This document shows, piece after piece, positions 1-64,000 of a DNA stretch of 64,000 nucleotides. The translations under genes and the position numbers were made by a program. The stretch is from Heterotrichella gracilis (Eukaryota; Sar; Xanthophyceae; Tribonematales; Xanthonemataceae). The stretch lies in the NCBI GenBank assembly GCA_032358255.1, contig JAULBX010020077.1:1-64000 (forward strand), in the 5' to 3' direction. The notes under the pieces are model-generated. The model made no database searches and was not told the DNA's origin. It worked only from the letters and a program-made list of their open reading frames with translations. Within the stretch, counting starts at the first letter, position 1, and every line of letters begins with the position of its first letter.

Positions 1-77
<77 letters not shown>
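1..77. repeat. (AAT)n microsatellite at the window edge
   Basis: This is an uninterrupted run of the trinucleotide AAT/ATA, about 25 copies, at the extreme left end. It is a simple sequence repeat, not a telomere. It probably marks a place where the assembly or the window begins. It lies 3' of the minus-strand gene at 386-1740 and may obscure the end of that gene. Confidence 0.95.
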
Positions 78-79
<2 letters not shown>

Positions 80-385
80 GGCTGTACGGAATGTTTTGAT
101 GATAAAAGACGCAGATTTAATTATGGCGTTCAACGGTTGAGGCCACGAGTCAAATTTGAGAGAGGGTTGGGTTGAACCTCTATCATCATGATGTACCAGG
201 TAATGCTGGCCATTAAATAACATGTATATTAAATTTGTGTACGGCAGGGTGACCATCCCCTCATGCGCAGTTCCCTCCTGCCCAGGCACCATGAAATGCA
301 TGCCCTAAATTTGGTCTACAACGAGGGTCAGGTCCACTGTTCAGGGTTCTCTCTCTAGGGTTTAGGGTCCAGGGTTCTCCCCTAC

Positions 386-1740
386 CTGCCACGCGTCAAC
401 CTCTCCCTGGATGTGGTCCACAATGGCTGCCTTCACAGACGCGTGGGACATCTCCATGAGGGGTGGGGGGGCAGACACGCTGATTGGACCATAGTAGGCG
501 GTGGGGATGACGACACCATAGCCTCCGGTGGGGGGTGCGGCCTTGACGGGGGTGGGGGCGGTGGGGATGGCGCCAGCGTAGCCACCGGTGGGGGGTGCGG
601 CCTTGCTGGGGGTGGGGGAGTACGCGCCGGGGGTGGTGCGGGGACCTGAGATTGCTACCTCGGGGGCGCGTGGTGGTGGGGGGGATGAGTAGGTGGGGAC
701 GCGGGGTGGTGGGGAGAAATAGGTGGGGACAGGGGTCGGTGGGGACAGCACTGGCAGCTCCTCTTCTGGTGGGGGGGCGCCTGAGGCACGCACAAGGGGG
801 GAGGGTGTTAATCAGTGGTCACATTCATTTTTGGAAACGCATGTTTCAGTCTGCTTTGGTTGTACAACATGTGCATTGGTACATTGGCCAGGGGCATTCT
901 GTGCGCATGCAGCGACCAGTAAGCTGCCACTGGCCACAGACTGCGCAGCATGCCCCTAAGGCGTCAGCCACAGACTGCGCCGCATACCTCTCAGTGTTGA
1001 CAGGTGGAAGGCTTCCACGCTGTCAACACTGAGAGGTGTGCGGCGATTGGGTTAAACATGTCAAGGGTTGAAACAGGTGGCGACCATGTGAAGAAAGTGT
1101 GCAGATGAAGGATGCTTGCCTGGGTGCATGCGGCACAGTGTCAGGCCAGGTGGGTGCAAACCTGGTCATTTTGGCTTAGGGCATAAGAACGGTGTTTAGG
1201 GTTTGGGGTTCAGGGTTTAGGGTTTAAGGCTTACCGTGGAACAACTCCTTGATGTGCTCCCACTTTTGCTTGTGCAGGTCAAGCAGGCCAGACCCATAGC
1301 TGCCAGTGGCTGCAGGGAACAAAGTAAATCATAAATTCAAAACAGTGGTTGACGGACATATGTGCATGATTTTGCATTAATAGGGAATGACAACGCGCCT
1401 TGCAGGCCACATGCACGTGCTACGAGGAAAGAAGGGAACGCCCAAAGGTTGCAGTGCATGCATAACACACACAAAATACATAGCTTGAAAGCACCCTATG
1501 TATGTACAAACAATTTTAGCTTGTACACATGTGGAATGCCATCCATTGGATGTATGTGGGCACACCACCCATGAGAACAGCCTTGGCTATGTGGGAATGC
1601 CATCCATACAGTGGGACCCATGTTTAGGGTTTAAGGTTTTAGGGTTTAGGATGCATGCGTGCACACTCACCTTGTGCCTGATGGGCGTAGGCCACACACA
1701 GCAGTGCCAGCAGGGCTGATGCCGCCACGTGGCGCGTCAT
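386..1740 (-). CDS. Secreted proline-rich protein (extensin-like), 3' end not resolved
   Basis: Three exons are supported on the minus strand: 1671-1740, 1235-1309 and 386-780, with GT-AG borders and phases 1, 1 and 0. Exon 1 encodes a hydrophobic signal peptide (MTRHVAASALLALLCVAYA) with a likely cut after AYA. Exon 2 is charged (KQKWEHIKELF). Exon 3 is very rich in proline, with SPPPP-like blocks and two repeats of a KAAPPTGGY motif, then a short acidic tail. This resembles hydroxyproline-rich cell-wall or extracellular-matrix glycoproteins, which is an inference from composition only. Exon 3 ends at a good donor (GTAGGG). A possible next exon starts near 277 (acceptor GGGCAG), but the sequence then becomes AT-rich and I cannot find a convincing end. 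The introns carry TTTAGGG motifs and the hairpin at 978-1045. Confidence 0.6.
978..1045. repeat. Near-perfect 68-nt hairpin (inverted repeat)
   Basis: The 25-nt left arm at 978-1002 pairs with 1021-1045 with one mismatch. The 18 bases between contain a further palindrome (GTGGAAG/CTTCCAC), so the whole 68 nt folds into one long stem with almost no loop. It lies in the second intron of the minus-strand secreted-protein gene. A short related piece (CCACAGACTGCGC) occurs just upstream near 935-950 and again at 968-980. It could be a small foldback element or a small-RNA precursor; the sequence alone does not decide. Confidence 0.8.
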
Positions 1741-3347
1741 GGCTGTTGGCGAGGGTTGGCGGCAACCCTAGGCGAGGGTTTCCTGTCGACGTAGGCGAGG
1801 AAGTCCTGTGCAGGTGCACACATCACAGTGAGCTGGCTACCAGTAAGAATTTCTCGTAGGTATTAGACTTCCCGGTTTAGCGGCGCCACCGTGGGTGCAC
1901 AGGTACACAGGTTTGATGATCGCCACAGCCCACTGGCTGCATTTCAGATTTTGCACCTGACTGGGCTCTAGTTAGAGCAAAAGGGTGTCTTGACCACATG
2001 GGGGCGGTCAAGATCTGAAACTACCAAGATTTAACGCCAACCACTGCTACCAGGGAAGCGTGTAGGCTAGGAATAAGCTAGGACGTGGTGCCACACAGGG
2101 AACCCCATGCACAGTGGCTGCGTGTGCCTAGTGGTTGCAACTTGCAGTTGCTATCAAAAGTTGCAGCAAGGTGTGGGGTGTGGGGCGTCAGTATACCTGG
2201 ATGGGCAAGCTTCGTCTTTGGAGACCGGTGGTACTTGGTAGTGTTTCAGGAAGCAGAGCAAGCTTGGCCGTGGAGCTGGAGTGTCGAGAACTTTTTGCCG
2301 AGTGTTGTCCCACAGGGCACCGCTTTATAGGAAGCTGCTTGCTTCTGAACTTTGATGAACGCTGCGCCAGCCGGGTACCTCGTTGGATGTGCGTCCCTGG
2401 GTGGGTAGAGCCTCCGCTGAGCATCAACCAAGCCTTGAGCCGCCTGTGTGACTCTGGGCTGTGCGAACCCCTGTACACATGCATTGTGCACATGCGTGAC
2501 CCAGGCACGGCTTGGATCGACACCACAAAGCACACGCATGCCACACGGGCAACTGCAGCGGCATATCTCGGTACCTGCCGCGTGAGCAGCTGTGCGTCGT
2601 GACTACAACATGTTGTGTACACGTTTGCCGCTGGTTGCTCTGATCGGGGCCTGCCAATGTGCACAGCAATGTAGTGCGCACAAGACGCATGTGGACGTGT
2701 CACGTGGCAGAATGGTTGCATGGCGTACGGCGGCCCGTGCACATGCAGCACACATGGAGCGGGGGCAGCGATCGCTCGCTCCGCGCGCCCGGATCTTTGC
2801 AACAGAAAGCCCGGGTTTTCCCCATGTGAAACCCTTCTAGGGTTTTCGATGGCTTTCCAAGCTCTGAGCTGGCAGCTCGCCTTGCAACGAACTGTAAACC
2901 CAACAAAAGACGGTTTCTTCTACCTCTCCTTTCACCAGCTCCGAATTATTCCGTCCCTGTCCTCACTGTCCTCACTGCTACCTCTCAGCGACGAGACTTC
3001 ACTGTGAATTTGTATGCATGCATGCATGCATACGCGCTGGTTGTAGTTTCTTTGAAAGCCCGTACATCCTAGCGCGCAAGCTGCCCAGCCGGCTGCCATC
3101 GACATCTTATTATATTCCAAGGCAGCCCACGTTCCCTCCACCGCTTCCTCTCCAGTTCTTTGGGCTCAGCCTTTGAGTGTACCCACTCTGTACCCATTCC
3201 TATCTCCCACCGCTTAGTCTACCATCAGGGTGCCCCTGGCTATCACCTGCGGTGTTTTCACTAACTCCACTTGCACCCCTTGAACCCAACCAGCCTGGCA
3301 AACCCACCACCAGCCCACAGCCACACCCAGCATCCCCACACCCCCAC
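1741..3347. other. Intergenic region between divergent genes
   Basis: This 1.6-kb spacer separates the start of the secreted-protein gene (minus) from the thioesterase start (plus), so it should hold both promoters. I see no gene-like coding pattern. It includes a palindromic (TGCA)n tract near 3011-3032 and a pyrimidine-rich stretch from about 3130 to 3345 just before the thioesterase start. Confidence 0.6.
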
Positions 3348-5105
3348 ATGGCCCAAAACCACGCCTTTGGGCCCGAGATAGGCGCAGCCTTCTTACAGTG
3401 GCTAGTGACTCAGCATGACGCGGGGTTCGATGCCAACGCCACCCACTGCTTTGACTCCACTGCGCTGTATGGGTTGAAGGACATCCGGTGCAGCAAGGGG
3501 CGCATGCAGTGCACCATGCCCGTGGGGGAGCGTGTCCAAAATCGATATGGGACGCTGCACGGGGGCTGCATAGGTGAGTGACGGGGTCATGCAGTTGTTA
3601 TAACAGGAGTGTAAGCAGATCTAGGTTATGTCCAATGTATTGTGGACACGCGTGTTTGCACATCTATATGCATGCGTATGGACCAATGAGCTGCTGGAAC
3701 CCATCGGGACGCAGGTACAGCGGTGTGATGTATGGTAACCCCTTCATGCAATTGCTCATGTCCCATGAGTACTGAACATGGGTCGGAAATGCACGCCTCA
3801 GCTGCAACTCACCACCCACACCCCCACCGCGTGGCCCCTCCCCCACCCCCCCACCCATTAACACCAACCATTCACCCCTGCAGCCTAGTGCGTACGGTCT
3901 CACCTAGGCTCCATCTCATCAGCTTCATACGCATGTCCCACTCCCCACCCCACCACCATCCTCCGCCGCACACCACCACCACCGCCCACCCCACCCCTTG
4001 TAGCTACCCTTGTGGTCACCGTAACTAGCGCCGCCCTGGCCACCATCTCTGATCGCTCCACTACCCCACTCCCACCCAACCCTCCACTCACCACCCACCG
4101 CACCACCCGACCCCACCCACCATCATCCACCCACCACTACCCTCCATTCCCCCTGCGACCTCCCCTCACCCCCCACCCCAACCCCTCGCAGCTACCCTAG
4201 TCGACACCGTGACAAGTGCCGCCCTGGCCACCATCTCTGAGCGCACCGGTGTGAGCATCAGCATCAGCACAGACTACCTCACAGCCATGCCGGGGGGCGA
4301 GGACGTGGAGATAGATGCGCAGGTGAGTGCAACCCTAAACCCTAAACCCTATGGCCCTATGGCCCTATGGCCCTATGGCCCTAAACGAGGACGCGGAGAT
4401 GGATGGGCAGCTGGGTACCTGGCCCTGCGTGTTCGCCCTCCTGTGCGCAAAATGACTTTTGTTGCTCATCCCCCTGCCAATGCATTGAATCGCATAAAAA
4501 ATCCTGGACCTTGGACGGCAATCCCTTTCATACATGCCCTACCCAGCAAATGCCAATAGACAGAAGATGAAATGGATGCACCATTGCCATGCTCAACATC
4601 ATGGCCCTAAACCCAGCAATGATGCATCATCGTCGCTCAAATCCTTAACCCTAGACATCTGTACCCTAACGCAACTCCCTTAACCCAATGGCCCTAAACC
4701 CTAATGGTGCACAAGCGGTGAAGGTTGGGCGCACCCTGGCCACTATCAATTGCGGCCTGTTCCAGAAGTCAGCAGGGTTCACGAGTTAGGGTTGACTCCT
4801 TTGGCAATCCTAAACCCAGTAATGATGATTTATGGTCTCCCAAAATTCCTATACCCTAGACAACAGTACCTGGAACCTAATGGGCCCTAAACCCTAATTG
4901 TGCGCAGGTGGTGAAGGTTGGTCGCACCCTGGCCACCATCAAGTGCGACCTGTACAGGAAGTCGACAGGGCAGCTGGTGGCGCAGGGGAAGCACACCAAG
5001 TTCATGTCACCCACGGAAACGGGAATCACCGAGGGCATGCGCCAGCTGGCGAAGGCACAGGCAGAGGGCACTGCGGACGCGTCGCAACTACACGCAAAGT
5101 TGTGA
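3348..5105 (+). CDS. ACOT13-like hotdog-fold acyl-CoA thioesterase
   Basis: Exons are 3348-3573, 4192-4322 and 4908-5105, with phases joining cleanly (185 aa). The protein matches the thioesterase superfamily member 2/ACOT13 (PaaI-like) hotdog family, which hydrolyses medium- and long-chain acyl-CoA. Visible signatures are NRYGTLHGGCIATLVDT around residues 65-81, carrying the hotdog HGG motif and the catalytic Asp region, a strand SISTDYLTAMP, and the C-terminal strands GRTLATIKCDLY and GKHTKFM. The chosen ATG at 3348 gives a normal-length protein. An in-frame upstream extension rich in Pro exists but is not needed. No obvious transit peptide is present, so a cytosolic or mitochondrial site is open. 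Its introns contain decayed second copies of exon 2 and exon 3 starts, and the 3' flank contains a copy of the gene end. Confidence 0.9.
4002..4057 (+). repeat. Exon echo: copy of thioesterase exon 2 start
   Basis: Intron 1 contains a near-copy of the acceptor and first ~50 bases of exon 2 (compare 4191-4246), including the run GCCGCCCTGGCCACCATCTC. A few substitutions are present and it lacks the rest of the exon. It is not expected to be coding because the real copy at 4192 continues into the conserved domain. Confidence 0.85.
4705..4777 (+). repeat. Exon echo: copy of thioesterase exon 3 start
   Basis: Intron 2 contains a degraded copy of the first ~65 bases of exon 3 (compare 4899-4973), including GTGAAGGTTGG and GCACCCTGGCCAC. 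The flanking CCCTAAACCCTAA linker that precedes the true exon also precedes the copy, so the duplicated unit includes intron sequence. The copy's acceptor is mutated (CACAAG rather than CGCAG). Confidence 0.85.
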
Positions 5106-6239
5106 CGTAGCAGATGGCAGTGTGGATGTGGCAATGCTGTGGGCGTGAATGGGAAGCATGTTGCGGGCGTGGTGGGGGGTGGGTGGAGGCTGTGTTTTTG
5201 GTGGCGCGTCCGCAGATAAGGTTGTGAAGACCCTTGCATGCCCGCGGGCGATGGTCGCAGGGCTCGTGGCCACGGAGACGTGGATCACTGTAGGCGTGCG
5301 GCACAGGGCACAGGCGAATGGCACTGTGAAGGCATAGCATCTGTGGGCAAAGCTGTGACGCACCAGGTGGCGCAGCTTCAATCAAGTGCGGGAAGCACAT
5401 TGCTGGTTGCATGGCGATTGGGATTGCAAGGCGGGGTAGCCATGCGGCCAGATTGACACTGCCCAATCATCATCCTAGCAGTCCATTGCGTTTGTAGACA
5501 TTGCTCGCATTTGCAATTCCGTCTGCCGCTCTGTGTTGTGGGAGCATTTGAGTCACAACCCCGCAGCCTTAATGGGGCTGGATTGCTTTTCTGGTCTTCA
5601 ATTCAATGGTAGCTCCGCCCTGATTCTTCACTACAAACCTCTGAGTGTAAAGACGTTTTTTTTTGCTCGCATTGAATTTCATTAGTTTTGTGTTGCACCA
5701 CGTATAGCTGTATGTACGTATACTGCTATAACTGCTTGCTTTCATGGCCTCAGAGCGACATGTACAACTCACTGAATGCACAACTTACTGACAATTACAT
5801 GCACATGTGTGCAACATGTGTGCAATCATGCAATTGCCTTTTGCCCAGCAGCATGCCAGCAGGACGCATTAACAGCTTTTTTTTGGCATTCAAACGCGTG
5901 TCGGTACGCCGTTGACCAAAATGGGTGCGTTACATGGCACCAATCGTCACCAGGCGTTTGTGGTTTAGGATTTAGCCTCGCACTTGCCAGCTGCGGGTTT
6001 CGCTGCACTGCTCAGCATTTAGGCGTTGCCAAGTGGTCTTCTCAATATTCTTACGTGATAACTCGGTAATGTTACAGAACCTGAATGGCTGGATTATCTC
6101 TTGAGTGTACCTTGAAATAATCTTCGCACACATACACTCGCCACATTTCTGCCCCATGGGCCCTGCGACCTCCCCACACAGCCCGCACCCTCCTCAATCC
6201 CCATGCCCTCACCCCTTCTTCACCGTCTCCCAGGCGCCT
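5106..6239. other. Convergent spacer with an echo of the thioesterase 3' end
   Basis: This 1.1-kb region lies between the stops of the thioesterase and the methyltransferase. Bases 5300-5365 resemble the last part of thioesterase exon 3, including a copy of its stop context (AAGCTGTGACG against AAGTTGTGACG). The remainder, about 5460-6239, holds 3'-UTR-type sequence. I see no gene in it. Confidence 0.6.
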
Positions 6240-9200
6240 TCACTCCTTCTTCACCAGGCACACCACGCACTTAAACGCCCCCTCCCCCTCCATCCCCACC
6301 TCCAGATCTAGATCTCCATGCACACCCACAACCTCAAAACCGGTGAAGTGGGCCAACAGCTGGATCTCCTGCAGCACAAACAACATATATAGATGAATTA
6401 TTCTTAAAGTAACTGAGGCGTTTCAGTACTTCAACATTTAAGCCGGTGAAGTACGCATGCAATTGAATCTCCTGCGACACATATGAATCCCAACATTAAA
6501 ACAGGAAAAAGGTGAACACTTACTGCGCATGCAGCTGGAACTCGTACACGGCACACAGCGGGTAAAACTTACAAAAAGTAATATAACATAGATAATAGTA
6601 TATGTTGAATGGATAGAAATATAGTGCAGCCTGCTCTCCTCCAACTGGCAGAAGGGTGAAGGAAGAGGAGGTAGAGTAACACCCCCTCCACACCCACCTG
6701 CAATCATGTACTGCCACCCCCGCCACCCACCACACCACCCACCTGCATGGTGTACTGCCGCTGCTGCACAACGTCCTCTGCGCATTGCACCACCTCCGTC
6801 CCCTGGTACAGCGTCATGCCAACAGTGCGGAACAGGACCTGCAAGTGTTGGAGTTAGGATCTAAGGTTTCAGGCTTTAGGGCTGCTGCTTCGCACTGGTA
6901 CAGTGTCAGGCCATTGCTCCCTAAAACCTAACTTACACCCTAGCCTCCCCACCTGTGACAGCGGGCCAAAGCCCCAAACTCTAATCCGCAAACCCTAAAC
7001 TCTGGCAGCAGATCCAAGCAACCCTCACCCTCTGTGGCGACTCTAAACCCTAGAGTCAAGCCCTACACCCCACCTGTGACATGGGGTCGAAGTAGTCCTC
7101 CGCCCTCCCCCACTCCACCAGCACGCGCTTGTCCCCTTGCTCGGCATCCCAGGCATCGGAGTAATCGGGGCTGCTGGTCTCCATCTGGCCATCAAACAAA
7201 TCCCAGGGATGGGGCAGCTCGATGACGAACAAACCCCCAGGCTGCAGCGCTCTGGAAGGGGAAACAATACAAGATGGGTGGGTTGCAGGGTGGCGACAGG
7301 TGGCAGTGACAGTTAATATGGACAAAAACCAGGGTTTGAATTGAGAGAGAAAGTAGACATTGGTATCCATCTGGCCGTCACACAAATCCCAGGGGCGGGC
7401 AACGCGATGATGTCAACCCACAGTGCATGCACACCATAAGCCCACCTGTGCATGAGAATGACACAACCCTAGACCTTGAACCCTACACCTCATGCACACC
7501 TGTACCCGCAGCGCATGCACTCCTGCACACCCTAAACCCTAGGTCCTGAACCCTCGACCCAAGGGCCCAAACTCTAGGCCACAGACCCTGCACCCTGGAC
7601 CCACCTGTGTACGCATCGCATGCACTCCAGCGCGTCCTGATTGTCCCGCAGGTGCGCAAAGGTGCCCAGCAGGCAGGCAGCAATGCTCACCTGGTCGCCA
7701 TCCTACACAAATGGGGGTAGCATTTGGATTGTAGGGTTTGGGGTGCGTAACTGTGCCCAGGAGGCAGCCAGCGATGCTCACCGGGTCGCCATCCTACACA
7801 AATGTGGTCACCATTTGGAACCTAGGGTTTGGGGTGCGCAACTGAGCCCAGGAGTATCATGATGGTGTCACATGATTTGACTCGCATCAATCATCATGTT
7901 GGTTCAGCGAACCACGCATGTGGTTTAGTGTCGTGTCATGGCGTAGGTGATGCACTCCATTGACCCCTAGACCTTCGACGTTACCCTTGTTAGCCCATGT
8001 CCCCCAGCCACAAGTTGACCCGCACCCCAACATTCGCCCTGTCGCGCGCAGCCAAACCCTAAACCCTAAGCCCTACACCCTTACCGTCACCCTGAAATTG
8101 GCCATGCACGTCTCCTAGCCAGAAGCTGACCTGCATCCTACACCCTACACCCTACACCCTCACCGGTACTCTGAAGTTGGCCATATCCCCAAGCCAAAAG
8201 TTGACCTGCACCCCCGCCTCCCTGGCCCTGTCACGCGCATACTCCAGCATCTCCTCTTGCAAGTCCAGGGCATATGACTTAATGCCCTGGGCGGCAATAG
8301 TGGTGGCATGGTGGGCCGGCCCGCAGCTGCGCATGGCGACGGGAGAGGGTCAAGAAGCTGACAGGGTTTAGAGTCGTGGCGTAGTGCAGGGGGCATAGCT
8401 GTGCAGAGCAACGGGAGGGTTTAAGCTTAGGGTTTAAGGCATATGACACTATCCCCTGGCTGGCAGTGGTGGTGACATGCTCCACAGGGTTCAAGGTTTA
8501 GGGTTTAGGCATGTGGTTAGGGTTGTGATGGTTACTGTGTAAACAGTAACCATAAGTATAGTCAGAACACATGCCCATCCCATAATAATTGAAGTGGGCA
8601 CGCTGTACAGGTGGCAGAGCATTGGTTGGGGTGCTTCAGGCTTAACACTGCAATGTGCCTATTGATAGGGTCCACCTTCATGAGCTGGGCGTTGTGCTTA
8701 CCCAGTCTAGTGTTGAGGACTGTGATTTAGGGTTTAGGGTTTAGGATGCTCACCCAAGCTCCAGGAAGCTTGCCGGTTGCTCCCCGCCACAGTACTTTTG
8801 GTAGGCGTTGAGCAGGAACTGGGCCTGTGGTGGTGGGTCAGGGCATGCGTCTCATGGCATTGCGCAATGGCATTGGTATTGGGCAATGGCAATGGCAGTG
8901 GCAGTGGCAACGCTTGAGAGGTCATTTACAGCAAAGCACAACATGCGGCAAAAGACAGTGCTGTCAGCACTACATTTCCAAGCGCAAAAACAGATGTTTT
9001 AGAGCGTTGAGCAGGTACTTGACACGCAGGGTTTGGTATCAAGCTCTGAGTCATGGCAATGCGCGGCACCCTGTCACACATTGCAATGCACCCACAACAG
9101 AAGGTGTCTAACACGTGGTCTATCCAGCTGCATTCCAGGATATGATTCTTATCAGCATTCACCCTTAGTTTGTTTCTTACCTCTTGTTGGTAGTCCCTGT

Positions 9201-9507
9201 AGCTGAAAGCCACGTCATACACCGCTGGGTTGGCATAGATGGACTCCGTAGCAACAGCTAGCTCGGTAGCGGTGCAATACCGTGCCACGTTCCTCTGCTG
9301 GTGTGAAGCATGTTGTTGCTGAGACGAGTGGTGCTGCTTCAGTGGGTGGGCTATCCCTCTGTGGCTAGGTGTGTGGACGCCATGCGTGGCGGCATGGTGG
9401 GTGGGGATGGGATGGCAGTGGCGAGCGACCGCTGCCAGGCTGTGGTTTGCCCGGCTGAGCCCCGGCATCGAGAAGGGCTGGCACCGTCGCCAGCAGTGCT
9501 GCAGCAT
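6240..9507 (-). CDS. Class I SAM-dependent methyltransferase, organelle-type leader
   Basis: Seven exons on the minus strand: 9181-9507, 8754-8824, 8164-8326, 7605-7702, 7074-7251, 6743-6838 and 6240-6368 (353 aa, all phases consistent). The Rossmann-fold methyltransferase signature is clear: motif I FLELGCGPAHHA, motif II region SYALDLQEEMLEYA, an acidic GDMANF segment, and a post-motif strand LQPGGLFVIELPHPW. The end YTMQEIQLLAHFTGFEVVG is typical of Methyltransf_11/25 enzymes. The first ~75 residues are His-, Ser- and Gln-rich with few acidic residues, suggesting an organelle transit peptide. The true ATG is at 9507; an upstream in-frame TTG is not a start. The substrate is not predictable. 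Introns are full of partial copies of its own exons. It diverges from MFAP1 across about 420 bp. Confidence 0.85.
6438..6552 (-). repeat. Two echoes of methyltransferase exon 7 start
   Basis: Reading the minus strand, 6438-6482 and 6523-6552 both resemble the start of the last exon (6368 downward; CAG|GAGATCCAGCTG). The first keeps an acceptor-like CGCAG and a recognisable TACTTCACCGGC. The second could be mistaken for an exon, but its frame runs straight into TAA. Joining exon 6 directly to 6368 gives the family-typical sequence. Confidence 0.75.
7340..8475 (-). repeat. Cluster of echoes of methyltransferase exons 3, 4 and 5
   Basis: Several partial exon copies lie within the introns: 7340-7400 resembles exon 5 (compare 7170-7235); 7496-7540 resembles the 3' side of exon 4; 7745-7800 resembles the 5' side of exon 4 including its TGTGTAGGATGGCGACC junction; 8018-8050 and 8105-8140 resemble the 3' side of exon 3 (compare 8175-8215); 8425-8475 resembles the 5' half of exon 3. 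All are truncated and diverged, and several abut CCCTAAA or TTTAGGG runs. The real exons lie between these copies. The span given covers the cluster, not one repeat. Confidence 0.75.
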
Positions 9508-9930
9508 GGCTGGGTGGGTGGCTTGCAACAGACCTTGAACACCGTGTGTGAGTGCACGGGTCCCTTGCTCAGTGACTGGCCTTCAGTGTGTTTTGTCAAG
9601 GGAGGAAAGTGCTACTGTTGGCTCAAGAGTAAAACTACAGAGCGCATCATTGTGAAGCAATGCGTGACTATGTGGAGCAGCAACGAGTGCACGCCAAACA
9701 GGCCACCTTGGGGGGGCCGAACGGTGGCAGTGCCGCCTAGGACTGCACTGAACTGTCCATTCAGTCTCATAAAGGCGAATCCCTCACTTGGGTCACCAGA
9801 GTTTATAAGATCCGTGTTTTACAACCAGCATATTTCCAGCTGCTAGGTAACTCAGGCTGACCTCGGTTACAGCATGACACTGGCTTGTGCCATCCACTGA
9901 CCCACTGGTTTATCAGCACCGTCAGCCACC
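9508..9930. promoter_or_regulatory. Shared divergent promoter region
   Basis: This 423-bp spacer separates the methyltransferase ATG (minus) from the MFAP1 ATG (plus) and must contain both promoters. No TATA box or other element could be assigned with confidence. The MFAP1 start has a good context (CCACCATGTC). Confidence 0.5.
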
Positions 9931-12900
9931 ATGTCGACCGCGTTCCACCGCAGGAACGCCGATGCGGAGCTCGAGAAGAGCCGGGTTATGCACGGCAAAG
10001 TCAAGCGGTACTGGCCGGGCAGGGCCCCCGACTGGGTGCAAGATGAGCAATCCGAAGAAGACGATGAGGCTCAGCAAATGGACCAAGACGAGGCCTCTGA
10101 CGAGGAGGAGGCCCAGCCCGTGCGCCTGGCAGCGCCAGTGGTGGTGAAAAAGGCAGACGACCCTCGGTTACAGCGCCTGGCACAGCTTTCTGGGAGGGGC
10201 GACGGTGATGCAGCGGCCACGAGGCATAGGGAGGTGGCAGCGCCCCAGGTGGTCAGGCGTCATAGGGAGGAGGTCAGCGAGGAGGAGGAGTCTGCTTCGG
10301 AGCAGGGGAGCGAACAAGAAGAGGAGGAGGACGATGAGGAGGCGATCGCAGCTCGCCGTGCAGCTGTTCGGGAGAGGTGAGAATTGTATGTGCATGCATT
10401 ACATGCATCAGTGGGGACCACATTGCAGGGGATTATACAGGCTGACACTTGGCAGGGGCTTTTGAAACAGACGGGTGCATGACTTGGGGCTTTTACTGGT
10501 GGATACGTCTCTGGGTACTATCATGCATATGCATGCATATGGATATGGGTTTGTATTGGCTGGAGTATACTGCCATGGTACAAAAGATGGCTACAAGGCA
10601 GTACCAGGCAGGGTGTGGAGAGAAACAATCTGGGTTGTTGGTCTGTGTTGGGACCTTTTGGGGGACCATGTGACGTTCACTGCCTGAAACCAGTGCCTTG
10701 GGGTTGCGTAGGTTGAAGCAGCTACAGCAGAAGGTGGAGGTACCATTGCTTGATGCGGAAGTGGAGGAGGAGGAAGAGGTGCGGGTGACGTGCATTTGGC
10801 ATACATCCAGGATTTTGACACTAACTTTTCCATGCATTTGGGGGTACCGTGGTTGAGCGCACGCGCACGCAAGTTTTGCGCTGAACATGGGCATGGAATC
10901 CAAGCACAACTTGGTTGTTAAGGGACATCTTGGTGTGGCTCAACTGTGTGCACCCTCCCGTTACAGGAAGAGGACAGCTCAGAGTATGAGACCGACTCTG
11001 AAGAGGAGGGCTTTGGGCGGCAGCGCATGAAGCCCGTGTTCGTGCCACGGGGGGAACGAGAGGTGCGGCATGCACCAACTGCTTTGCAACTCCTGGGCTG
11101 CATGCCCACACCTGTATGCCATTTGCACTCCCATGCCCAGGGACAAATCACCTTGACCTGTTCCACCTTGTCTTGTATGCTGACCACTAAAAGTGACTGA
11201 TAGTAGCACCTTCCCAGGGTAGACCACATTGTGGCGATCATCCCATGATTAAATGTGGCTTGTAAATTGGCTTGTGTACCAGCCGACTGAGTTACAGTTA
11301 TACCGTACGTCAACCTACATCCAGAACCCCAAATCGTTACCCCGATACCCTAGACCCTAAACCCTGTGTGGCCTGCATGTCAGACCATCGAGGAGCGCGA
11401 GAGGTTGCTGAGGGAGGAGGAGGAACTGGCGGAGAGGGAGAAGGAGCGACTACAGGAGCGAAAGGTATGCGCCCTAAATTATCAACCTAACCCTATACCC
11501 TAAACCCTAAACGTGAACCCTAAGGAGCTGGCAAAGAGGGAGAAGGAGCGGCTGCAGCGGAGCGGCAGGTGTGAGCCCATGATCTTAAACATACACCCTA
11601 AGGAGCGGTGCATGAGCGGAAGATATGTGCGCAACGAGACCACTTGCTTGAACTGCATCGGAGGGCACTGCAACATGGGGGCCTTGGGCAGTGCCAGTGG
11701 GCGCCACATGGCAGCGCATGCATAAGGCGAAGCTGACTTGGGACGGCAGTGTTGCATGGAGAGTGTAGCAAAACAGCACTTGCAGGTTGGCCTTGCATTG
11801 CGGGAAAAGATCACCCAGCATAGAGAAACAGGGAGTGCATGCGTGAGAAACAATGACACGTTGGTGCAAGCAATGAAACGGCTTGTGACCAAACTTGAGC
11901 ATTGCCTTTGCAGAAAGAGACCAAGGACATTGTGGTGCAAAAGATAGTGGACGACGCCAACGCTGCCAATGCAAGCACCATGGCCCCGCTGGATGTGGGT
12001 GACATCGACACTGATGACGAGAAGGATGCGGAGGCAGAGTTTGAGGCGTGGAAGCGGCGGGAGATGGCGCGTATCAAGAGGGACAGGTGGGGGTGTGGGG
12101 GTTGGTGTGGGGGTGGACTTTGTTGTGTGGTGTGTGGGGGTTAAGGGGGAGATGGCGCGGATAAGAGGGACAGGTGTGGGTGTACAGGGGTTGGTATGGG
12201 GGTGGTGGGGTGTGGCGTGGTGTGGCGTGGTCGAGTTGGTGTGGGGATGGTGTGCGGGTGGTGGGGTTGGTGGGGATATGGGTGGGAGACGGCGCGGAGG
12301 GAGAGGGACAGGTGGGGGTGGTGGGGGTGCATGATGTGGGTGGTGGCGGTGTGGTGGTGGGTTGTCAGATGGCGCGTATCAAGAAAGACAGGTTGGGTGT
12401 GGGGTGGCTGGATGTTGGGTTGGGGTGGGGTTTGATCTTCCCCATGATTAGGGGGGTAGGTGGTGCGGGTCAAGAGGTTTGGGTGCGGGTGCATCGGGTT
12501 GACAGAGATGAGGTTGTTGGTATGGGTGTGGTGTGGTGGGGTAGGGGTGGGAGATGACGAGGATTTTGGGGGCAGGTGGTGGGTGGGTGGGTGGAGTTGT
12601 GTGGATGACAGGCACTTGGGGATGGTGATGACGGCGCTTGGGGATGGTGATGACGACCAATGAGATGCCCTCCCGGTGCAGTGGCATGGCCCATTCCCAT
12701 GCCTGTCCACGTATGATGTATTCCACTTGGAAAATGCCCATGCATGTGTTCGTCCTTTGCCACGACGTACATGTTCCCTCCCTGTTGTGGTCATAACGTA
12801 AGCCTGTGTTTCCCTTCCCCCCGCCAGGGAGGAGCGCGAGAAGGAGCTGAAGGAGCTTGAAGAGAAGGAGAAGTGGAGGAACATGAGCGAGGCAGAGAGG

Positions 12901-14117
12901 GAGGAGTACCTGCGCAGGAACCCCAAGGTAAGACCCTAACAATACATTAGCAAATCCTATGTGAACCTTAACAGAAGGGAAAACCTAAATCTTAGAGTGG
13001 TGCAACATGAGCACGGCGGAGAGGGAGGAGATAGGAAATCCAATGTAAAACCCTAAGTGAACCGTAAGTAAACCCTTAAGTTCAAACTCTAATGTAGGCG
13101 CAACGTGAGGGAGGCAGGTGCACAGGGGAAGGGGCGCCTTGTCCACCACTGTTGGAACCTAATGCCGCTCTGCAACCCTAAAATGGCTCCCCTGGCAGGT
13201 CATGGAGCAGATCAGCAAGCGGGAGTGGCGCTTTCCTGAACTAAATACTAAAGGCCTCAAACCCATGGCCCCGGTTCCAGTGTAATGAAGGGCGTCAAAA
13301 GGAAGCAGCGCTTGTTCAAACCCTGGAACCCGAATTCCTTCAACCCTAAACCCCAATGCCCCGTCCCGCAGGTGATGGAGCAGGGTACCAAGAAGAAGTG
13401 GCGCTTCTTGCAAAAGTACTGGCACAAGGGCGCTTTCTTCCAGGACACGGAGGATGCAACCTTTGGGGAGGCAACCACGCGGGAGGACGCGATCTTTGGC
13501 AGGGACTACTCTGCGCCCACTGGGGAGGACAAGCTGGATCGGTCAATCCTGCCAAAGATCATGCAGGTGGGTGGGGATGGTACAGTGTGGTGGTGGGATA
13601 CCGGCATGGTGTTTGGGGTGGTGGGCGGTTGGGGGCTGGTGGTGGGTGGTAGCGACTACTCTGCATCTGTTGGGGAGGACAAGCGGGATCGGTCCATTCT
13701 GCCAAAGATCAGGTGGGTGGGTATTACAACTTTGGGGGGGGGGGTGATTTTTGGTGTAAACAAAATGTACGAACAATGTGATTGTACACAGTATGCAATT
13801 CAGCGGTCAGAACATGATAGGACGAGATTATTGGAGGGATTACTGTGCGACTCATGCATTTCAGAGAAATTCCAGCCGATTTGGCCGAATCCCAGCCTGC
13901 GGCACCCCCACCCCGGCTTTGCAGCTGTTAACAGGGCTGTGTGTGCTCTCAGGTCAAAAACTTTGGGCGGCGCGGCCAGACCAAGTGGAGCCACCTTGTG
14001 GACGAGGACACCACCAACTGGGAGAGCCCCTGGGTGGCGCAGCCAGATGCCAAGGCCAAGAAGAAGATGGCGGGGATGGAACAGATATTCGAGAAGCCCA
14101 AGACCTACCGCACCTAG
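9931..14117 (+). CDS. MFAP1: MFAP1, spliceosomal B-complex protein
   Basis: Eight exons: 9931-10376, 10712-10778, 10967-11062, 11384-11464, 11914-12086, 12828-12927, 13372-13566 and 13953-14117. They total 1323 nt (440 aa), essentially the length of human MFAP1. The first third is a highly charged region with acidic stretches, as in the family. The conserved C-terminal half includes EEERERLLREEE-type coiled coil, DDANAANASTM, DIDTDDEKDAEAEFEAWKRR, KWRNMSEAEREEYLRRNPK, the KWRFLQKYWHKGAFFQD block and GRRGQTKWSHLVDEDTT near the end. MFAP1 is a nuclear component of the precatalytic spliceosome (B complex) needed for pre-mRNA splicing. The 5' ATG has a CCACC context. Introns 4 to 7 contain repeated fragments of the neighbouring exons, mostly G-rich. 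Confidence 0.95.
11516..11575 (+). repeat. Exon echo: copy of MFAP1 exon 4 end
   Basis: This is a near-copy of the end of exon 4 (GAGCTGGCAAAGAGGGAGAA compared with GAACTGGCGGAGAGGGAGAA) inside intron 4, preceded by CCCTAAACCCTAAACG. A shorter and weaker third copy follows around 11597-11630. The copied segment includes the junction with the intron. Confidence 0.8.
12149..12399 (+). repeat. Three echoes of MFAP1 exon 5 end
   Basis: Copies of the exon 5 end plus donor (GAGATGGCGCGTATCAAGAG then GGACAGGTGG) occur at about 12149-12180, 12284-12318 and 12367-12399. The original ends at 12086. The linkers are a GTGGGG-rich, low-complexity sequence that continues to about 12600. Each copy retains a GACAGGT donor-like site, so the intron holds several spare donors. 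Confidence 0.8.
13003..13715 (+). repeat. Echoes flanking MFAP1 exons 6 and 7
   Basis: Bases 13003-13040 copy the middle of exon 6 (ACATGAGC...GGAGAGGGAGGAG). Bases 13196-13240 and 13285-13315 are diverged copies of the exon 7 start (CAGGTCATGGAGCAG; compare 13369-13420). Bases 13651-13715 copy the exon 7 end (GGGGAGGACAAGC...CCAAAGATC) together with its donor. The true exon 7 (13372-13566) sits inside this span. It is identified by continuity of the conserved protein. Confidence 0.75.
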
Positions 14118-15430
14118 GTGGTGGGGATGGGGGATGGGGATGGTGGCGGCAGGGGCTGCTGGTGGGTGTATGGTGGTGTGTGTGTTGGGGGGGGGGGGGA
14201 GGGGGTTTCGAGATGCCAAAGGGGTGCCTCACCTATGCCCAGGGGTGGGGAGGTGGCGTGGTTGTGAGGCTAGTGCTGCGGGTGCTTGTGGGGTATATGC
14301 CGGGCGTGGCGTGGGGTGGTCCCAGGGCCAGGCTGACGGAACAGTGTGTGGCATTTCTGTACATTGTATGCGGGGTATTGAAAGGGGTGGGTGGGGCTGG
14401 TACTGGGTTGTAGTACCGCTTTCAGTCTTTGCTTTTATTTAATAGTTTGTTTTTGGTTTCAGCAGTATGATGTTGTCCTTGATGCACTGGCGCAGTGTTG
14501 TTTGCAGCCTTACAGAAAAGTTTAAATGTGGAAGACCTGCAGTACAACCACTCGTAGGAAGGTTAGGTTTTAGGGTGCGCGCCACACCGCTTGGTGTGCG
14601 CCCCTTGTCAGCGCAACACAAGCGCTCCTAATTTAAATTTGGCACGCTTGGCATGCTAACCTGGCTTCGAAGCTGGAAAGCAAATACTTACTTACTTACG
14701 CTTGGCATGGCTTTTCATGGCGTATTGCTGCGGCGCTGGATCTGTACACTACTACCGTGCAGGGAGCCTTGGCCATGGGTGCCTACGTGCAGCCTGGTGC
14801 ACCAACGTGGTGCTGGACTGGGCACTGAGAGCCCACGAGGTTACCTGGTGGCCCACTGAAGGGTTGGTACCATCTTGTAAGCACATTTTGGGCATTTATC
14901 GTAGGCTAGTGGCCATGAGTACGCCGACTAGGCCTATAGCTATGGAGGACTAGCTGTCATGAGACAACGGTTGTTTCATGATCACCGCCTTGCTATATGT
15001 GTGCGCTGTAACACCGCTTCCAAAGAGGTGCTTCACCGGGAGCCACTGTGGGCTATCACAGGTGCAACAGTGCCATTCACTACAGCACCCACAAAACCCT
15101 TCAAAAGGGTTCCAGTGGGGTCCACTGTTGAACTCAGCGTTCGTACCGAGTCATGTCAGAAGGTTTAAAACGGTAACTTTGGTAACAGTTATTAACGGTA
15201 AACCAGCAGTTGCAGCAGGAACAACGTGGCAACACATATGGGTATCTGCACATGCATGCATGCATCTGACAGTGGGGCACTCGGCAACGGCCTAGGGACC
15301 CTACATCAAGAGAGGGAGCACCGTTCACCCCTCTTCTTTATAACACCGCATCAGGAACCACGGTTTCGACTTTGGTGGTATTCAAACCCTTGAATACGGG
15401 TGCTGCTTTGCGCCAGAGCTGCTGATAACC
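14118..15430. other. Intergenic region; start of a ~1.7-kb tandem duplication
   Basis: G-rich sequence follows the MFAP1 stop, then AT-richer sequence. From about 15087 the sequence is homologous to 16770 onward (shared CAAAACCCTTCAA and GGGTTCCAGTGGGGTCC), so the duplication includes the promoter region of the two paralogues. No other gene was recognised. Confidence 0.6.
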
Positions 15431-16482
15431 ATGCAGAGCGTGCTTGCCACCTCTTCGACTACACAGCACCCACTAGTGTGCCAGCCACGCCAGGTCCGTG
15501 TGCCTGGGGTCGCTATTGGCAACACAATTGGCAAGAATATCGGGGCCACCTTCAAAGCCTCCGTTCACAAGCCGAAGAGGACGAGCGCAGGTTCCATCGT
15601 AGCGGTGAGTCTCCTTTGCAAGGGTTCCAGCAGCTGGGTTGGGGCGTCCGGAGATCCCTCGTCCCAAGAACAAGAACTACCCCTCTGCGTTCTGAACTTT
15701 TGACACTGGTTTGCAGAAGTCATCGCGACCGGAGCGTGTGGCCAAGCCTGCCCCTACACCCACCAAGACACAAGGGCGCTTCGAAGTCAATGAATTCATC
15801 TCCAGTTTCTTCCCTGGATGTAGCGGAGGAGACTTCTTGTTTTTTGGGGGCACCATCGTCTCTCAGGTGTGGGGCGCGCTAACGCTTTCCCCATCTCAAC
15901 AGGTACGCTGTATATTGCCGGCATCCGTTTCTGTCCCCCCATTACTGCTGCTGCTGCCCCTCAGCCGTGCTGTGACCCAATGCATGCATAGCTACTTCTA
16001 TGGCATGCAGATGACAGCACACGTGCCTGAGTGCACTGTTAACCCGCTGCACAGCTGTTTTCAACAGCATATAGCTTGGCGCCTGTGCACATCGTTGAGT
16101 TCACACATGTTTTAAAACTACCAGTACTGCTGGCAGTGCAGGTGGCACTGACGGTTTGGAACGCGTTTTGGGTCGTGATGAGCTTGGCCTGGTACTAAGA
16201 AGATGAAGAGGAGGCAGCAGCGGAAGAGGTTCTGAAACTGGGCGAGCGCGTCATCACTGTAAGTCTACAACTCTGCGTGTACCCATGGCAAGTTGGTTAC
16301 CCACTCCTGCGCAGGCAACTTTGTCACCCACTCCCTGCGCAGCATGCTTGGTCTTACAAGCTCTGCGCACTTGGTTTCACGCAAGTATTCATTTGCAGGT
16401 GGACATGGTGCACAGGAACCAGCGTGTGGACCACATGCGCCTGCTGCCCTTGCTGAACATTGTGGCAGCAAAACCCCGCTGA
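15431..16482 (+). pseudogene. Tandem copy A of an unrecognised plastid-type membrane protein, in-frame TAA
   Basis: Exons 15431-15604, 15717-15902, 16142-16258 and 16399-16482 correspond one to one with those of copy B. The N-terminus (MQSVLATSSTTQHP...) is Ser/Thr-rich and basic, like a chloroplast transit peptide. Two hydrophobic segments, around FLFFGGTIVSQVWG and VALTVWNAFWVVMSLAW, suggest membrane spans. Exon 3 carries an in-frame TAA at 16196-16198. The sequence after it (EDEEEAAAEEVLKLGERVIT) aligns in the same frame with copy B (EDDEEAAAKEALTVGQRLIT). The copy is therefore either a pseudogene or makes a 138-aa truncated product. I do not recognise the family. Confidence 0.6.
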
Positions 16483-17108
16483 TGGCTACCCAATGGCCAG
16501 TCATGACTCGATTCACTTGCACGTGCCACAGTACTATGTGTTGTCTTGTACAGTTTGTGTCAAGGCTGCATTACTTGATTGTGCAGGCTAATTGCTGCCA
16601 GGTCCATGCATGACAATATTATGGTGTCCTGTGTACTGACAGTAACTAATTAGTTATAACTAAGACTGCCATTGAGGATAAGCTAAATAATGAAGTCAAT
16701 ATGCTCATCCTGCACAGGGAGTGGACCATCGCGGGTAGCCTAGCTGGGTTGCTGAGCACCCACCCAGCACCCACCTGCAAAACCCTTCAAGAGGGTTCCA
16801 GTGGGGTCCGATGTTGCAGTTTGCTTAGAGGCATAATGTGTCAGGTGGTAACTGGAAACTTGGTTCAAAGTTGTTGGGTGTAAACCAGCACTGCAGCAGG
16901 GACAAAGTGGCAAACACTGGTGACTGCACATGCATGCATGCATTGTGTCATGTGGTAATGGCTTAGGTATCCTACATAACAAGAAAGAGAGCGCCGTCCA
17001 AACCTCTTCTGTTGAACACCACGTCAGGCATCAGGCCTCGACTTGAGTGATATTCAACTACTTTGATACGGCTATTGCTTTGTGCCAGAGCTGCTCATGT
17101 CAACAACC

Positions 17109-18311
17109 ATGCAGAGGGTGTATGCAACCTCTTCGACTACACAGCACCCACTAGTGTGCCAGCCACGTCAGGTCCGTGTGGCTGGGCGCGCTATTGGCAA
17201 CACTATTGGCGTCAATTTGAGGGCTTGTGTTTACAAGCCGAAGAGGATCCGGACGAGCGCAGGCTGCACTGTAGCGGTGAGTCCCCTTTGCAACGGTTTT
17301 GACAGCTGGGTTGCAACCCAATTGCAATTGGTGGGTCATAAGAACAAGAAGTATTCCTAGTATTCCTCTGTGTTCTGAAACTTGACAGTGGTGTGCAGAA
17401 GGCAACGCCCCTGAATTCAAACCCCGAGCTCAAGGCTGCACCCACCAAGAAACTAGGGCCCTTCATCTCTAACACCTACCTTGGACCTTTCATCTGCGTG
17501 TTGGGGACTACCTTCGCCGCTGAGGTGTTGGGCGCGCCAGAGCTTCCCCCATCTGGCCAGGTATGCTGTGCGTTGCCGGCGCTCGGTTATGGCCCAATTC
17601 CATTTCTGCTGCTGCTGCCACTAAGCTGTAACCCAGTGCCCAGCTATTCACCGTTGCACAGCTATTGTTGACAGCATATTGCTTGACACTTGTGCATATC
17701 TTTACCTTCACATATGTGGTAAAACTATTGCTGGCGTTGCAGGTGGCACTGACGGTTTGGAACTCACTTGTTGTGGTCACAAACTTCTGCTTGGTCAGAT
17801 ATTTCACCTACATCGAAGCGAAGGAAGATGACGAGGAGGCAGCAGCGAAAGAGGCCCTGACAGTGGGGCAGCGTCTCATCACCGTAAGTCTACTACCTTG
17901 CTTGAACCAGTACTTGGAGTTACCGTTGAAGGGTTAGCAATTGACCCTTACACAAATTACCCATGGCAACTTGCTACGTATACCCACGCTGGTCTAGACC
18001 TTGATCTTGGTCTCACACCTGTGGTCAAACTGCAGGTGGAGGCGGTGCACAACAACCAGCAGGTGGGCCTTATGCTGCCGAAGTGCAAAATAATAGCAAA
18101 AACCGACAACAACCCCGCCAACCTGGACAGCTATTGTGCAAACTGAGTGCAGAACCTGCCATGTGTGGAGGGCCGCAGGGTGGAGCGGGTGGAGTACCTG
18201 CTCCAGAACGACGAGGGGGTGGCCACCCTTGAGAGCTTTGCTGACTTTGACAACGTCCTCAGCGTGTTTGCAAGGGTGGACACGGTCCGCATCCAGCTGG
18301 TGGACGGGTAG
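17109..18311 (+). CDS. Tandem copy B of an unrecognised plastid-type membrane protein, possible TGA break
   Basis: Exons 17109-17276, 17399-17560, 17743-17883 and 18036-18146 give 193 aa up to a TGA at 18144-18146. The leader (MQRVYATSSTTQHP) looks plastid-directed. Hydrophobic stretches lie at PFICVLGTTFAAEVLG and VWNSLVVVTNFCLV, followed by an acidic, Ala-rich segment. The same frame stays open after the TGA to a TAG at 18309-18311 and encodes a well-formed acidic/hydrophobic segment (RRVERVEYLLQNDEGVATLE). The gene may therefore have lost its end to a nonsense change, or the TGA may be read through. Copy A is 1.68 kb upstream and shares promoter and intron positions. The function is not recognised. 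Confidence 0.55.
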
Positions 18312-19330
18312 GGTAGTTGGGTCCCAGCACCAACTCACCCAATGGCGATAGCACTGATACGGAACAGCGTAGTTCCAACCCATGGGTTTTTTAGGGTTGT
18401 TGTTTGGGTCCAGTGTGTGCTGTGCCAGAGAAGAGGAGGTTTCGTCTGCTGGTCACACCCTGTGTTGCTGTGCACTCGATGCAGTACATTGGTACAAAAT
18501 GGTGCAGCTCATAGCACAGTGCGCAGAGTGTATTTGCAGTTCTATCTAGAGTTCTATCACAGATAGAGTGTTTGAAATAAGCCGATGACGGCTTGGAACG
18601 CCTTTTGTTTGTTTGTTTTGAGTGTTTGAAATTATAAGTTAGAGATAGCGTGTAATTGACGTTCTAGTCAGAGATAGAGTGTTTCTGTGTTGGACTTTTA
18701 GGTACTGGCTGTAGCGTGAAGCAGCTTTTGCTTTTGCAAACATGCACGTAACGGTCCCTTGGCGCGCCAGCCGGCAACAAGGAATAAATATCACACAGTT
18801 TAACCTGTTATAAATAGCTGTGCCAGTTAGAACTGTGGTATATGTGTTCCTTATTGCCACCATGCACGCCAAGGGTTGCATGGAGCGCGCGTGCCAACAC
18901 ATGGACTGTACCGAGCAGTGGCGCTTGGGAGAAGGAAAGGACCCTCCATTGCGTGCATGGCATGGTGCATGCTGCCATGCATGGCGCGTGGACGGATGCA
19001 GTTGCAAACTCCTGCAGCAGCAAGCACACAGTTCCAAGCCTATAATTCCATGGAGCAGTGGCGTTGCTTTGGTGACTGTGAACCTGCTTTGTCTAGATAC
19101 CCATATCTATTCGTGTGGGGTTGATACTGGTTTCAGAGCTCAGACAGCACTGTGACATGGGTGAGTGGACCACATATCTGCTGCATATAGAAACAACTCT
19201 GCAACAAGCTGCTCCACACAGCACGTACCCACGGTATCCCTGATACACTGCACTGGAAACCACCACCACCTTCTGAGTTCCAAGTCCTTGTTGTTGCGCT
19301 ACGCCGTGTGTCTGCTTCGTGGGTGGTGGC
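18312..19330. other. Intergenic region without a recognised gene
   Basis: The sequence is moderately AT-rich with short repeated phrases (AGAGATAG...TGTTT variants at 18535-18690). It presumably contains the cysteine synthase promoter. No conserved coding segment was found on either strand. Confidence 0.5.
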
Positions 19331-24265
<4,935 letters not shown>

Positions 24266-24520
24266 ATGCACACATGTCATGCCCACATCCTGAACGCGCG
24301 TGTGGGATAGGCGTGCCCACCATAGCAACCGCTGGTTGCTTCACGTGGGCTTTGGGCAGCTGGGGCAGCGCAGGGGTCTGTTGGCAGGGTGGGTGTAGAG
24401 CTGGGGGTGATAAGCTTGGGAGGTGTTGTGGAGATTTTAACGGGTTTCCTTGCGGCGCTCGGGGTGCGGGGGCTGGTGGCAGTTGCGGGTGGGGGGGGGT
24501 GGCAGTTGAAGCCTCCGGAG
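24266..24520 (+). repeat. Echo of the fusion gene 3' end in its 3' flank
   Basis: After the stop codon, GGCGTGCCCACC near 24310 and GTGGGTGTAGAGCTGG...GGGTTTCCTTGCGGCGC near 24389-24460 resemble the last exon (compare 24130-24255). Substitutions and gaps make it non-coding. It is a 3' counterpart of the intronic exon echoes. Confidence 0.65.
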
Positions 24521-24870
24521 GAAGGAGCTGGTTTTTAAGGTGCCAGAGAACAGGTGGTGTTGGTTGTTGGTTGGTTGAGTGCTGTGTACTTGTGACCTAT
24601 GGTTTTTAGGCTATATACTGTGTGCATTCAACGTGTTGTCTGGCCTGCAGTGCGATTAGTTCTTTCTGGAAGCACATAGTGGCAAGGAGAAGGAATGCAT
24701 GGGCCTTATACACAACACTGCTCAGTGTGGTCTGCTGTTGCCTTTCGAGGTACCCCAAAGTATTTTGGGGCATATCTTCCTACTGACGTTGGGCTCAGCA
24801 GAAATTGCCCCAATAAGTGAAAATTGTGAAAGAAAAATCCAAAAACAAATGTGCTGAAAAAAGCAAAAAG
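24521..24870. other. Convergent spacer, left part
   Basis: This holds the probable 3' end of the cysteine synthase fusion transcript and AT-rich sequence flanking the tRNA gene. No other feature was recognised. Confidence 0.5.
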
Positions 24871-24943
24871 TGGAGATGGAGGGCATCGATCCCTCTGCCT
24901 CTCGCATGCTAAGCGAGCGCTCTACCATTTGAGCTACATCCCC
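24871..24943 (-). tRNA. trnA-AGC: tRNA-Ala (anticodon AGC)
   Basis: The 73-nt cloverleaf reads 5'->3' on the minus strand from 24943. The acceptor stem GGGGATG pairs with CATCTCC with one G-U, followed by discriminator A. The A-box region is TAGCTCAAATGGTAGAGC. The anticodon stem CTCGC/GCGAG encloses the loop TTAGCAT with anticodon AGC. The T-stem GAGGG/CCCTC encloses ATCGATG. There is no intron and no encoded CCA, as in nuclear tRNA genes. An AT-rich, T-poor minus-strand flank follows; a T-run terminator is visible as A-rich sequence on the plus strand at 24837-24869. Confidence 0.93.
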
Positions 24944-26287
24944 ATCGGTTGACAATTGGCATATTTCAGCAAACTATAATTGCTGTAGCTAGCTCAACAA
25001 GTTATTAGGGTACAGTACGGCTAGATGAGCAGGAAATGTTCCGTAAGCAGCCATGGTCTAAGCTTGCCGTACACCTATGAGCATGCCTGGGCAGGAAAGA
25101 ACATAGGTGGAAACGTGAACGTTCCGAGCTCGTAGTCGTAGAGACATACGGTAGGTTATCGCTAGGACCTGGTGGGCGCCCACTTTGAACTACCGGCATT
25201 TCTTGGTGGACGGTCCTATCAAGGAAGCACTCGCTGCAGGTTGAGGTATCGTCGATGAGGATACAGCATGCCGCATACTACTAGTGAGGCCGCTTTCACC
25301 GGGATGTGAAGTCACTCGCACAGTACAGCCAGTTCAGTCTCATATCATCTAGCAAGAGGCACCCAGCTCTGTCATAAACCACCTCCATTTAATAAAGTGC
25401 ACCATTCTGAGTACATTTTGCAGCATATACTTGGGTCCTTTTGAAGGAGCTCGATCTTGATGTCCCACTGCTGACATCCTGCCAACAAACAAACAATGGT
25501 GCTGCCAGCAACCCCTTTGGTGTGTGCTCGGAGTGGCAGCACACTATTCCCATAGCACCGGCACCATCAGTACAGGTCTGTCTAGACAGGTTACACGGTT
25601 TGTGTTGTGCAGTACGCCAAGTCAATTACCTGTTAACCAACGCCAAATACCGGTATGTATCGGTATATAGCTCAGCGCATCACACAGCAGTGCAAAGGAA
25701 CACTGTCATTGTCTACAACAATCAAGCTCCACACACTACCAGTCGTATGCTGCAGATGCTGTTGCCTCACCCGCAATTACTACATGCTGGCGACACTGCT
25801 GCAACAACAACTGTGTGGTGGAAAAAACAGTTAAAGTAAACCCGAGCCAACCCAACATCCCACGGGCAAACTAAAAAATATAAGTGGAAACAAAACCAGA
25901 GAAAAGGCACTTGCAAGTGGTGTAGCTATTGAGTTGACAACCGTGTGGGACAATTCCAAGCCAAAGTATATGGCTGAACATACCGGCACCACAGCTACCA
26001 TTGCAATTCAATGCTCAACAATACTTACTGACATGCGTTCCAGCGGTATAGCCAAACCGGCAACGCTCAACCATGCCCGGACTTATATTCTGCTTTTCGT
26101 CCGACACCAACATGACAACTGGGGCCTGCATTGAACACTGACGAGCATCACAAGGGTGATCACTCTGCATTGGCAGGCGGGCATCATCCACTCCATTCAA
26201 CACCGGCGGGCATCACAGTGGGTTGCTCTGGATGGACAGGCGCGGCTCTCTATTCGTTGGAGTCCAATCCATTGAAAAGCGCTATAA
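24944..26287. other. Spacer with no recognised gene
   Basis: This 1.3-kb region upstream of the tRNA and downstream of the flippase stop was examined on both strands. It is unlike the telomere-linker introns: balanced composition and no clear repeats, except at 26205-26265. There is a 132-codon open frame at 25441-25839 (+), but it shows no recognisable domain. Comparisons from memory with 5S, U2, U3, U5 and U6 RNAs gave no match. Confidence 0.45.
26205..26265 (-). repeat. Echo of the flippase last exon end
   Basis: CATCACAGTGGGTTGCTCTG and GATGGACAGGCGCGGCTCTC repeat the region of the flippase stop codon at 26283-26340 (AATCACAGTGGATTGCTCTG). The copied segment spans the stop codon and 3'-UTR. 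It lies downstream on the gene's strand. Confidence 0.85.
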
Positions 26288-29200
26288 TCACAGTGGATTG
26301 CTCTGGATGGAGAGACGCGGCTCCCTGTCATCGGCCGCCGCTGCTGTGGCTGCCGCAGCCGCTGTGTGTATGGCCAGCGCATCCAGTGCACTCAATGTGC
26401 GCTTGTCCCGTGAGCTGCTGGGCTGTGCTGGGCCACCTGAACCTGATGCCTTTTGCTGCTCCAGTTCAGCCTGTGGGCAAGCATACACCAGCTTTAAAAA
26501 AAAGAAAATGAGAATAAAGTTCAAAATCCGTTGCTGATTTTAGGTAGTTGCATGCATTCCAGCACACCAGAGATTGAGCAAATAAAAGCAAATCTATTGC
26601 TGTGCGCATGATAGTTGTGCATTTCAGGCAGGCCAGCAGGGCAGTGCTGGCAGTGGTATGCCTTTGTGCCATGATGGCTGGAGTCTTCACCACCAATGAG
26701 AACAATCAGAAGGAGCAACAGATTACCGGGCACAACTGGACTGCATTAAATCGTTAAAGCAACCATCTACCATGTTAGATGGTGCATTGTGTCAGTGCCA
26801 GGGCATTTAATGATCTGCCGATGGTACTGGACCGCATGTATCTAGCTGGTATCAGAGCGCAAAAACCCACCTGCTTGGCAAAGAAGGATTCAAAGCCCGG
26901 GTGGTCAAAGCTGTAGCCTGTGTGCTTCCGGCGCGCATACAGCTCGGTCATGGTCCGTGTGGACAGCTGTGGGGAGGCGGGCTGAGGGGCGGTGGTTGGC
27001 AATTGCAAGGCTGACTTTGCTTTTGCCGCGGCCTGGTAGGCAGGCCCTGGCTGTGGGACCACTTTGGTGCTCAACCTGCACAAAACAAAGTACATAAATA
27101 GAGTAAACTACGATAGAACGCGTCCACGCATGGACGCTAGTACTATGGAAACATTTTTAGTTTTATTTGCTGGAATTGTATTTTAGGTTCTGGCATTAGA
27201 GCATTGACCATGCATGGCACTGGCTGCTAGCCACTGATTAGTCAATTGTGAGGTGCCGCAAAGGTAACATCGCCACGTGTCATATCCCTTTTTATATGGA
27301 GATGAAGATATGTTCCTGGCACATTTCTAGGAGAGCAGCAAACTGTGATCAATGCGGCTGTCCAACCCACCTTGTCTTGGCACCGGCGTACGACACGTAT
27401 GCATCTATGCTCTCCAGGTCAGCGGACTGCCGCCGCAGCTGCCAGTTGCGCAGCTTGCCCCCCTGCCTGGTGCTCATCTTCACAAACTCCATCTCCTGGA
27501 CCAGCTGGTAATCCTGTGGACATAAAATAAATGGTGACATACACGCAGTTATGTCAGCTTGCCAGGAATTGCCATGAATTTTTCAACGCATGAACGGCCA
27601 GCTTGCCAGAAATACCAGGAGGACGGCCAGAGTATCATGCTGAGCCGGTCCCGCACCAGCATCCGGCACTCAACTCTGTCTTGGCATTGCTCAAATCATG
27701 TTGGTTAGTAACATATTAGCGGCAATAAAATACGCACTCCTTGACCATAAAATTGAGTCCAAGAGTATAGCAGAGTGCGTGAAAAATACGAACGTCATGA
27801 GTGTGACGGGCATATGTGCATGACGCCACTGCTGCTGCGTGCACCTTTAGCCTAACCCCTAAGAAGAAATCCATGGCATGTAGCCACTGCTGCTGGCCTG
27901 AATTTAAACCCTAAACCCTAAACCGGAGTGTGTGGCATGTAGCCACTGCTGCTGAATGCATCCCAACTCGCGCATGCATGTGCACATGGCTGTAGATATC
28001 ATTTATTAGCCATGTTGGTATTCAACCTCCACTTCAGCAATTGCAACCCTACCTGTGGCCAGAAGTAGCGCTGCGCAATAGAGTAGATGATGTCAGGCAG
28101 CATGCAGCCAGCAATGCCCAGGGCCAGGCAGAGGTAGAATGAGGGCACCACCACCAGCTGGTAAATCACAAAGTGCACCTGGTGCTGGCCCAGAATCTGA
28201 GGGGGCAGCACGTTGTAGATGAAGATGTAGATGAAGTAGAGCAGGATGCTGCCAAAGGTGACCAGCACGTGCCACTTGGTGATGTTGTAGCACATCATGA
28301 GGAGGCGCGTGCTGACCTGCAGGAAGTAGAAATAAAGAGGTAGATAAATGCGCATGGTGCTGAGTGCAAGTGACCCATGGTGCAAGGCTTCAGACCAGAA
28401 TTGATACTCAGAGACTTTTTCAACTATAGGATAGGGGTCTTGAACTTTTGTGCTATATGCTGTGAGCAGGCAACAAGATGATGCAGGGTTATATAAGTAA
28501 ATACCCATTGATGGTTCAGCAGTTTGCTTTGTGCACCGTTTGCTGGTGCCCTGCCCTGCATCCTTACTGTTAAGATGACCAGGGTGTATGAAACGGTCGA
28601 GATCGCCCAATGCCCCAGCATGACGCCGCTTGCTGTCGCCCCGGTGGGACCCAGCGTCAGGATTGGCACCCAGAAGCACACCACGCTCTGCCAGATGGCT
28701 GTGACCACCCAGGCGCTCAGGTACTTGACGTTGAACAGCTCGTTCTTCTGGCCCCGGTGGTACAGGTGTGGGATGTTCTTGCCTCCTTCCTGTAGTGTGG
28801 GGAACGATGCCATGTGATTGCAGGCACAAATTCACTTGCCAAAAGGGCCTGGGAGCAAGCGACCTTGGACATGCTTTGATATAAAAGATCACAGCCAGTT
28901 ACGTTATCAGGCCATAGACATTGTTTAGCAAGCAGCACCTCATGTATGATACATGATTATACCCTATAGGTAGGGCTGTCAATAATGATCACATCTTGAT
29001 GACATGGCATACAGAGGATCAGGTCATTGCATTTACAGAATGAGTGGCGTGCCTTTGAAATATCCTGGTCCAGTAGGCCCACCACAATCACAGGAAGGGA
29101 CGTAAAGAACAGGTTGAAGAACGTCTGGTACCAGTCGTCATAGAACCGCTGCCCACTGTAAGCAGCATACAGGTTGAACCAGAACTGGGTCAACGTGTAC

Positions 29201-32200
29201 ACAATGTTCTTGTAGAAGAAATACCTGCAGACCAAGGGGTGAGGTATGTTATTCCCGATTGACACGTTCAGTGCAGTTCACTCCAGTCCAGTACCCGCTC
29301 ACAATCCATCAATGATCAATGATGTGCGCACATCATGGAGCATGAGTTCAAACCGTTGGCATAGCAACATGCTTTGCACCAAAACACACCAGCAACAGCA
29401 GCAACAAATAGCCAATCAGTGGGTGATTGCACATCAAATCCAGAAGTTGTATACCATAGACGGGCAACTGTGCTCTGTACTTACGAGATGACACGGCAGA
29501 TGCGCACGTAGGACCACCGGCCATGCACAAAGAGGAGGTCATTCAGGAACTGGAACCGAGCAATGGCAAAATCTGCCGCCATTGTTGCTTGCATGCCCTC
29601 CTGCCCACTGATGCCCACACCTGCACCCACCACGCGCAGCGCCATGTGTCAGATCTGTTCGATTTTAAGCATGTCCCAGAGCATCAGTGGTACTTCAACC
29701 TGAAAGGGTTTTGTCCTTCAATCGTAATACAGGTTTTAATTTAATTCAGAAATTTAATTTATTAAATGTAATCATAGTGCAGCTGTGATCCACTGCCCAC
29801 CTATATGTGCTGCCTGGATCATGGATACATCATTGGCCCCATCCCCGATCGCCAGCGTCACTTTCTTGGCGCCGTCCCTCACAAGCTTGGCCACCAGCGC
29901 CTTCTGCAGGGGCGAAACCCTGCAGCATATCGCATAAATAAACAAACAAACTACGCTCCTCATCTCAAGTATGATGGCATTGGTTGAGGAAGAGACAGGG
30001 TGAGAGAGAGCCAGCCTGAAGCTGGTCATTCCCTCGCGCGTCCCTACTATTCCCTCGCGTGTCCCTACAATTCACTCACGTGTCCCTACTATTCCTTCAC
30101 GTGTCCCTATTATTCCCTCGCGTGTCCGTACCTGCAGCATATCACTGTCTTGCACATCAGCCCCAGCTTCAGCAGGTGCTCCTTGCAGCTTGGCTCCAGG
30201 GCCACGCTCAGCGCCTTGCCATCAATGATCAGGGAGAAGTCAGCGGGGCGCGGCTCCCGCTGGGTAGACTCGGCGTATGCCAGGGCTTTTTGGAGCTGGA
30301 GCATGACCTGCATGATGAAAACATGTAAATACGTATAAAAATAAGTAAATAAATAAATATCTACGCGGCCGCGGCCTATGCATGACCTGCAGTGTACACA
30401 AGGAATGTGTCAGGTGTGCCCAACAAAATTGGTTGCAGCCAATTTGTGCTGGCGTTTAGATTGACTGATGCATGCGTTAGCATGGAGTATTGCATGCGTC
30501 AGCGACAACCCCGATGCCTCCGCCAGAGCAACTGAAACACTTGTGCATGCCGCGGCATTGCAGCGACTGGTGCATGCCATGTGGCAATTGCAATCTGGGT
30601 GGCTGCTGTGCCCATCTGGCAACAACAAAATCTATGCTGCATTTCATGTTACAGTGACTTTCGCATGAAATGCCTGGCATGACAGGGCACATCCATCTGT
30701 TCGCAGCTGCTCCTCCACAACGCAAAATTGGTTTTGGGTTTTTGGCTTAGGGTTTTGCATGCAAGGGCACATACATCTCTGCGCAGCTGCTCCTCCGCGA
30801 CCGCATAGTTGGCTGTTTCATCCTTCTCCATGGTTTCCGAGGTGATGACCAGCTTGACCTGCTCGTTGGTCAGCAGGCTGCAAGCGTAGCCAATGTTGAC
30901 AGCGGTCTCCACCTTGTCCCCGGTCAGGACCCACAGCTTGATGTTGGCCTTCCTGAGCCGCTCAATGCACTGTGGGACACCCTGCAATGAACACCACAAC
31001 AGCTGTTACGCAGGGTTACTCAGGGCATTTGAAGCGTGCTGCATTGCAGTGACCTTCCTGCGCAATACAAGCATGACACTGAGCATTGCCTGGGGAAGAT
31101 CTTTTAGTGCAATTGTGATCAAATGTGCTCGTCGCAATTCAGCCCAGTTCTTGAAAGTACTGTGGCTCCTATATGAGAGAACCAGGCACAGTGCTCACCT
31201 CTTGGAGTTTGTCCTCAATTGCAGTGGCACCCAACAGGAACATATTGCTTTCAATCAATTCAGCAGCAGCATCCAGTTTCTTGTGCCTGTCAATCATGTC
31301 CACCCTTGCAGCATTGTACAGCTCCATCCACTTCTGCAGCTCATTTTCCCCAATTTCCCTGCAGGACAACATTTGAAACAAAGTGGGTTTTTGCATGATC
31401 ACGGTATGATAGCACCAATCTACTAGAACAATGCTCATTCTCCCCGATTTCCCTGCAGGATCACATGTGTGTAAAGATTGCAATTAAAATTCACCACACT
31501 GGGTGAAACTGTTGGCACGACTTAGGGTTTTAGGGTTTAGGGTTTATGATAGCACCACTTTACCAGCAGCACGCTGATTTACTTCTGCTCGTTTCAAAGC
31601 CACAGTAAATTGCACTGACCAAGGATGCTTGCATCATTGCCCATTATGAGTAGATTATTCACAAATGCATGTGTGATTGTTCAAGAGATACACCTCATTG
31701 AGCTGGCAACCACGCACCGGCATGCCACATTGGCAACATTCCAATCACGTGCACAGGGTTGATGCCAAGTTTCAGCATTTGGAGTTTACCTGTACGCCAT
31801 GCACAGGGTCCTCAGCCCGTTGTTCCCAAACTCTTCCAGGTGGTGCTGGGTGGGGGCCAGAAAGCCTTTGCCTTCCTCGGACAGCCGCTCAAATATCACC
31901 ACATCCGCCCCCTGCACATAGCAGTCACATAGTCTTAGTGAAGTTGTCATACGGGTACACATGACCATTTTATCACTAAATATTACTAAAAAAGGGGGCC
32001 CCTGCACATGGCACTCGTAGGGCCTTAGTAACCTAATTAGGTTAACCAAACAGGTTCACGCCAGCGTTAAAAACGATGGCCAACACAATGTTGCTAGTCT
32101 CAACGCTCGCGAGTGGTTCTACAATTGAGATAAAAGAAAACAATTCAAACATTTGCAGTGCAGAGTCATTTGGTCAGCATCATGCACAAAGAGTCATATT

Positions 32201-35200
32201 CTGTGCATGTCAGTACTGCTACAGGTGCACGCTGGCATTGTTTACCTTGCAGTACAGAAAAACCCTGCCATCTGATTGCCTGACAAGTATGCTTTGGCGC
32301 CGCCTAACGGAGTTGAACTCCAGGATTGCCAGGATCTCGTACTCCATCTCCATGTTCGCGCCGCTGGGCAGCTTTTCCCGCACAATGATGCTGTTGGGAG
32401 TGCGTCTGCAGAAGAAGAAGCCAAACACCTTTGCCGCGACCACCAACGCATTCTCATCAGGTGAAGCCGCCTGCAAAACACAAAGAAATTGCTCGGTTTA
32501 AGTTTGCCTGTCCCAGCAGGTCTACCACCAAGACCTTGCAGATCCATTGCAAGGGAAGAAATCATGCCTGCTAATGCAACCTGTAGATGCAGCGTGCATC
32601 AGTACCTGATACTGGATGGTTTTGGGATCAGCTTCTCCTTCAGGTACCACTGTGTGGCAGATGGCCATGAGCTTGAAGAACTCCTTGATGTACTCTGCGT
32701 TTGCTTCCTCGTACCACAAGCCAGACAAAAGGCGCCTGAACACGCATGTTGACAGTCAGCTGGCAGCTAGACGCACATGATGCTAAGGAATGTGAAACAA
32801 TGAACGATTGCTCCGCCATTGCAGAGATGGTATAAGCAGTGCCAGGACAGGGCTGGTTGGCGCAATGCATGCAGGACATACTGCTGATCTGGCTGTATCA
32901 CTGGAATGCATTAAGTAAGCAACTAATATTGATTGCTTTTGCAGTGCAATGCAGCACCCATCCTTGTTGTCATTTCTTATAAATTCGATACATATGTGAT
33001 TTCAAAAAAGATTTCACACCTGTCGTCAAAGTTGAAACCAGCCTCTTTCACTGCATCAAAGGAACGGGCCTCCTCCTTCAATTTGATGTTGCTCTTTGCT
33101 GCAATGTTCTTCTGGATCTCGGTGATGCCACGCCCATATTTCTCTCCTGCAATGCTGCACTTAAAGAACTCCATGATATTGCATGTCAGTGTCCCTGAAG
33201 GAGCAAATCGGAAAATTTCAGCAAAAATAAAAATAAAATGCTAGTGCATGATTTTGTTGTTTGGCAACATTGTGGCCAATTGCAAGCGCTAGCCTATGTG
33301 GCTCTATATATATTTAATTATTTTGCAGTGCGACTGGTGTACAGATCGAGGAATGGCATGTGTGGACACAGTGGCCTGCCTGCCACCTCAAAGTGGATCC
33401 ATGTAGTGCAAACCCAAGAAGGGCAGCGCGTGACTGCCATTGAGGAGGAAGGCATGAAAAGTATGTTGGAGTGCCATCAATGGCAATCTTACCTGTTTTG
33501 TCTGTGAAAATGAACTCTATTTGTCCAAGTTCTTCATTCAGGTTGGAGGTCCTTGCCAAAGCTGGAGTGTCACTTTCTCTATGGTACATGTTGACGTCGC
33601 AGTTGATGAACTGGGTCGCTTGCAGATACTTGATGATTTCGATGGAGACATACAGCGATATTGGGATGAGCGTGCTGTAGAGCGTAAGGAGTGTCAAGAA
33701 GTCAAGTCCACCGACCAGGGTTCTGCGTGAGGGGTCGAAGAGGCTGCGGGTGGTCTTGCTCTCATACACAGACCCCAGGTTCAGGTACCAGTGATTCTGC
33801 AAATGGAAGCCATGCAGTCAGTATGGCTCAGCCTGTGAATCCAATGCCAGCAGGGAACCTAATTGCCAGCTATTTATTGTGAAACCAAGATGTATTACAA
33901 TTTATATAATACACGATCATAAACATAATATATAGATAAAGATACTTTCAGTGCTGCTCAAAGCATGGCCACTGTGGGTTCCTCCCCTCTCACCTTATTC
34001 ACCCACATCGCACTCCCAATGCCGCCAACCAGGCAGATGCAGCAAAGCATGAAGAACATGAACAGGATGAGGTAGTCTAGGCGCTTTTCCAGCATGCTGC
34101 GCTTGGATGGTGCAGCCATGGAATTCATCATGACCTTGCTCTGGTGCCCAGTAAATATCACTAGGCCATACACATACGGGGTGTTCCGCAGCATGCAGCC
34201 ACGCAGCAGCACCTGCGTGCACGCACCACGTGAGCTATGGATGGTACAAACCGCATCACATGTGCTTGGTATCTGGACATTGAATCGATGGGTTTTTGAA
34301 ATTATTGCATGCAACAGTTGCAACCGACACCTAACATTGTGCCGTTTGTGATCACTGTGCATATCACTCTCATGGATCAAACGCTGAGCTGGTGTGAACT
34401 GCGGACCAGTCAGCAGACAACAAAGAAGAGGGGCACGGTAGCCATTGCAGGCACATATTCAGTATCACGAGAGCTCACCTGATTGGTGGTCAACGGAAGC
34501 TTCTTTCCACGAAACACCATGTTGCCAAGGAACGTGTAGAGAGAGTTGTTGGGCTGCTCACACTCTAGGTGCAGATCAAGTTCTCCAACTTGTTCCTGCA
34601 CATGACAGTGTTGATGGCTTATAAACCGGGAACAAAAATAATCATTGTTGTGATTGGAAATGCAGCATGAGGCGGTAGACACTGCAGGTGTTATCCACTG
34701 ACACTGGGGATAGTCCGTAAGCACAGTTTGGCTGGTGTTTACAGGCCTAATATCTGGCAAGTGCTTGGTGTTTGCAGCGTGCAAAGCGTCACAGCAACCG
34801 TCAAGGCTATAGACTGGACAGGTTTGTCTGGACACAGAATGCACCTGCGCCTTCAAAACACTGGTACAGTGGCGCAATTCTGTTGCGCAGGTTTGGTCCA
34901 CTGTGTGGCTGGCAAGCTAAGCTTGATTGAAACTTACCGCTGTGTTGTAGTCCCATGTTTCGGCAACAGCCTTCTTGATTTTCAGGTTGGTTTCACCGTC
35001 AAGGTTCATGGTATCTATGTAGCAGACGCCTTCGGGGTTGCCACTGCTCAATAGCAGGATGTCAGCCGGGAAATACTTCCTGTCATCCACCTACATTCCC
35101 AGCCAAAACGTCAGCCACCATTCTCCAGCAGAAAGTACATCTGAGCACTGGATGAGTAAGTCAGCTGTGACCAAAGCCTCACTCACTTTCACAATGTCCC

Positions 35201-36398
35201 CAACAGCCACAGCCCGCCACTGTGTGTGCACCAGCTTGCCATCACGCACCACCTCCACAAGGCTTGCGTTGATCTGCGGGGAGGCATTGTATATTGTAAG
35301 ATGGGCGACAAAGAAACCCTTGACAGAATTTAACAGGAAACGATCCACCAGACTCTGGCACATCCTAAACAGTGGCAATATGCTCAGTGGGAAGGGGCCT
35401 AGCCTCAATCCTCGATGTGGCACACATAGTTTCAAGCCGAATCGTTGCCATCAGCAGAGCGTTACCTCCGCATCCTTTCGCTTCCTCTTGTTGTCTTCAA
35501 AGGCCTCCTTCAGCAGTGAGACGGCCAGCACAAACACAAGCGGCGCCACATTTGTGATTGGTTGCACAGGGCTGCAGGCGTGCACAACCTTGAGCAAGGG
35601 CGTAGTGCATGACAAGGGAAGTGCCACAAGTGAATGACAAGGGCAATCTGTGGCGAGCAGGTGGCGAGGTGTGCCGGGTTTGAACACACTGTTGCTGGTG
35701 CAGTGCAGTGCTGATGAGACTGTGCCTGCAACTGTTCTGTTTGCAGGATCACCTGCTAAACAGGCAAGATAACTTACCTGACTGGCGTCAAGGAGAGGAC
35801 TGCAATGACCAAAAAGTACAAGTTGGCAACTCGTCTGAACTGCTCGTACAAGCCCTGAGGAGAAACGTTTTGAGTCAAGGCTCAAGGCAGGATCAGCTGT
35901 CAGCAGTGCCTGCCCAGTTGCAACCAGTGTAGTGTCCTGCACGGTCTACTTTTGGAACTCTGAACTCTGAACCCCAGTCTGGTACCAATGGTGACGCCAA
36001 TGTGACTCACTTAGGCCTGCCACCTTCATACCCGAACAGCAAACCACTCGCACAGATATTCTAGTTCCATAAGTTATGGACCAAAGGGTTGCAGCGATAC
36101 CTTGGGGAGAAAGGACCACCAGGTGTACTTCGTAGTCCGGACGCTGTTCCCCTGCAATATACATAATCTCGGTTTGTTCGCGTTGCCCACCCGAAACGGA
36201 TTGCAGCTTCGCACACTTAGACACAATTGAGCAAAACCCAACTATTGGCCTGCATAGTGCTGGCTTCACTGCCCTTGTTCAGCCCTTGCAAGAGACCCTC
36301 CGTCCTCCGCTCAGCACTGCCCACATCGGACCTACCGTGTACTTGAATGGAGCGTTGGCACTGGCATTGTTAGCGTATACTATTCTGTAGGCAGGCAT
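26288..36398 (-). CDS. P4-type ATPase (phospholipid flippase)
   Basis: Twenty-four exons on the minus strand: 36336-36398, 36101-36151, 35778-35854, 35466-35571, 35187-35273, 34938-35090, 34479-34595, 33994-34212, 33493-33796, 33020-33194, 32606-32735, 32246-32470, 31790-31911, 31199-31358, 30775-30981, 30132-30307, 29801-29919, 29485-29620, 29053-29224, 28568-28789, 28053-28316, 27371-27513, 26871-27075 and 26288-26470. Total 3816 nt, 1271 aa. Signatures: DGETN in the actuator domain (~159-163), the P4-specific PISL in TM4, phosphorylation site DKTGTLT (D390), [12 protein letters not shown], and the hinge [20 protein letters not shown], followed by six C-terminal membrane segments and an Ala/Gln/Ser-rich tail. 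P4-ATPases move aminophospholipids to the cytosolic leaflet, usually with a CDC50 subunit. Intron 19 needs a GC donor (AAAG|GCACGC) to keep the domain length and phase. Confidence 0.95.
30034..30130. repeat. 21-bp minisatellite in a flippase intron
   Basis: About five imperfect copies of a 21-base unit (CGTGTCCCTACTATTCCCTCG and variants) lie in intron 16, ending at the donor of exon 16. It is the only clear minisatellite in this otherwise repeat-poor gene. Confidence 0.85.
30690..30730 (-). repeat. Echo of flippase exon 15 end
   Basis: GGGCACATCCATCTGTTCGC then AGCTGCTCCTCCACAACGCA copies the end of exon 15 with its donor (30766-30805: GGGCACATACATCTCTGCGC). A TTTTGGCTTAGGGTTTTG linker separates original and copy. 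Confidence 0.85.
31436..31466 (-). repeat. Echo of flippase exon 14 start
   Basis: TCATTCTCCCCGATTTCCCT plus GCAGGATC repeats the acceptor and first bases of exon 14 (31341-31366: TCATTTTCCCCAATTTCCCT). On the gene strand it lies upstream, in intron 13, with an intact CTGCAG acceptor, so it is a possible competing splice site. Confidence 0.85.
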
Positions 36399-37314
36399 CT
36401 TGTCTAAAACTCGATCCAGGAGTGCTTGTGGGTGAGATGCCCTTGTTTGGGTTGGCACTGCGCACTGGAGTCGAAAAACTTGTCGTCCGCCAGTTGCGCT
36501 GTCAATGTGGTGCGTCTGAACCTGCGCTGTATTAGCCGATACAACTGATATTGAGTGCTGCTCAGACCATGAAGCACCCTGTTTGCCCCGTAAAGGCGCA
36601 GCTGTCAAGGGCGCACATGGCCTGTGTTGAAAGATTGCTTACGGCATGTCGCTGCCCACATTGACCTCCCTGCCATCCAAGCCCGCACCACAGCAAGGAA
36701 CAGAAATTATATCGCAATGTTCTGACAAAAAATTCCTTTCAAATAAGTTGCTACCCTCCAACAACAAACGGCGCCAATCTGCCCTGAACAAATTTATCTC
36801 GAATGCCATGCTTGACTTGCAGCGTGGCTACTAGCGAGGCGCTTGACACGAACCCACGTTCCAAAACGCACAAATGAAACTTCTTGACGCCTTTCGGTGC
36901 TCGTCAACGGGGTTTAGCTTGCGTCTGCTTGTTTTGGTTGTCAAAGTGTCCTCACCGTGAAGCCTCATGCAATGCTGACGTCCGATGTGACGATCGCAAG
37001 ATTTTTACCCAGCAAACGGGGAGGTCACAAAATTGTCCGAATTCGGATCGCCTCCTCAGGAGCCTCCTGCACTTTTTCCTGCGACCACAACCTTCGTCAG
37101 CACGGGCACAAAACCGCATACAATAGCCCGGCCGTTAGAGTTTGCAAAAGCGGGCACCCAACATTGTCCTCCTTCTCACTATTTTTTGTGTGGTTGGTTG
37201 GCCGGCAGCAGCGGTATTGTGCCCGGGGCGACTAGGGTATCCCACGACCCAAGATATTAGTGGCTGATGCTCACTTTGCATTTGTAGCCGCTTTGGAGGT
37301 TACCTTTCGCACAG
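36399..37314. promoter_or_regulatory. Divergent promoter region, flippase / HY5-like bZIP
   Basis: The 916-bp spacer contains both promoters. ACGT-core elements of the type bound by plant bZIP factors are present: TGACGTCC near 36975 (containing the palindrome GACGTC), TGTGACGATC just after, and CCACGTTCC near 36851. Binding is inferred from core sequences only. Confidence 0.45.
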
Positions 37315-38283
37315 ATGGACCCGTACCTGTCCTTTGACAACTTGTTGAACAACTTCAACCCCATACTGACAGTCGGCGACGCCGTGGTGCCCGGGCTTGG
37401 CTTCAACCCATCGTCACATCACGGTGGCAACCTCAGCCTCGTGCAGACGCCTCGCATGCAGAACCAGTACAAGCCAGCAGACTTGGGTTTCTACGGGGAG
37501 TTTGCAGGTATGTCGCGGTCAGCGTGGCTTTCCTGCGTGGGTGCCCTTTTTCATTAGAGGCGAAAGTGACTTAAAGGATTCGGAAGCTTTCCTGACTCAT
37601 CGACTGGCACCCAATTCCTTCGCAGGCTCCCATGGTATGAATGGTATGGCGCCCACTTCGAGTGCACCAGGGCAGCAGATTCAAACGGGGTTTGTGGTCC
37701 CACAAGCCCCCAACGCAGCCTTGCGCAAGGTGGCCCTGACATCCGCACAGCAGTCTGAGCTGGAGATTGCCAGGAAGAGGGCGATGAAGGCCGCTGCTGG
37801 CCGGCGGGCAAACCTCAAGCGCAGCGCACCTGTGGTGGAGGCAGACAACGATGACATCAGCAGCGACATGCTGTCTGCCGAGGACAAGCTGCTGGGCGTG
37901 GAGGACATCGAGGGGCGCCTTGCTACCGTCACTGACGAGAAAGAGTCCAAGCGCCTGAAGAGGTGGGTTTTGTCACGTTGGGGTTGCTTGTGCCCAGGTG
38001 TCTTGCTGTATACACCAAAAGCCCCTGGCAGGTGTCTAAGACAACGTGGTGTCCTTGCCTCAGGTTGCTGCGCAACAGGGTGTCAGCTCAGCAGGCTCGC
38101 GAGCGCAAGAAGAACTATGTCAACACCCTGGAGGGGATTTCTAAGGAGCAGAACCAGAAGATATCTCAGCTGGAGCACAGGGTGAAGACTGTGGAGAGGG
38201 AGAACTTCATGCTGCGCCAAGTGATCAGCACCATGAAGGCCGCCAGCGCTGGCGATGGCACCGTGCCCTCTGGCCTGCACTAG
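37315..38283 (+). CDS. HY5: HY5-like bZIP transcription factor
   Basis: Three exons, 37315-37507, 37626-37962 and 38064-38283 (249 aa). The basic region ESKRLKRLLRNRVSAQQARE (about residues 171-190) followed by RKK is the HY5/HYH subtype signature. It is followed by a leucine-zipper helix (LEGISKEQNQKISQLEHRV then ENFMLRQVI). The N-terminal half is rich in Ser, Pro, Gln and Asn, with an acidic patch DNDDISSDMLSAED. In plants HY5 binds ACGT elements and promotes light-responsive transcription; COP1 targets it through a VP motif in an acidic context. I do not see an evident VPE/VPD motif here, so control by COP1 is uncertain. The exon 2/3 junction falls inside the basic region. The introns are short and free of exon echoes. 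Confidence 0.88.
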
Positions 38284-39684
38284 ATTGTTTTGGAGCTCAG
38301 CACTGGTCCATCCTGTACTTTAGGTCTTCTTTCTGATTTTGGAGTAGGGGTCAAGGGTGTCCGTTTGCTTTGTACTGTTTTCCCTTGCTGCCCAAGCTTT
38401 GAAACCTTTTGACACTTGTCGTTGCTGTACCTGGGTGCCGCGAGGAAGTCAGCCAATTTTTGCAACCACTGTGTTGTGCAGCGGCACCCAGAGCAAGGCT
38501 ACCCTGTGGATGTGATTGCTGACAGTACGGTTGGTTTATGAACTTGCTTCTGCACTGCTTATCAGCATTTCTGTTAGGATCACGAAAGTCTTGGCACCGC
38601 AATTTAGTCCTTGGGGTTGGGAACGTTGGGTTGGGGGATTGGAGGGAGTTAGGGGACACCCATATTATCATGAAAAAAGAAAGGGACGCAACGTGTGAGT
38701 CAGGGGGCACAAGCGCAAGTCAGAAGACTCGCATCAGGGGCACTCGGGCCAGAACGGCCGGGTTGGCACTGGTCAACTGCAGCACGGATGGAAGATGTTA
38801 CGAGGGTTTAGGGTATCCATTGCCGTACAGGGACACAAGATTGGCGTACACTGTTGAATGTCCATTCCTGGTTGTCCAAGCTGCTGTGTGCTATGCTGTG
38901 TGCACCTGTAATTTTGGTGAATGAACCCACAGTGGCAGCGCCAGCGATTAGATTTTTATGGGCGTCTGGTTGCAGTAGGGTTTGAAGGGGCACCACTGTA
39001 TGCGGCCGTGCAAGTTACTAGGGTTCCCTGGAACTTGAGGGTCATCCTATATCGACCGTACCCCCTTCTGTAACCTTTGCCACCTGTCCATCCTCCTGTC
39101 ATCGTGTGTCGATTCAGTGCTGTTGTTGTTGTGCAAGGCTCCTGGCCCACTTGACCAAGGGCCGTTGGCTGTTCACCACAAATCACAGAGGCCTATCAGG
39201 TGTAAACCACAGAAGTCTAGGCAAGTGTGGGTGCTTGCATAGGACTCCCGTTGACATGCGGGTGTGCTTGCAGTTGGGCACCATGCCGCAGGTGGGCGGC
39301 GAGTGCGCAAGTTGAAGATAAAAGTACGACAATTACTGCATTACAAGACCTTGCAAGGTCACTGCACTTTCGGCGTGTTCTTGAGTTTCAACCCCTGGAC
39401 CCCAAAGGTAACACTTCAGGCTGCGTGTCCCCACAGCTGTGACCCTTCCTGATACTGCTGCCTATCGTTTGCCACCAAAGCAAGCAACCCCAAACGTTGC
39501 TATCCATTGTAACACTGCCATCACAAAAGCGCTCCCACTATAAACAAAAGAAAGAATCCCTATCCTAAGCTAAGCCCAACAGAGCAACCTAAAGCACTTG
39601 CAGCTGTGCTGCACACCACACTGCCAGATCAAGATCAGTCCCAAAGCCCTGACAAACACACCCAACTATCGTGCGGCTCCTTCC
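38284..39684. other. Convergent spacer with no recognised gene
   Basis: This 1.4-kb stretch lies between the bZIP stop and the profilin stop. It should contain both 3' UTRs. No conserved coding segment, tRNA or repeat array was found. A single TTTAGGGTA motif occurs near 38807. Confidence 0.55.
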
Positions 39685-40113
39685 TCAGATGCCTTGGTCC
39701 TTGAGGTAGTCTCCTAGGTTCTCCACCACCACGTTGCAGTCCCCTGGAGTGGTGTTCTCGTCGTAGATGCCCACCAGAAAGGCAGACACCGTCTTCTTGA
39801 TGGTGCACCCATTCTTGCCCAGCTTCCCTCTCAGCACATCGCCGGGCTCGCTGGGAACCACCTGGTACTTGTCTCCACCGCCGATAGTGAACCCGATGGA
39901 AGCCAGGGCGCCGAGGAACCTCTGGGGATCGTTGTCGGGAGGAGTTTGCAGGGCACTGGCGATGGCAGCGACCTCCTCCTCAGTGATGGCAGGGAAGTCC
40001 GCACTCTGGGCCCACACACCGCCGTCCTGGCCTACGATAGCTGCGTGTGCAAGCTGGCCTCCACTGGGCAGCTGGCACAACAGGTGGTCGTCAACATAGC
40101 TCTGCCAGCTCAT
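39685..40113 (-). CDS. Profilin
   Basis: A single intronless exon encodes 142 aa, within the normal profilin range. The N-terminus [12 protein letters not shown] and the C-terminal helix following a [16 protein letters not shown] segment are classic profilin features. The central portion includes [15 protein letters not shown] and [20 protein letters not shown]. Profilins bind monomeric actin, poly-proline and phosphoinositides in the cytosol. The absence of introns contrasts with its neighbours and may point to a retroposed origin or simply to a compact gene. It diverges from MTR4 across 469 bp. Confidence 0.95.
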
Positions 40114-40582
40114 TGTTGTATTCTAGGCGACTGAGGCCCAATGGAATGGTGGGATAGGATGGCGCCAACTGCAGAGAGAAGTCCCGCAGCGTTGGGGTTT
40201 CAGGCTTGCAGATCAGGTTGCGAAAGGTTGTTTGAGGTTTAGCTGAAGCCGTCGCTGTGTAAATGCTGCTATATAGTTTCTTGGCTCTGGGATTCCTCTT
40301 GAAGTTTCCGTGTCACACTGCCTGCGGGCAGTGAACAGCACTGGCGGGATATATACTCCCAGTTGGGCAGTGCGTCGAGTTCTTTCGGTCGTTCAAAGCT
40401 AAGATAGTCTGCAACTTGGCTCCATCTTGCAACTAGGAAAGGCGTGTTACACTGGGTTTGAGCAGCGCCAAGGCGCCTGGAATGGTGGGCATAAGATGCA
40501 CGCTGTACTGACCGCCAGTGCGCTGTCAAGAACCTTGCGACATTCTTGACTTGAACAACTCTTTGCAGTTGAGGTGTGAGGT
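40114..40582. promoter_or_regulatory. Divergent promoter region, profilin / MTR4
   Basis: This 469-bp spacer separates the two start codons. A CTATATAG-like sequence lies at about 40268-40276 on the profilin side. No other element is assignable from sequence. Confidence 0.45.
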
Positions 40583-43500
40583 ATGGAGCAGACTCCTGAA
40601 GGGCTTGCCTTGGCGGCGGCCTTTCGTGAGGCAGCAAAAAGGAAACGGCCTCCAAGCCCATCCGGCGCCGAACGGCCTCTGAAGCTCAAGTCCAGGCCAG
40701 CGCCCACATGCATACACGAGGTAGCCTTGCCTGAAGGCTACGACCCAAGCAGCATCGACTTGGACCCGAACCTATACGGTACGCCCATGTGCATATGCAT
40801 GCATATGCTAGGCCAAGGTAATGCATGCATGAGGGTTGTTGGGTTCCTCAACTACCTAAACACTTATAAGATTGTATACTTTACTAGCACAACATCGTTG
40901 CATCGGTATATGGATGTGGGTGATGTAGGTGTGTGCGACAACGCTCAGCGTCAAGATCAATGCGCTGTAATTGCAGCCACAGCGAAGCATCAGCAACTGC
41001 ACTGTAAACGCCAGAGCACAAGGTCACTTGCAGGCAGTTCCTGACATTGTACTTGTGTGAGATGACGATTGCAACGCTGTTGCAGGTACCCTGAACGAGC
41101 CCGCATGGCATGGCACCATGGCCAAGGGCTACCCGTTTGTGCTGGACCCCTTCCAGAAGATATCAGTTGGCTGCCTGGTGAGTAGCAACTATCAGACACC
41201 TGCACAGAACATGCATGGTCCTGAAGCAAAACACATTTTTGATCCCCGTGCAACCATCACATCCTCTGTCCGCACCCCCGTACCCAACCCACGCCACCCT
41301 CGCCACCCTCGCCGGGCAATGAGTCACAGACTAGTGGCACACACCAGGCCCCCATGTGCCCCACCACCACTTACACCACACCACACCATTGCAGGAGCGG
41401 CGGGAGTCGGTGCTTGTGTCCGCGCACACCTCCGCAGGCAAGACCGCTGTGGCGGAGTACGCCATCGCCATGGCTTTCCGGGAGAAGCACCGGGTGGTGT
41501 ACACTTCACCCATTAAAGCGCTCAGCAACCAAAAATTCAGGCAAGGGGCATGAAACCCTAAACCCTGAACCCTAAAGCGGGTGGTGTACACCTCGCCCAT
41601 CAAGGAACTCAGCAACCAGAAATTCAGGCAAGGGGCACGCAACCCTAGTGTAAACTTTAGACAGGCAAATGCACTTACAACAGCGCGATGATTATCTGGG
41701 GTAAGCGCTGAGTAGTCAAATAGCCCCACGTTCAAGCCCTAGCCCCACGTTCAAGCCCTAGCCGCTCAACACTGGATGCAGCGACAAATACTGAATCATG
41801 CAATTTTGCATTCCTTGAATGGGGGAGCTGCAGCACTAGACACTGGGTACTGCACTTACCGCAGGTCAAATGTTTCATGTTTGCACCCCTTGGTTCAGGG
41901 AGCTGCAGCAGGAGTTTGGTGACGTGGGGCTGATGACGGGCGACGTCACGCTCAACCCCGATGCAGCCTGCATCGTCATGACCACAGAGATCTTCCGCTC
42001 CATGATATACCGGTGGGGCATGCACAGCATCCATAAATCACATTATCATGATTATCATATCATGATAAGCGCACCATGCACGTCAATATGCACATCATGG
42101 CCATTATCCAGGGCCTGGTGGCGGGCGATTTCAGGGGTGGATGCGGCTTGCATGGGTGTGACCACAAGGATCTTCCGCTGTGCGATCTATGGGGGCATGC
42201 ACACTAGCGTGAGCATGATCATGCACATCGCCATGCACATCATCAGCACCATTTAGCAAGGCATGCATGGCAGCCAGGGAGATTATTGGTGTTGCCCTGC
42301 TCAACTGGATATGGCCTGCATCGGCATGACCTCCGGGATCATCTACATTAGGCACCTCCATGGGGACAAGCTCACATTCGTTGGGTCCCCATGTATTCTA
42401 GCATGCGTATTACCAAACACTGCTGCATGGCTCATGTATACCATGTGCATGGCCCTGCATGCATCCAGGGGAGCGTGCCATCGCCCCCACCAGCCCCGGA
42501 AACTCTGCACAATGCGCATCTGCACCCAGTCACCCCAACCCCTGGCAACCCCCCTCAATCCCCTCACACCCCCTCCCTCCTTCTCCCCCCCTTGGCAGCG
42601 GCTCGGAGCTGCTCCGCGAGATTGGGTGGGTGGTCTTTGACGAGGTGCACTACATGCAAGACAGGGAGCGCGGGGTGGTGTGGGAGGAGGCCATCATCTT
42701 CATGCCAAAGCACACGCGCATGGTGTTTTTGTCAGCCACGCTGTCCAACGCCACCGAGTTTGCGTGCTGGATTGCGCACCTGCACACGCAGCCCTGCCAC
42801 GTGGTGTACACGGAGTACCGCCCCACGCCGCTGCAGCACTATGCGTTCCCGGCTGGGGGCGGGGGGCTGTTCATGGTGAGGGGTGGGTGTCAGGGAGGGA
42901 ATTTGGAGTATTTCTGAGGGGTGCTTGACCTGTAATTTGTGTCCGCCATTCTGTCCAACGCGGTTGGACCTTTGCGCGGTGGATCGCGCGCCTGCACATG
43001 TTGTGTACAAAGAGATCTGCAGACATTTTGTAACTTAGTAGATGCGTGACGTGATCCTGCAGATCAAGGACGAGCTTGGCAACTTCAAGGATGCCAACTT
43101 TGACAAGATGCAGTCCACCATGGTGAAGGAGGGGGGGGAGGCGGAGGGGCAGGGGCAGGGGCAGGAGCGGGGACAGGCATCACAAAGAGGAGGAAAGGGT
43201 GGGTGCTGGTGGTTGGTGCACAAATATATCTCTTGGGCTTGAATGCCGTACATTGCATGGGTGGAACTATGCAACATGACACTCCCCCGTCTTGCACACA
43301 TGTGGGAGCCATATGAAGCCCCCACATCCTCGGTCCCGCACCCCACCTCCCCATTCCCCTGCTCTGCACACACCCTGTCCACCCATGCTAATTGCAGGTG
43401 GCATCCTGCACGCATCCCACCCGTACCACCCACCAGCTGATCCTCCCACCCCTCCAACCCCTCCAGGTGGCCCCCCGCCAGCCGCGATGGCAAGGGCAAG

Positions 43501-46500
43501 GTGTCTGCGGGTTCCCACCCCCACCCACCCACCTCCCCATTCCCCCGGCTTCTCACTCCCTGCACCCACCCACGCCCCGCCAGGTGGCACACCGCATTGA
43601 ATCCCACCCGCCCCACCCCCTATGCTGATCCTCCACCCCTCCATCCCCCACCCCTCCAACCCCTCCAGGTGGGCCCCCCGCCAGCCGCGATGGCAAGGGC
43701 AAGGTGACTGTGGGCCCTGCCAATGGCAAGAAGGAGCAGGCCAAGGGGAATATGGCAGGGGATGTGATCAGCCTGGTGTCGCTGGTGCAGAAGAAGCAGT
43801 GGCAGCCGGTCATTGTGTTCAACTTCAGCAGAGCGTGAGTGGGGGGATGGTGGTGGTGGGTGGTGTGGCGTTTTGCTTTCATAGGGGTGTAATTGGTGTA
43901 ATCCGGGGAGTGTGTGGTGACAGAATGCAGCAAACGAAGGGGATATGGTGGGTGAGGGAATCGGCATGGTGGGCTGTTGTAGAAGCAGCGGTGGCAGCCT
44001 GTCATCGTGTTCAACTTCAGCAGAGCGTGAGTGGTATTGGCGGTGGGCGGTGGTATTGGGGTGGGGGGTTCTTGGGGGAACGTGGCCAGTATATTGTCTG
44101 CGGTGTGGTTTATTGCGCTCTAAACATTCCCATGAATGTTGCCCTGGAATGACGCTCAACCCACCCTTTCTCCTTGCTGCAGCCAACTAGAGCAGCTGGC
44201 AATGTCCAGCTAGTATGGGCAAAATGGAGCCTACATTTCCCTGGCATTATGGACAAAGCCCTACCCACCCCTTGCCACAAGCAGCTAGAGCAGCTGCCTT
44301 GTCCTGCTGCCAGCTCACCAGGGCAACTCTGTTCGCAACCCTTAAGGGACCCTGCAGTTCACCCTTACATATTTCATAAAATTACCTCAAGGTTACCCTC
44401 ATAACCCACCCCTTCTCCTTGCCGCAGCCAACTAGAGCAGCTGGCGATGTCCTGCCTGGCCTCTGCCAAGGTCAAGAGCTTCAATACAACAGAGGAGGAG
44501 GAGGCGGTGGCCGAGGTGTTCAACAACGCTGTGTCCCTGCTTTCCGAGGAGGATCGGAAGCTTCCCAGCATCAAAAGCATCCTGCCCATGCTGCAAAAGG
44601 GCATCGGGGTGCACCACTCGGGGCTGCTACCCATCCTCAAGGAGGTGGTGGAGATCCTGTTCCAGGAGTCGCTCATCAAGGTGGGGCAAGGGGCAGGGTC
44701 TTGGGACCTGAAATTTTGGGTTTTAAAATCCCAACTGCTTTACACCCCAATGCGAAAAGGGTGGAAAAGAGGGGTTCCAAACCTTATTGAGAGGCCACCC
44801 TCATCCACCACTGCTTGCACCCACTCACTCCCCCCAAGTCCCCAACCTGACACCATTCTCCCGCTTGCAGTGCCTGTTTGCCACCGAGACCTTCGCCATG
44901 GGCCTCAGCATGCCCGCACACACAGCCAATGTCACACCGCCATCACCTACCCTTTCACCCCAACAATCCCCCCACCCCGCGTCCCCAACTTGACACCATT
45001 CTCCTTCCTGCAGTGCCTGTTTGCCACCGAGACCTTCGCCATGGGCCTCAACATGCCGGCGCACACAGTCATCTTCACTGCGCTGCGCAAGTGGGACGGG
45101 CAGGAACACCGGTGGATGGCGTCAGGGGAGTATATCCAGATGAGTGGGAGGGCGGGGCGCAGGGGGAAGGACGACCGGGGCATCTGCATCATGATGGTGG
45201 ATGACCAGATGGACCAGGAGACGTGCAGGTGGGTGGAGGCGGTGGAAACCCTTGGGTAGGGTTTGTGGTTGGGCAGAGGGGAAACCCTACTGAAGGGCAT
45301 CTGCATCGTGATGGTGGATGACCAGATGGACCAGGAGACCTGCAGGTGGGTGGTGGCGGTGGAAACCCTTGGGTAGGGTTTGTGGTTGAGCAGAGGGGAA
45401 ACCCTACTGAAGGGCATCTGCATCATGATGGTGGATGACCAGATGGACCAGGAGACGTGCAGGTGGGTGGTGGCGGTGGAAAGCCTTGGGTAGGGTTTGT
45501 GGTTGGGCAGAGGGGAAACCCTACTGAAGGGCATCTGCATCATGATGGTGGATGACCAGATGGACCAGGAGACGTGCAGGTGGNNNNNNNNNNNNNNNNN
45601 NNNNNNNNNNNNNNNNNNNNNNNNNNNNNNNNNNNNNNNNNNNNNNNNNNNNNNNNNNNNNNNNNNNNNNNNNNNNNNNNNNNGTGGTGGCGGTGGAAAC
45701 CCTTGGGTAGGGTCTGTGGTTGGGCAGAGGGGAAACCCTACTAAAGTGCTGGCAGGTGGCGTACCCTTTGACGACCAACGTTTTGACTGATTGCTCTTCC
45801 AATCCACTCAAACCCTTCACACCTTGGTATCAAAACACCTCCAGCCTACCCTCTACAATCCTCCTTCGAAGCTATCCAGCTATACCTTGCTGCTCCCACT
45901 CCATCACCCCTCCCCCCACCACCACCACCAGCATGTACCCGTGGACTCAAAACTGCCAATCCCTAATGAAACCCTACCAGGCCATCCAAAACCTAACAAC
46001 CTCTTTCCTCGCAGGGAGATGGTCATGGGCAAGCCCTCCCCTCTACAGTCCTCCTTCAAACTATCCTACTACACCCTGCTCAACCTGCTGAGGCGCATGG
46101 AGGGCAGTGGCCACAACATGGAGTATGTCATTGCGCACTCCTTCCAGCAGTTCCAGTTTGAGCAGCGGTTACCCGAGATGTCTGCTGAACTGAGGGGTAT
46201 TGAGGAGCAGATCGCGCAGACTGCCAGGGAGAGCGAGGCCACTGTGCAGGAGTATATGGGGCTGACGCAGGTGGGGGTTTTACTGGGGTCGCGATAGGGT
46301 TGGGGTAGGACTGTGTTGGGTTTTTTTGGTGGGTTTTGATCAGTGGCTGCTGAGATACTGCTGAACTGTGGGGTATCAAGGAGCGAACCTCGAGAGAGAG
46401 TGAGGCCACTGTGCAGGGGATTACGCAGTTGATTCACGTGGGGTTTTTGTAGGGTCGTAGTAGGGTTTTGAGCAGTGGCTGCTGAGATGTCTGCTGAGCT

Positions 46501-49500
46501 GAGCGGAGGAGAAAAGCCTGCGCAGAATGCGCGAAGCGCAAGGGAGATGTCTGCACTAACTCACAGTCTAACCCTGAAACCATAAACCTTAATAACCTAA
46601 ACCTGGTTGGGGTTTTGCGCAGGCAATGGAGGCGGAGGGCGAGGTGATCACCCGCATCATGGTCCAGCCCCAGCACTGCCTGCACTTACCCTAAACCCTA
46701 CAAGTACAAACCCTACACCTTACTCTAAACCCTTTTCATTTGCAGGCGATAGAGGCAGACGGCGAGGTGACCACCCGCACTATTATTATTATTATTATTA
46801 TCACCCGCACTAATCTGACCCTAAACCCTAACCTCAAAACCCTTATGCGCAGGCGATAGAGGCAGAGGGCGAGGTGATCACCCGCATCATGGTGCAGCCC
46901 CAGCGCTGCCTGCACTTACCCTAAACCCAATTCTAAAACCCTGCAAACCCTAAACCAAACCCTACACCCTTTTCTTGCAGGCGATCGAGGCTGAGGGCGA
47001 GGTAATCACGCGCATCATGGTGCAGCCCCAGCATTGCCTGCACTACCTGCGCCCAGGGAGGCTCATCAAGGTCAAGAAAATGGGGGCGGTGGAGTGGGGG
47101 TGGGGGGTGGTGGTGAGCGTCATACGACAGGATCCACGGGCGGGGGGAGGGCGCAGGGGGGGAAACGCCAACGGGGCGACTGGTGAGGAGGACGGGGAAG
47201 TGGCGGCGAATTACGTGGTGGATACGCTGCTGGTGTGCGCTCCCGGGTATGGGCCAGGTGCGTCAAACAGTGAAATGCTGAAATAGGGGAGGGAACGGGG
47301 CGACAGGAGTGGTAGTGACAGGTGTATTAAAATTGGAAAATATTCTGGATCCCAATTGAAATCATCCGCAAAGTTTATATCTGAAAATCCTGAATTCCTG
47401 AAGCCCCCATCCCCATGCCCCACAGGTAAGCCCCTGCGCCCCGCGCCCCCCGGGATCGATGGCGAGCTGCAGGTGGTGCCCCTATACCTCACCCAGGTGT
47501 GCGCAATCAGCACCATCAAAATTAGCCTGCCTCACGACCTGCGGCCGCCCGAGGCAAGGCGCAGCGCTTACCTGGCCCTGATGGTGAGGAGGGAAACCCT
47601 GGACCTGAACCCTTGTGAACAATTTTTTCCTCGCCACGTTCACCCACCACTTGTGTCATATGGAGAATCCCATATTGAGGCCTGCACATCGATTATTATC
47701 CCTTCTCTGCACAATCACCCACCTACCGCCTACCACCTTGCAGGAGCAACACAAGCGTTACCCCGACGGCTTCCCCCGCGCCGACCCCATCCAGCACCTG
47801 GCAATAGAAGACCCGCTCCTGCGCACAGCAGCGGCCAAGGTGGCACAGCTTGAGGCGCAGCTTGCCGCCAATGGCATGCTGGCGGGTGCCGGCGGCGGCG
47901 GCGGCGGCGGTGGTGGTGCTGCGCGTGTGGCTGCGCTTCAAAAGCACGCAGGTGTGTGTCATCTGACTATGGAAATGAAATATGATACGGGTGGCGCCGC
48001 ATCTGTCTATGGGCTTTTCGCCCGGGTGAGAGGGGTTCCCGGGGATGGCTACGGCGCTGCCGTCCTTTAGGTGCAATAATAATGATAAAATGAAATCATG
48101 ACAAAACATTAATTAAAGTTAATTAAATCCTGGTTTTATTCTGATGCACGCAGGCTTGATGATGGAGGCCCAGAAGATCCGGGGCCAGATGAAGGAGTCG
48201 GCCACGGCGGAGTTCCGGCGGGAGTCGGCCAATCGGTGAGCTCTAAACCCTCGGCAGGGTTTTGCAATGCCTTAATCCTCCATGCAAACCTCGCAACTCT
48301 ACATGTAAATCCTTGAACCCTGAACAGTTTTTTCTCTTGGAGGTGCATGGGGTATTGCAGCACCAGGGATATCAACCCTAGCTGAAACAAGACATATACT
48401 CCTGACTCCTAATCCCACCCCAATTAAGTTCTCATTTACACCCTGCTGAACCCTAATCCCATCCTCGTGCAGCATCAAGGTCCTCCAGAAGCTTGGCCAC
48501 GTATCAAAAGAGGAGGTGGTGCAGCTCAAGGGGAGGGCGGCATGCGAGGTGGACACGGCACATGAGCTACTCACAGTGGAGCTGCTCATGAACGGGGTGT
48601 TCGCAGGTGGGGGCAGGGGGTGGCAGGTAGAGTTAGTGCTCAACGTACGTTTGTCCCAAGGCTTGAGAAGCATGCCAGGGAAGGGGGGATGAGGATTTGT
48701 AGGAAAATCATTGCTCAAAAACAGGGCAGCGTGCGAGGTTTTACTGCACATTTGCTGTTGTGGGTTCGTAATACACACTTTTGTCCCCCCCAAAATGGGG
48801 GGAAAGTAGCGCTTCACTGAAGTACTGTTGGATAACCTTTTCTCTAGGGTTTTGGGGTTTTTCCTGATCCATTCTCCCCATGCAGGCCTGGACAAGCACC
48901 AGCTTGTGGCTCTGGTGTCTTGCCTGGTCCCTGTTGAGAAGGGTGCCAAGGACACCAAGCTGAGTGCAGAGCTGGGGGATGCGCTGCTGGCACTGCAGGA
49001 CACCGCAAAGTGAGTGGTGGGGGTTGGGGGGTGGAGGTGGTTTGGGTGGCGGAGTGGTGTGAGGTGCCAGGGAGGGGGTGGTAGGGGGGTGTCTGTTAGG
49101 GTAGGGTTGGGCGCCGCGCTGACGGATGTGCTGCTGGCATTGCAGGACATAGTGAAGAGGGTGGTGAGGGTCCAGGGTTTAGGGTTCTTGTGCTCCTGTG
49201 CGCCTACTCTGCCTCATGGCTGGAGCGTGTGTATTCACGCGGCTGGCATGCTGGAACCGCCCCCTCCCACACACATCCACGCTGCCCCACATACGCACAG
49301 TGCGGTCCACCCAGCGCACACGCAGTCACCCACCCTACACACACCGCCCCACCCCTGCGTGCAGGCACATAGCGGAGGTGCAGGCGGAGTGCAAGCTTGA
49401 CATCAAGACAGACGAGTTTGTTGCGCAGTTCAAAGCAACGCTCATGGACCCCGTGTACGCATGGTCAAAGGTGCGCAAAATGCCTTATAGGGGCTTTGGT

Positions 49501-50182
49501 GCACTTGATAGGAACCCTTAGATAGGGTTTGTTGCGCAGTTCAAAGCAACGCTCATGGACCCAGTGTATTCCTGGTCAAATGTGAGCGGGAAGTTGTTTA
49601 GGGTTTAGGGTTTTCAGGGCGTGCGCCAAACCTTAGGCGGGGATTTGGCAGAGGAATGCCCACCCACATGTGCACATTTCCGCAGATAAGCGTATACTCT
49701 GCATACAAAGACACCGCATGTAACAGCAGCAACGCGAAGAATGCTGCAAATACCGTCTGAAATGGTATTTTGACGTCATGGTACAATTGATATATGACTC
49801 TTCCCCCTGCCACCAACCCACCCATCACCATAACCTCACCCATCCCACCTTCCCCACAGGGCATGTCGAAAGTCATTTCAAATGTCAAATCGTTTAACTA
49901 TCTCTGCAAGTCCTTCTCAGTGTGTGCATGGTGGCGTATATATAATTTATTACATTTATTCCATGTGTTGTGTAGGGCAAGACCTTCAGCGAGGTGTGCA
50001 AGGTGGCTGAGGGCATCTTCGAGGGCAGCATCATACGCGCAATGCGGCGGCTGGACGAGCTCATGCAGCAGCTCACGCGGGCAGCGCGCGCCATAGGGGA
50101 CGAGACCCTGGCGCAGAAGTTCGAGGAGAGCAACCTGACCATCCGGCGGGACATCGTGTTTGCCGCCTCGCTGTATGTGTGA
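40583..50182 (+). CDS. MTR4: MTR4-type RNA helicase of the nuclear exosome
   Basis: Eighteen exons: 40583-40778, 41086-41177, 41395-41540, 41899-42012, 42599-42875, 43063-43198, 43669-43834, 44428-44680, 45014-45228, 46015-46270, 46981-47257, 47426-47583, 47744-47951, 48154-48235, 48473-48606, 48886-49009, 49365-49470 and 49976-50182. Total 3147 nt (1048 aa), close to human MTR4. Motifs: Walker [10 protein letters not shown] (K112), DEVH box (D197-H200), FLSATLSN, and motif [12 protein letters not shown] (~502-511). Then come an arch/KOW region ([10 protein letters not shown]) and a DSHCT end ([27 protein letters not shown]). MTR4 unwinds RNA in TRAMP/NEXT-like complexes to feed the nuclear exosome. 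A Gln/Gly-rich insertion sits in exons 6-7. Intron 3 uses a GC donor. A 100-N assembly gap lies in intron 9. Nearly every intron carries partial copies of its own exons. Confidence 0.93.
41570..41640 (+). repeat. Exon echo: copy of MTR4 exon 3 end with its GC donor
   Basis: Bases 41575-41640 copy 41486-41551 (GTGGTGTACACCTCGCCCAT, then AGCAACCAGAAATTCAGGCA). The unusual GC donor (CAG|GCAAGG) is conserved in the copy. Copy and original are joined by ACCCTAAACCCTGAACCCTA. Confidence 0.92.
42126..42350 (+). repeat. Two echoes of MTR4 exon 4 end
   Basis: Bases 42137-42200 (ATGCGGCTTGCATGGGTGTG, then ACCACAAGGATCTTCCGCTG) and 42302-42350 (ATGGCCTGCATCGGCATGAC) resemble exon 4 (41960-42020). The first is the closer copy; the second is short. 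Between them lie CATGCACATCAT-rich linkers. Confidence 0.8.
42940..43015 (+). repeat. Exon echo: interior of MTR4 exon 5
   Basis: TCCGCCATTCTGTCCAACGC and GCGCGCCTGCACATG...GTGTACAAAGAG align with exon 5 at 42735-42815 (TCAGCCACGCTGTCCAACGC), with deletions. It encodes a broken version of helicase motif III, so it is clearly a relic. Confidence 0.8.
43458..43610 (+). repeat. Two echoes of MTR4 exon 7 acceptor
   Basis: CCCCTCCAGGTGGCCCCCCG then CCAGCCGCGATGGCAAGGGC (43461-43500) is a near-copy of the exon 7 start (43661-43703). CCCCGCCAGGTGGCAC (about 43575) is a shorter one. Only the last copy reads on into the conserved protein; the first retains an intact CCAG|GTGG acceptor. Confidence 0.82.
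43985..44315 (+). repeat. Echoes of MTR4 exon 7 end and exon 8 start
   Basis: Bases 43985-44032 repeat the exon 7 end with donor (TTCAACTTCAGCAGAGCGTG; compare 43818-43842). Bases 44176-44215 (GCTGCAGCCAACTAGAGCAG) and 44280-44310 resemble the start of exon 8 (44421-44460). Intron 7 thus contains a copy of its donor exon and two copies of its acceptor exon. Confidence 0.87.
44868..44935 (+). repeat. Exon echo: copy of MTR4 exon 9 start
   Basis: CTTGCAGTGCCTGTTTGCCA and ACCGAGACCTTCGCCATGGG repeat the exon 9 start (45011-45070) with very few changes, including a working-looking acceptor. The preceding intron portions (CCCCAAGTCCCCAACCTGAC and CCCCGCGTCCCCAACTTGAC) are copied too. The upstream copy would encode SMPAHTAN and then leave the conserved sequence, so 45014 is taken as real. 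Confidence 0.9.
45181..45750 (+). repeat. 117-bp tandem array over the MTR4 exon 9 donor, containing an assembly gap
   Basis: Each unit comprises the last 48 bases of exon 9 (CATCTGCATC...GTGCAG), its GTGGGTGG donor, and about 69 bases of intron ending in GAAACCCTACTGAAGGG. The segment CATCTGCATC begins at 45181, 45298, 45415 and 45532, an exact 117-bp period with only scattered substitutions. A further partial unit follows the gap to about 45750. Very high identity means recent or homogenised copies. The true copy number is unknown because the array contains the 100-N gap. Confidence 0.95.
45584..45683. other. Assembly gap (100 N)
   Basis: This is a run of exactly 100 N, the conventional gap of unknown length. 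It lies in the tandem array, so the assembler evidently could not resolve the repeat number. Confidence 0.99.
46330..46560 (+). repeat. Echoes of the MTR4 exon 10 interior and end
   Basis: AGTGGCTGCTGAGATACTGC then TGAACTGTGGGGTATCAAGG with GAGAGTGAGGCCACTGTGCA (46341-46420), and a second copy AGCAGTGGCTGCTGAGATGT (46471-46540), resemble exon 10 at 46160-46260. Both lie in intron 10 and are frameshifted. Confidence 0.75.
46616..46935 (+). repeat. Three echoes of MTR4 exon 11 acceptor with telomere-type linkers
   Basis: The acceptor and first ~65 bases of exon 11 (GCAGGCGATCGAGGCTGAGG) are present at about 46616-46690, 46741-46800 and 46847-46920, besides the real one from 46978. Copies 1 and 3 break off at CTGCACTTACCCTAAACCC, where the true exon has CTGCACTACCTG: the break coincides with a CCCTAAA run. 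Copy 2 ends in a (TAT)n expansion. Confidence 0.92.
49105..49165 (+). repeat. Echo of MTR4 exon 16 end
   Basis: GATGTGCTGCTGGCATTGCA then GGACATAGTGAAGAGG repeats the exon 16 end (48978-49012: GATGCGCTGCTGGCACTGCA). It is followed by GGTTTAGGGTTC. Confidence 0.82.
49525..49620 (+). repeat. Echo of MTR4 exon 17 end
   Basis: TTTGTTGCGCAGTTCAAAGC then AACGCTCATGGACCCAGTGT (49528-49580) copies 49419-49470 at near identity. It ends AAATGTGAGC, so the donor is shifted, and is followed by TTTAGGGTTTAGGG. Confidence 0.92.
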
Positions 50183-50269
50183 TCCAGGGATGCAGTCCTT
50201 GGTATAGGGATTGGGGATAAGGATACTGCTAGCGCGGGATTGTGAGCCACATCCCCGCACCTCATGCGG

Positions 50270-50585
50270 GAATCTAGTGGTATCGGGGCGAGGCGCTGGG
50301 GCAGCACAAGAGGTCCCGAGCCTGACCACCTGGAGGGACATTGTGTTTGCCGCCTCGCTGTATGTGTGACCTGCCAGGGGGATGCAGTCCCTGTGCGGGA
50401 TGGTGGGATCGGCGGGGGACAAGGGGGGTGCATGGGTTTCTGGGCCACGTGCAGCGGTTCGTGCGGGGATCCAGTGCCATTGGGGATGAGATGCTGGCTC
50501 AGAATTCTGAGTGGAGCAACCTGACCATGATGATCCGGCGAGACCTTTGTGTTTGCAGCCTCGCTGTGTGTGTGGGCAGGGGCCT
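50270..50585 (+). repeat. Two echoes of the MTR4 3' end, stop codon included
   Basis: Bases 50305-50400 (CATTGTGTTTGCCGCCTCGC, then TGTATGTGTGACCTGCC) and 50465-50580 (GGGGATGAGATGCTGGCTCA, then GAGCAACCTGACCATGATGA) repeat the last exon and 3'-UTR (50094-50200). The intact gene already ends at 50182, so these are post-stop relics. Confidence 0.88.
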
Positions 50586-50806
50586 ACCTCCACCAGGTGT
50601 AGTGATTGGCAGTTGGCATACACTGCCAGTAACTTGGTGCGATTCATGCGCGCTACCACTGCCAGTCCTGGGTTTGTGGAGAGCAGATTGAAATTAGTTT
50701 ATCCACCTGATGATGTTGCATTCAGCGTTTTTTCTATATTAAACAGTTTGCCTGAAGTTGTAGTTTGCTGTCAGAACATCACCCAGCCATATTGTACATG
50801 CCGTTG

Positions 50807-50932
50807 ATTAAATTTGCAGGCGGTGGGATGCCACCAGTGATCCCAAGTCACACGGTGACGCTGCGCAGCATGATGCGCACTACCATGTAGCTTGTGATTC
50901 ACTGATGGCATCCCACGGCCTGCGAATTTAAT
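50807..50932. mobile_element. Foldback/MITE-like element
   Basis: The arms at 50807-50852 and 50887-50932 are inverted repeats of about 46 bases with roughly six differences (left ATTAAATTTGCAGGCGGTGG; right arm reversed ATTAAATTCGCAGGCCGTGG). The ~34-bp centre includes GACGCTGCGCAGCATGATGC. There is no coding capacity. Size and structure match a miniature inverted-repeat transposable element. A target-site duplication is not certain: the flanks are TTG and TCA. Confidence 0.75.
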
Positions 50933-51654
50933 TCATGGTGCCCAAGTACAGTCAGTAACTGCCACAGTATGCTGACCACCTCATGGTCCACATGCATTCC
51001 TGCGTGATAATCATTCAGGCAACCGTCGTGAACAGTTCACAACCATGAGTTGCATCCATTTAATATTCAAAATTCAGGTACACACTCGTGCGCACCCAAA
51101 GCGCAGGCCGGCTCTCTAGGACTGGTCCAGGAGTCAAGGTTGACAGCTATAGGCCACTGTCAATTGTCACGCACGTACGTTTAATTTGCATGTTGTTGAC
51201 ATGAAAGAAACTTCAAGAAAGGGATGCACAAAGGCAGAGTTAGGCCCCCGAGGGCCCTTTGCTCGCACCAAGGCACCCCATGGGCCAGGCTGTGCAACCA
51301 GGCGTTTTGCCAGAACGGCTGGTCCTGCACAGATAACAAATTGGAATCTGAATGGCATATACCCTATAGCATTGCCATCATCATGGCAAAACACGTATGC
51401 TGGATTGTGGAAGTGGTTCTAGAAGACTTCGAGGGTAGGCCAGTCCTCCTCAGAGCGTTCTAGTACTGTACCAGGTGCTGCTTTCATACCCGTGCCATTG
51501 CTTTAACTATATTAGTATATAGTGTTACCCATCAATGCAATCAATCTGCGGCAGATTCTGAACTCCCCTCGCCCGCACTAAGGGAGCAAGGCTGCAGAAA
51601 CGGCAGGCCGCCGCTACTGTTTACATTGCTGGCTCGGCCCCTGCCCTGTTGGCC

Positions 51655-51705
51655 CCTGTCTCTCTGCCGCCATGTGCTGCTGGAGCTCCATGCGGGCGTG
51701 GGCAA
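51655..51705 (-). repeat. Echo of the SET gene last exon
   Basis: GCCATGTGCTGCTGGAGCTC and CATGCGGGCGTGGGCAA resemble 51810-51848 in the last exon (GCCATGTGCTCCTGGAGCTC). It lies beyond the stop on the gene strand, so it is a 3'-flank echo. Confidence 0.8.
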
Positions 51706-51771
51706 TGGGACATATCATCCCCCCCCACTCCCATTCTCCGAATGCAAGTTTGCTGCCACAATCAGGCACCG

Positions 51772-54700
51772 CTACTGCCCAGCTCGCTGGCTTGCCCCCT
51801 GCCGCTCCTTTGCCATGTGCTCCTGGAGCTCCATGCGTGCCCGGGCAAGGTAGGCGCGCGCCAGCAGCTTCTGGGCCGCGCGGTACACCACACACGCGCG
51901 CAAGGGGCCTGCTAAGCTATCGTCCTGCAATCAACACACAAAGCACACTGAAATCACGGATCTGGGAAATGACGGATGAAAGCGCGGGCGAAAGAGCGGA
52001 GAGAAAACGATTTGACACAGTTAACCAACCACAGGCATTCATTTGCTTGTGATGCAAATTCGTCCCTGGTTGGACAGATCATGGACGCTAGTGGACGCTG
52101 CAAAGCGTGAAATGACCCCGATTAGAATTTCTTTGACAGGTTTGTGGCGACCCACGCCGTAACAGCACCCGGCAGTGCCACCCAGCCTGGCACATGCTGC
52201 CAGCAGGGCCCCGAGACAATCAGCAGTTCAAATGTCAACATCAAGTTTGTCCGATGAAACCAATCTATCTGCAAACAGTGGTGGCATGGCACGTCTAATT
52301 GCTGACCTTGCTGTTCTGCCGGAATGCATGACCTCACTCGCTTACCTGCAACATGCGCATGTCATCCTCCAGCGCCCCCTTCCCCTCCTCTCCCTCCATA
52401 CCAAATACCTTGACCTCAAGCAGGCGCACCACGGTGGTCAGCACAGCCATGCGCAACTGATGTACTTCAACTGCAAGGGGGATGGGGTAGTGGGTAAGCA
52501 CGGATGGCAACTTGGAGGGAAGAGCCGCTTTCACTTGCGCAGAACCACCTGCTAAGACTCGCGTGCTGGCAGCACAGCTTTGAGCATGCGCAGGATTACA
52601 ATTCGTACGCGATCAGACGCGATACATGCTTTTATGGAAATTACTCGCGCAAACCAAATTTTGCAGTGTTTGTAAGAACAAAGGACCGCCTTCTTTTCTT
52701 ATTTCAGTGGAGCATACATACAGGCATGCATTGGATTTAGGTAGCGCACTTGTCGCCCACCGGTCCTGCTCACAATTGGCTGCATTCAGTTTGGCGTGGC
52801 TTCATCGTCCACGAGATTTCCAATTTCCAGACTCAAATTTTAAACCTCATTGGTTTTTGGACGGGCATGGGGAAGGTAGCGCACCAGGCGGTCGCTGCAG
52901 CGGCTTGCCATTGGCTGCCTCCAGTGCCTGCAGCTCCTCCGCCAGCTGGCGCGGCTCCATCATCATGACCTCCAGGGTGCGCACCACATCCTGCACAAGG
53001 GTTTCATTAGGGTTCCCATGTGGGGGTTTGTTGGGGTAACCACAAGCCTAGGGTTTATATGAGGGTTTTTTACACCTACACCACATCCTGGGTAGCATAC
53101 AGGGTTTGCTCAATTAGGTTTTCAACACACACCACACCATTACAGGCTGCCAACGAGGAGCCCATCAGAGTTTCCAATTCGAGCCACAAGCCTGAAACCT
53201 CAAAACCCTGCACAACCCTGTACCCCAAACCCCTAAACCCCCCTCACCTGCGGGATTTCAGCTGCCTCCCATTGGCCCTGCTGCAGCAAGGGGGTGGTGG
53301 GGAAGAAAAGCTGCGGGCGCAGGCCAATCGCACCCAGGATCCCCAGCCTGGCACCCATCACGGGGTCCTGATCCTCTGAGGGGGGCAGGGGGAGCGCAAC
53401 CATGAGCTGGTCGTGGGGGTTGCCCTCGATTGCAAACCCTGCAGTAGGGTAATCGATGGGTTAGTGTTACTCACAGGATTTGACAATCCCCATGTTCAGA
53501 AAAGATGTGCACATCGTGATTGGTTACAGCAGACAGCAGCATAGTGCAAGGGAGGGCTATGGAGTATCAAGGGGGCCGCGGCACGGCTAGAGCACAAGGG
53601 GAGGTACCACAATCACAGCAGGCTCGGAGGAACAATGGGAGGGTACAAAAAATAAATAAAATAAATAAATAACTACGCAGCCTGTCCTTGAGAGGCTACA
53701 CATCAACAGCTGGGGACGGTTGGGGAGGTACCATATGCAAACAGCAGCTCCTCGTTGCTTTTCTGTCCATAGCTGATACTGAGCTCAGTCCCCGGGACTC
53801 GGACCGCCATGTCGCACACCAGGCACACCTGCGTCTGGGACCAGGTGGGGGGAGATGCCCAGTCAGTGATTTTATTGGTTATATCATGTAACCTCTGGCA
53901 ATCTCGGCAACTTGCTTGACTAAATCAACATTGGCAAGCGATCGGCATGAGAAAGCTATTTAACCTGCCAGGGTTCTGACTGCTGAAGGTGCTGTGCTGT
54001 AAATAATCGGTATTGCGGCTGTAAACATAATTGTGAATGTGATTGTGATTGTGATTGACAAATAGTGTCACTGTACCTGGCTCTTCCCGCACACTGACCA
54101 TGCACCGTAATTCTATATTAAATGCAATTTGCGGTTGTATTTACAATTTTGATTGCTGGAGCATGTCAGTATGCAAGGCAGGGGACTGTGATCGCAACAA
54201 TGGATAGTATAAGTGTAATCGTATCTGGCAATAGCTGTAATTGTGATTGTCACTGTACCGTACCTGGCTCTTCCCGCACACTGACCATGCACAGGATGGG
54301 TCTGCCCGGTGGTTGCAGAAGTCCAAGCCGGTCACTATCCCCTCCTGCATTTCTTCCTTGTCCCCCCCTCTCAACCCTTGCACAGGGATGTTCATGCCTC
54401 GGGACCTACACAGGGACTAAAAGGTAAATAGGCTTTCTTATTGACATGCGTCTATAAGCATTACAGCCACATGTTTGTCTGTAAAAATGTACTCCAGCAA
54501 TATGTGCACAACCCCAGCACCCCTGCCCCCCCATCCGTCACACCCACACCCCCACCTAGTACCCCCCACCCCCACGCACAGTACCCCCACACCCACCCAC
54601 AGTACCCCCCACACCCACCAGAAGATGGTGCTTGCCCACATGAGGTCCTGCAGGCTCAGCTGCCTGCTGCAACCCCCCGCCGATAGCAGTCGGGAAGCTA

Positions 54701-56612
54701 TCGGCTGAAGCACCCGCCACTCACGCGCCAACGCCGCTCTCCGCAACCTGATGGTGCAGGGGGGGGCAACAGGTGGTGATGCAGGGGTCTTTAAATCAGT
54801 GGCAAATGCACCAAATTGCTTTCAATCACGCAGGTGCCTTTCTAGACGCGACGGTACTAGGCGACACACACTCTGGAGAGCAGTGTGAAAGGTGAAGTAA
54901 AGCAAACACTCAAGAATAAAAAAGCTAGCCATGGCTCAATTTTTACTTCGATCTACTTTATTTTTTACTCACTGTGTTGCCTTGTGTAGCGTTGTCCCCT
55001 TGAGCTCATCAAGCTGATCATCACTGCAAACAAGGGGATGATGACAGTGAAGTGATCGATCAGAACGTGGAAGCATGTGGCACTGAGAAAGTACCAGGCA
55101 TGGTGCTGCACCTGTCACTTGCCTGAAGTACAGCGGTATGTCAAACTCCTGTGGGAGGCTGCTGATCCATCCATGCCACTCTGAGCTGCTGCCGCGTAAC
55201 CTGCATAAGATAGCGCTTTAGCAACATCCTATGGGACTTCCATTATATTCTGGTATTGTAGATAATAAGCAGCGGCAATGCAGATATCACCACGTTTCAA
55301 CTTGCACATGACTATGAACAATGGGGTTAGGATGCAACTTTGCAGGCTTGATTGACTTCCAGCAGCCTATATTCACAGTATAATACATTTGACATTTAGG
55401 CACAGGGCAGGATTTGTCACCGTAAGTGTGGTTGCGACGAGTGTACCTGATGGCGTTGCATGTGTAGGGCTTAGGGTTTAGGGTTTAGGGTTTAGGACAG
55501 GCCTGAGGTGTGTCATATGACCAGGATTGAGGCCCACAGCTGTGTCCAGGGTTTGGGTGCAGGGTTTTGCATGGGGGATTAGGGTTTAGGGTATAGGGTA
55601 CGTTCCGGCGTACCGCTCAACTGCCAGGCACAGTATGACCAGCGTCCTGTCGTCCACAGCTCCTGCAGCACCACAACACATGAGTTATGTGACATAACGC
55701 CCTTGTCACCTCCAATGCAGCGTTGCGTGGACATGGATTGCAGAGGTCCAAACTGCTGAGCAACGAAAGCCTTGTAAGCTGTCAACAGGATGGTCCTGCG
55801 CATCGCATAACTTGCGTCTTGTCCACACCTGTTTTGCGCAGCTCAGCATACAGTGGGCCCACGCCAGGCTGCGACACGATGGTTTCAGGTATCAGGGATG
55901 TCGCCAGCGGGAACTGGGCTGCTAGGCAGCTGGTTTTGGCCTTAGTAAGGGTTGTCCAGAAGCCCTGCAGCAGTCCCGGGGCGCACTTTGTGTGCAGCGA
56001 CTGCCTGCTGTGCATCCCCCGATGACCATCCTGGTCAGTGCCACAAAGCCCAGAAGTAAGGGGTTGCAGCTGTATGGGAAGCATATTATGCTGGGTATAT
56101 GAGTGCTGGTTGGTTTGTAGCGGAAGTGAGCAGTCTGGGGTGTATGCGCTGATACAAGCATACAAGATGCATGCCAATGTGGATGCTTGGGTGTACGCTG
56201 CAAGCCTGTTCCATACAACACAAGTATATGTGGTGGTTCTGTAGCATATATTAAGCATCGCCTGCGGTGTGGCCGACACGTTTGCAGCGGTGCAATTTTG
56301 CATGCATGCATGTGCCATGTACCACAACCTTGGGCTTGTTCAAACTGAAGGTACCTGCTCGATGATATCTACATCCTGCACGTCGGCACCCCTGTCGCTC
56401 AACCACTGCTTCAGCCTATCCACTTGATCGTGAGGTGCTTGCGGGGCATCGCATGTCGCCCACGTCAGCCCCACTATTGCGCTCAGTGCTGCGGCGGCAG
56501 CGGCCGGAAACCAGGCACGAGTTTTGTCTGCACTGAACCCGCTTGTTTGCCTGCCTACAGCGCTGCGTTCAAGAGCCGAGGACAGCTGTTTCGGGATTCG
56601 TGTGGCCCACAT
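51772..56612 (-). CDS. SET-domain protein lysine methyltransferase (Rubisco LSMT/SETD family)
   Basis: Twelve exons on the minus strand: 56355-56612, 55829-56000, 55602-55662, 55123-55200, 54973-55023, 54619-54747, 54264-54405, 53732-53834, 53248-53438, 52885-52990, 52346-52470 and 51772-51924. Total 1569 nt (522 aa). The N-terminus is basic and followed by a hydrophobic segment (AAAAAALSAIVGLTWA), consistent with an organelle leader or membrane anchor. Family hallmarks: WISSLPQEFDIPLYF, the SET motif DFCNH (~278-282) for SAM binding, and ELSISYGQKSNEELLFAYG (catalytic Tyr ~319), then the helical substrate-binding domain ending VVYRAAQKLLARAYL. Enzymes of this family methylate Rubisco, aldolase or other lysines; the substrate here is unknown. 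Intron 4 uses a GC donor (CAG|GCAAGT). The exon 2 acceptor was chosen by phase and is the least certain junction. Confidence 0.85.
54065..54115 (-). repeat. Echo of SET gene exon 7 end
   Basis: TGTACCTGGCTCTTCCCGCA then CACTGACCATGCACCGTAAT copies the exon 7 end with donor (54259-54297). It lies downstream on the gene strand, inside intron 7, next to GTGATTGTGATTGTGATT simple repeats. Confidence 0.88.
55468..55500. repeat. Interstitial telomere-type repeat (TTTAGGG)n
   Basis: GCTTAGGG is followed by TTTAGGGTTTAGGGTTTAGG, about four tandem units, in an intron of the SET gene. It is among the longest pure runs of the motif in the window. Similar 2-3 unit runs occur near 1202, 8043, 8728, 11502, 20166, 20222, 27906, 31528 and 49600. 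Confidence 0.9.
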
Positions 56613-57105
56613 GGTGGTGATGGGTTCATGTATACGGGTGTGTGTGGAAGCACTATATGAAGGGTATGCTTGTTGGGAAAGGGTTCAGTCTTTTTGCTAC
56701 AACCCTGTGCGTCAAAGTGCAGGACAAGTGTGAGAGCACCAAAGGCATTTGCCTTGCCGAAATTGCAGTTTATTTCGGAAAAATAAACGTTTATGAAAAA
56801 CGTTTTTTCCCCGAAATTCCAGGATAAGCCTCGAGTCGCCACTAAAGGCTTGCATTCATGCGCTAATCTAGTTTTGCATACTTTGTCACTCTTTATCTCG
56901 GCGCTTGGCGAATGCACACCTTCTTCTCAGCATACTCTTTGCGTTCAGTAGTTGAATGAGAAGAACCCATCGCCCAACCCAGACAGTGCGCACATGTGCA
57001 ACCAGCGAGACTCCCAGCACTTAATCTCCCACTGAGCACTACCGAGGACGCTTGCGGGCGTGAATCAACCGCTTGCATATTGGATAAACTTGCAAGGGCG
57101 TAACC
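56613..57105. promoter_or_regulatory. Divergent promoter region, SET gene / plastid protein
   Basis: This 493-bp spacer separates the two starts. An AT-rich stretch with inverted symmetry occurs at 56765-56815 (AAAAATAAACGTTTATGAAAA...CGTTTTTT). No named element was assigned. Confidence 0.45.
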
Positions 57106-60100
57106 ATGCAGACTACTGTCGCGCGGGTGCCTTGCGCAGTCTGTTTCCGACACAATGGCACCAGGCATCTAGCTAGCAGCACTGTGTCAACCAGCGGCTT
57201 GATGGGGGTGCTGCAACGCCACAGAGGTAATGCGGGGAAGTAGCTGGAGAGGTGGTGTGTGACATAGGGTCATACGAGGGAGCGCTAAGTGTGGGCTAGG
57301 GGCCACAGTGGATGCAGGCCCTGCAAGGGCTGGGCTTGCAGCACCCCATAGTTAGCTAGCTGGTAGCACAAACTAACAGCCAACGCATCTGCCAGGCATT
57401 GCATATTGCATCTTGGTGCAGCCATAACGCTGCCCCATTGCAACTTACATCACACACACTAGCCAGGTACATGCTCCATATCAACCATGCCAGCTCCCCA
57501 CCCCACCCACATCATGCTGCTCCAGCACACCCCCACCCACCTCCCTCTTCATCCCTTGCACCCACGTCTTCAATACAACGTGCTGCCCAAACCACGTCTT
57601 CAATACACCATGCTGCCCCCACAGGGCCAACTCTCCCCCGGCAACGGCTACTCCGGCAGCGCACAGCAGCCCAGGCGGATGGCTCAGTGGCCAATGACGG
57701 AACCCTTGACACCGCGCCAGTAGCGGTGGTTGAAAGTGCTGCAGAGGAGGTGGCGACGCTGGCAACTGCCCCCCATGAACAGTACAGCGAGACAGTGGAG
57801 GTGGCGCAGGCGAGGGGGAAAGCGGTGCCTGCCCAAGGGGAGACGGTACAGGTAATGGGGGGAGGGGTGTACCCGTACTGTATGGGTTGTAGGTTGTATA
57901 ACACAGGTGTGGAATGTACTGGGATTGGGCGCTGTAGGGGATGGGAGCAGTGCTGCGCAGTTATGGGCATTGTGCAGGCAATCTACCCTGTGATCTCTAG
58001 AGGGTGCGGACACTGTGCGGTGCACGGCTGAACCCTAAACCCTGCGTGTGGTGCAGGAAGTCAACCTACATGTATGGAAAGTGTACAGGTTGGGCACTGG
58101 TATACATACAGCTATGCGCAGTGCCCGTGCTCCTGCAAGCCTGAACCCTAAAGCCTGGACCCTAAACCCTAAGTCATGTACCCTGAACCCTAAAACCCCT
58201 GCAGAGCGTGCCACCGCGTACAACGCGCGCAAGTCTTCGGGATGCCAACCCTAACCCTAGACCCTAGACCCTAAAACCCCTCTGCCGCAGGGCGTGCCGC
58301 CGGTGCAGCGCGCGCGCGACTTCTTGGACGCCAACCCCGGTGCACGCCTGGGCGCTGCGGCGGCTGCCACCTTCCTCCTGGGTACCTTTGTCATCGCGCT
58401 GGTTCGCTTCACGCGCAAGTACAACTCCCCCCGGGCCAAGCGCGTGCGCAATGTGAACAAGAACAAGCTCATCGTGGAGAGTTTGAACGAGTACCTGCCC
58501 AGCAACCGCTTCGAGCTGACGCCAGGTGCGAAGGGGAAAAGTAACAGAGTGCTCTTGGATGGAAACGGGACGGGGATTGGCTGTGATGCCATGCAGGAGT
58601 GGTGTGGGGGGTGGGTGGGTAGGTGGGTGGGTGGCACACCACACGCATGGTGGCATGTCACCTGTACCATCGTCTGAGGGGCGATGGTCTCTCAAATCGC
58701 ACTCACCCACCCTCTCACTCACCTGCATTCGCGGCCATGCACACCATACCCATCGCACGCCATGTATCCTGCCCCCCCCTCCCCACCCAATCCCACCCCT
58801 ACCTGCAGCTGCGGCACTCGAGCCGAGCATCGCACCGCACCGCACCACACGCACTGCCGCATCGCACCACCGCCCCCACCACGGCCTCCACCACCACCAG
58901 CATCACCACCACCGCACCCACCCCTCACCAACCCCCCACCGCCGCAGCCGCAATACGTGTGATGACTGGATTGAGCGCGGGGAAGGTGCCCCCCATGTCA
59001 CCACCGCCCCACACTTTTGCCCGCACACAACTTACGTACCTCGTGGCATCCCACCACATGCAATGTCATGACCACCACTACCACCACCACCATTACACCA
59101 GCACACCTGCAGCCGCAGCCACGACTACTCCTCATGCGCACCGGGTTCGCCCTTAACCACCCACCACCGGGGCTGCATGCACACCATTCCTCACACACCG
59201 CCCACGCCAACCCCTCCCCACACCATCGACCCCATCGCACCCCCTACCACAGCCGTGCTGGGCAGAAGACTGGCATCACAGCATCATAATGTTCTTCCTG
59301 ATTATGTGATTGATTATGTGATTTGTTCTCCCTGATTGTGTGTTCCCCCCCCCCACCCGCTCCACTCCGCCACCACAAACCCATGCACCCTGCGCGCATC
59401 ACACCACCACGGCACCCACACACACCTACACCTGCGGCCACACACTTTATCAACCCCACCACACAAGCACCCGTTAACTCACTCCACCACGCCCCCACCG
59501 CAGCCGTGGCGCGCGTGCTACGCATGAAGACCGGCTTCAGCGCTGTGGAGGTGTTCCGCAAGTATCTGTGGTTCCTGCTGCGGGAGCGCAAGTTCGACCA
59601 GGAGGCGGTGAATGACCTGGTGTATCTCAAGGCAATCCTGGAGCTCACGGACGAGGAGGTGGGTGGGTGGGGATGGTTGTGGATGTCGGTGAATGGGGTG
59701 GGGTGGGGTAGGAGGGTGGTGTGTGGTGTGTGGGGGTTGGGGCTGGGTGCAGTGGAGTGTTGCGCAAGGATCTGTGGTTCTTGCTGTGGGGGCGCACGTT
59801 TGTTTAGGGAGGCGGTGAATGACCTGGTGTACCTCAAGGCAATCCTGGAGCTCACGGACGAGGTGGGTGGTGGACTGAGGCGGGGGTGTTGAGGGCGGCG
59901 CCTGCTAAGGGTAATGAGATGATAAATACCTTTTCATATAAGATATAGTACTAGTTAAGAATGATAATTATTATATTTCTTAAAAATGTTTCTACTATCA
60001 ATACCCTTGGCTTCATGCACAACGCACTGCTACTGCATATCCATCTGGGTGGGGCACTCAAAGGCATCAATCTGGGCAGCGTCAGTGCATCGCCAGCGCT

Positions 60101-61271
60101 AGTGCATTCCCGGAGGGCATTGTTTAAGGGCTGGGGATGATGGGGTGCCTTCTAGCCTTGTGTGGGAGTGGGAATGGGAAAAGAAAGTGATTTTACATCA
60201 TATTTCGTAATATTTTTTTGATGTTTTGTGCTGCGCCAGGTTGCCAGCGCCATCAAAGAGCGTGCGGAGCGCATCTACGAGAAGTACGGCAACGTCATGC
60301 TAGACACAGAGGGCATGACCAAGGCAGGCATCGACCGCAAGGCCACGGCCCGAGCGCTGTTCTCAAAGCTGCTGTTCTTGGCAGGTGTGTGTGTGTGTGT
60401 GTGTGTTGATGTGAGTGGGTGGATGCACAACTGCTGCTTCTTGCTGAGCAAGGACAGCTCATTCCAACTCAATGTCCACTCCATTGCACCGTCAAGGGTC
60501 AATTCATGGCAGAGCTCCACCAATTGAATTGGTGTGGATCCTCACCTGTTTGGTCATCCGGCTGTGGCGCTGAAATGCACTGACATTCCCATGCACGTCT
60601 GCCATCCACCTTGGTATTGGGCTCTAGCCTCCTGACCTCCCTAAACCCTAAACCCTTCACCACCACCCCCCTGCTCCTGCAGAGTCGGACTCGATGCTGA
60701 CTCAGGACAGCGAGGTGACCAAGGCCATGGACATCCCCGGGGTGTTTGGCGCCACCAGCGATGACACCAACCAGCTGAGGATTGTGAGCTTGTACGAGGT
60801 GGGTGGAGTTGTGTTGGTACAGCATCACTCCTTGAATGTCGGCGCCGGGGCTGCTTTCCATGTGTGGGCACATTCGAATTGCTGTCAAAGTGTGGGCACC
60901 TCAGAACAGCGATTTTGAGAGTTGAGGCTGTACCATAACGCTGGGGGTTGCGCCATGTGTCTCGTGCACGCTAGGGGTGCTCTCCATGCCTGGCACCTCA
61001 GAACAGCAACTGCGGACAGCCAGGCAAGTTTGTGCTTCTCTAGACGCTGGTTGATATTCTCGTAGAAGTGACCATGTTTGAGCTTTGGGAGAGGGTATAG
61101 GGTGTAGGGTTTTGGTCTTAAAGGCAGAAGCTACCACATCCAAGCCCCTTCCATTGGTTGAAGGCTTCCAAATCGCACAACTGACCGCCTCATTTCATGG
61201 CTGCGTAGGTTGATCTGGACCGATTGTCTGCGATGCCAACCACAGATGAGGGCTATGATCAAAGCAGCTGA
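57106..61271 (+). CDS. Plastid-targeted single-pass membrane protein of unknown function
   Basis: Seven exons: 57106-57226, 57625-57851, 58291-58525, 59504-59658, 60240-60384, 60683-60798 and 61209-61271 (1062 nt, 353 aa, phases consistent). The leader (MQTTVARVPCAVCFRHNGTR...) is basic and Ser/Thr-rich, like a chloroplast transit peptide. An acidic Ala/Val-rich linker follows. One membrane helix lies near residues 135-155 (LGAAAAATFLLGTFVIALVR), then a basic stop-transfer segment. The C-terminal half is an ordered helical region (VEVFRKYLWFLLRERKF; ELTDEEVASAIKERAERIYE; RKATARALFSKLLFLAE) that looks like a conserved green-lineage domain. I cannot name the family with confidence. Intron 3 holds several copies of the exon 4 acceptor. 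Confidence 0.75.
58190..58245 (+). repeat. Echo of exon 3 start of the plastid protein gene
   Basis: CCTAAAACCCCTGCAGAGCG then TGCCACCGCGTACAACGCGC resembles the exon 3 start (58271-58330: CCTAAAACCCCTCTGCCGCA). Both copies are preceded by the same CCCTAAACCCT-type sequence. Confidence 0.75.
58945..59280 (+). repeat. Three echoes of exon 4 acceptor of the plastid protein gene
   Basis: Diverged copies of the exon 4 start (CAGCCGTGGCGCGCGTGCTA) occur at 58945-58990, 59116-59150 and 59249-59280, each beginning CAGCC and retaining fragments such as GACTGGATTGAGCGCGG or ACCGGGTTCGCC. The linkers are CAC/CCA-rich. The true acceptor is at 59503. Confidence 0.7.
59752..59880 (+). repeat. Echo of exon 4 end of the plastid protein gene
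   Basis: GCGCAAGGATCTGTGGTTCT and then GAGGCGGTGAATGACCTGGT with CTCAAGGCAATCCTGGAGCT copy 59550-59660, including the donor context GGACGAGGTGGGTGG. A TTTAG interrupts the frame. Identity is high over the second half. Confidence 0.93.
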
Positions 61272-62801
61272 GGCGGAATGTTGGCGTCCTAGCAGTGTCA
61301 TGTTGTAGCATTTGGGGTCCTTGGGATCAGCAAGCGGGGGAGGGGATGCACATTCCCGGGATTAGCAGCGAGATGGGGATGCAGATTGTGGGTCCTTGGG
61401 ATCAGCAAGCGGGGGAGGGGATGCACATTATTAATTCCGGAGATAAGCAATGGCGATGCAGAGTGTGGGGCCCTGGGACGAACAGCTAGGTGAAGATGCG
61501 CAATGCCACTGGCTCACTACTGTGACATGCAGCAGCCCATGCGACGCGTATCAATGCACGCACGCACAAAAGTGTGGGCGGCGCATGCGTTGGTAGTGCA
61601 CAGTGGGAAGGAGTGGCATGTGTTGGTGGGGGGAGGCATGCTTGGGGATCCCAGGAGCGTGAGTGGGCAACAAGGCGATTTCCAGGTTGCATGCACACTC
61701 CATCGCCAAGGGCGAATGGAGTGAATGGAAATTGCCAGCCAGCCCATTGTCTGTGGAGATCAGCTGTCACTGTTGGGCTCGTATCCGTGCTGCTAGAGTT
61801 CACTCTTTTACGGAACCTGCAGCTGGGGCAGCACAACTTCAGTGCAATTTGACAATCAACGGCGTTTTTGCATCTTGAGTGTACCTATGGTGCCGGTGAT
61901 GGGGACAGAAGCTAGCAAGTGAAGTATGAACACAGGCGCAATGTACACACTTTTGTGCTGCTATTGCCTCTATGTAAGGCTGGTGGCTACACGCTTACAT
62001 TTTTGCATGAAAACCCCCCGCATTCCGGGGCCCACCTGGCTGGTTGTGGGCAGGCCCTCAAGAAATGTGAATGATGTGAAGCGCGCATACAACCGGTGGC
62101 GTGGCGGCCATGCCACCGTGCATGGTGCCAGCATCCCAGGTGCATGTCTAGAGTTCTCTAGCACCTGGACCATTGGGGCATGGGCTGATATCGCAGGGTC
62201 CTTTGAAGAATGTAAGAGTCTTGTGGATTACTTTTCAAACTGTTTTAATTCACCAGGCTTTGCCCGCTTGGTGTCCCTTGATGGCAGTGCCATGGGCAGT
62301 GACCAGTCTGAAGCACAGGTGGGTTGATCAGCCTTTCTCAGGGTCTGGGTGATTGTGTGCAGCTGAATGGTGGACTGAGGGGCCTTCTGCCTTTGTGGCT
62401 GCAACCACGGCCATGCACTGCAGACGCTCAGGGTGCCATTTCCTCAACCCCCTGTCCCTGGGAACCGCCTCTCGGGACTGTGCTCCTACAAAAAGCTAAC
62501 CAAGCCTCGAGGTGGTGCCACGTCGGCCAAATATACTGTTCACATGGGCTGCCACGTCATCCGGTTGCAAATCCCCCTCATATCGAGTTCCCTGCGTTTC
62601 CTGGCCATGCTATGCCCCCCCTGGCCCAGGCTGGAGAAATCCTTATCCGATTGGCTGCGGCCAGATCCGAAAGAACAAAAACAGGCTCGCCCAAACAGCG
62701 AAGCTCGTGCACCTTCAAGAGCAACCGCATTGCCCTGGCAGCGTCCACTTTACCCGACTGGACACAGACCCTCCCCAGCAGGCTCTGCAGTCGTTGCCAC
62801 G
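61272..62801. other. Spacer upstream of PsbO
   Basis: This contains a duplicated segment TCCTTGGGATCAGCAAGCGG / GGGAGGGGATGCACATT at 61318-61350 and 61391-61425. The open frame at 61926-62327 shows no recognisable domain. The 3' part should hold the PsbO promoter and 5'-UTR; no specific element was assigned. Confidence 0.5.
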
Positions 62802-64000
62802 ATGTCGCTCACCGCTCGTGCCCCCGCCTCTGTGGCCTTCACCAGCAGCAAGGTGCAGGCCAGGCCCGCTCGCTCCAGGTACCATTCGCCATGCGTTACT
62901 GCTCGAGGCTGGGTGTATCCCTCGCCAATCGCAGGAGGAACTAACGGCAGCCTTCTTTGTGTTTTTGCAGCCTCAAGTGCCAGGCCAACAGCGTCAAGGC
63001 TGTGCTCAACACGTTCGCTGAGAAGGCCCAGGAGGCTGGCAAGCTCGCAGCTGTGTTGGCAAGCACTGCCCTCATTGCAGGCGTAAGTTACCTCGCATTG
63101 CTTGCCTCGTAACGCTGCGAGTGCACGGTTGGGTCCTTTTCTTCATGCCTGGCAACTGTAGTTATTGCGCACTGTCATTTTGATGTGTTACTGACCTTGA
63201 TGGGCATTTGTTTCCATAGGCTGCCAATGCTGTGACCTACGATGAGCTGCAAGGGCTGACCTACCTGCAAGTGAAGGGCAGTGGCATTGCCAACACCTGC
63301 CCAGTGATCTCCGGCGGGACCTCCGACATTGCCATCAAGAGCGGCACCTACCAGTTGGGCAAGTTCTGCATCGAGCCCACTGAGTTCACTGTGAAGGAGG
63401 AGTCTGTGTTCAAGGGTGGAGCCACCGAGTTTGTCAAGACCAAGCTCATGACCCGCTTGACGTACACCCTCGATGAGGTACTTCTTGCAGCCAGCACAGA
63501 CTGTTTGGGCAGCAGCAAATGGGTCCTTTAGGGATCCAGCACCCATCCTGTTTCAGTACCCATGGCAACCTTCCCTTGGACTGCATTGTGCCATGCTGTC
63601 GAGTTCCTGCTGTCTCACACCACCAACCTTCTTCTTGCAGATGTCCGGCACCTTCAAGGTCGACGGCAAGAACGTCGAGCTGGTTGAGGAGGACGGCATC
63701 GACTACGCCGCTGTCACTGTGCAGCTCCCCGGTGGCGAGCGCGTGCCATTCCTCTTCTCCGTGAAGGAGTTGCAGGCAAAGGGCACCATCGACAACTTCG
63801 GTGGACAGTTCGCCGTGCCCTCGTACCGTGGATCCTCCTTCCTGGACCCCAAGGTGTGTGCCCAACTCGGTTTCGTGTCTGCTTCTGCTGTGTGCAGGCA
63901 TTGGCATGGGCGTGCAAACATGGACCCACCTGTGTTGCTTGAACCCTGCTTCCTCCTTCCTAACGTCGCAGTTTACTAATAAGGCATAAACTGTCGCAGG
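62802..64000 (+). CDS. PSBO: PsbO, 33-kDa oxygen-evolving enhancer protein 1 (3' end beyond window)
   Basis: Four exons are complete: 62802-62878, 62971-63082, 63220-63477 and 63641-63853. The next acceptor (TGTCGCAG) ends at 63999, so base 64000 is the first of exon 5. Residues 1-65 form a bipartite leader: a Ser/Ala/Arg-rich stromal part, then a hydrophobic thylakoid signal ([13 protein letters not shown]) with a cut after AANA. The mature protein shows [82 protein letters not shown] and [12 protein letters not shown]. The two cysteines that form the conserved disulphide are present. PsbO stabilises the manganese cluster on the lumenal side of photosystem II. Introns are short and largely free of exon echoes; exons are strongly C/G-biased at third positions, as expected for a highly expressed gene. 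Confidence 0.97.

Follow-up and report, generated by a model that had tools for sequence, protein, structure and literature searches.

The window, a 64,000-nucleotide stretch of Heterotrichella gracilis contig JAULBX010020077.1, carries thioesterase-like, methyltransferase-like, MFAP1-like, cysteine-synthase, P4-ATPase/flippase-like, MTR4 and SET-like genes, in which noncoding DNA beside an exon repeats part of that exon (Table 1). Genes were modelled with a self-trained HMM, and the MTR4 model was compared with yeast Mtr4 as a check. Echoes were called by aligning each intron with its own flanking exons at a score of at least 22, in 355 introns from the window and sixteen 10-kb samples; these were taken from 383 predicted introns as being 60-1500 nt long, N-free and with both flanking exons present. 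Three loci (L016, G+C 0.35; L023, G+C 0.38; L021, 3,274 N) were left out of gene training and intron tests, and L001-L004 were unused, L004 overlapping the window.

Table 1. Exon-edge copies (echoes) and associated telomere-type tracts in the window.
Position	Strand	Feature	Identity or basis
4004..4059	+	echo of exon start 4192-4247, thioesterase-like gene	0.86
4331..4386	+	telomere-type tract of AACCCTA and CCCTATGG units just 3' of donor 4323; end approximate	sequence reading
~4387-4411	+	weak sub-threshold echo of exon end 4322, directly after the telomere-type tract	
4717..4777	+	echo of exon start 4910-4970; homology extends into intron part	0.85
7361..7423	-	echo of exon part 7175-7240, methyltransferase-like gene	0.83
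7742..7781	-	echo within 91-bp border-spanning tandem duplication; source 7651-7690	0.85
7995..8050	-	echo of exon part 8181-8239	0.84
11465..11522	+	degenerate CCCTAAA array separating the donor from the echo	sequence
11523..11564	+	echo of exon part 11421-11460, MFAP1-like gene	0.88
12996..13030	+	echo of exon part 12872-12906	0.86
20701..20743	+	echo of exon end 20535-20577, cysteine-synthase part	0.84
21212..21251	+	echo of exon end 21070-21109	0.85
22671..22702	+	filler containing telomere repeat, at the junction of source copy and echo	
22703..22734	+	echo of exon end 22620-22651	0.91
30695..30731	-	echo of exon end 30775-30812, P4-ATPase/flippase-like gene	0.84
30732..30756	-	junction filler with telomere repeat, adjoining echo 30695..30731	
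43918..44026	+	echo of exon end 43724-43834, MTR4	0.79
44183..44210	+	echo of exon start 44428-44455	0.93
44871..44940	+	echo of exon start 45014-45083; homology continuous through intron part, without filler	0.87
45178..45749	+	117-bp unit in tandem, made up of exon end, donor and intron containing a telomere-type motif	
46335..46432	+	echo of exon part 46157-46265	0.79
46613..46928	+	three partial echoes (46613, 46742, 46843) of the exon that begins near 46981	
49527..49580	+	echo of exon end 49416-49469	0.93
50257..50359	+	echo of exon end 50068-50172	0.74
51565..51705	-	echo in 3' flank, SET-like gene; source 51723-51848	
54077..54105	-	echo of exon end 54264-54292	1.0 (29 nt)
58206..58260	+	echo (58206-58251) of exon start 58292-58337, then filler TAACCCTAG (58252-58260)	
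59749..59800	+	echo of exon part 59542-59594	0.87

The 117-bp array has 97% matches over 45178-45583, followed by 100 N (45584-45683) and another partial copy, and its peptide is single-copy in yeast Mtr4. Yeast Mtr4 is likewise single-copy for the region echoed three times upstream of 46981, where two of the three echoes continue into ACCCTAAACCC. Positions 4331-4383, just past donor 4323, were called as tandem repeats.

An adjacent exon-edge copy is present in 66 of the 355 introns (18.6%), 27 of 122 in the window and 39 of 233 at the other loci, while the same search returned 0 with exons of other loci, 0 with shuffled introns and 2 with reverse-complemented introns. The echoes are thus genuine and genome-wide, at a level far above chance, as the initial annotation of the window had proposed; its description of copies on both strands in varied states of decay is also borne out, the identity of window echoes ranging from 0.72 to 1.00. 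Its estimates of abundance were too high. The window holds 30 echo alignments, in eight of our nine multi-exon models, and 22% of tested window introns are affected rather than almost every junction. Instead of at least 40 segments, we count 37 pairs involving exon sequence (2 of them exon-exon) among 40 local direct pairs of at least 35 bits. When the window was compared with itself by BLAST at 40 bits or more, with local defined as under 2.5 kb, there were 34 local direct pairs, 4 local inverted pairs (all single palindromes), no distant direct pair and 1 distant inverted pair, and a locally shuffled window gave no pairs of any kind. With the cut-off lowered to 35 bits, the distant pairs number 7 direct and 8 inverted. 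An independent diagonal scan of the window recovered 30 exon-versus-noncoding pairs, 1 of them in a 3' flank. Echo density differs strongly among loci (chi-square p 0.00017): five loci with 67 introns together have none, and within the window the 22 introns of the flippase model hold a single echo, the 29 of the bZIP/MTR4 model 12. Introns with an echo are longer than those without (median 393 vs 257 nt).

The copies are direct, and 68 of 72 echoes lie within 250 bp of their source. As the initial annotation had noted, the splice site is commonly included: 46 of the 72 echo alignments across all loci reach the splice border, where uniform placement in the exon predicts 4.7, and GT survives in 16 of 22 border-reaching echoes, AG in 20 of 24. 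Mismatch rates between exon and echo are 0.128, 0.108 and 0.222 at codon positions 1, 2 and 3, and 52 of 58 indels between them shift the frame, the pattern of a neutral copy beside a constrained exon; the echoes decay neutrally. Identity quartiles are 0.83, 0.86 and 0.91. Whether the process is active, as had been claimed, is uncertain, with 8 of 72 echoes at least 95% identical in an assembly that may collapse young copies. Duplication is also seen in purely noncoding DNA, with 61 small-unit direct repeat pairs. Noncoding-noncoding pairs have an identity of 0.848 and exon pairs 0.857, values that do not separate detection bias from site preference. A minimum copy spacing of about 84 bp was rejected after an ungapped diagonal scan gave spacings down to 13; we take this floor to be an artefact of how BLAST treats near diagonals, and the idea of a nucleosome-sized unit was therefore abandoned.

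Tandem duplication across exon-intron borders had been put forward as a route of both intron gain and intron growth, and only growth is supported. Since most echoes adjoin their own source exon, the introns grew, although 9 of 72 echoes do lie within 20 nt of the far splice site. AGGT-type birth should leave an intron end that matches the end of the upstream exon and an intron start that matches the start of the downstream one. Such cross-homology is nearly absent from the 355 introns: at a score of at least 6 it occurs at 6 intron ends and 2 starts (0 and 2 in one shuffle), at 8 or more at 2 and 1 (0 and 0 in the shuffle), at 10 or more at 1 and 0, and no homology anchored at the splice sites reaches 12. 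The echo geometry is that of intron growth, and AGGT-type birth is not supported. AGGT-type gain (reviewed in PMC3443670) shares tandem duplication near splice sites with the alga, and in the potato case (PMC4974935) the duplication crosses an intron-exon border, but the algal introns were enlarged instead. Introner elements (PMC9860276) likewise represent a genome-wide process on introns; a shared element of that type was not found among 25 intron-intron matches of at least 40 bits, 11 of them between different loci. Among the matches listed, the eight distant ones comprise 4 of telomere repeat, 2 of one short repeat family and 2 others.

The telomere repeat, TTTAGGG/CCCTAAA, is concentrated in introns, a feature that the initial annotation did not mention. 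Telomere heptamers occur at 9.5 per kb in introns, 0.45 in exons and 1.4 in non-genic DNA, a class that includes UTRs, and the introns hold 1308 of them against 165 permuted heptamers, scaled to an equal number of words. Tracts are lacking in intergenic DNA, an absence not predicted by breakage that is purely random. Away from chromosome ends, the telomere repeat of this species lies in short tracts of both orientations: perfect 16-mers number 1824 and 1927 genome-wide (overlapping matches counted, true telomeres included), and the reversed 16-mer pattern 0. Contigs C70 and C140 begin with CCCTAAA arrays, and a domain search found TERT RNA-binding and Ku domains encoded in the assembly, in which contamination is possible. 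In the transcript, C-rich heptamers outnumber G-rich ones (855 to 453). As a rule each intron has one orientation, with 79 C-only, 65 G-only and 23 mixed introns where 63 mixed are expected, and orientation is random between neighbours (65 same, 62 different), so that no gene-wide orientation is seen. A bipolar cap, G-rich then C-rich at one joint, is not claimed, because adjacent opposite tracts are few (18 G-then-C vs 10 C-then-G) and those lying closer together are not of the G-then-C kind. Tracts of both orientations are denser over the 50 nt that follow the donor; over the 50 nt ahead of the acceptor only the C-rich ones are. Seven of the 355 introns start G|TAGGGTT, as if their donors had been made directly from the telomere repeat, but the exon ends are ordinary and we treat these cases as a curiosity.

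Echoes and tracts co-occur after stratification by intron length (odds ratio 2.32, p 0.006), and the tracts are grouped at the joint of echo and source. Of the 66 echo introns, 31 have a telomere repeat no more than 30 nt from the joint, where 12.7 are expected (0 of 2000 random placements reached this), and the other 35 have no heptamer at that distance; among 19 control motif families the highest count is 5 of 66. Telomere coverage of the inner 30 nt is 20.7%, compared with 6.5% for random placement in the same introns, and at matched positions with 6.7% when other echo introns are used and 3.8% when all other introns are (0 of 2000 for each comparison). The enrichment is present whether one takes the window alone (12 of 27 vs an expected 4.3), the other loci (19 of 39 vs 8.3) or all loci except L014 (25 of 56 vs 9.7). 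Young echoes have the repeat at the joint in 15 of 22 cases (5.7 expected); among old ones coverage is raised (9.3% vs 3.3%, p 0.012) and the joint count is not (3 of 15, 1.8 expected). By echo edge, the repeat is at the inner edge only in 16 introns, the outer only in 4, both in 15 and neither in 31, the 16 to 4 imbalance having a binomial p of 0.012; the outer edge is itself enriched (11.4% vs 5.0%, 1 of 2000). Filler contains at least 7 telomere letters in 14 of 40 border-reaching echoes, and telomere-letter density is 11.6% in the intron part of the source copy, 9.9% in the echo copy, 8.5% in filler and 3.7% in the rest of the intron. Because the duplicated intron part is as telomere-dense as the filler, some tracts predate copying.

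Direct local duplications thus cross exon borders in the window and most sampled loci, and telomere tracts concentrate in introns and at joints. Both were probably made by break end-joining with fill-in and telomerase-added filler. Near exon borders, DNA broken at staggered nicks would be left with both ends overhanging; filling in both overhangs and rejoining the ends would duplicate the stretch between the nicks, and echoes would be the remaining halves of such short tandem duplications, with a unit mostly under 260 bp. Where a duplication covered a splice border, one site would stay in use and the spare copy would become intron, lengthening it and decaying neutrally. The TTTAGGG/CCCTAAA tract left between the copies at many joints would most likely come from telomerase extending the broken 3' end ahead of fill-in and end joining. 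The agents would then be staggered breaks, telomerase, a CST-Pol alpha-type fill-in and end joining, and we infer that the tract arrives together with the duplication.

Parts of this scheme have precedents. At Cas9 breaks in mammalian cells, small tandem duplications arise through fill-in by CST-guided Pol alpha-primase, the telomere fill-in machinery (Schimmel 2021, PMC8355091). As there, the algal copies are adjacent, direct and short in unit and need no prior repeats. Direct pairs far exceed inverted ones, and of the 257 non-redundant direct pairs 210 have copies less than 260 bp apart. In the mammalian system the duplications follow from overhang fill-in and then end joining. The passages of that study on insertions discuss those under 100 bp and describe no telomere filler, whereas the alga has larger units with telomere tracts at the joint, as a fossil record in introns rather than after induced breaks. 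Interstitial telomeric sequences are inserted at mammalian double-strand breaks (Nergadze 2007, PMC2246262; also PMC6410037), a duplication accompanying 6 of the 130 rodent and 4 of the 25 primate cases in the former survey. These too are short tracts at repaired breaks, but those of the alga are dense, intron-concentrated and tied to exon-edge duplication. In Arabidopsis and rice, telo boxes, short AAACCCTA motifs concentrated in 5' UTRs, led to a proposal of telomerase action on free 3' ends in transcribed DNA (Gaspin 2010, PMC3022908). Rice introns have 72 AAACCCTA per Mb by that account and algal introns 175 in 138 kb, about 1270 per Mb; unlike plant telo boxes, algal heptamers are scarce outside introns, and the non-genic density, UTRs included, gives no preference for 5' flanks or UTRs. 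The open-licence literature searched yielded no earlier account of telomere-scarred exon-edge duplications.

The order of events could be reversed, existing intronic telomere repeats having acted as fragile sites or microhomology at which duplications followed, with telomerase uninvolved. The tract density of the duplicated intron part, the enrichment at outer echo edges and the telomere heptamers carried by 123 of the 289 introns in which no echo was detected all agree with this order. We nevertheless regard it as unlikely, given the excess of inner-only over outer-only tracts and several young cases in which the tract lies solely between the copies (L013 4667-4910, window 22652-22903, the L010 echo near 3131), and it leaves the presence of tracts in introns unexplained. 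Ordinary replication slippage or unequal exchange, in which selection and detection alone would give the exon-edge pattern and the telomere repeats would be unrelated, is distinctly improbable: the joint concentration recurs in two independent locus sets and exceeds control motifs, random placement and position-matched controls. Border-crossing pairs would on that account stay visible longest because exon copies are conserved, and it draws support from the moderate excess of exon-versus-noncoding pairs over random placement (97 vs 79.5; border-straddling 50 vs 29.3) and from the repeat pairs in purely noncoding DNA.

That echoes and telomere motifs are selected intron elements, such as splicing signals, alternative exons or decoys, seems very improbable. 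The denser tracts near donors and, for C-rich ones, acceptors, the C-rich excess and the frequent retention of GT or AG would suit such elements, but echo mismatches extend beyond third positions, most indels shift the frame, and orientation is nearly even by intron and random between neighbours. Least credible is an assembly artefact, with false tandem copies made by haplotype merging or gap filling. Assembly errors should be near-identical, whereas most echoes are diverged, their mutations are partitioned by codon position, and the copies are direct only and lie beside exon edges; the 100-N gap inside the youngest window array is the one feature that points towards this explanation.

If end joining with telomerase-added filler made these tracts, telomerase may, more tentatively, regularly help repair breaks in transcribed DNA, putting a few repeats on broken ends before fill-in and end joining, and repair rather than transposons could be the main engine of intron growth. 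Since the scars are absent from intergenic DNA, some introns may even stem from such insertions into genes. Every intron would then log its own events as a telomere scar and a tandem exon-edge copy. In this alga the copied exon edge dates and places the event and a telomere tract often marks the joint, so that introns become a readable record of break repair, in which nearly one in five of those tested still shows an event and which suggests that telomerase and intron growth are linked.

Exon echoes, intron segments that repeat the edge of an adjacent exon, are present in the genome. When 355 introns were compared with their own flanking exons at an alignment score of at least 22, echoes were called in 66, with 39 alignments to the upstream and 33 to the downstream exon; echo and intron counts are only approximate because some gene models fuse neighboring genes or call echoes mini-exons. 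Exons from other loci gave 0.0 hits in the same 355 introns (mean of ten draws) and reverse-complemented introns gave 2, while shuffled introns from the window and sixteen samples, the control suggested by the initial annotation, gave 0/355. Local repeats of at least 35 bits were predominantly direct, with 40 direct versus 6 inverted in the window and 86 versus 14 in the sixteen other loci, and none occurred in shuffled sequence from either set; single palindromes made up 15 of the 20 inverted pairs, and direct pairs lying far apart numbered 7 and 8. The earlier observation of echoes therefore holds, but its claim of near-universal density was overstated (27/122 introns in the window, 39/233 elsewhere). 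Since 10 of 17 introns carry echoes in the 10-kb sample locus L014 and none of 67 do in L005, L011, L012, L015, and L018, despite telomere-repeat tracts at 0.7–3.1% of intron bases in these five, the duplication process is strongly uneven between loci.

These introns come from a two-strand HMM trained, with long open frames as seeds, on sixteen 10-kb samples and the window (bases 1–64000 of the 80,312-base contig C202) from an assembly of 68.5 Mb in 903 contigs. Its converged splice signals were CAG|GTGNG (donor) and TGCAG|G (acceptor), and it predicted 406 exons; the introns had a median length of 287 nt. In the window, the translated bZIP/MTR4 model matches yeast Mtr4 (E 1.3e-176), and a PsbO-like protein has homologs with PF01716 and the PsbO name; from the translations we presume thioesterase, methyltransferase, MFAP1, cysteine synthase, P4-ATPase, bZIP, and SET. 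Two further loci, L016 (contig C222) and L023 (C433), have G+C of 0.35 and 0.38 versus 0.52–0.59 in other loci and are possibly from contaminant or organelle contigs.

The echoes are tandem duplications spanning existing exon-intron borders, as initially proposed: 46 of 72 alignments extend to the splice border (4.7 expected), 36 of these retaining the splice dinucleotide. Copies sit close to their source exon: upstream-type echoes lie nearer the donor (32/39) and downstream-type nearer the acceptor (29/33). Traced into the intron, several are gapless tandems and others contain filler (median 34 nt, n = 40), part of whose length may be decayed homology. Duplications confined to noncoding DNA are under-represented (18 versus 40 in one count, 61 versus 91 in another), which should partly reflect slower decay when one copy is constrained. 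Identities run from 0.70 to 1.00 (median 0.86). A free copy beside a constrained exon is expected to show about twofold divergence at third positions, and two constrained copies far more. Mismatch rates at codon positions 1, 2, and 3 are 0.128, 0.108, and 0.222, so echo decay is neutral; frameshifts account for 52 of the 58 indels.

A new element beyond the echoes noted earlier is a telomere repeat at their joints, the echo side facing the source exon. CCCTAAA arrays stand at the starts of two contigs, which indicates that CCCTAAA is the telomere repeat of this alga. Introns hold 9.5 heptamers of its cycle per kb, versus 0.45 for exons and 1.4 for predicted intergenic DNA (a sample of only 16.6 kb), and introns stand out in this way both within and outside the window. 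Genome-wide, there are 3,751 perfect telomere 16-mers, about evenly split between strands; the reversed pattern has no match. The commonest intron 8-mer is AAACCCTA (175 in 138 kb); the commonest non-telomeric one is ATGCATGC (114 occurrences in window and samples). Seven introns start G|TAGGGTT, the tract beginning at the second intron base.

Heptamer density is 19.6 per kb in echo introns versus 8.0 in others. Tracts cover 20.7% of the 30 nt on the source side of echoes, versus 6.5% for random placement in the same intron and 6.7% at matched positions in other echo introns; a heptamer falls within this stretch in 31 of 66 echo introns (12.7 expected). The enrichment appears in both data halves and is strongest in young echoes (15/22 versus 3/15 in old ones). 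Sixteen introns have a tract at the inner edge only and 4 at the outer edge only. Outer-edge coverage is nonetheless also raised (11.4% versus 5.0%), and the duplicated intron part equals the filler in tract density, both of which run counter to a clean filler model.

Tracts acting as an RNA signal should have one fixed orientation, which disfavors that reading, since orientation in neighboring introns is at chance level (65 same, 62 different). By transcript strand, C-rich heptamers do exceed G-rich ones (855 versus 453) and few G-rich tracts occur close to acceptors, which may be a secondary consequence of splicing. Both orientations occur together in 23 introns, with 63 expected under independence. 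One orientation per intron, random among neighbors, fits separate insertions, as a rule one event per intron, afterwards duplicated and eroded in place.

Other repeats are listed below. Of the 15 palindromes, 13 fall entirely within predicted introns or intergenic sequence. The window copy of the dispersed repeat contains a 21-bp tandem motif, and the large duplication covers several predicted exons, its size far above the others. The tandem exon copy could be recent and still coding, because the gene model uses parts of both copies.

Repeats and related features in the window and sample loci
Feature	Location	Details
Dispersed short repeat	window 29920-30131; L020 intron 6381-6718; L018 intron from 9156	79-117 bp aligned; common to introns of different loci
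Palindromic stretches	window 978-1045, 18756-18875, 50807-50932; L007 7944-8041; L012 5300-5432	68-133 nt, 70-93% identity
Large internal duplication	window 15083-18075	65% identity over 1,429 aligned columns; copies about 1.66 kb apart
Tandem exon copy	window 59542-59656 and 59749-59863	exon encodes EAVNDLVYLKAILELTDE
Introns starting G|TAGGGTT (examples)	window donor 28052 (-); L011 7458; L013 donor 3443 (-)	
Echoes called mini-exons (examples)	window 45394-45462, 46623-46891	

Such structures could arise if staggered breaks had their overhangs filled and were closed by end joining, giving a tandem duplication with a telomere tract left between the copies; the timing of the tract relative to the duplication is inferred. 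In mammalian cells, tandem duplications arise in this way through CST-guided Pol alpha, which carries out fill-in at telomeres (PMC8355091), and in mammals telomere repeats are put into breaks, in some cases with duplication (PMC2246262). For plant telo boxes, PMC3022908 proposes that telomerase worked on free 3' ends within transcribed DNA. The alga unites duplication and telomere insertion in one structure of copy, telomere tract, and copy, and its assembly encodes TERT and Ku domains. As to the proposed route of intron gain and growth, AGGT-type gain is unsupported, the predicted cross-homology anchored at splice sites being nearly absent among 355 introns, whereas growth of introns is supported.
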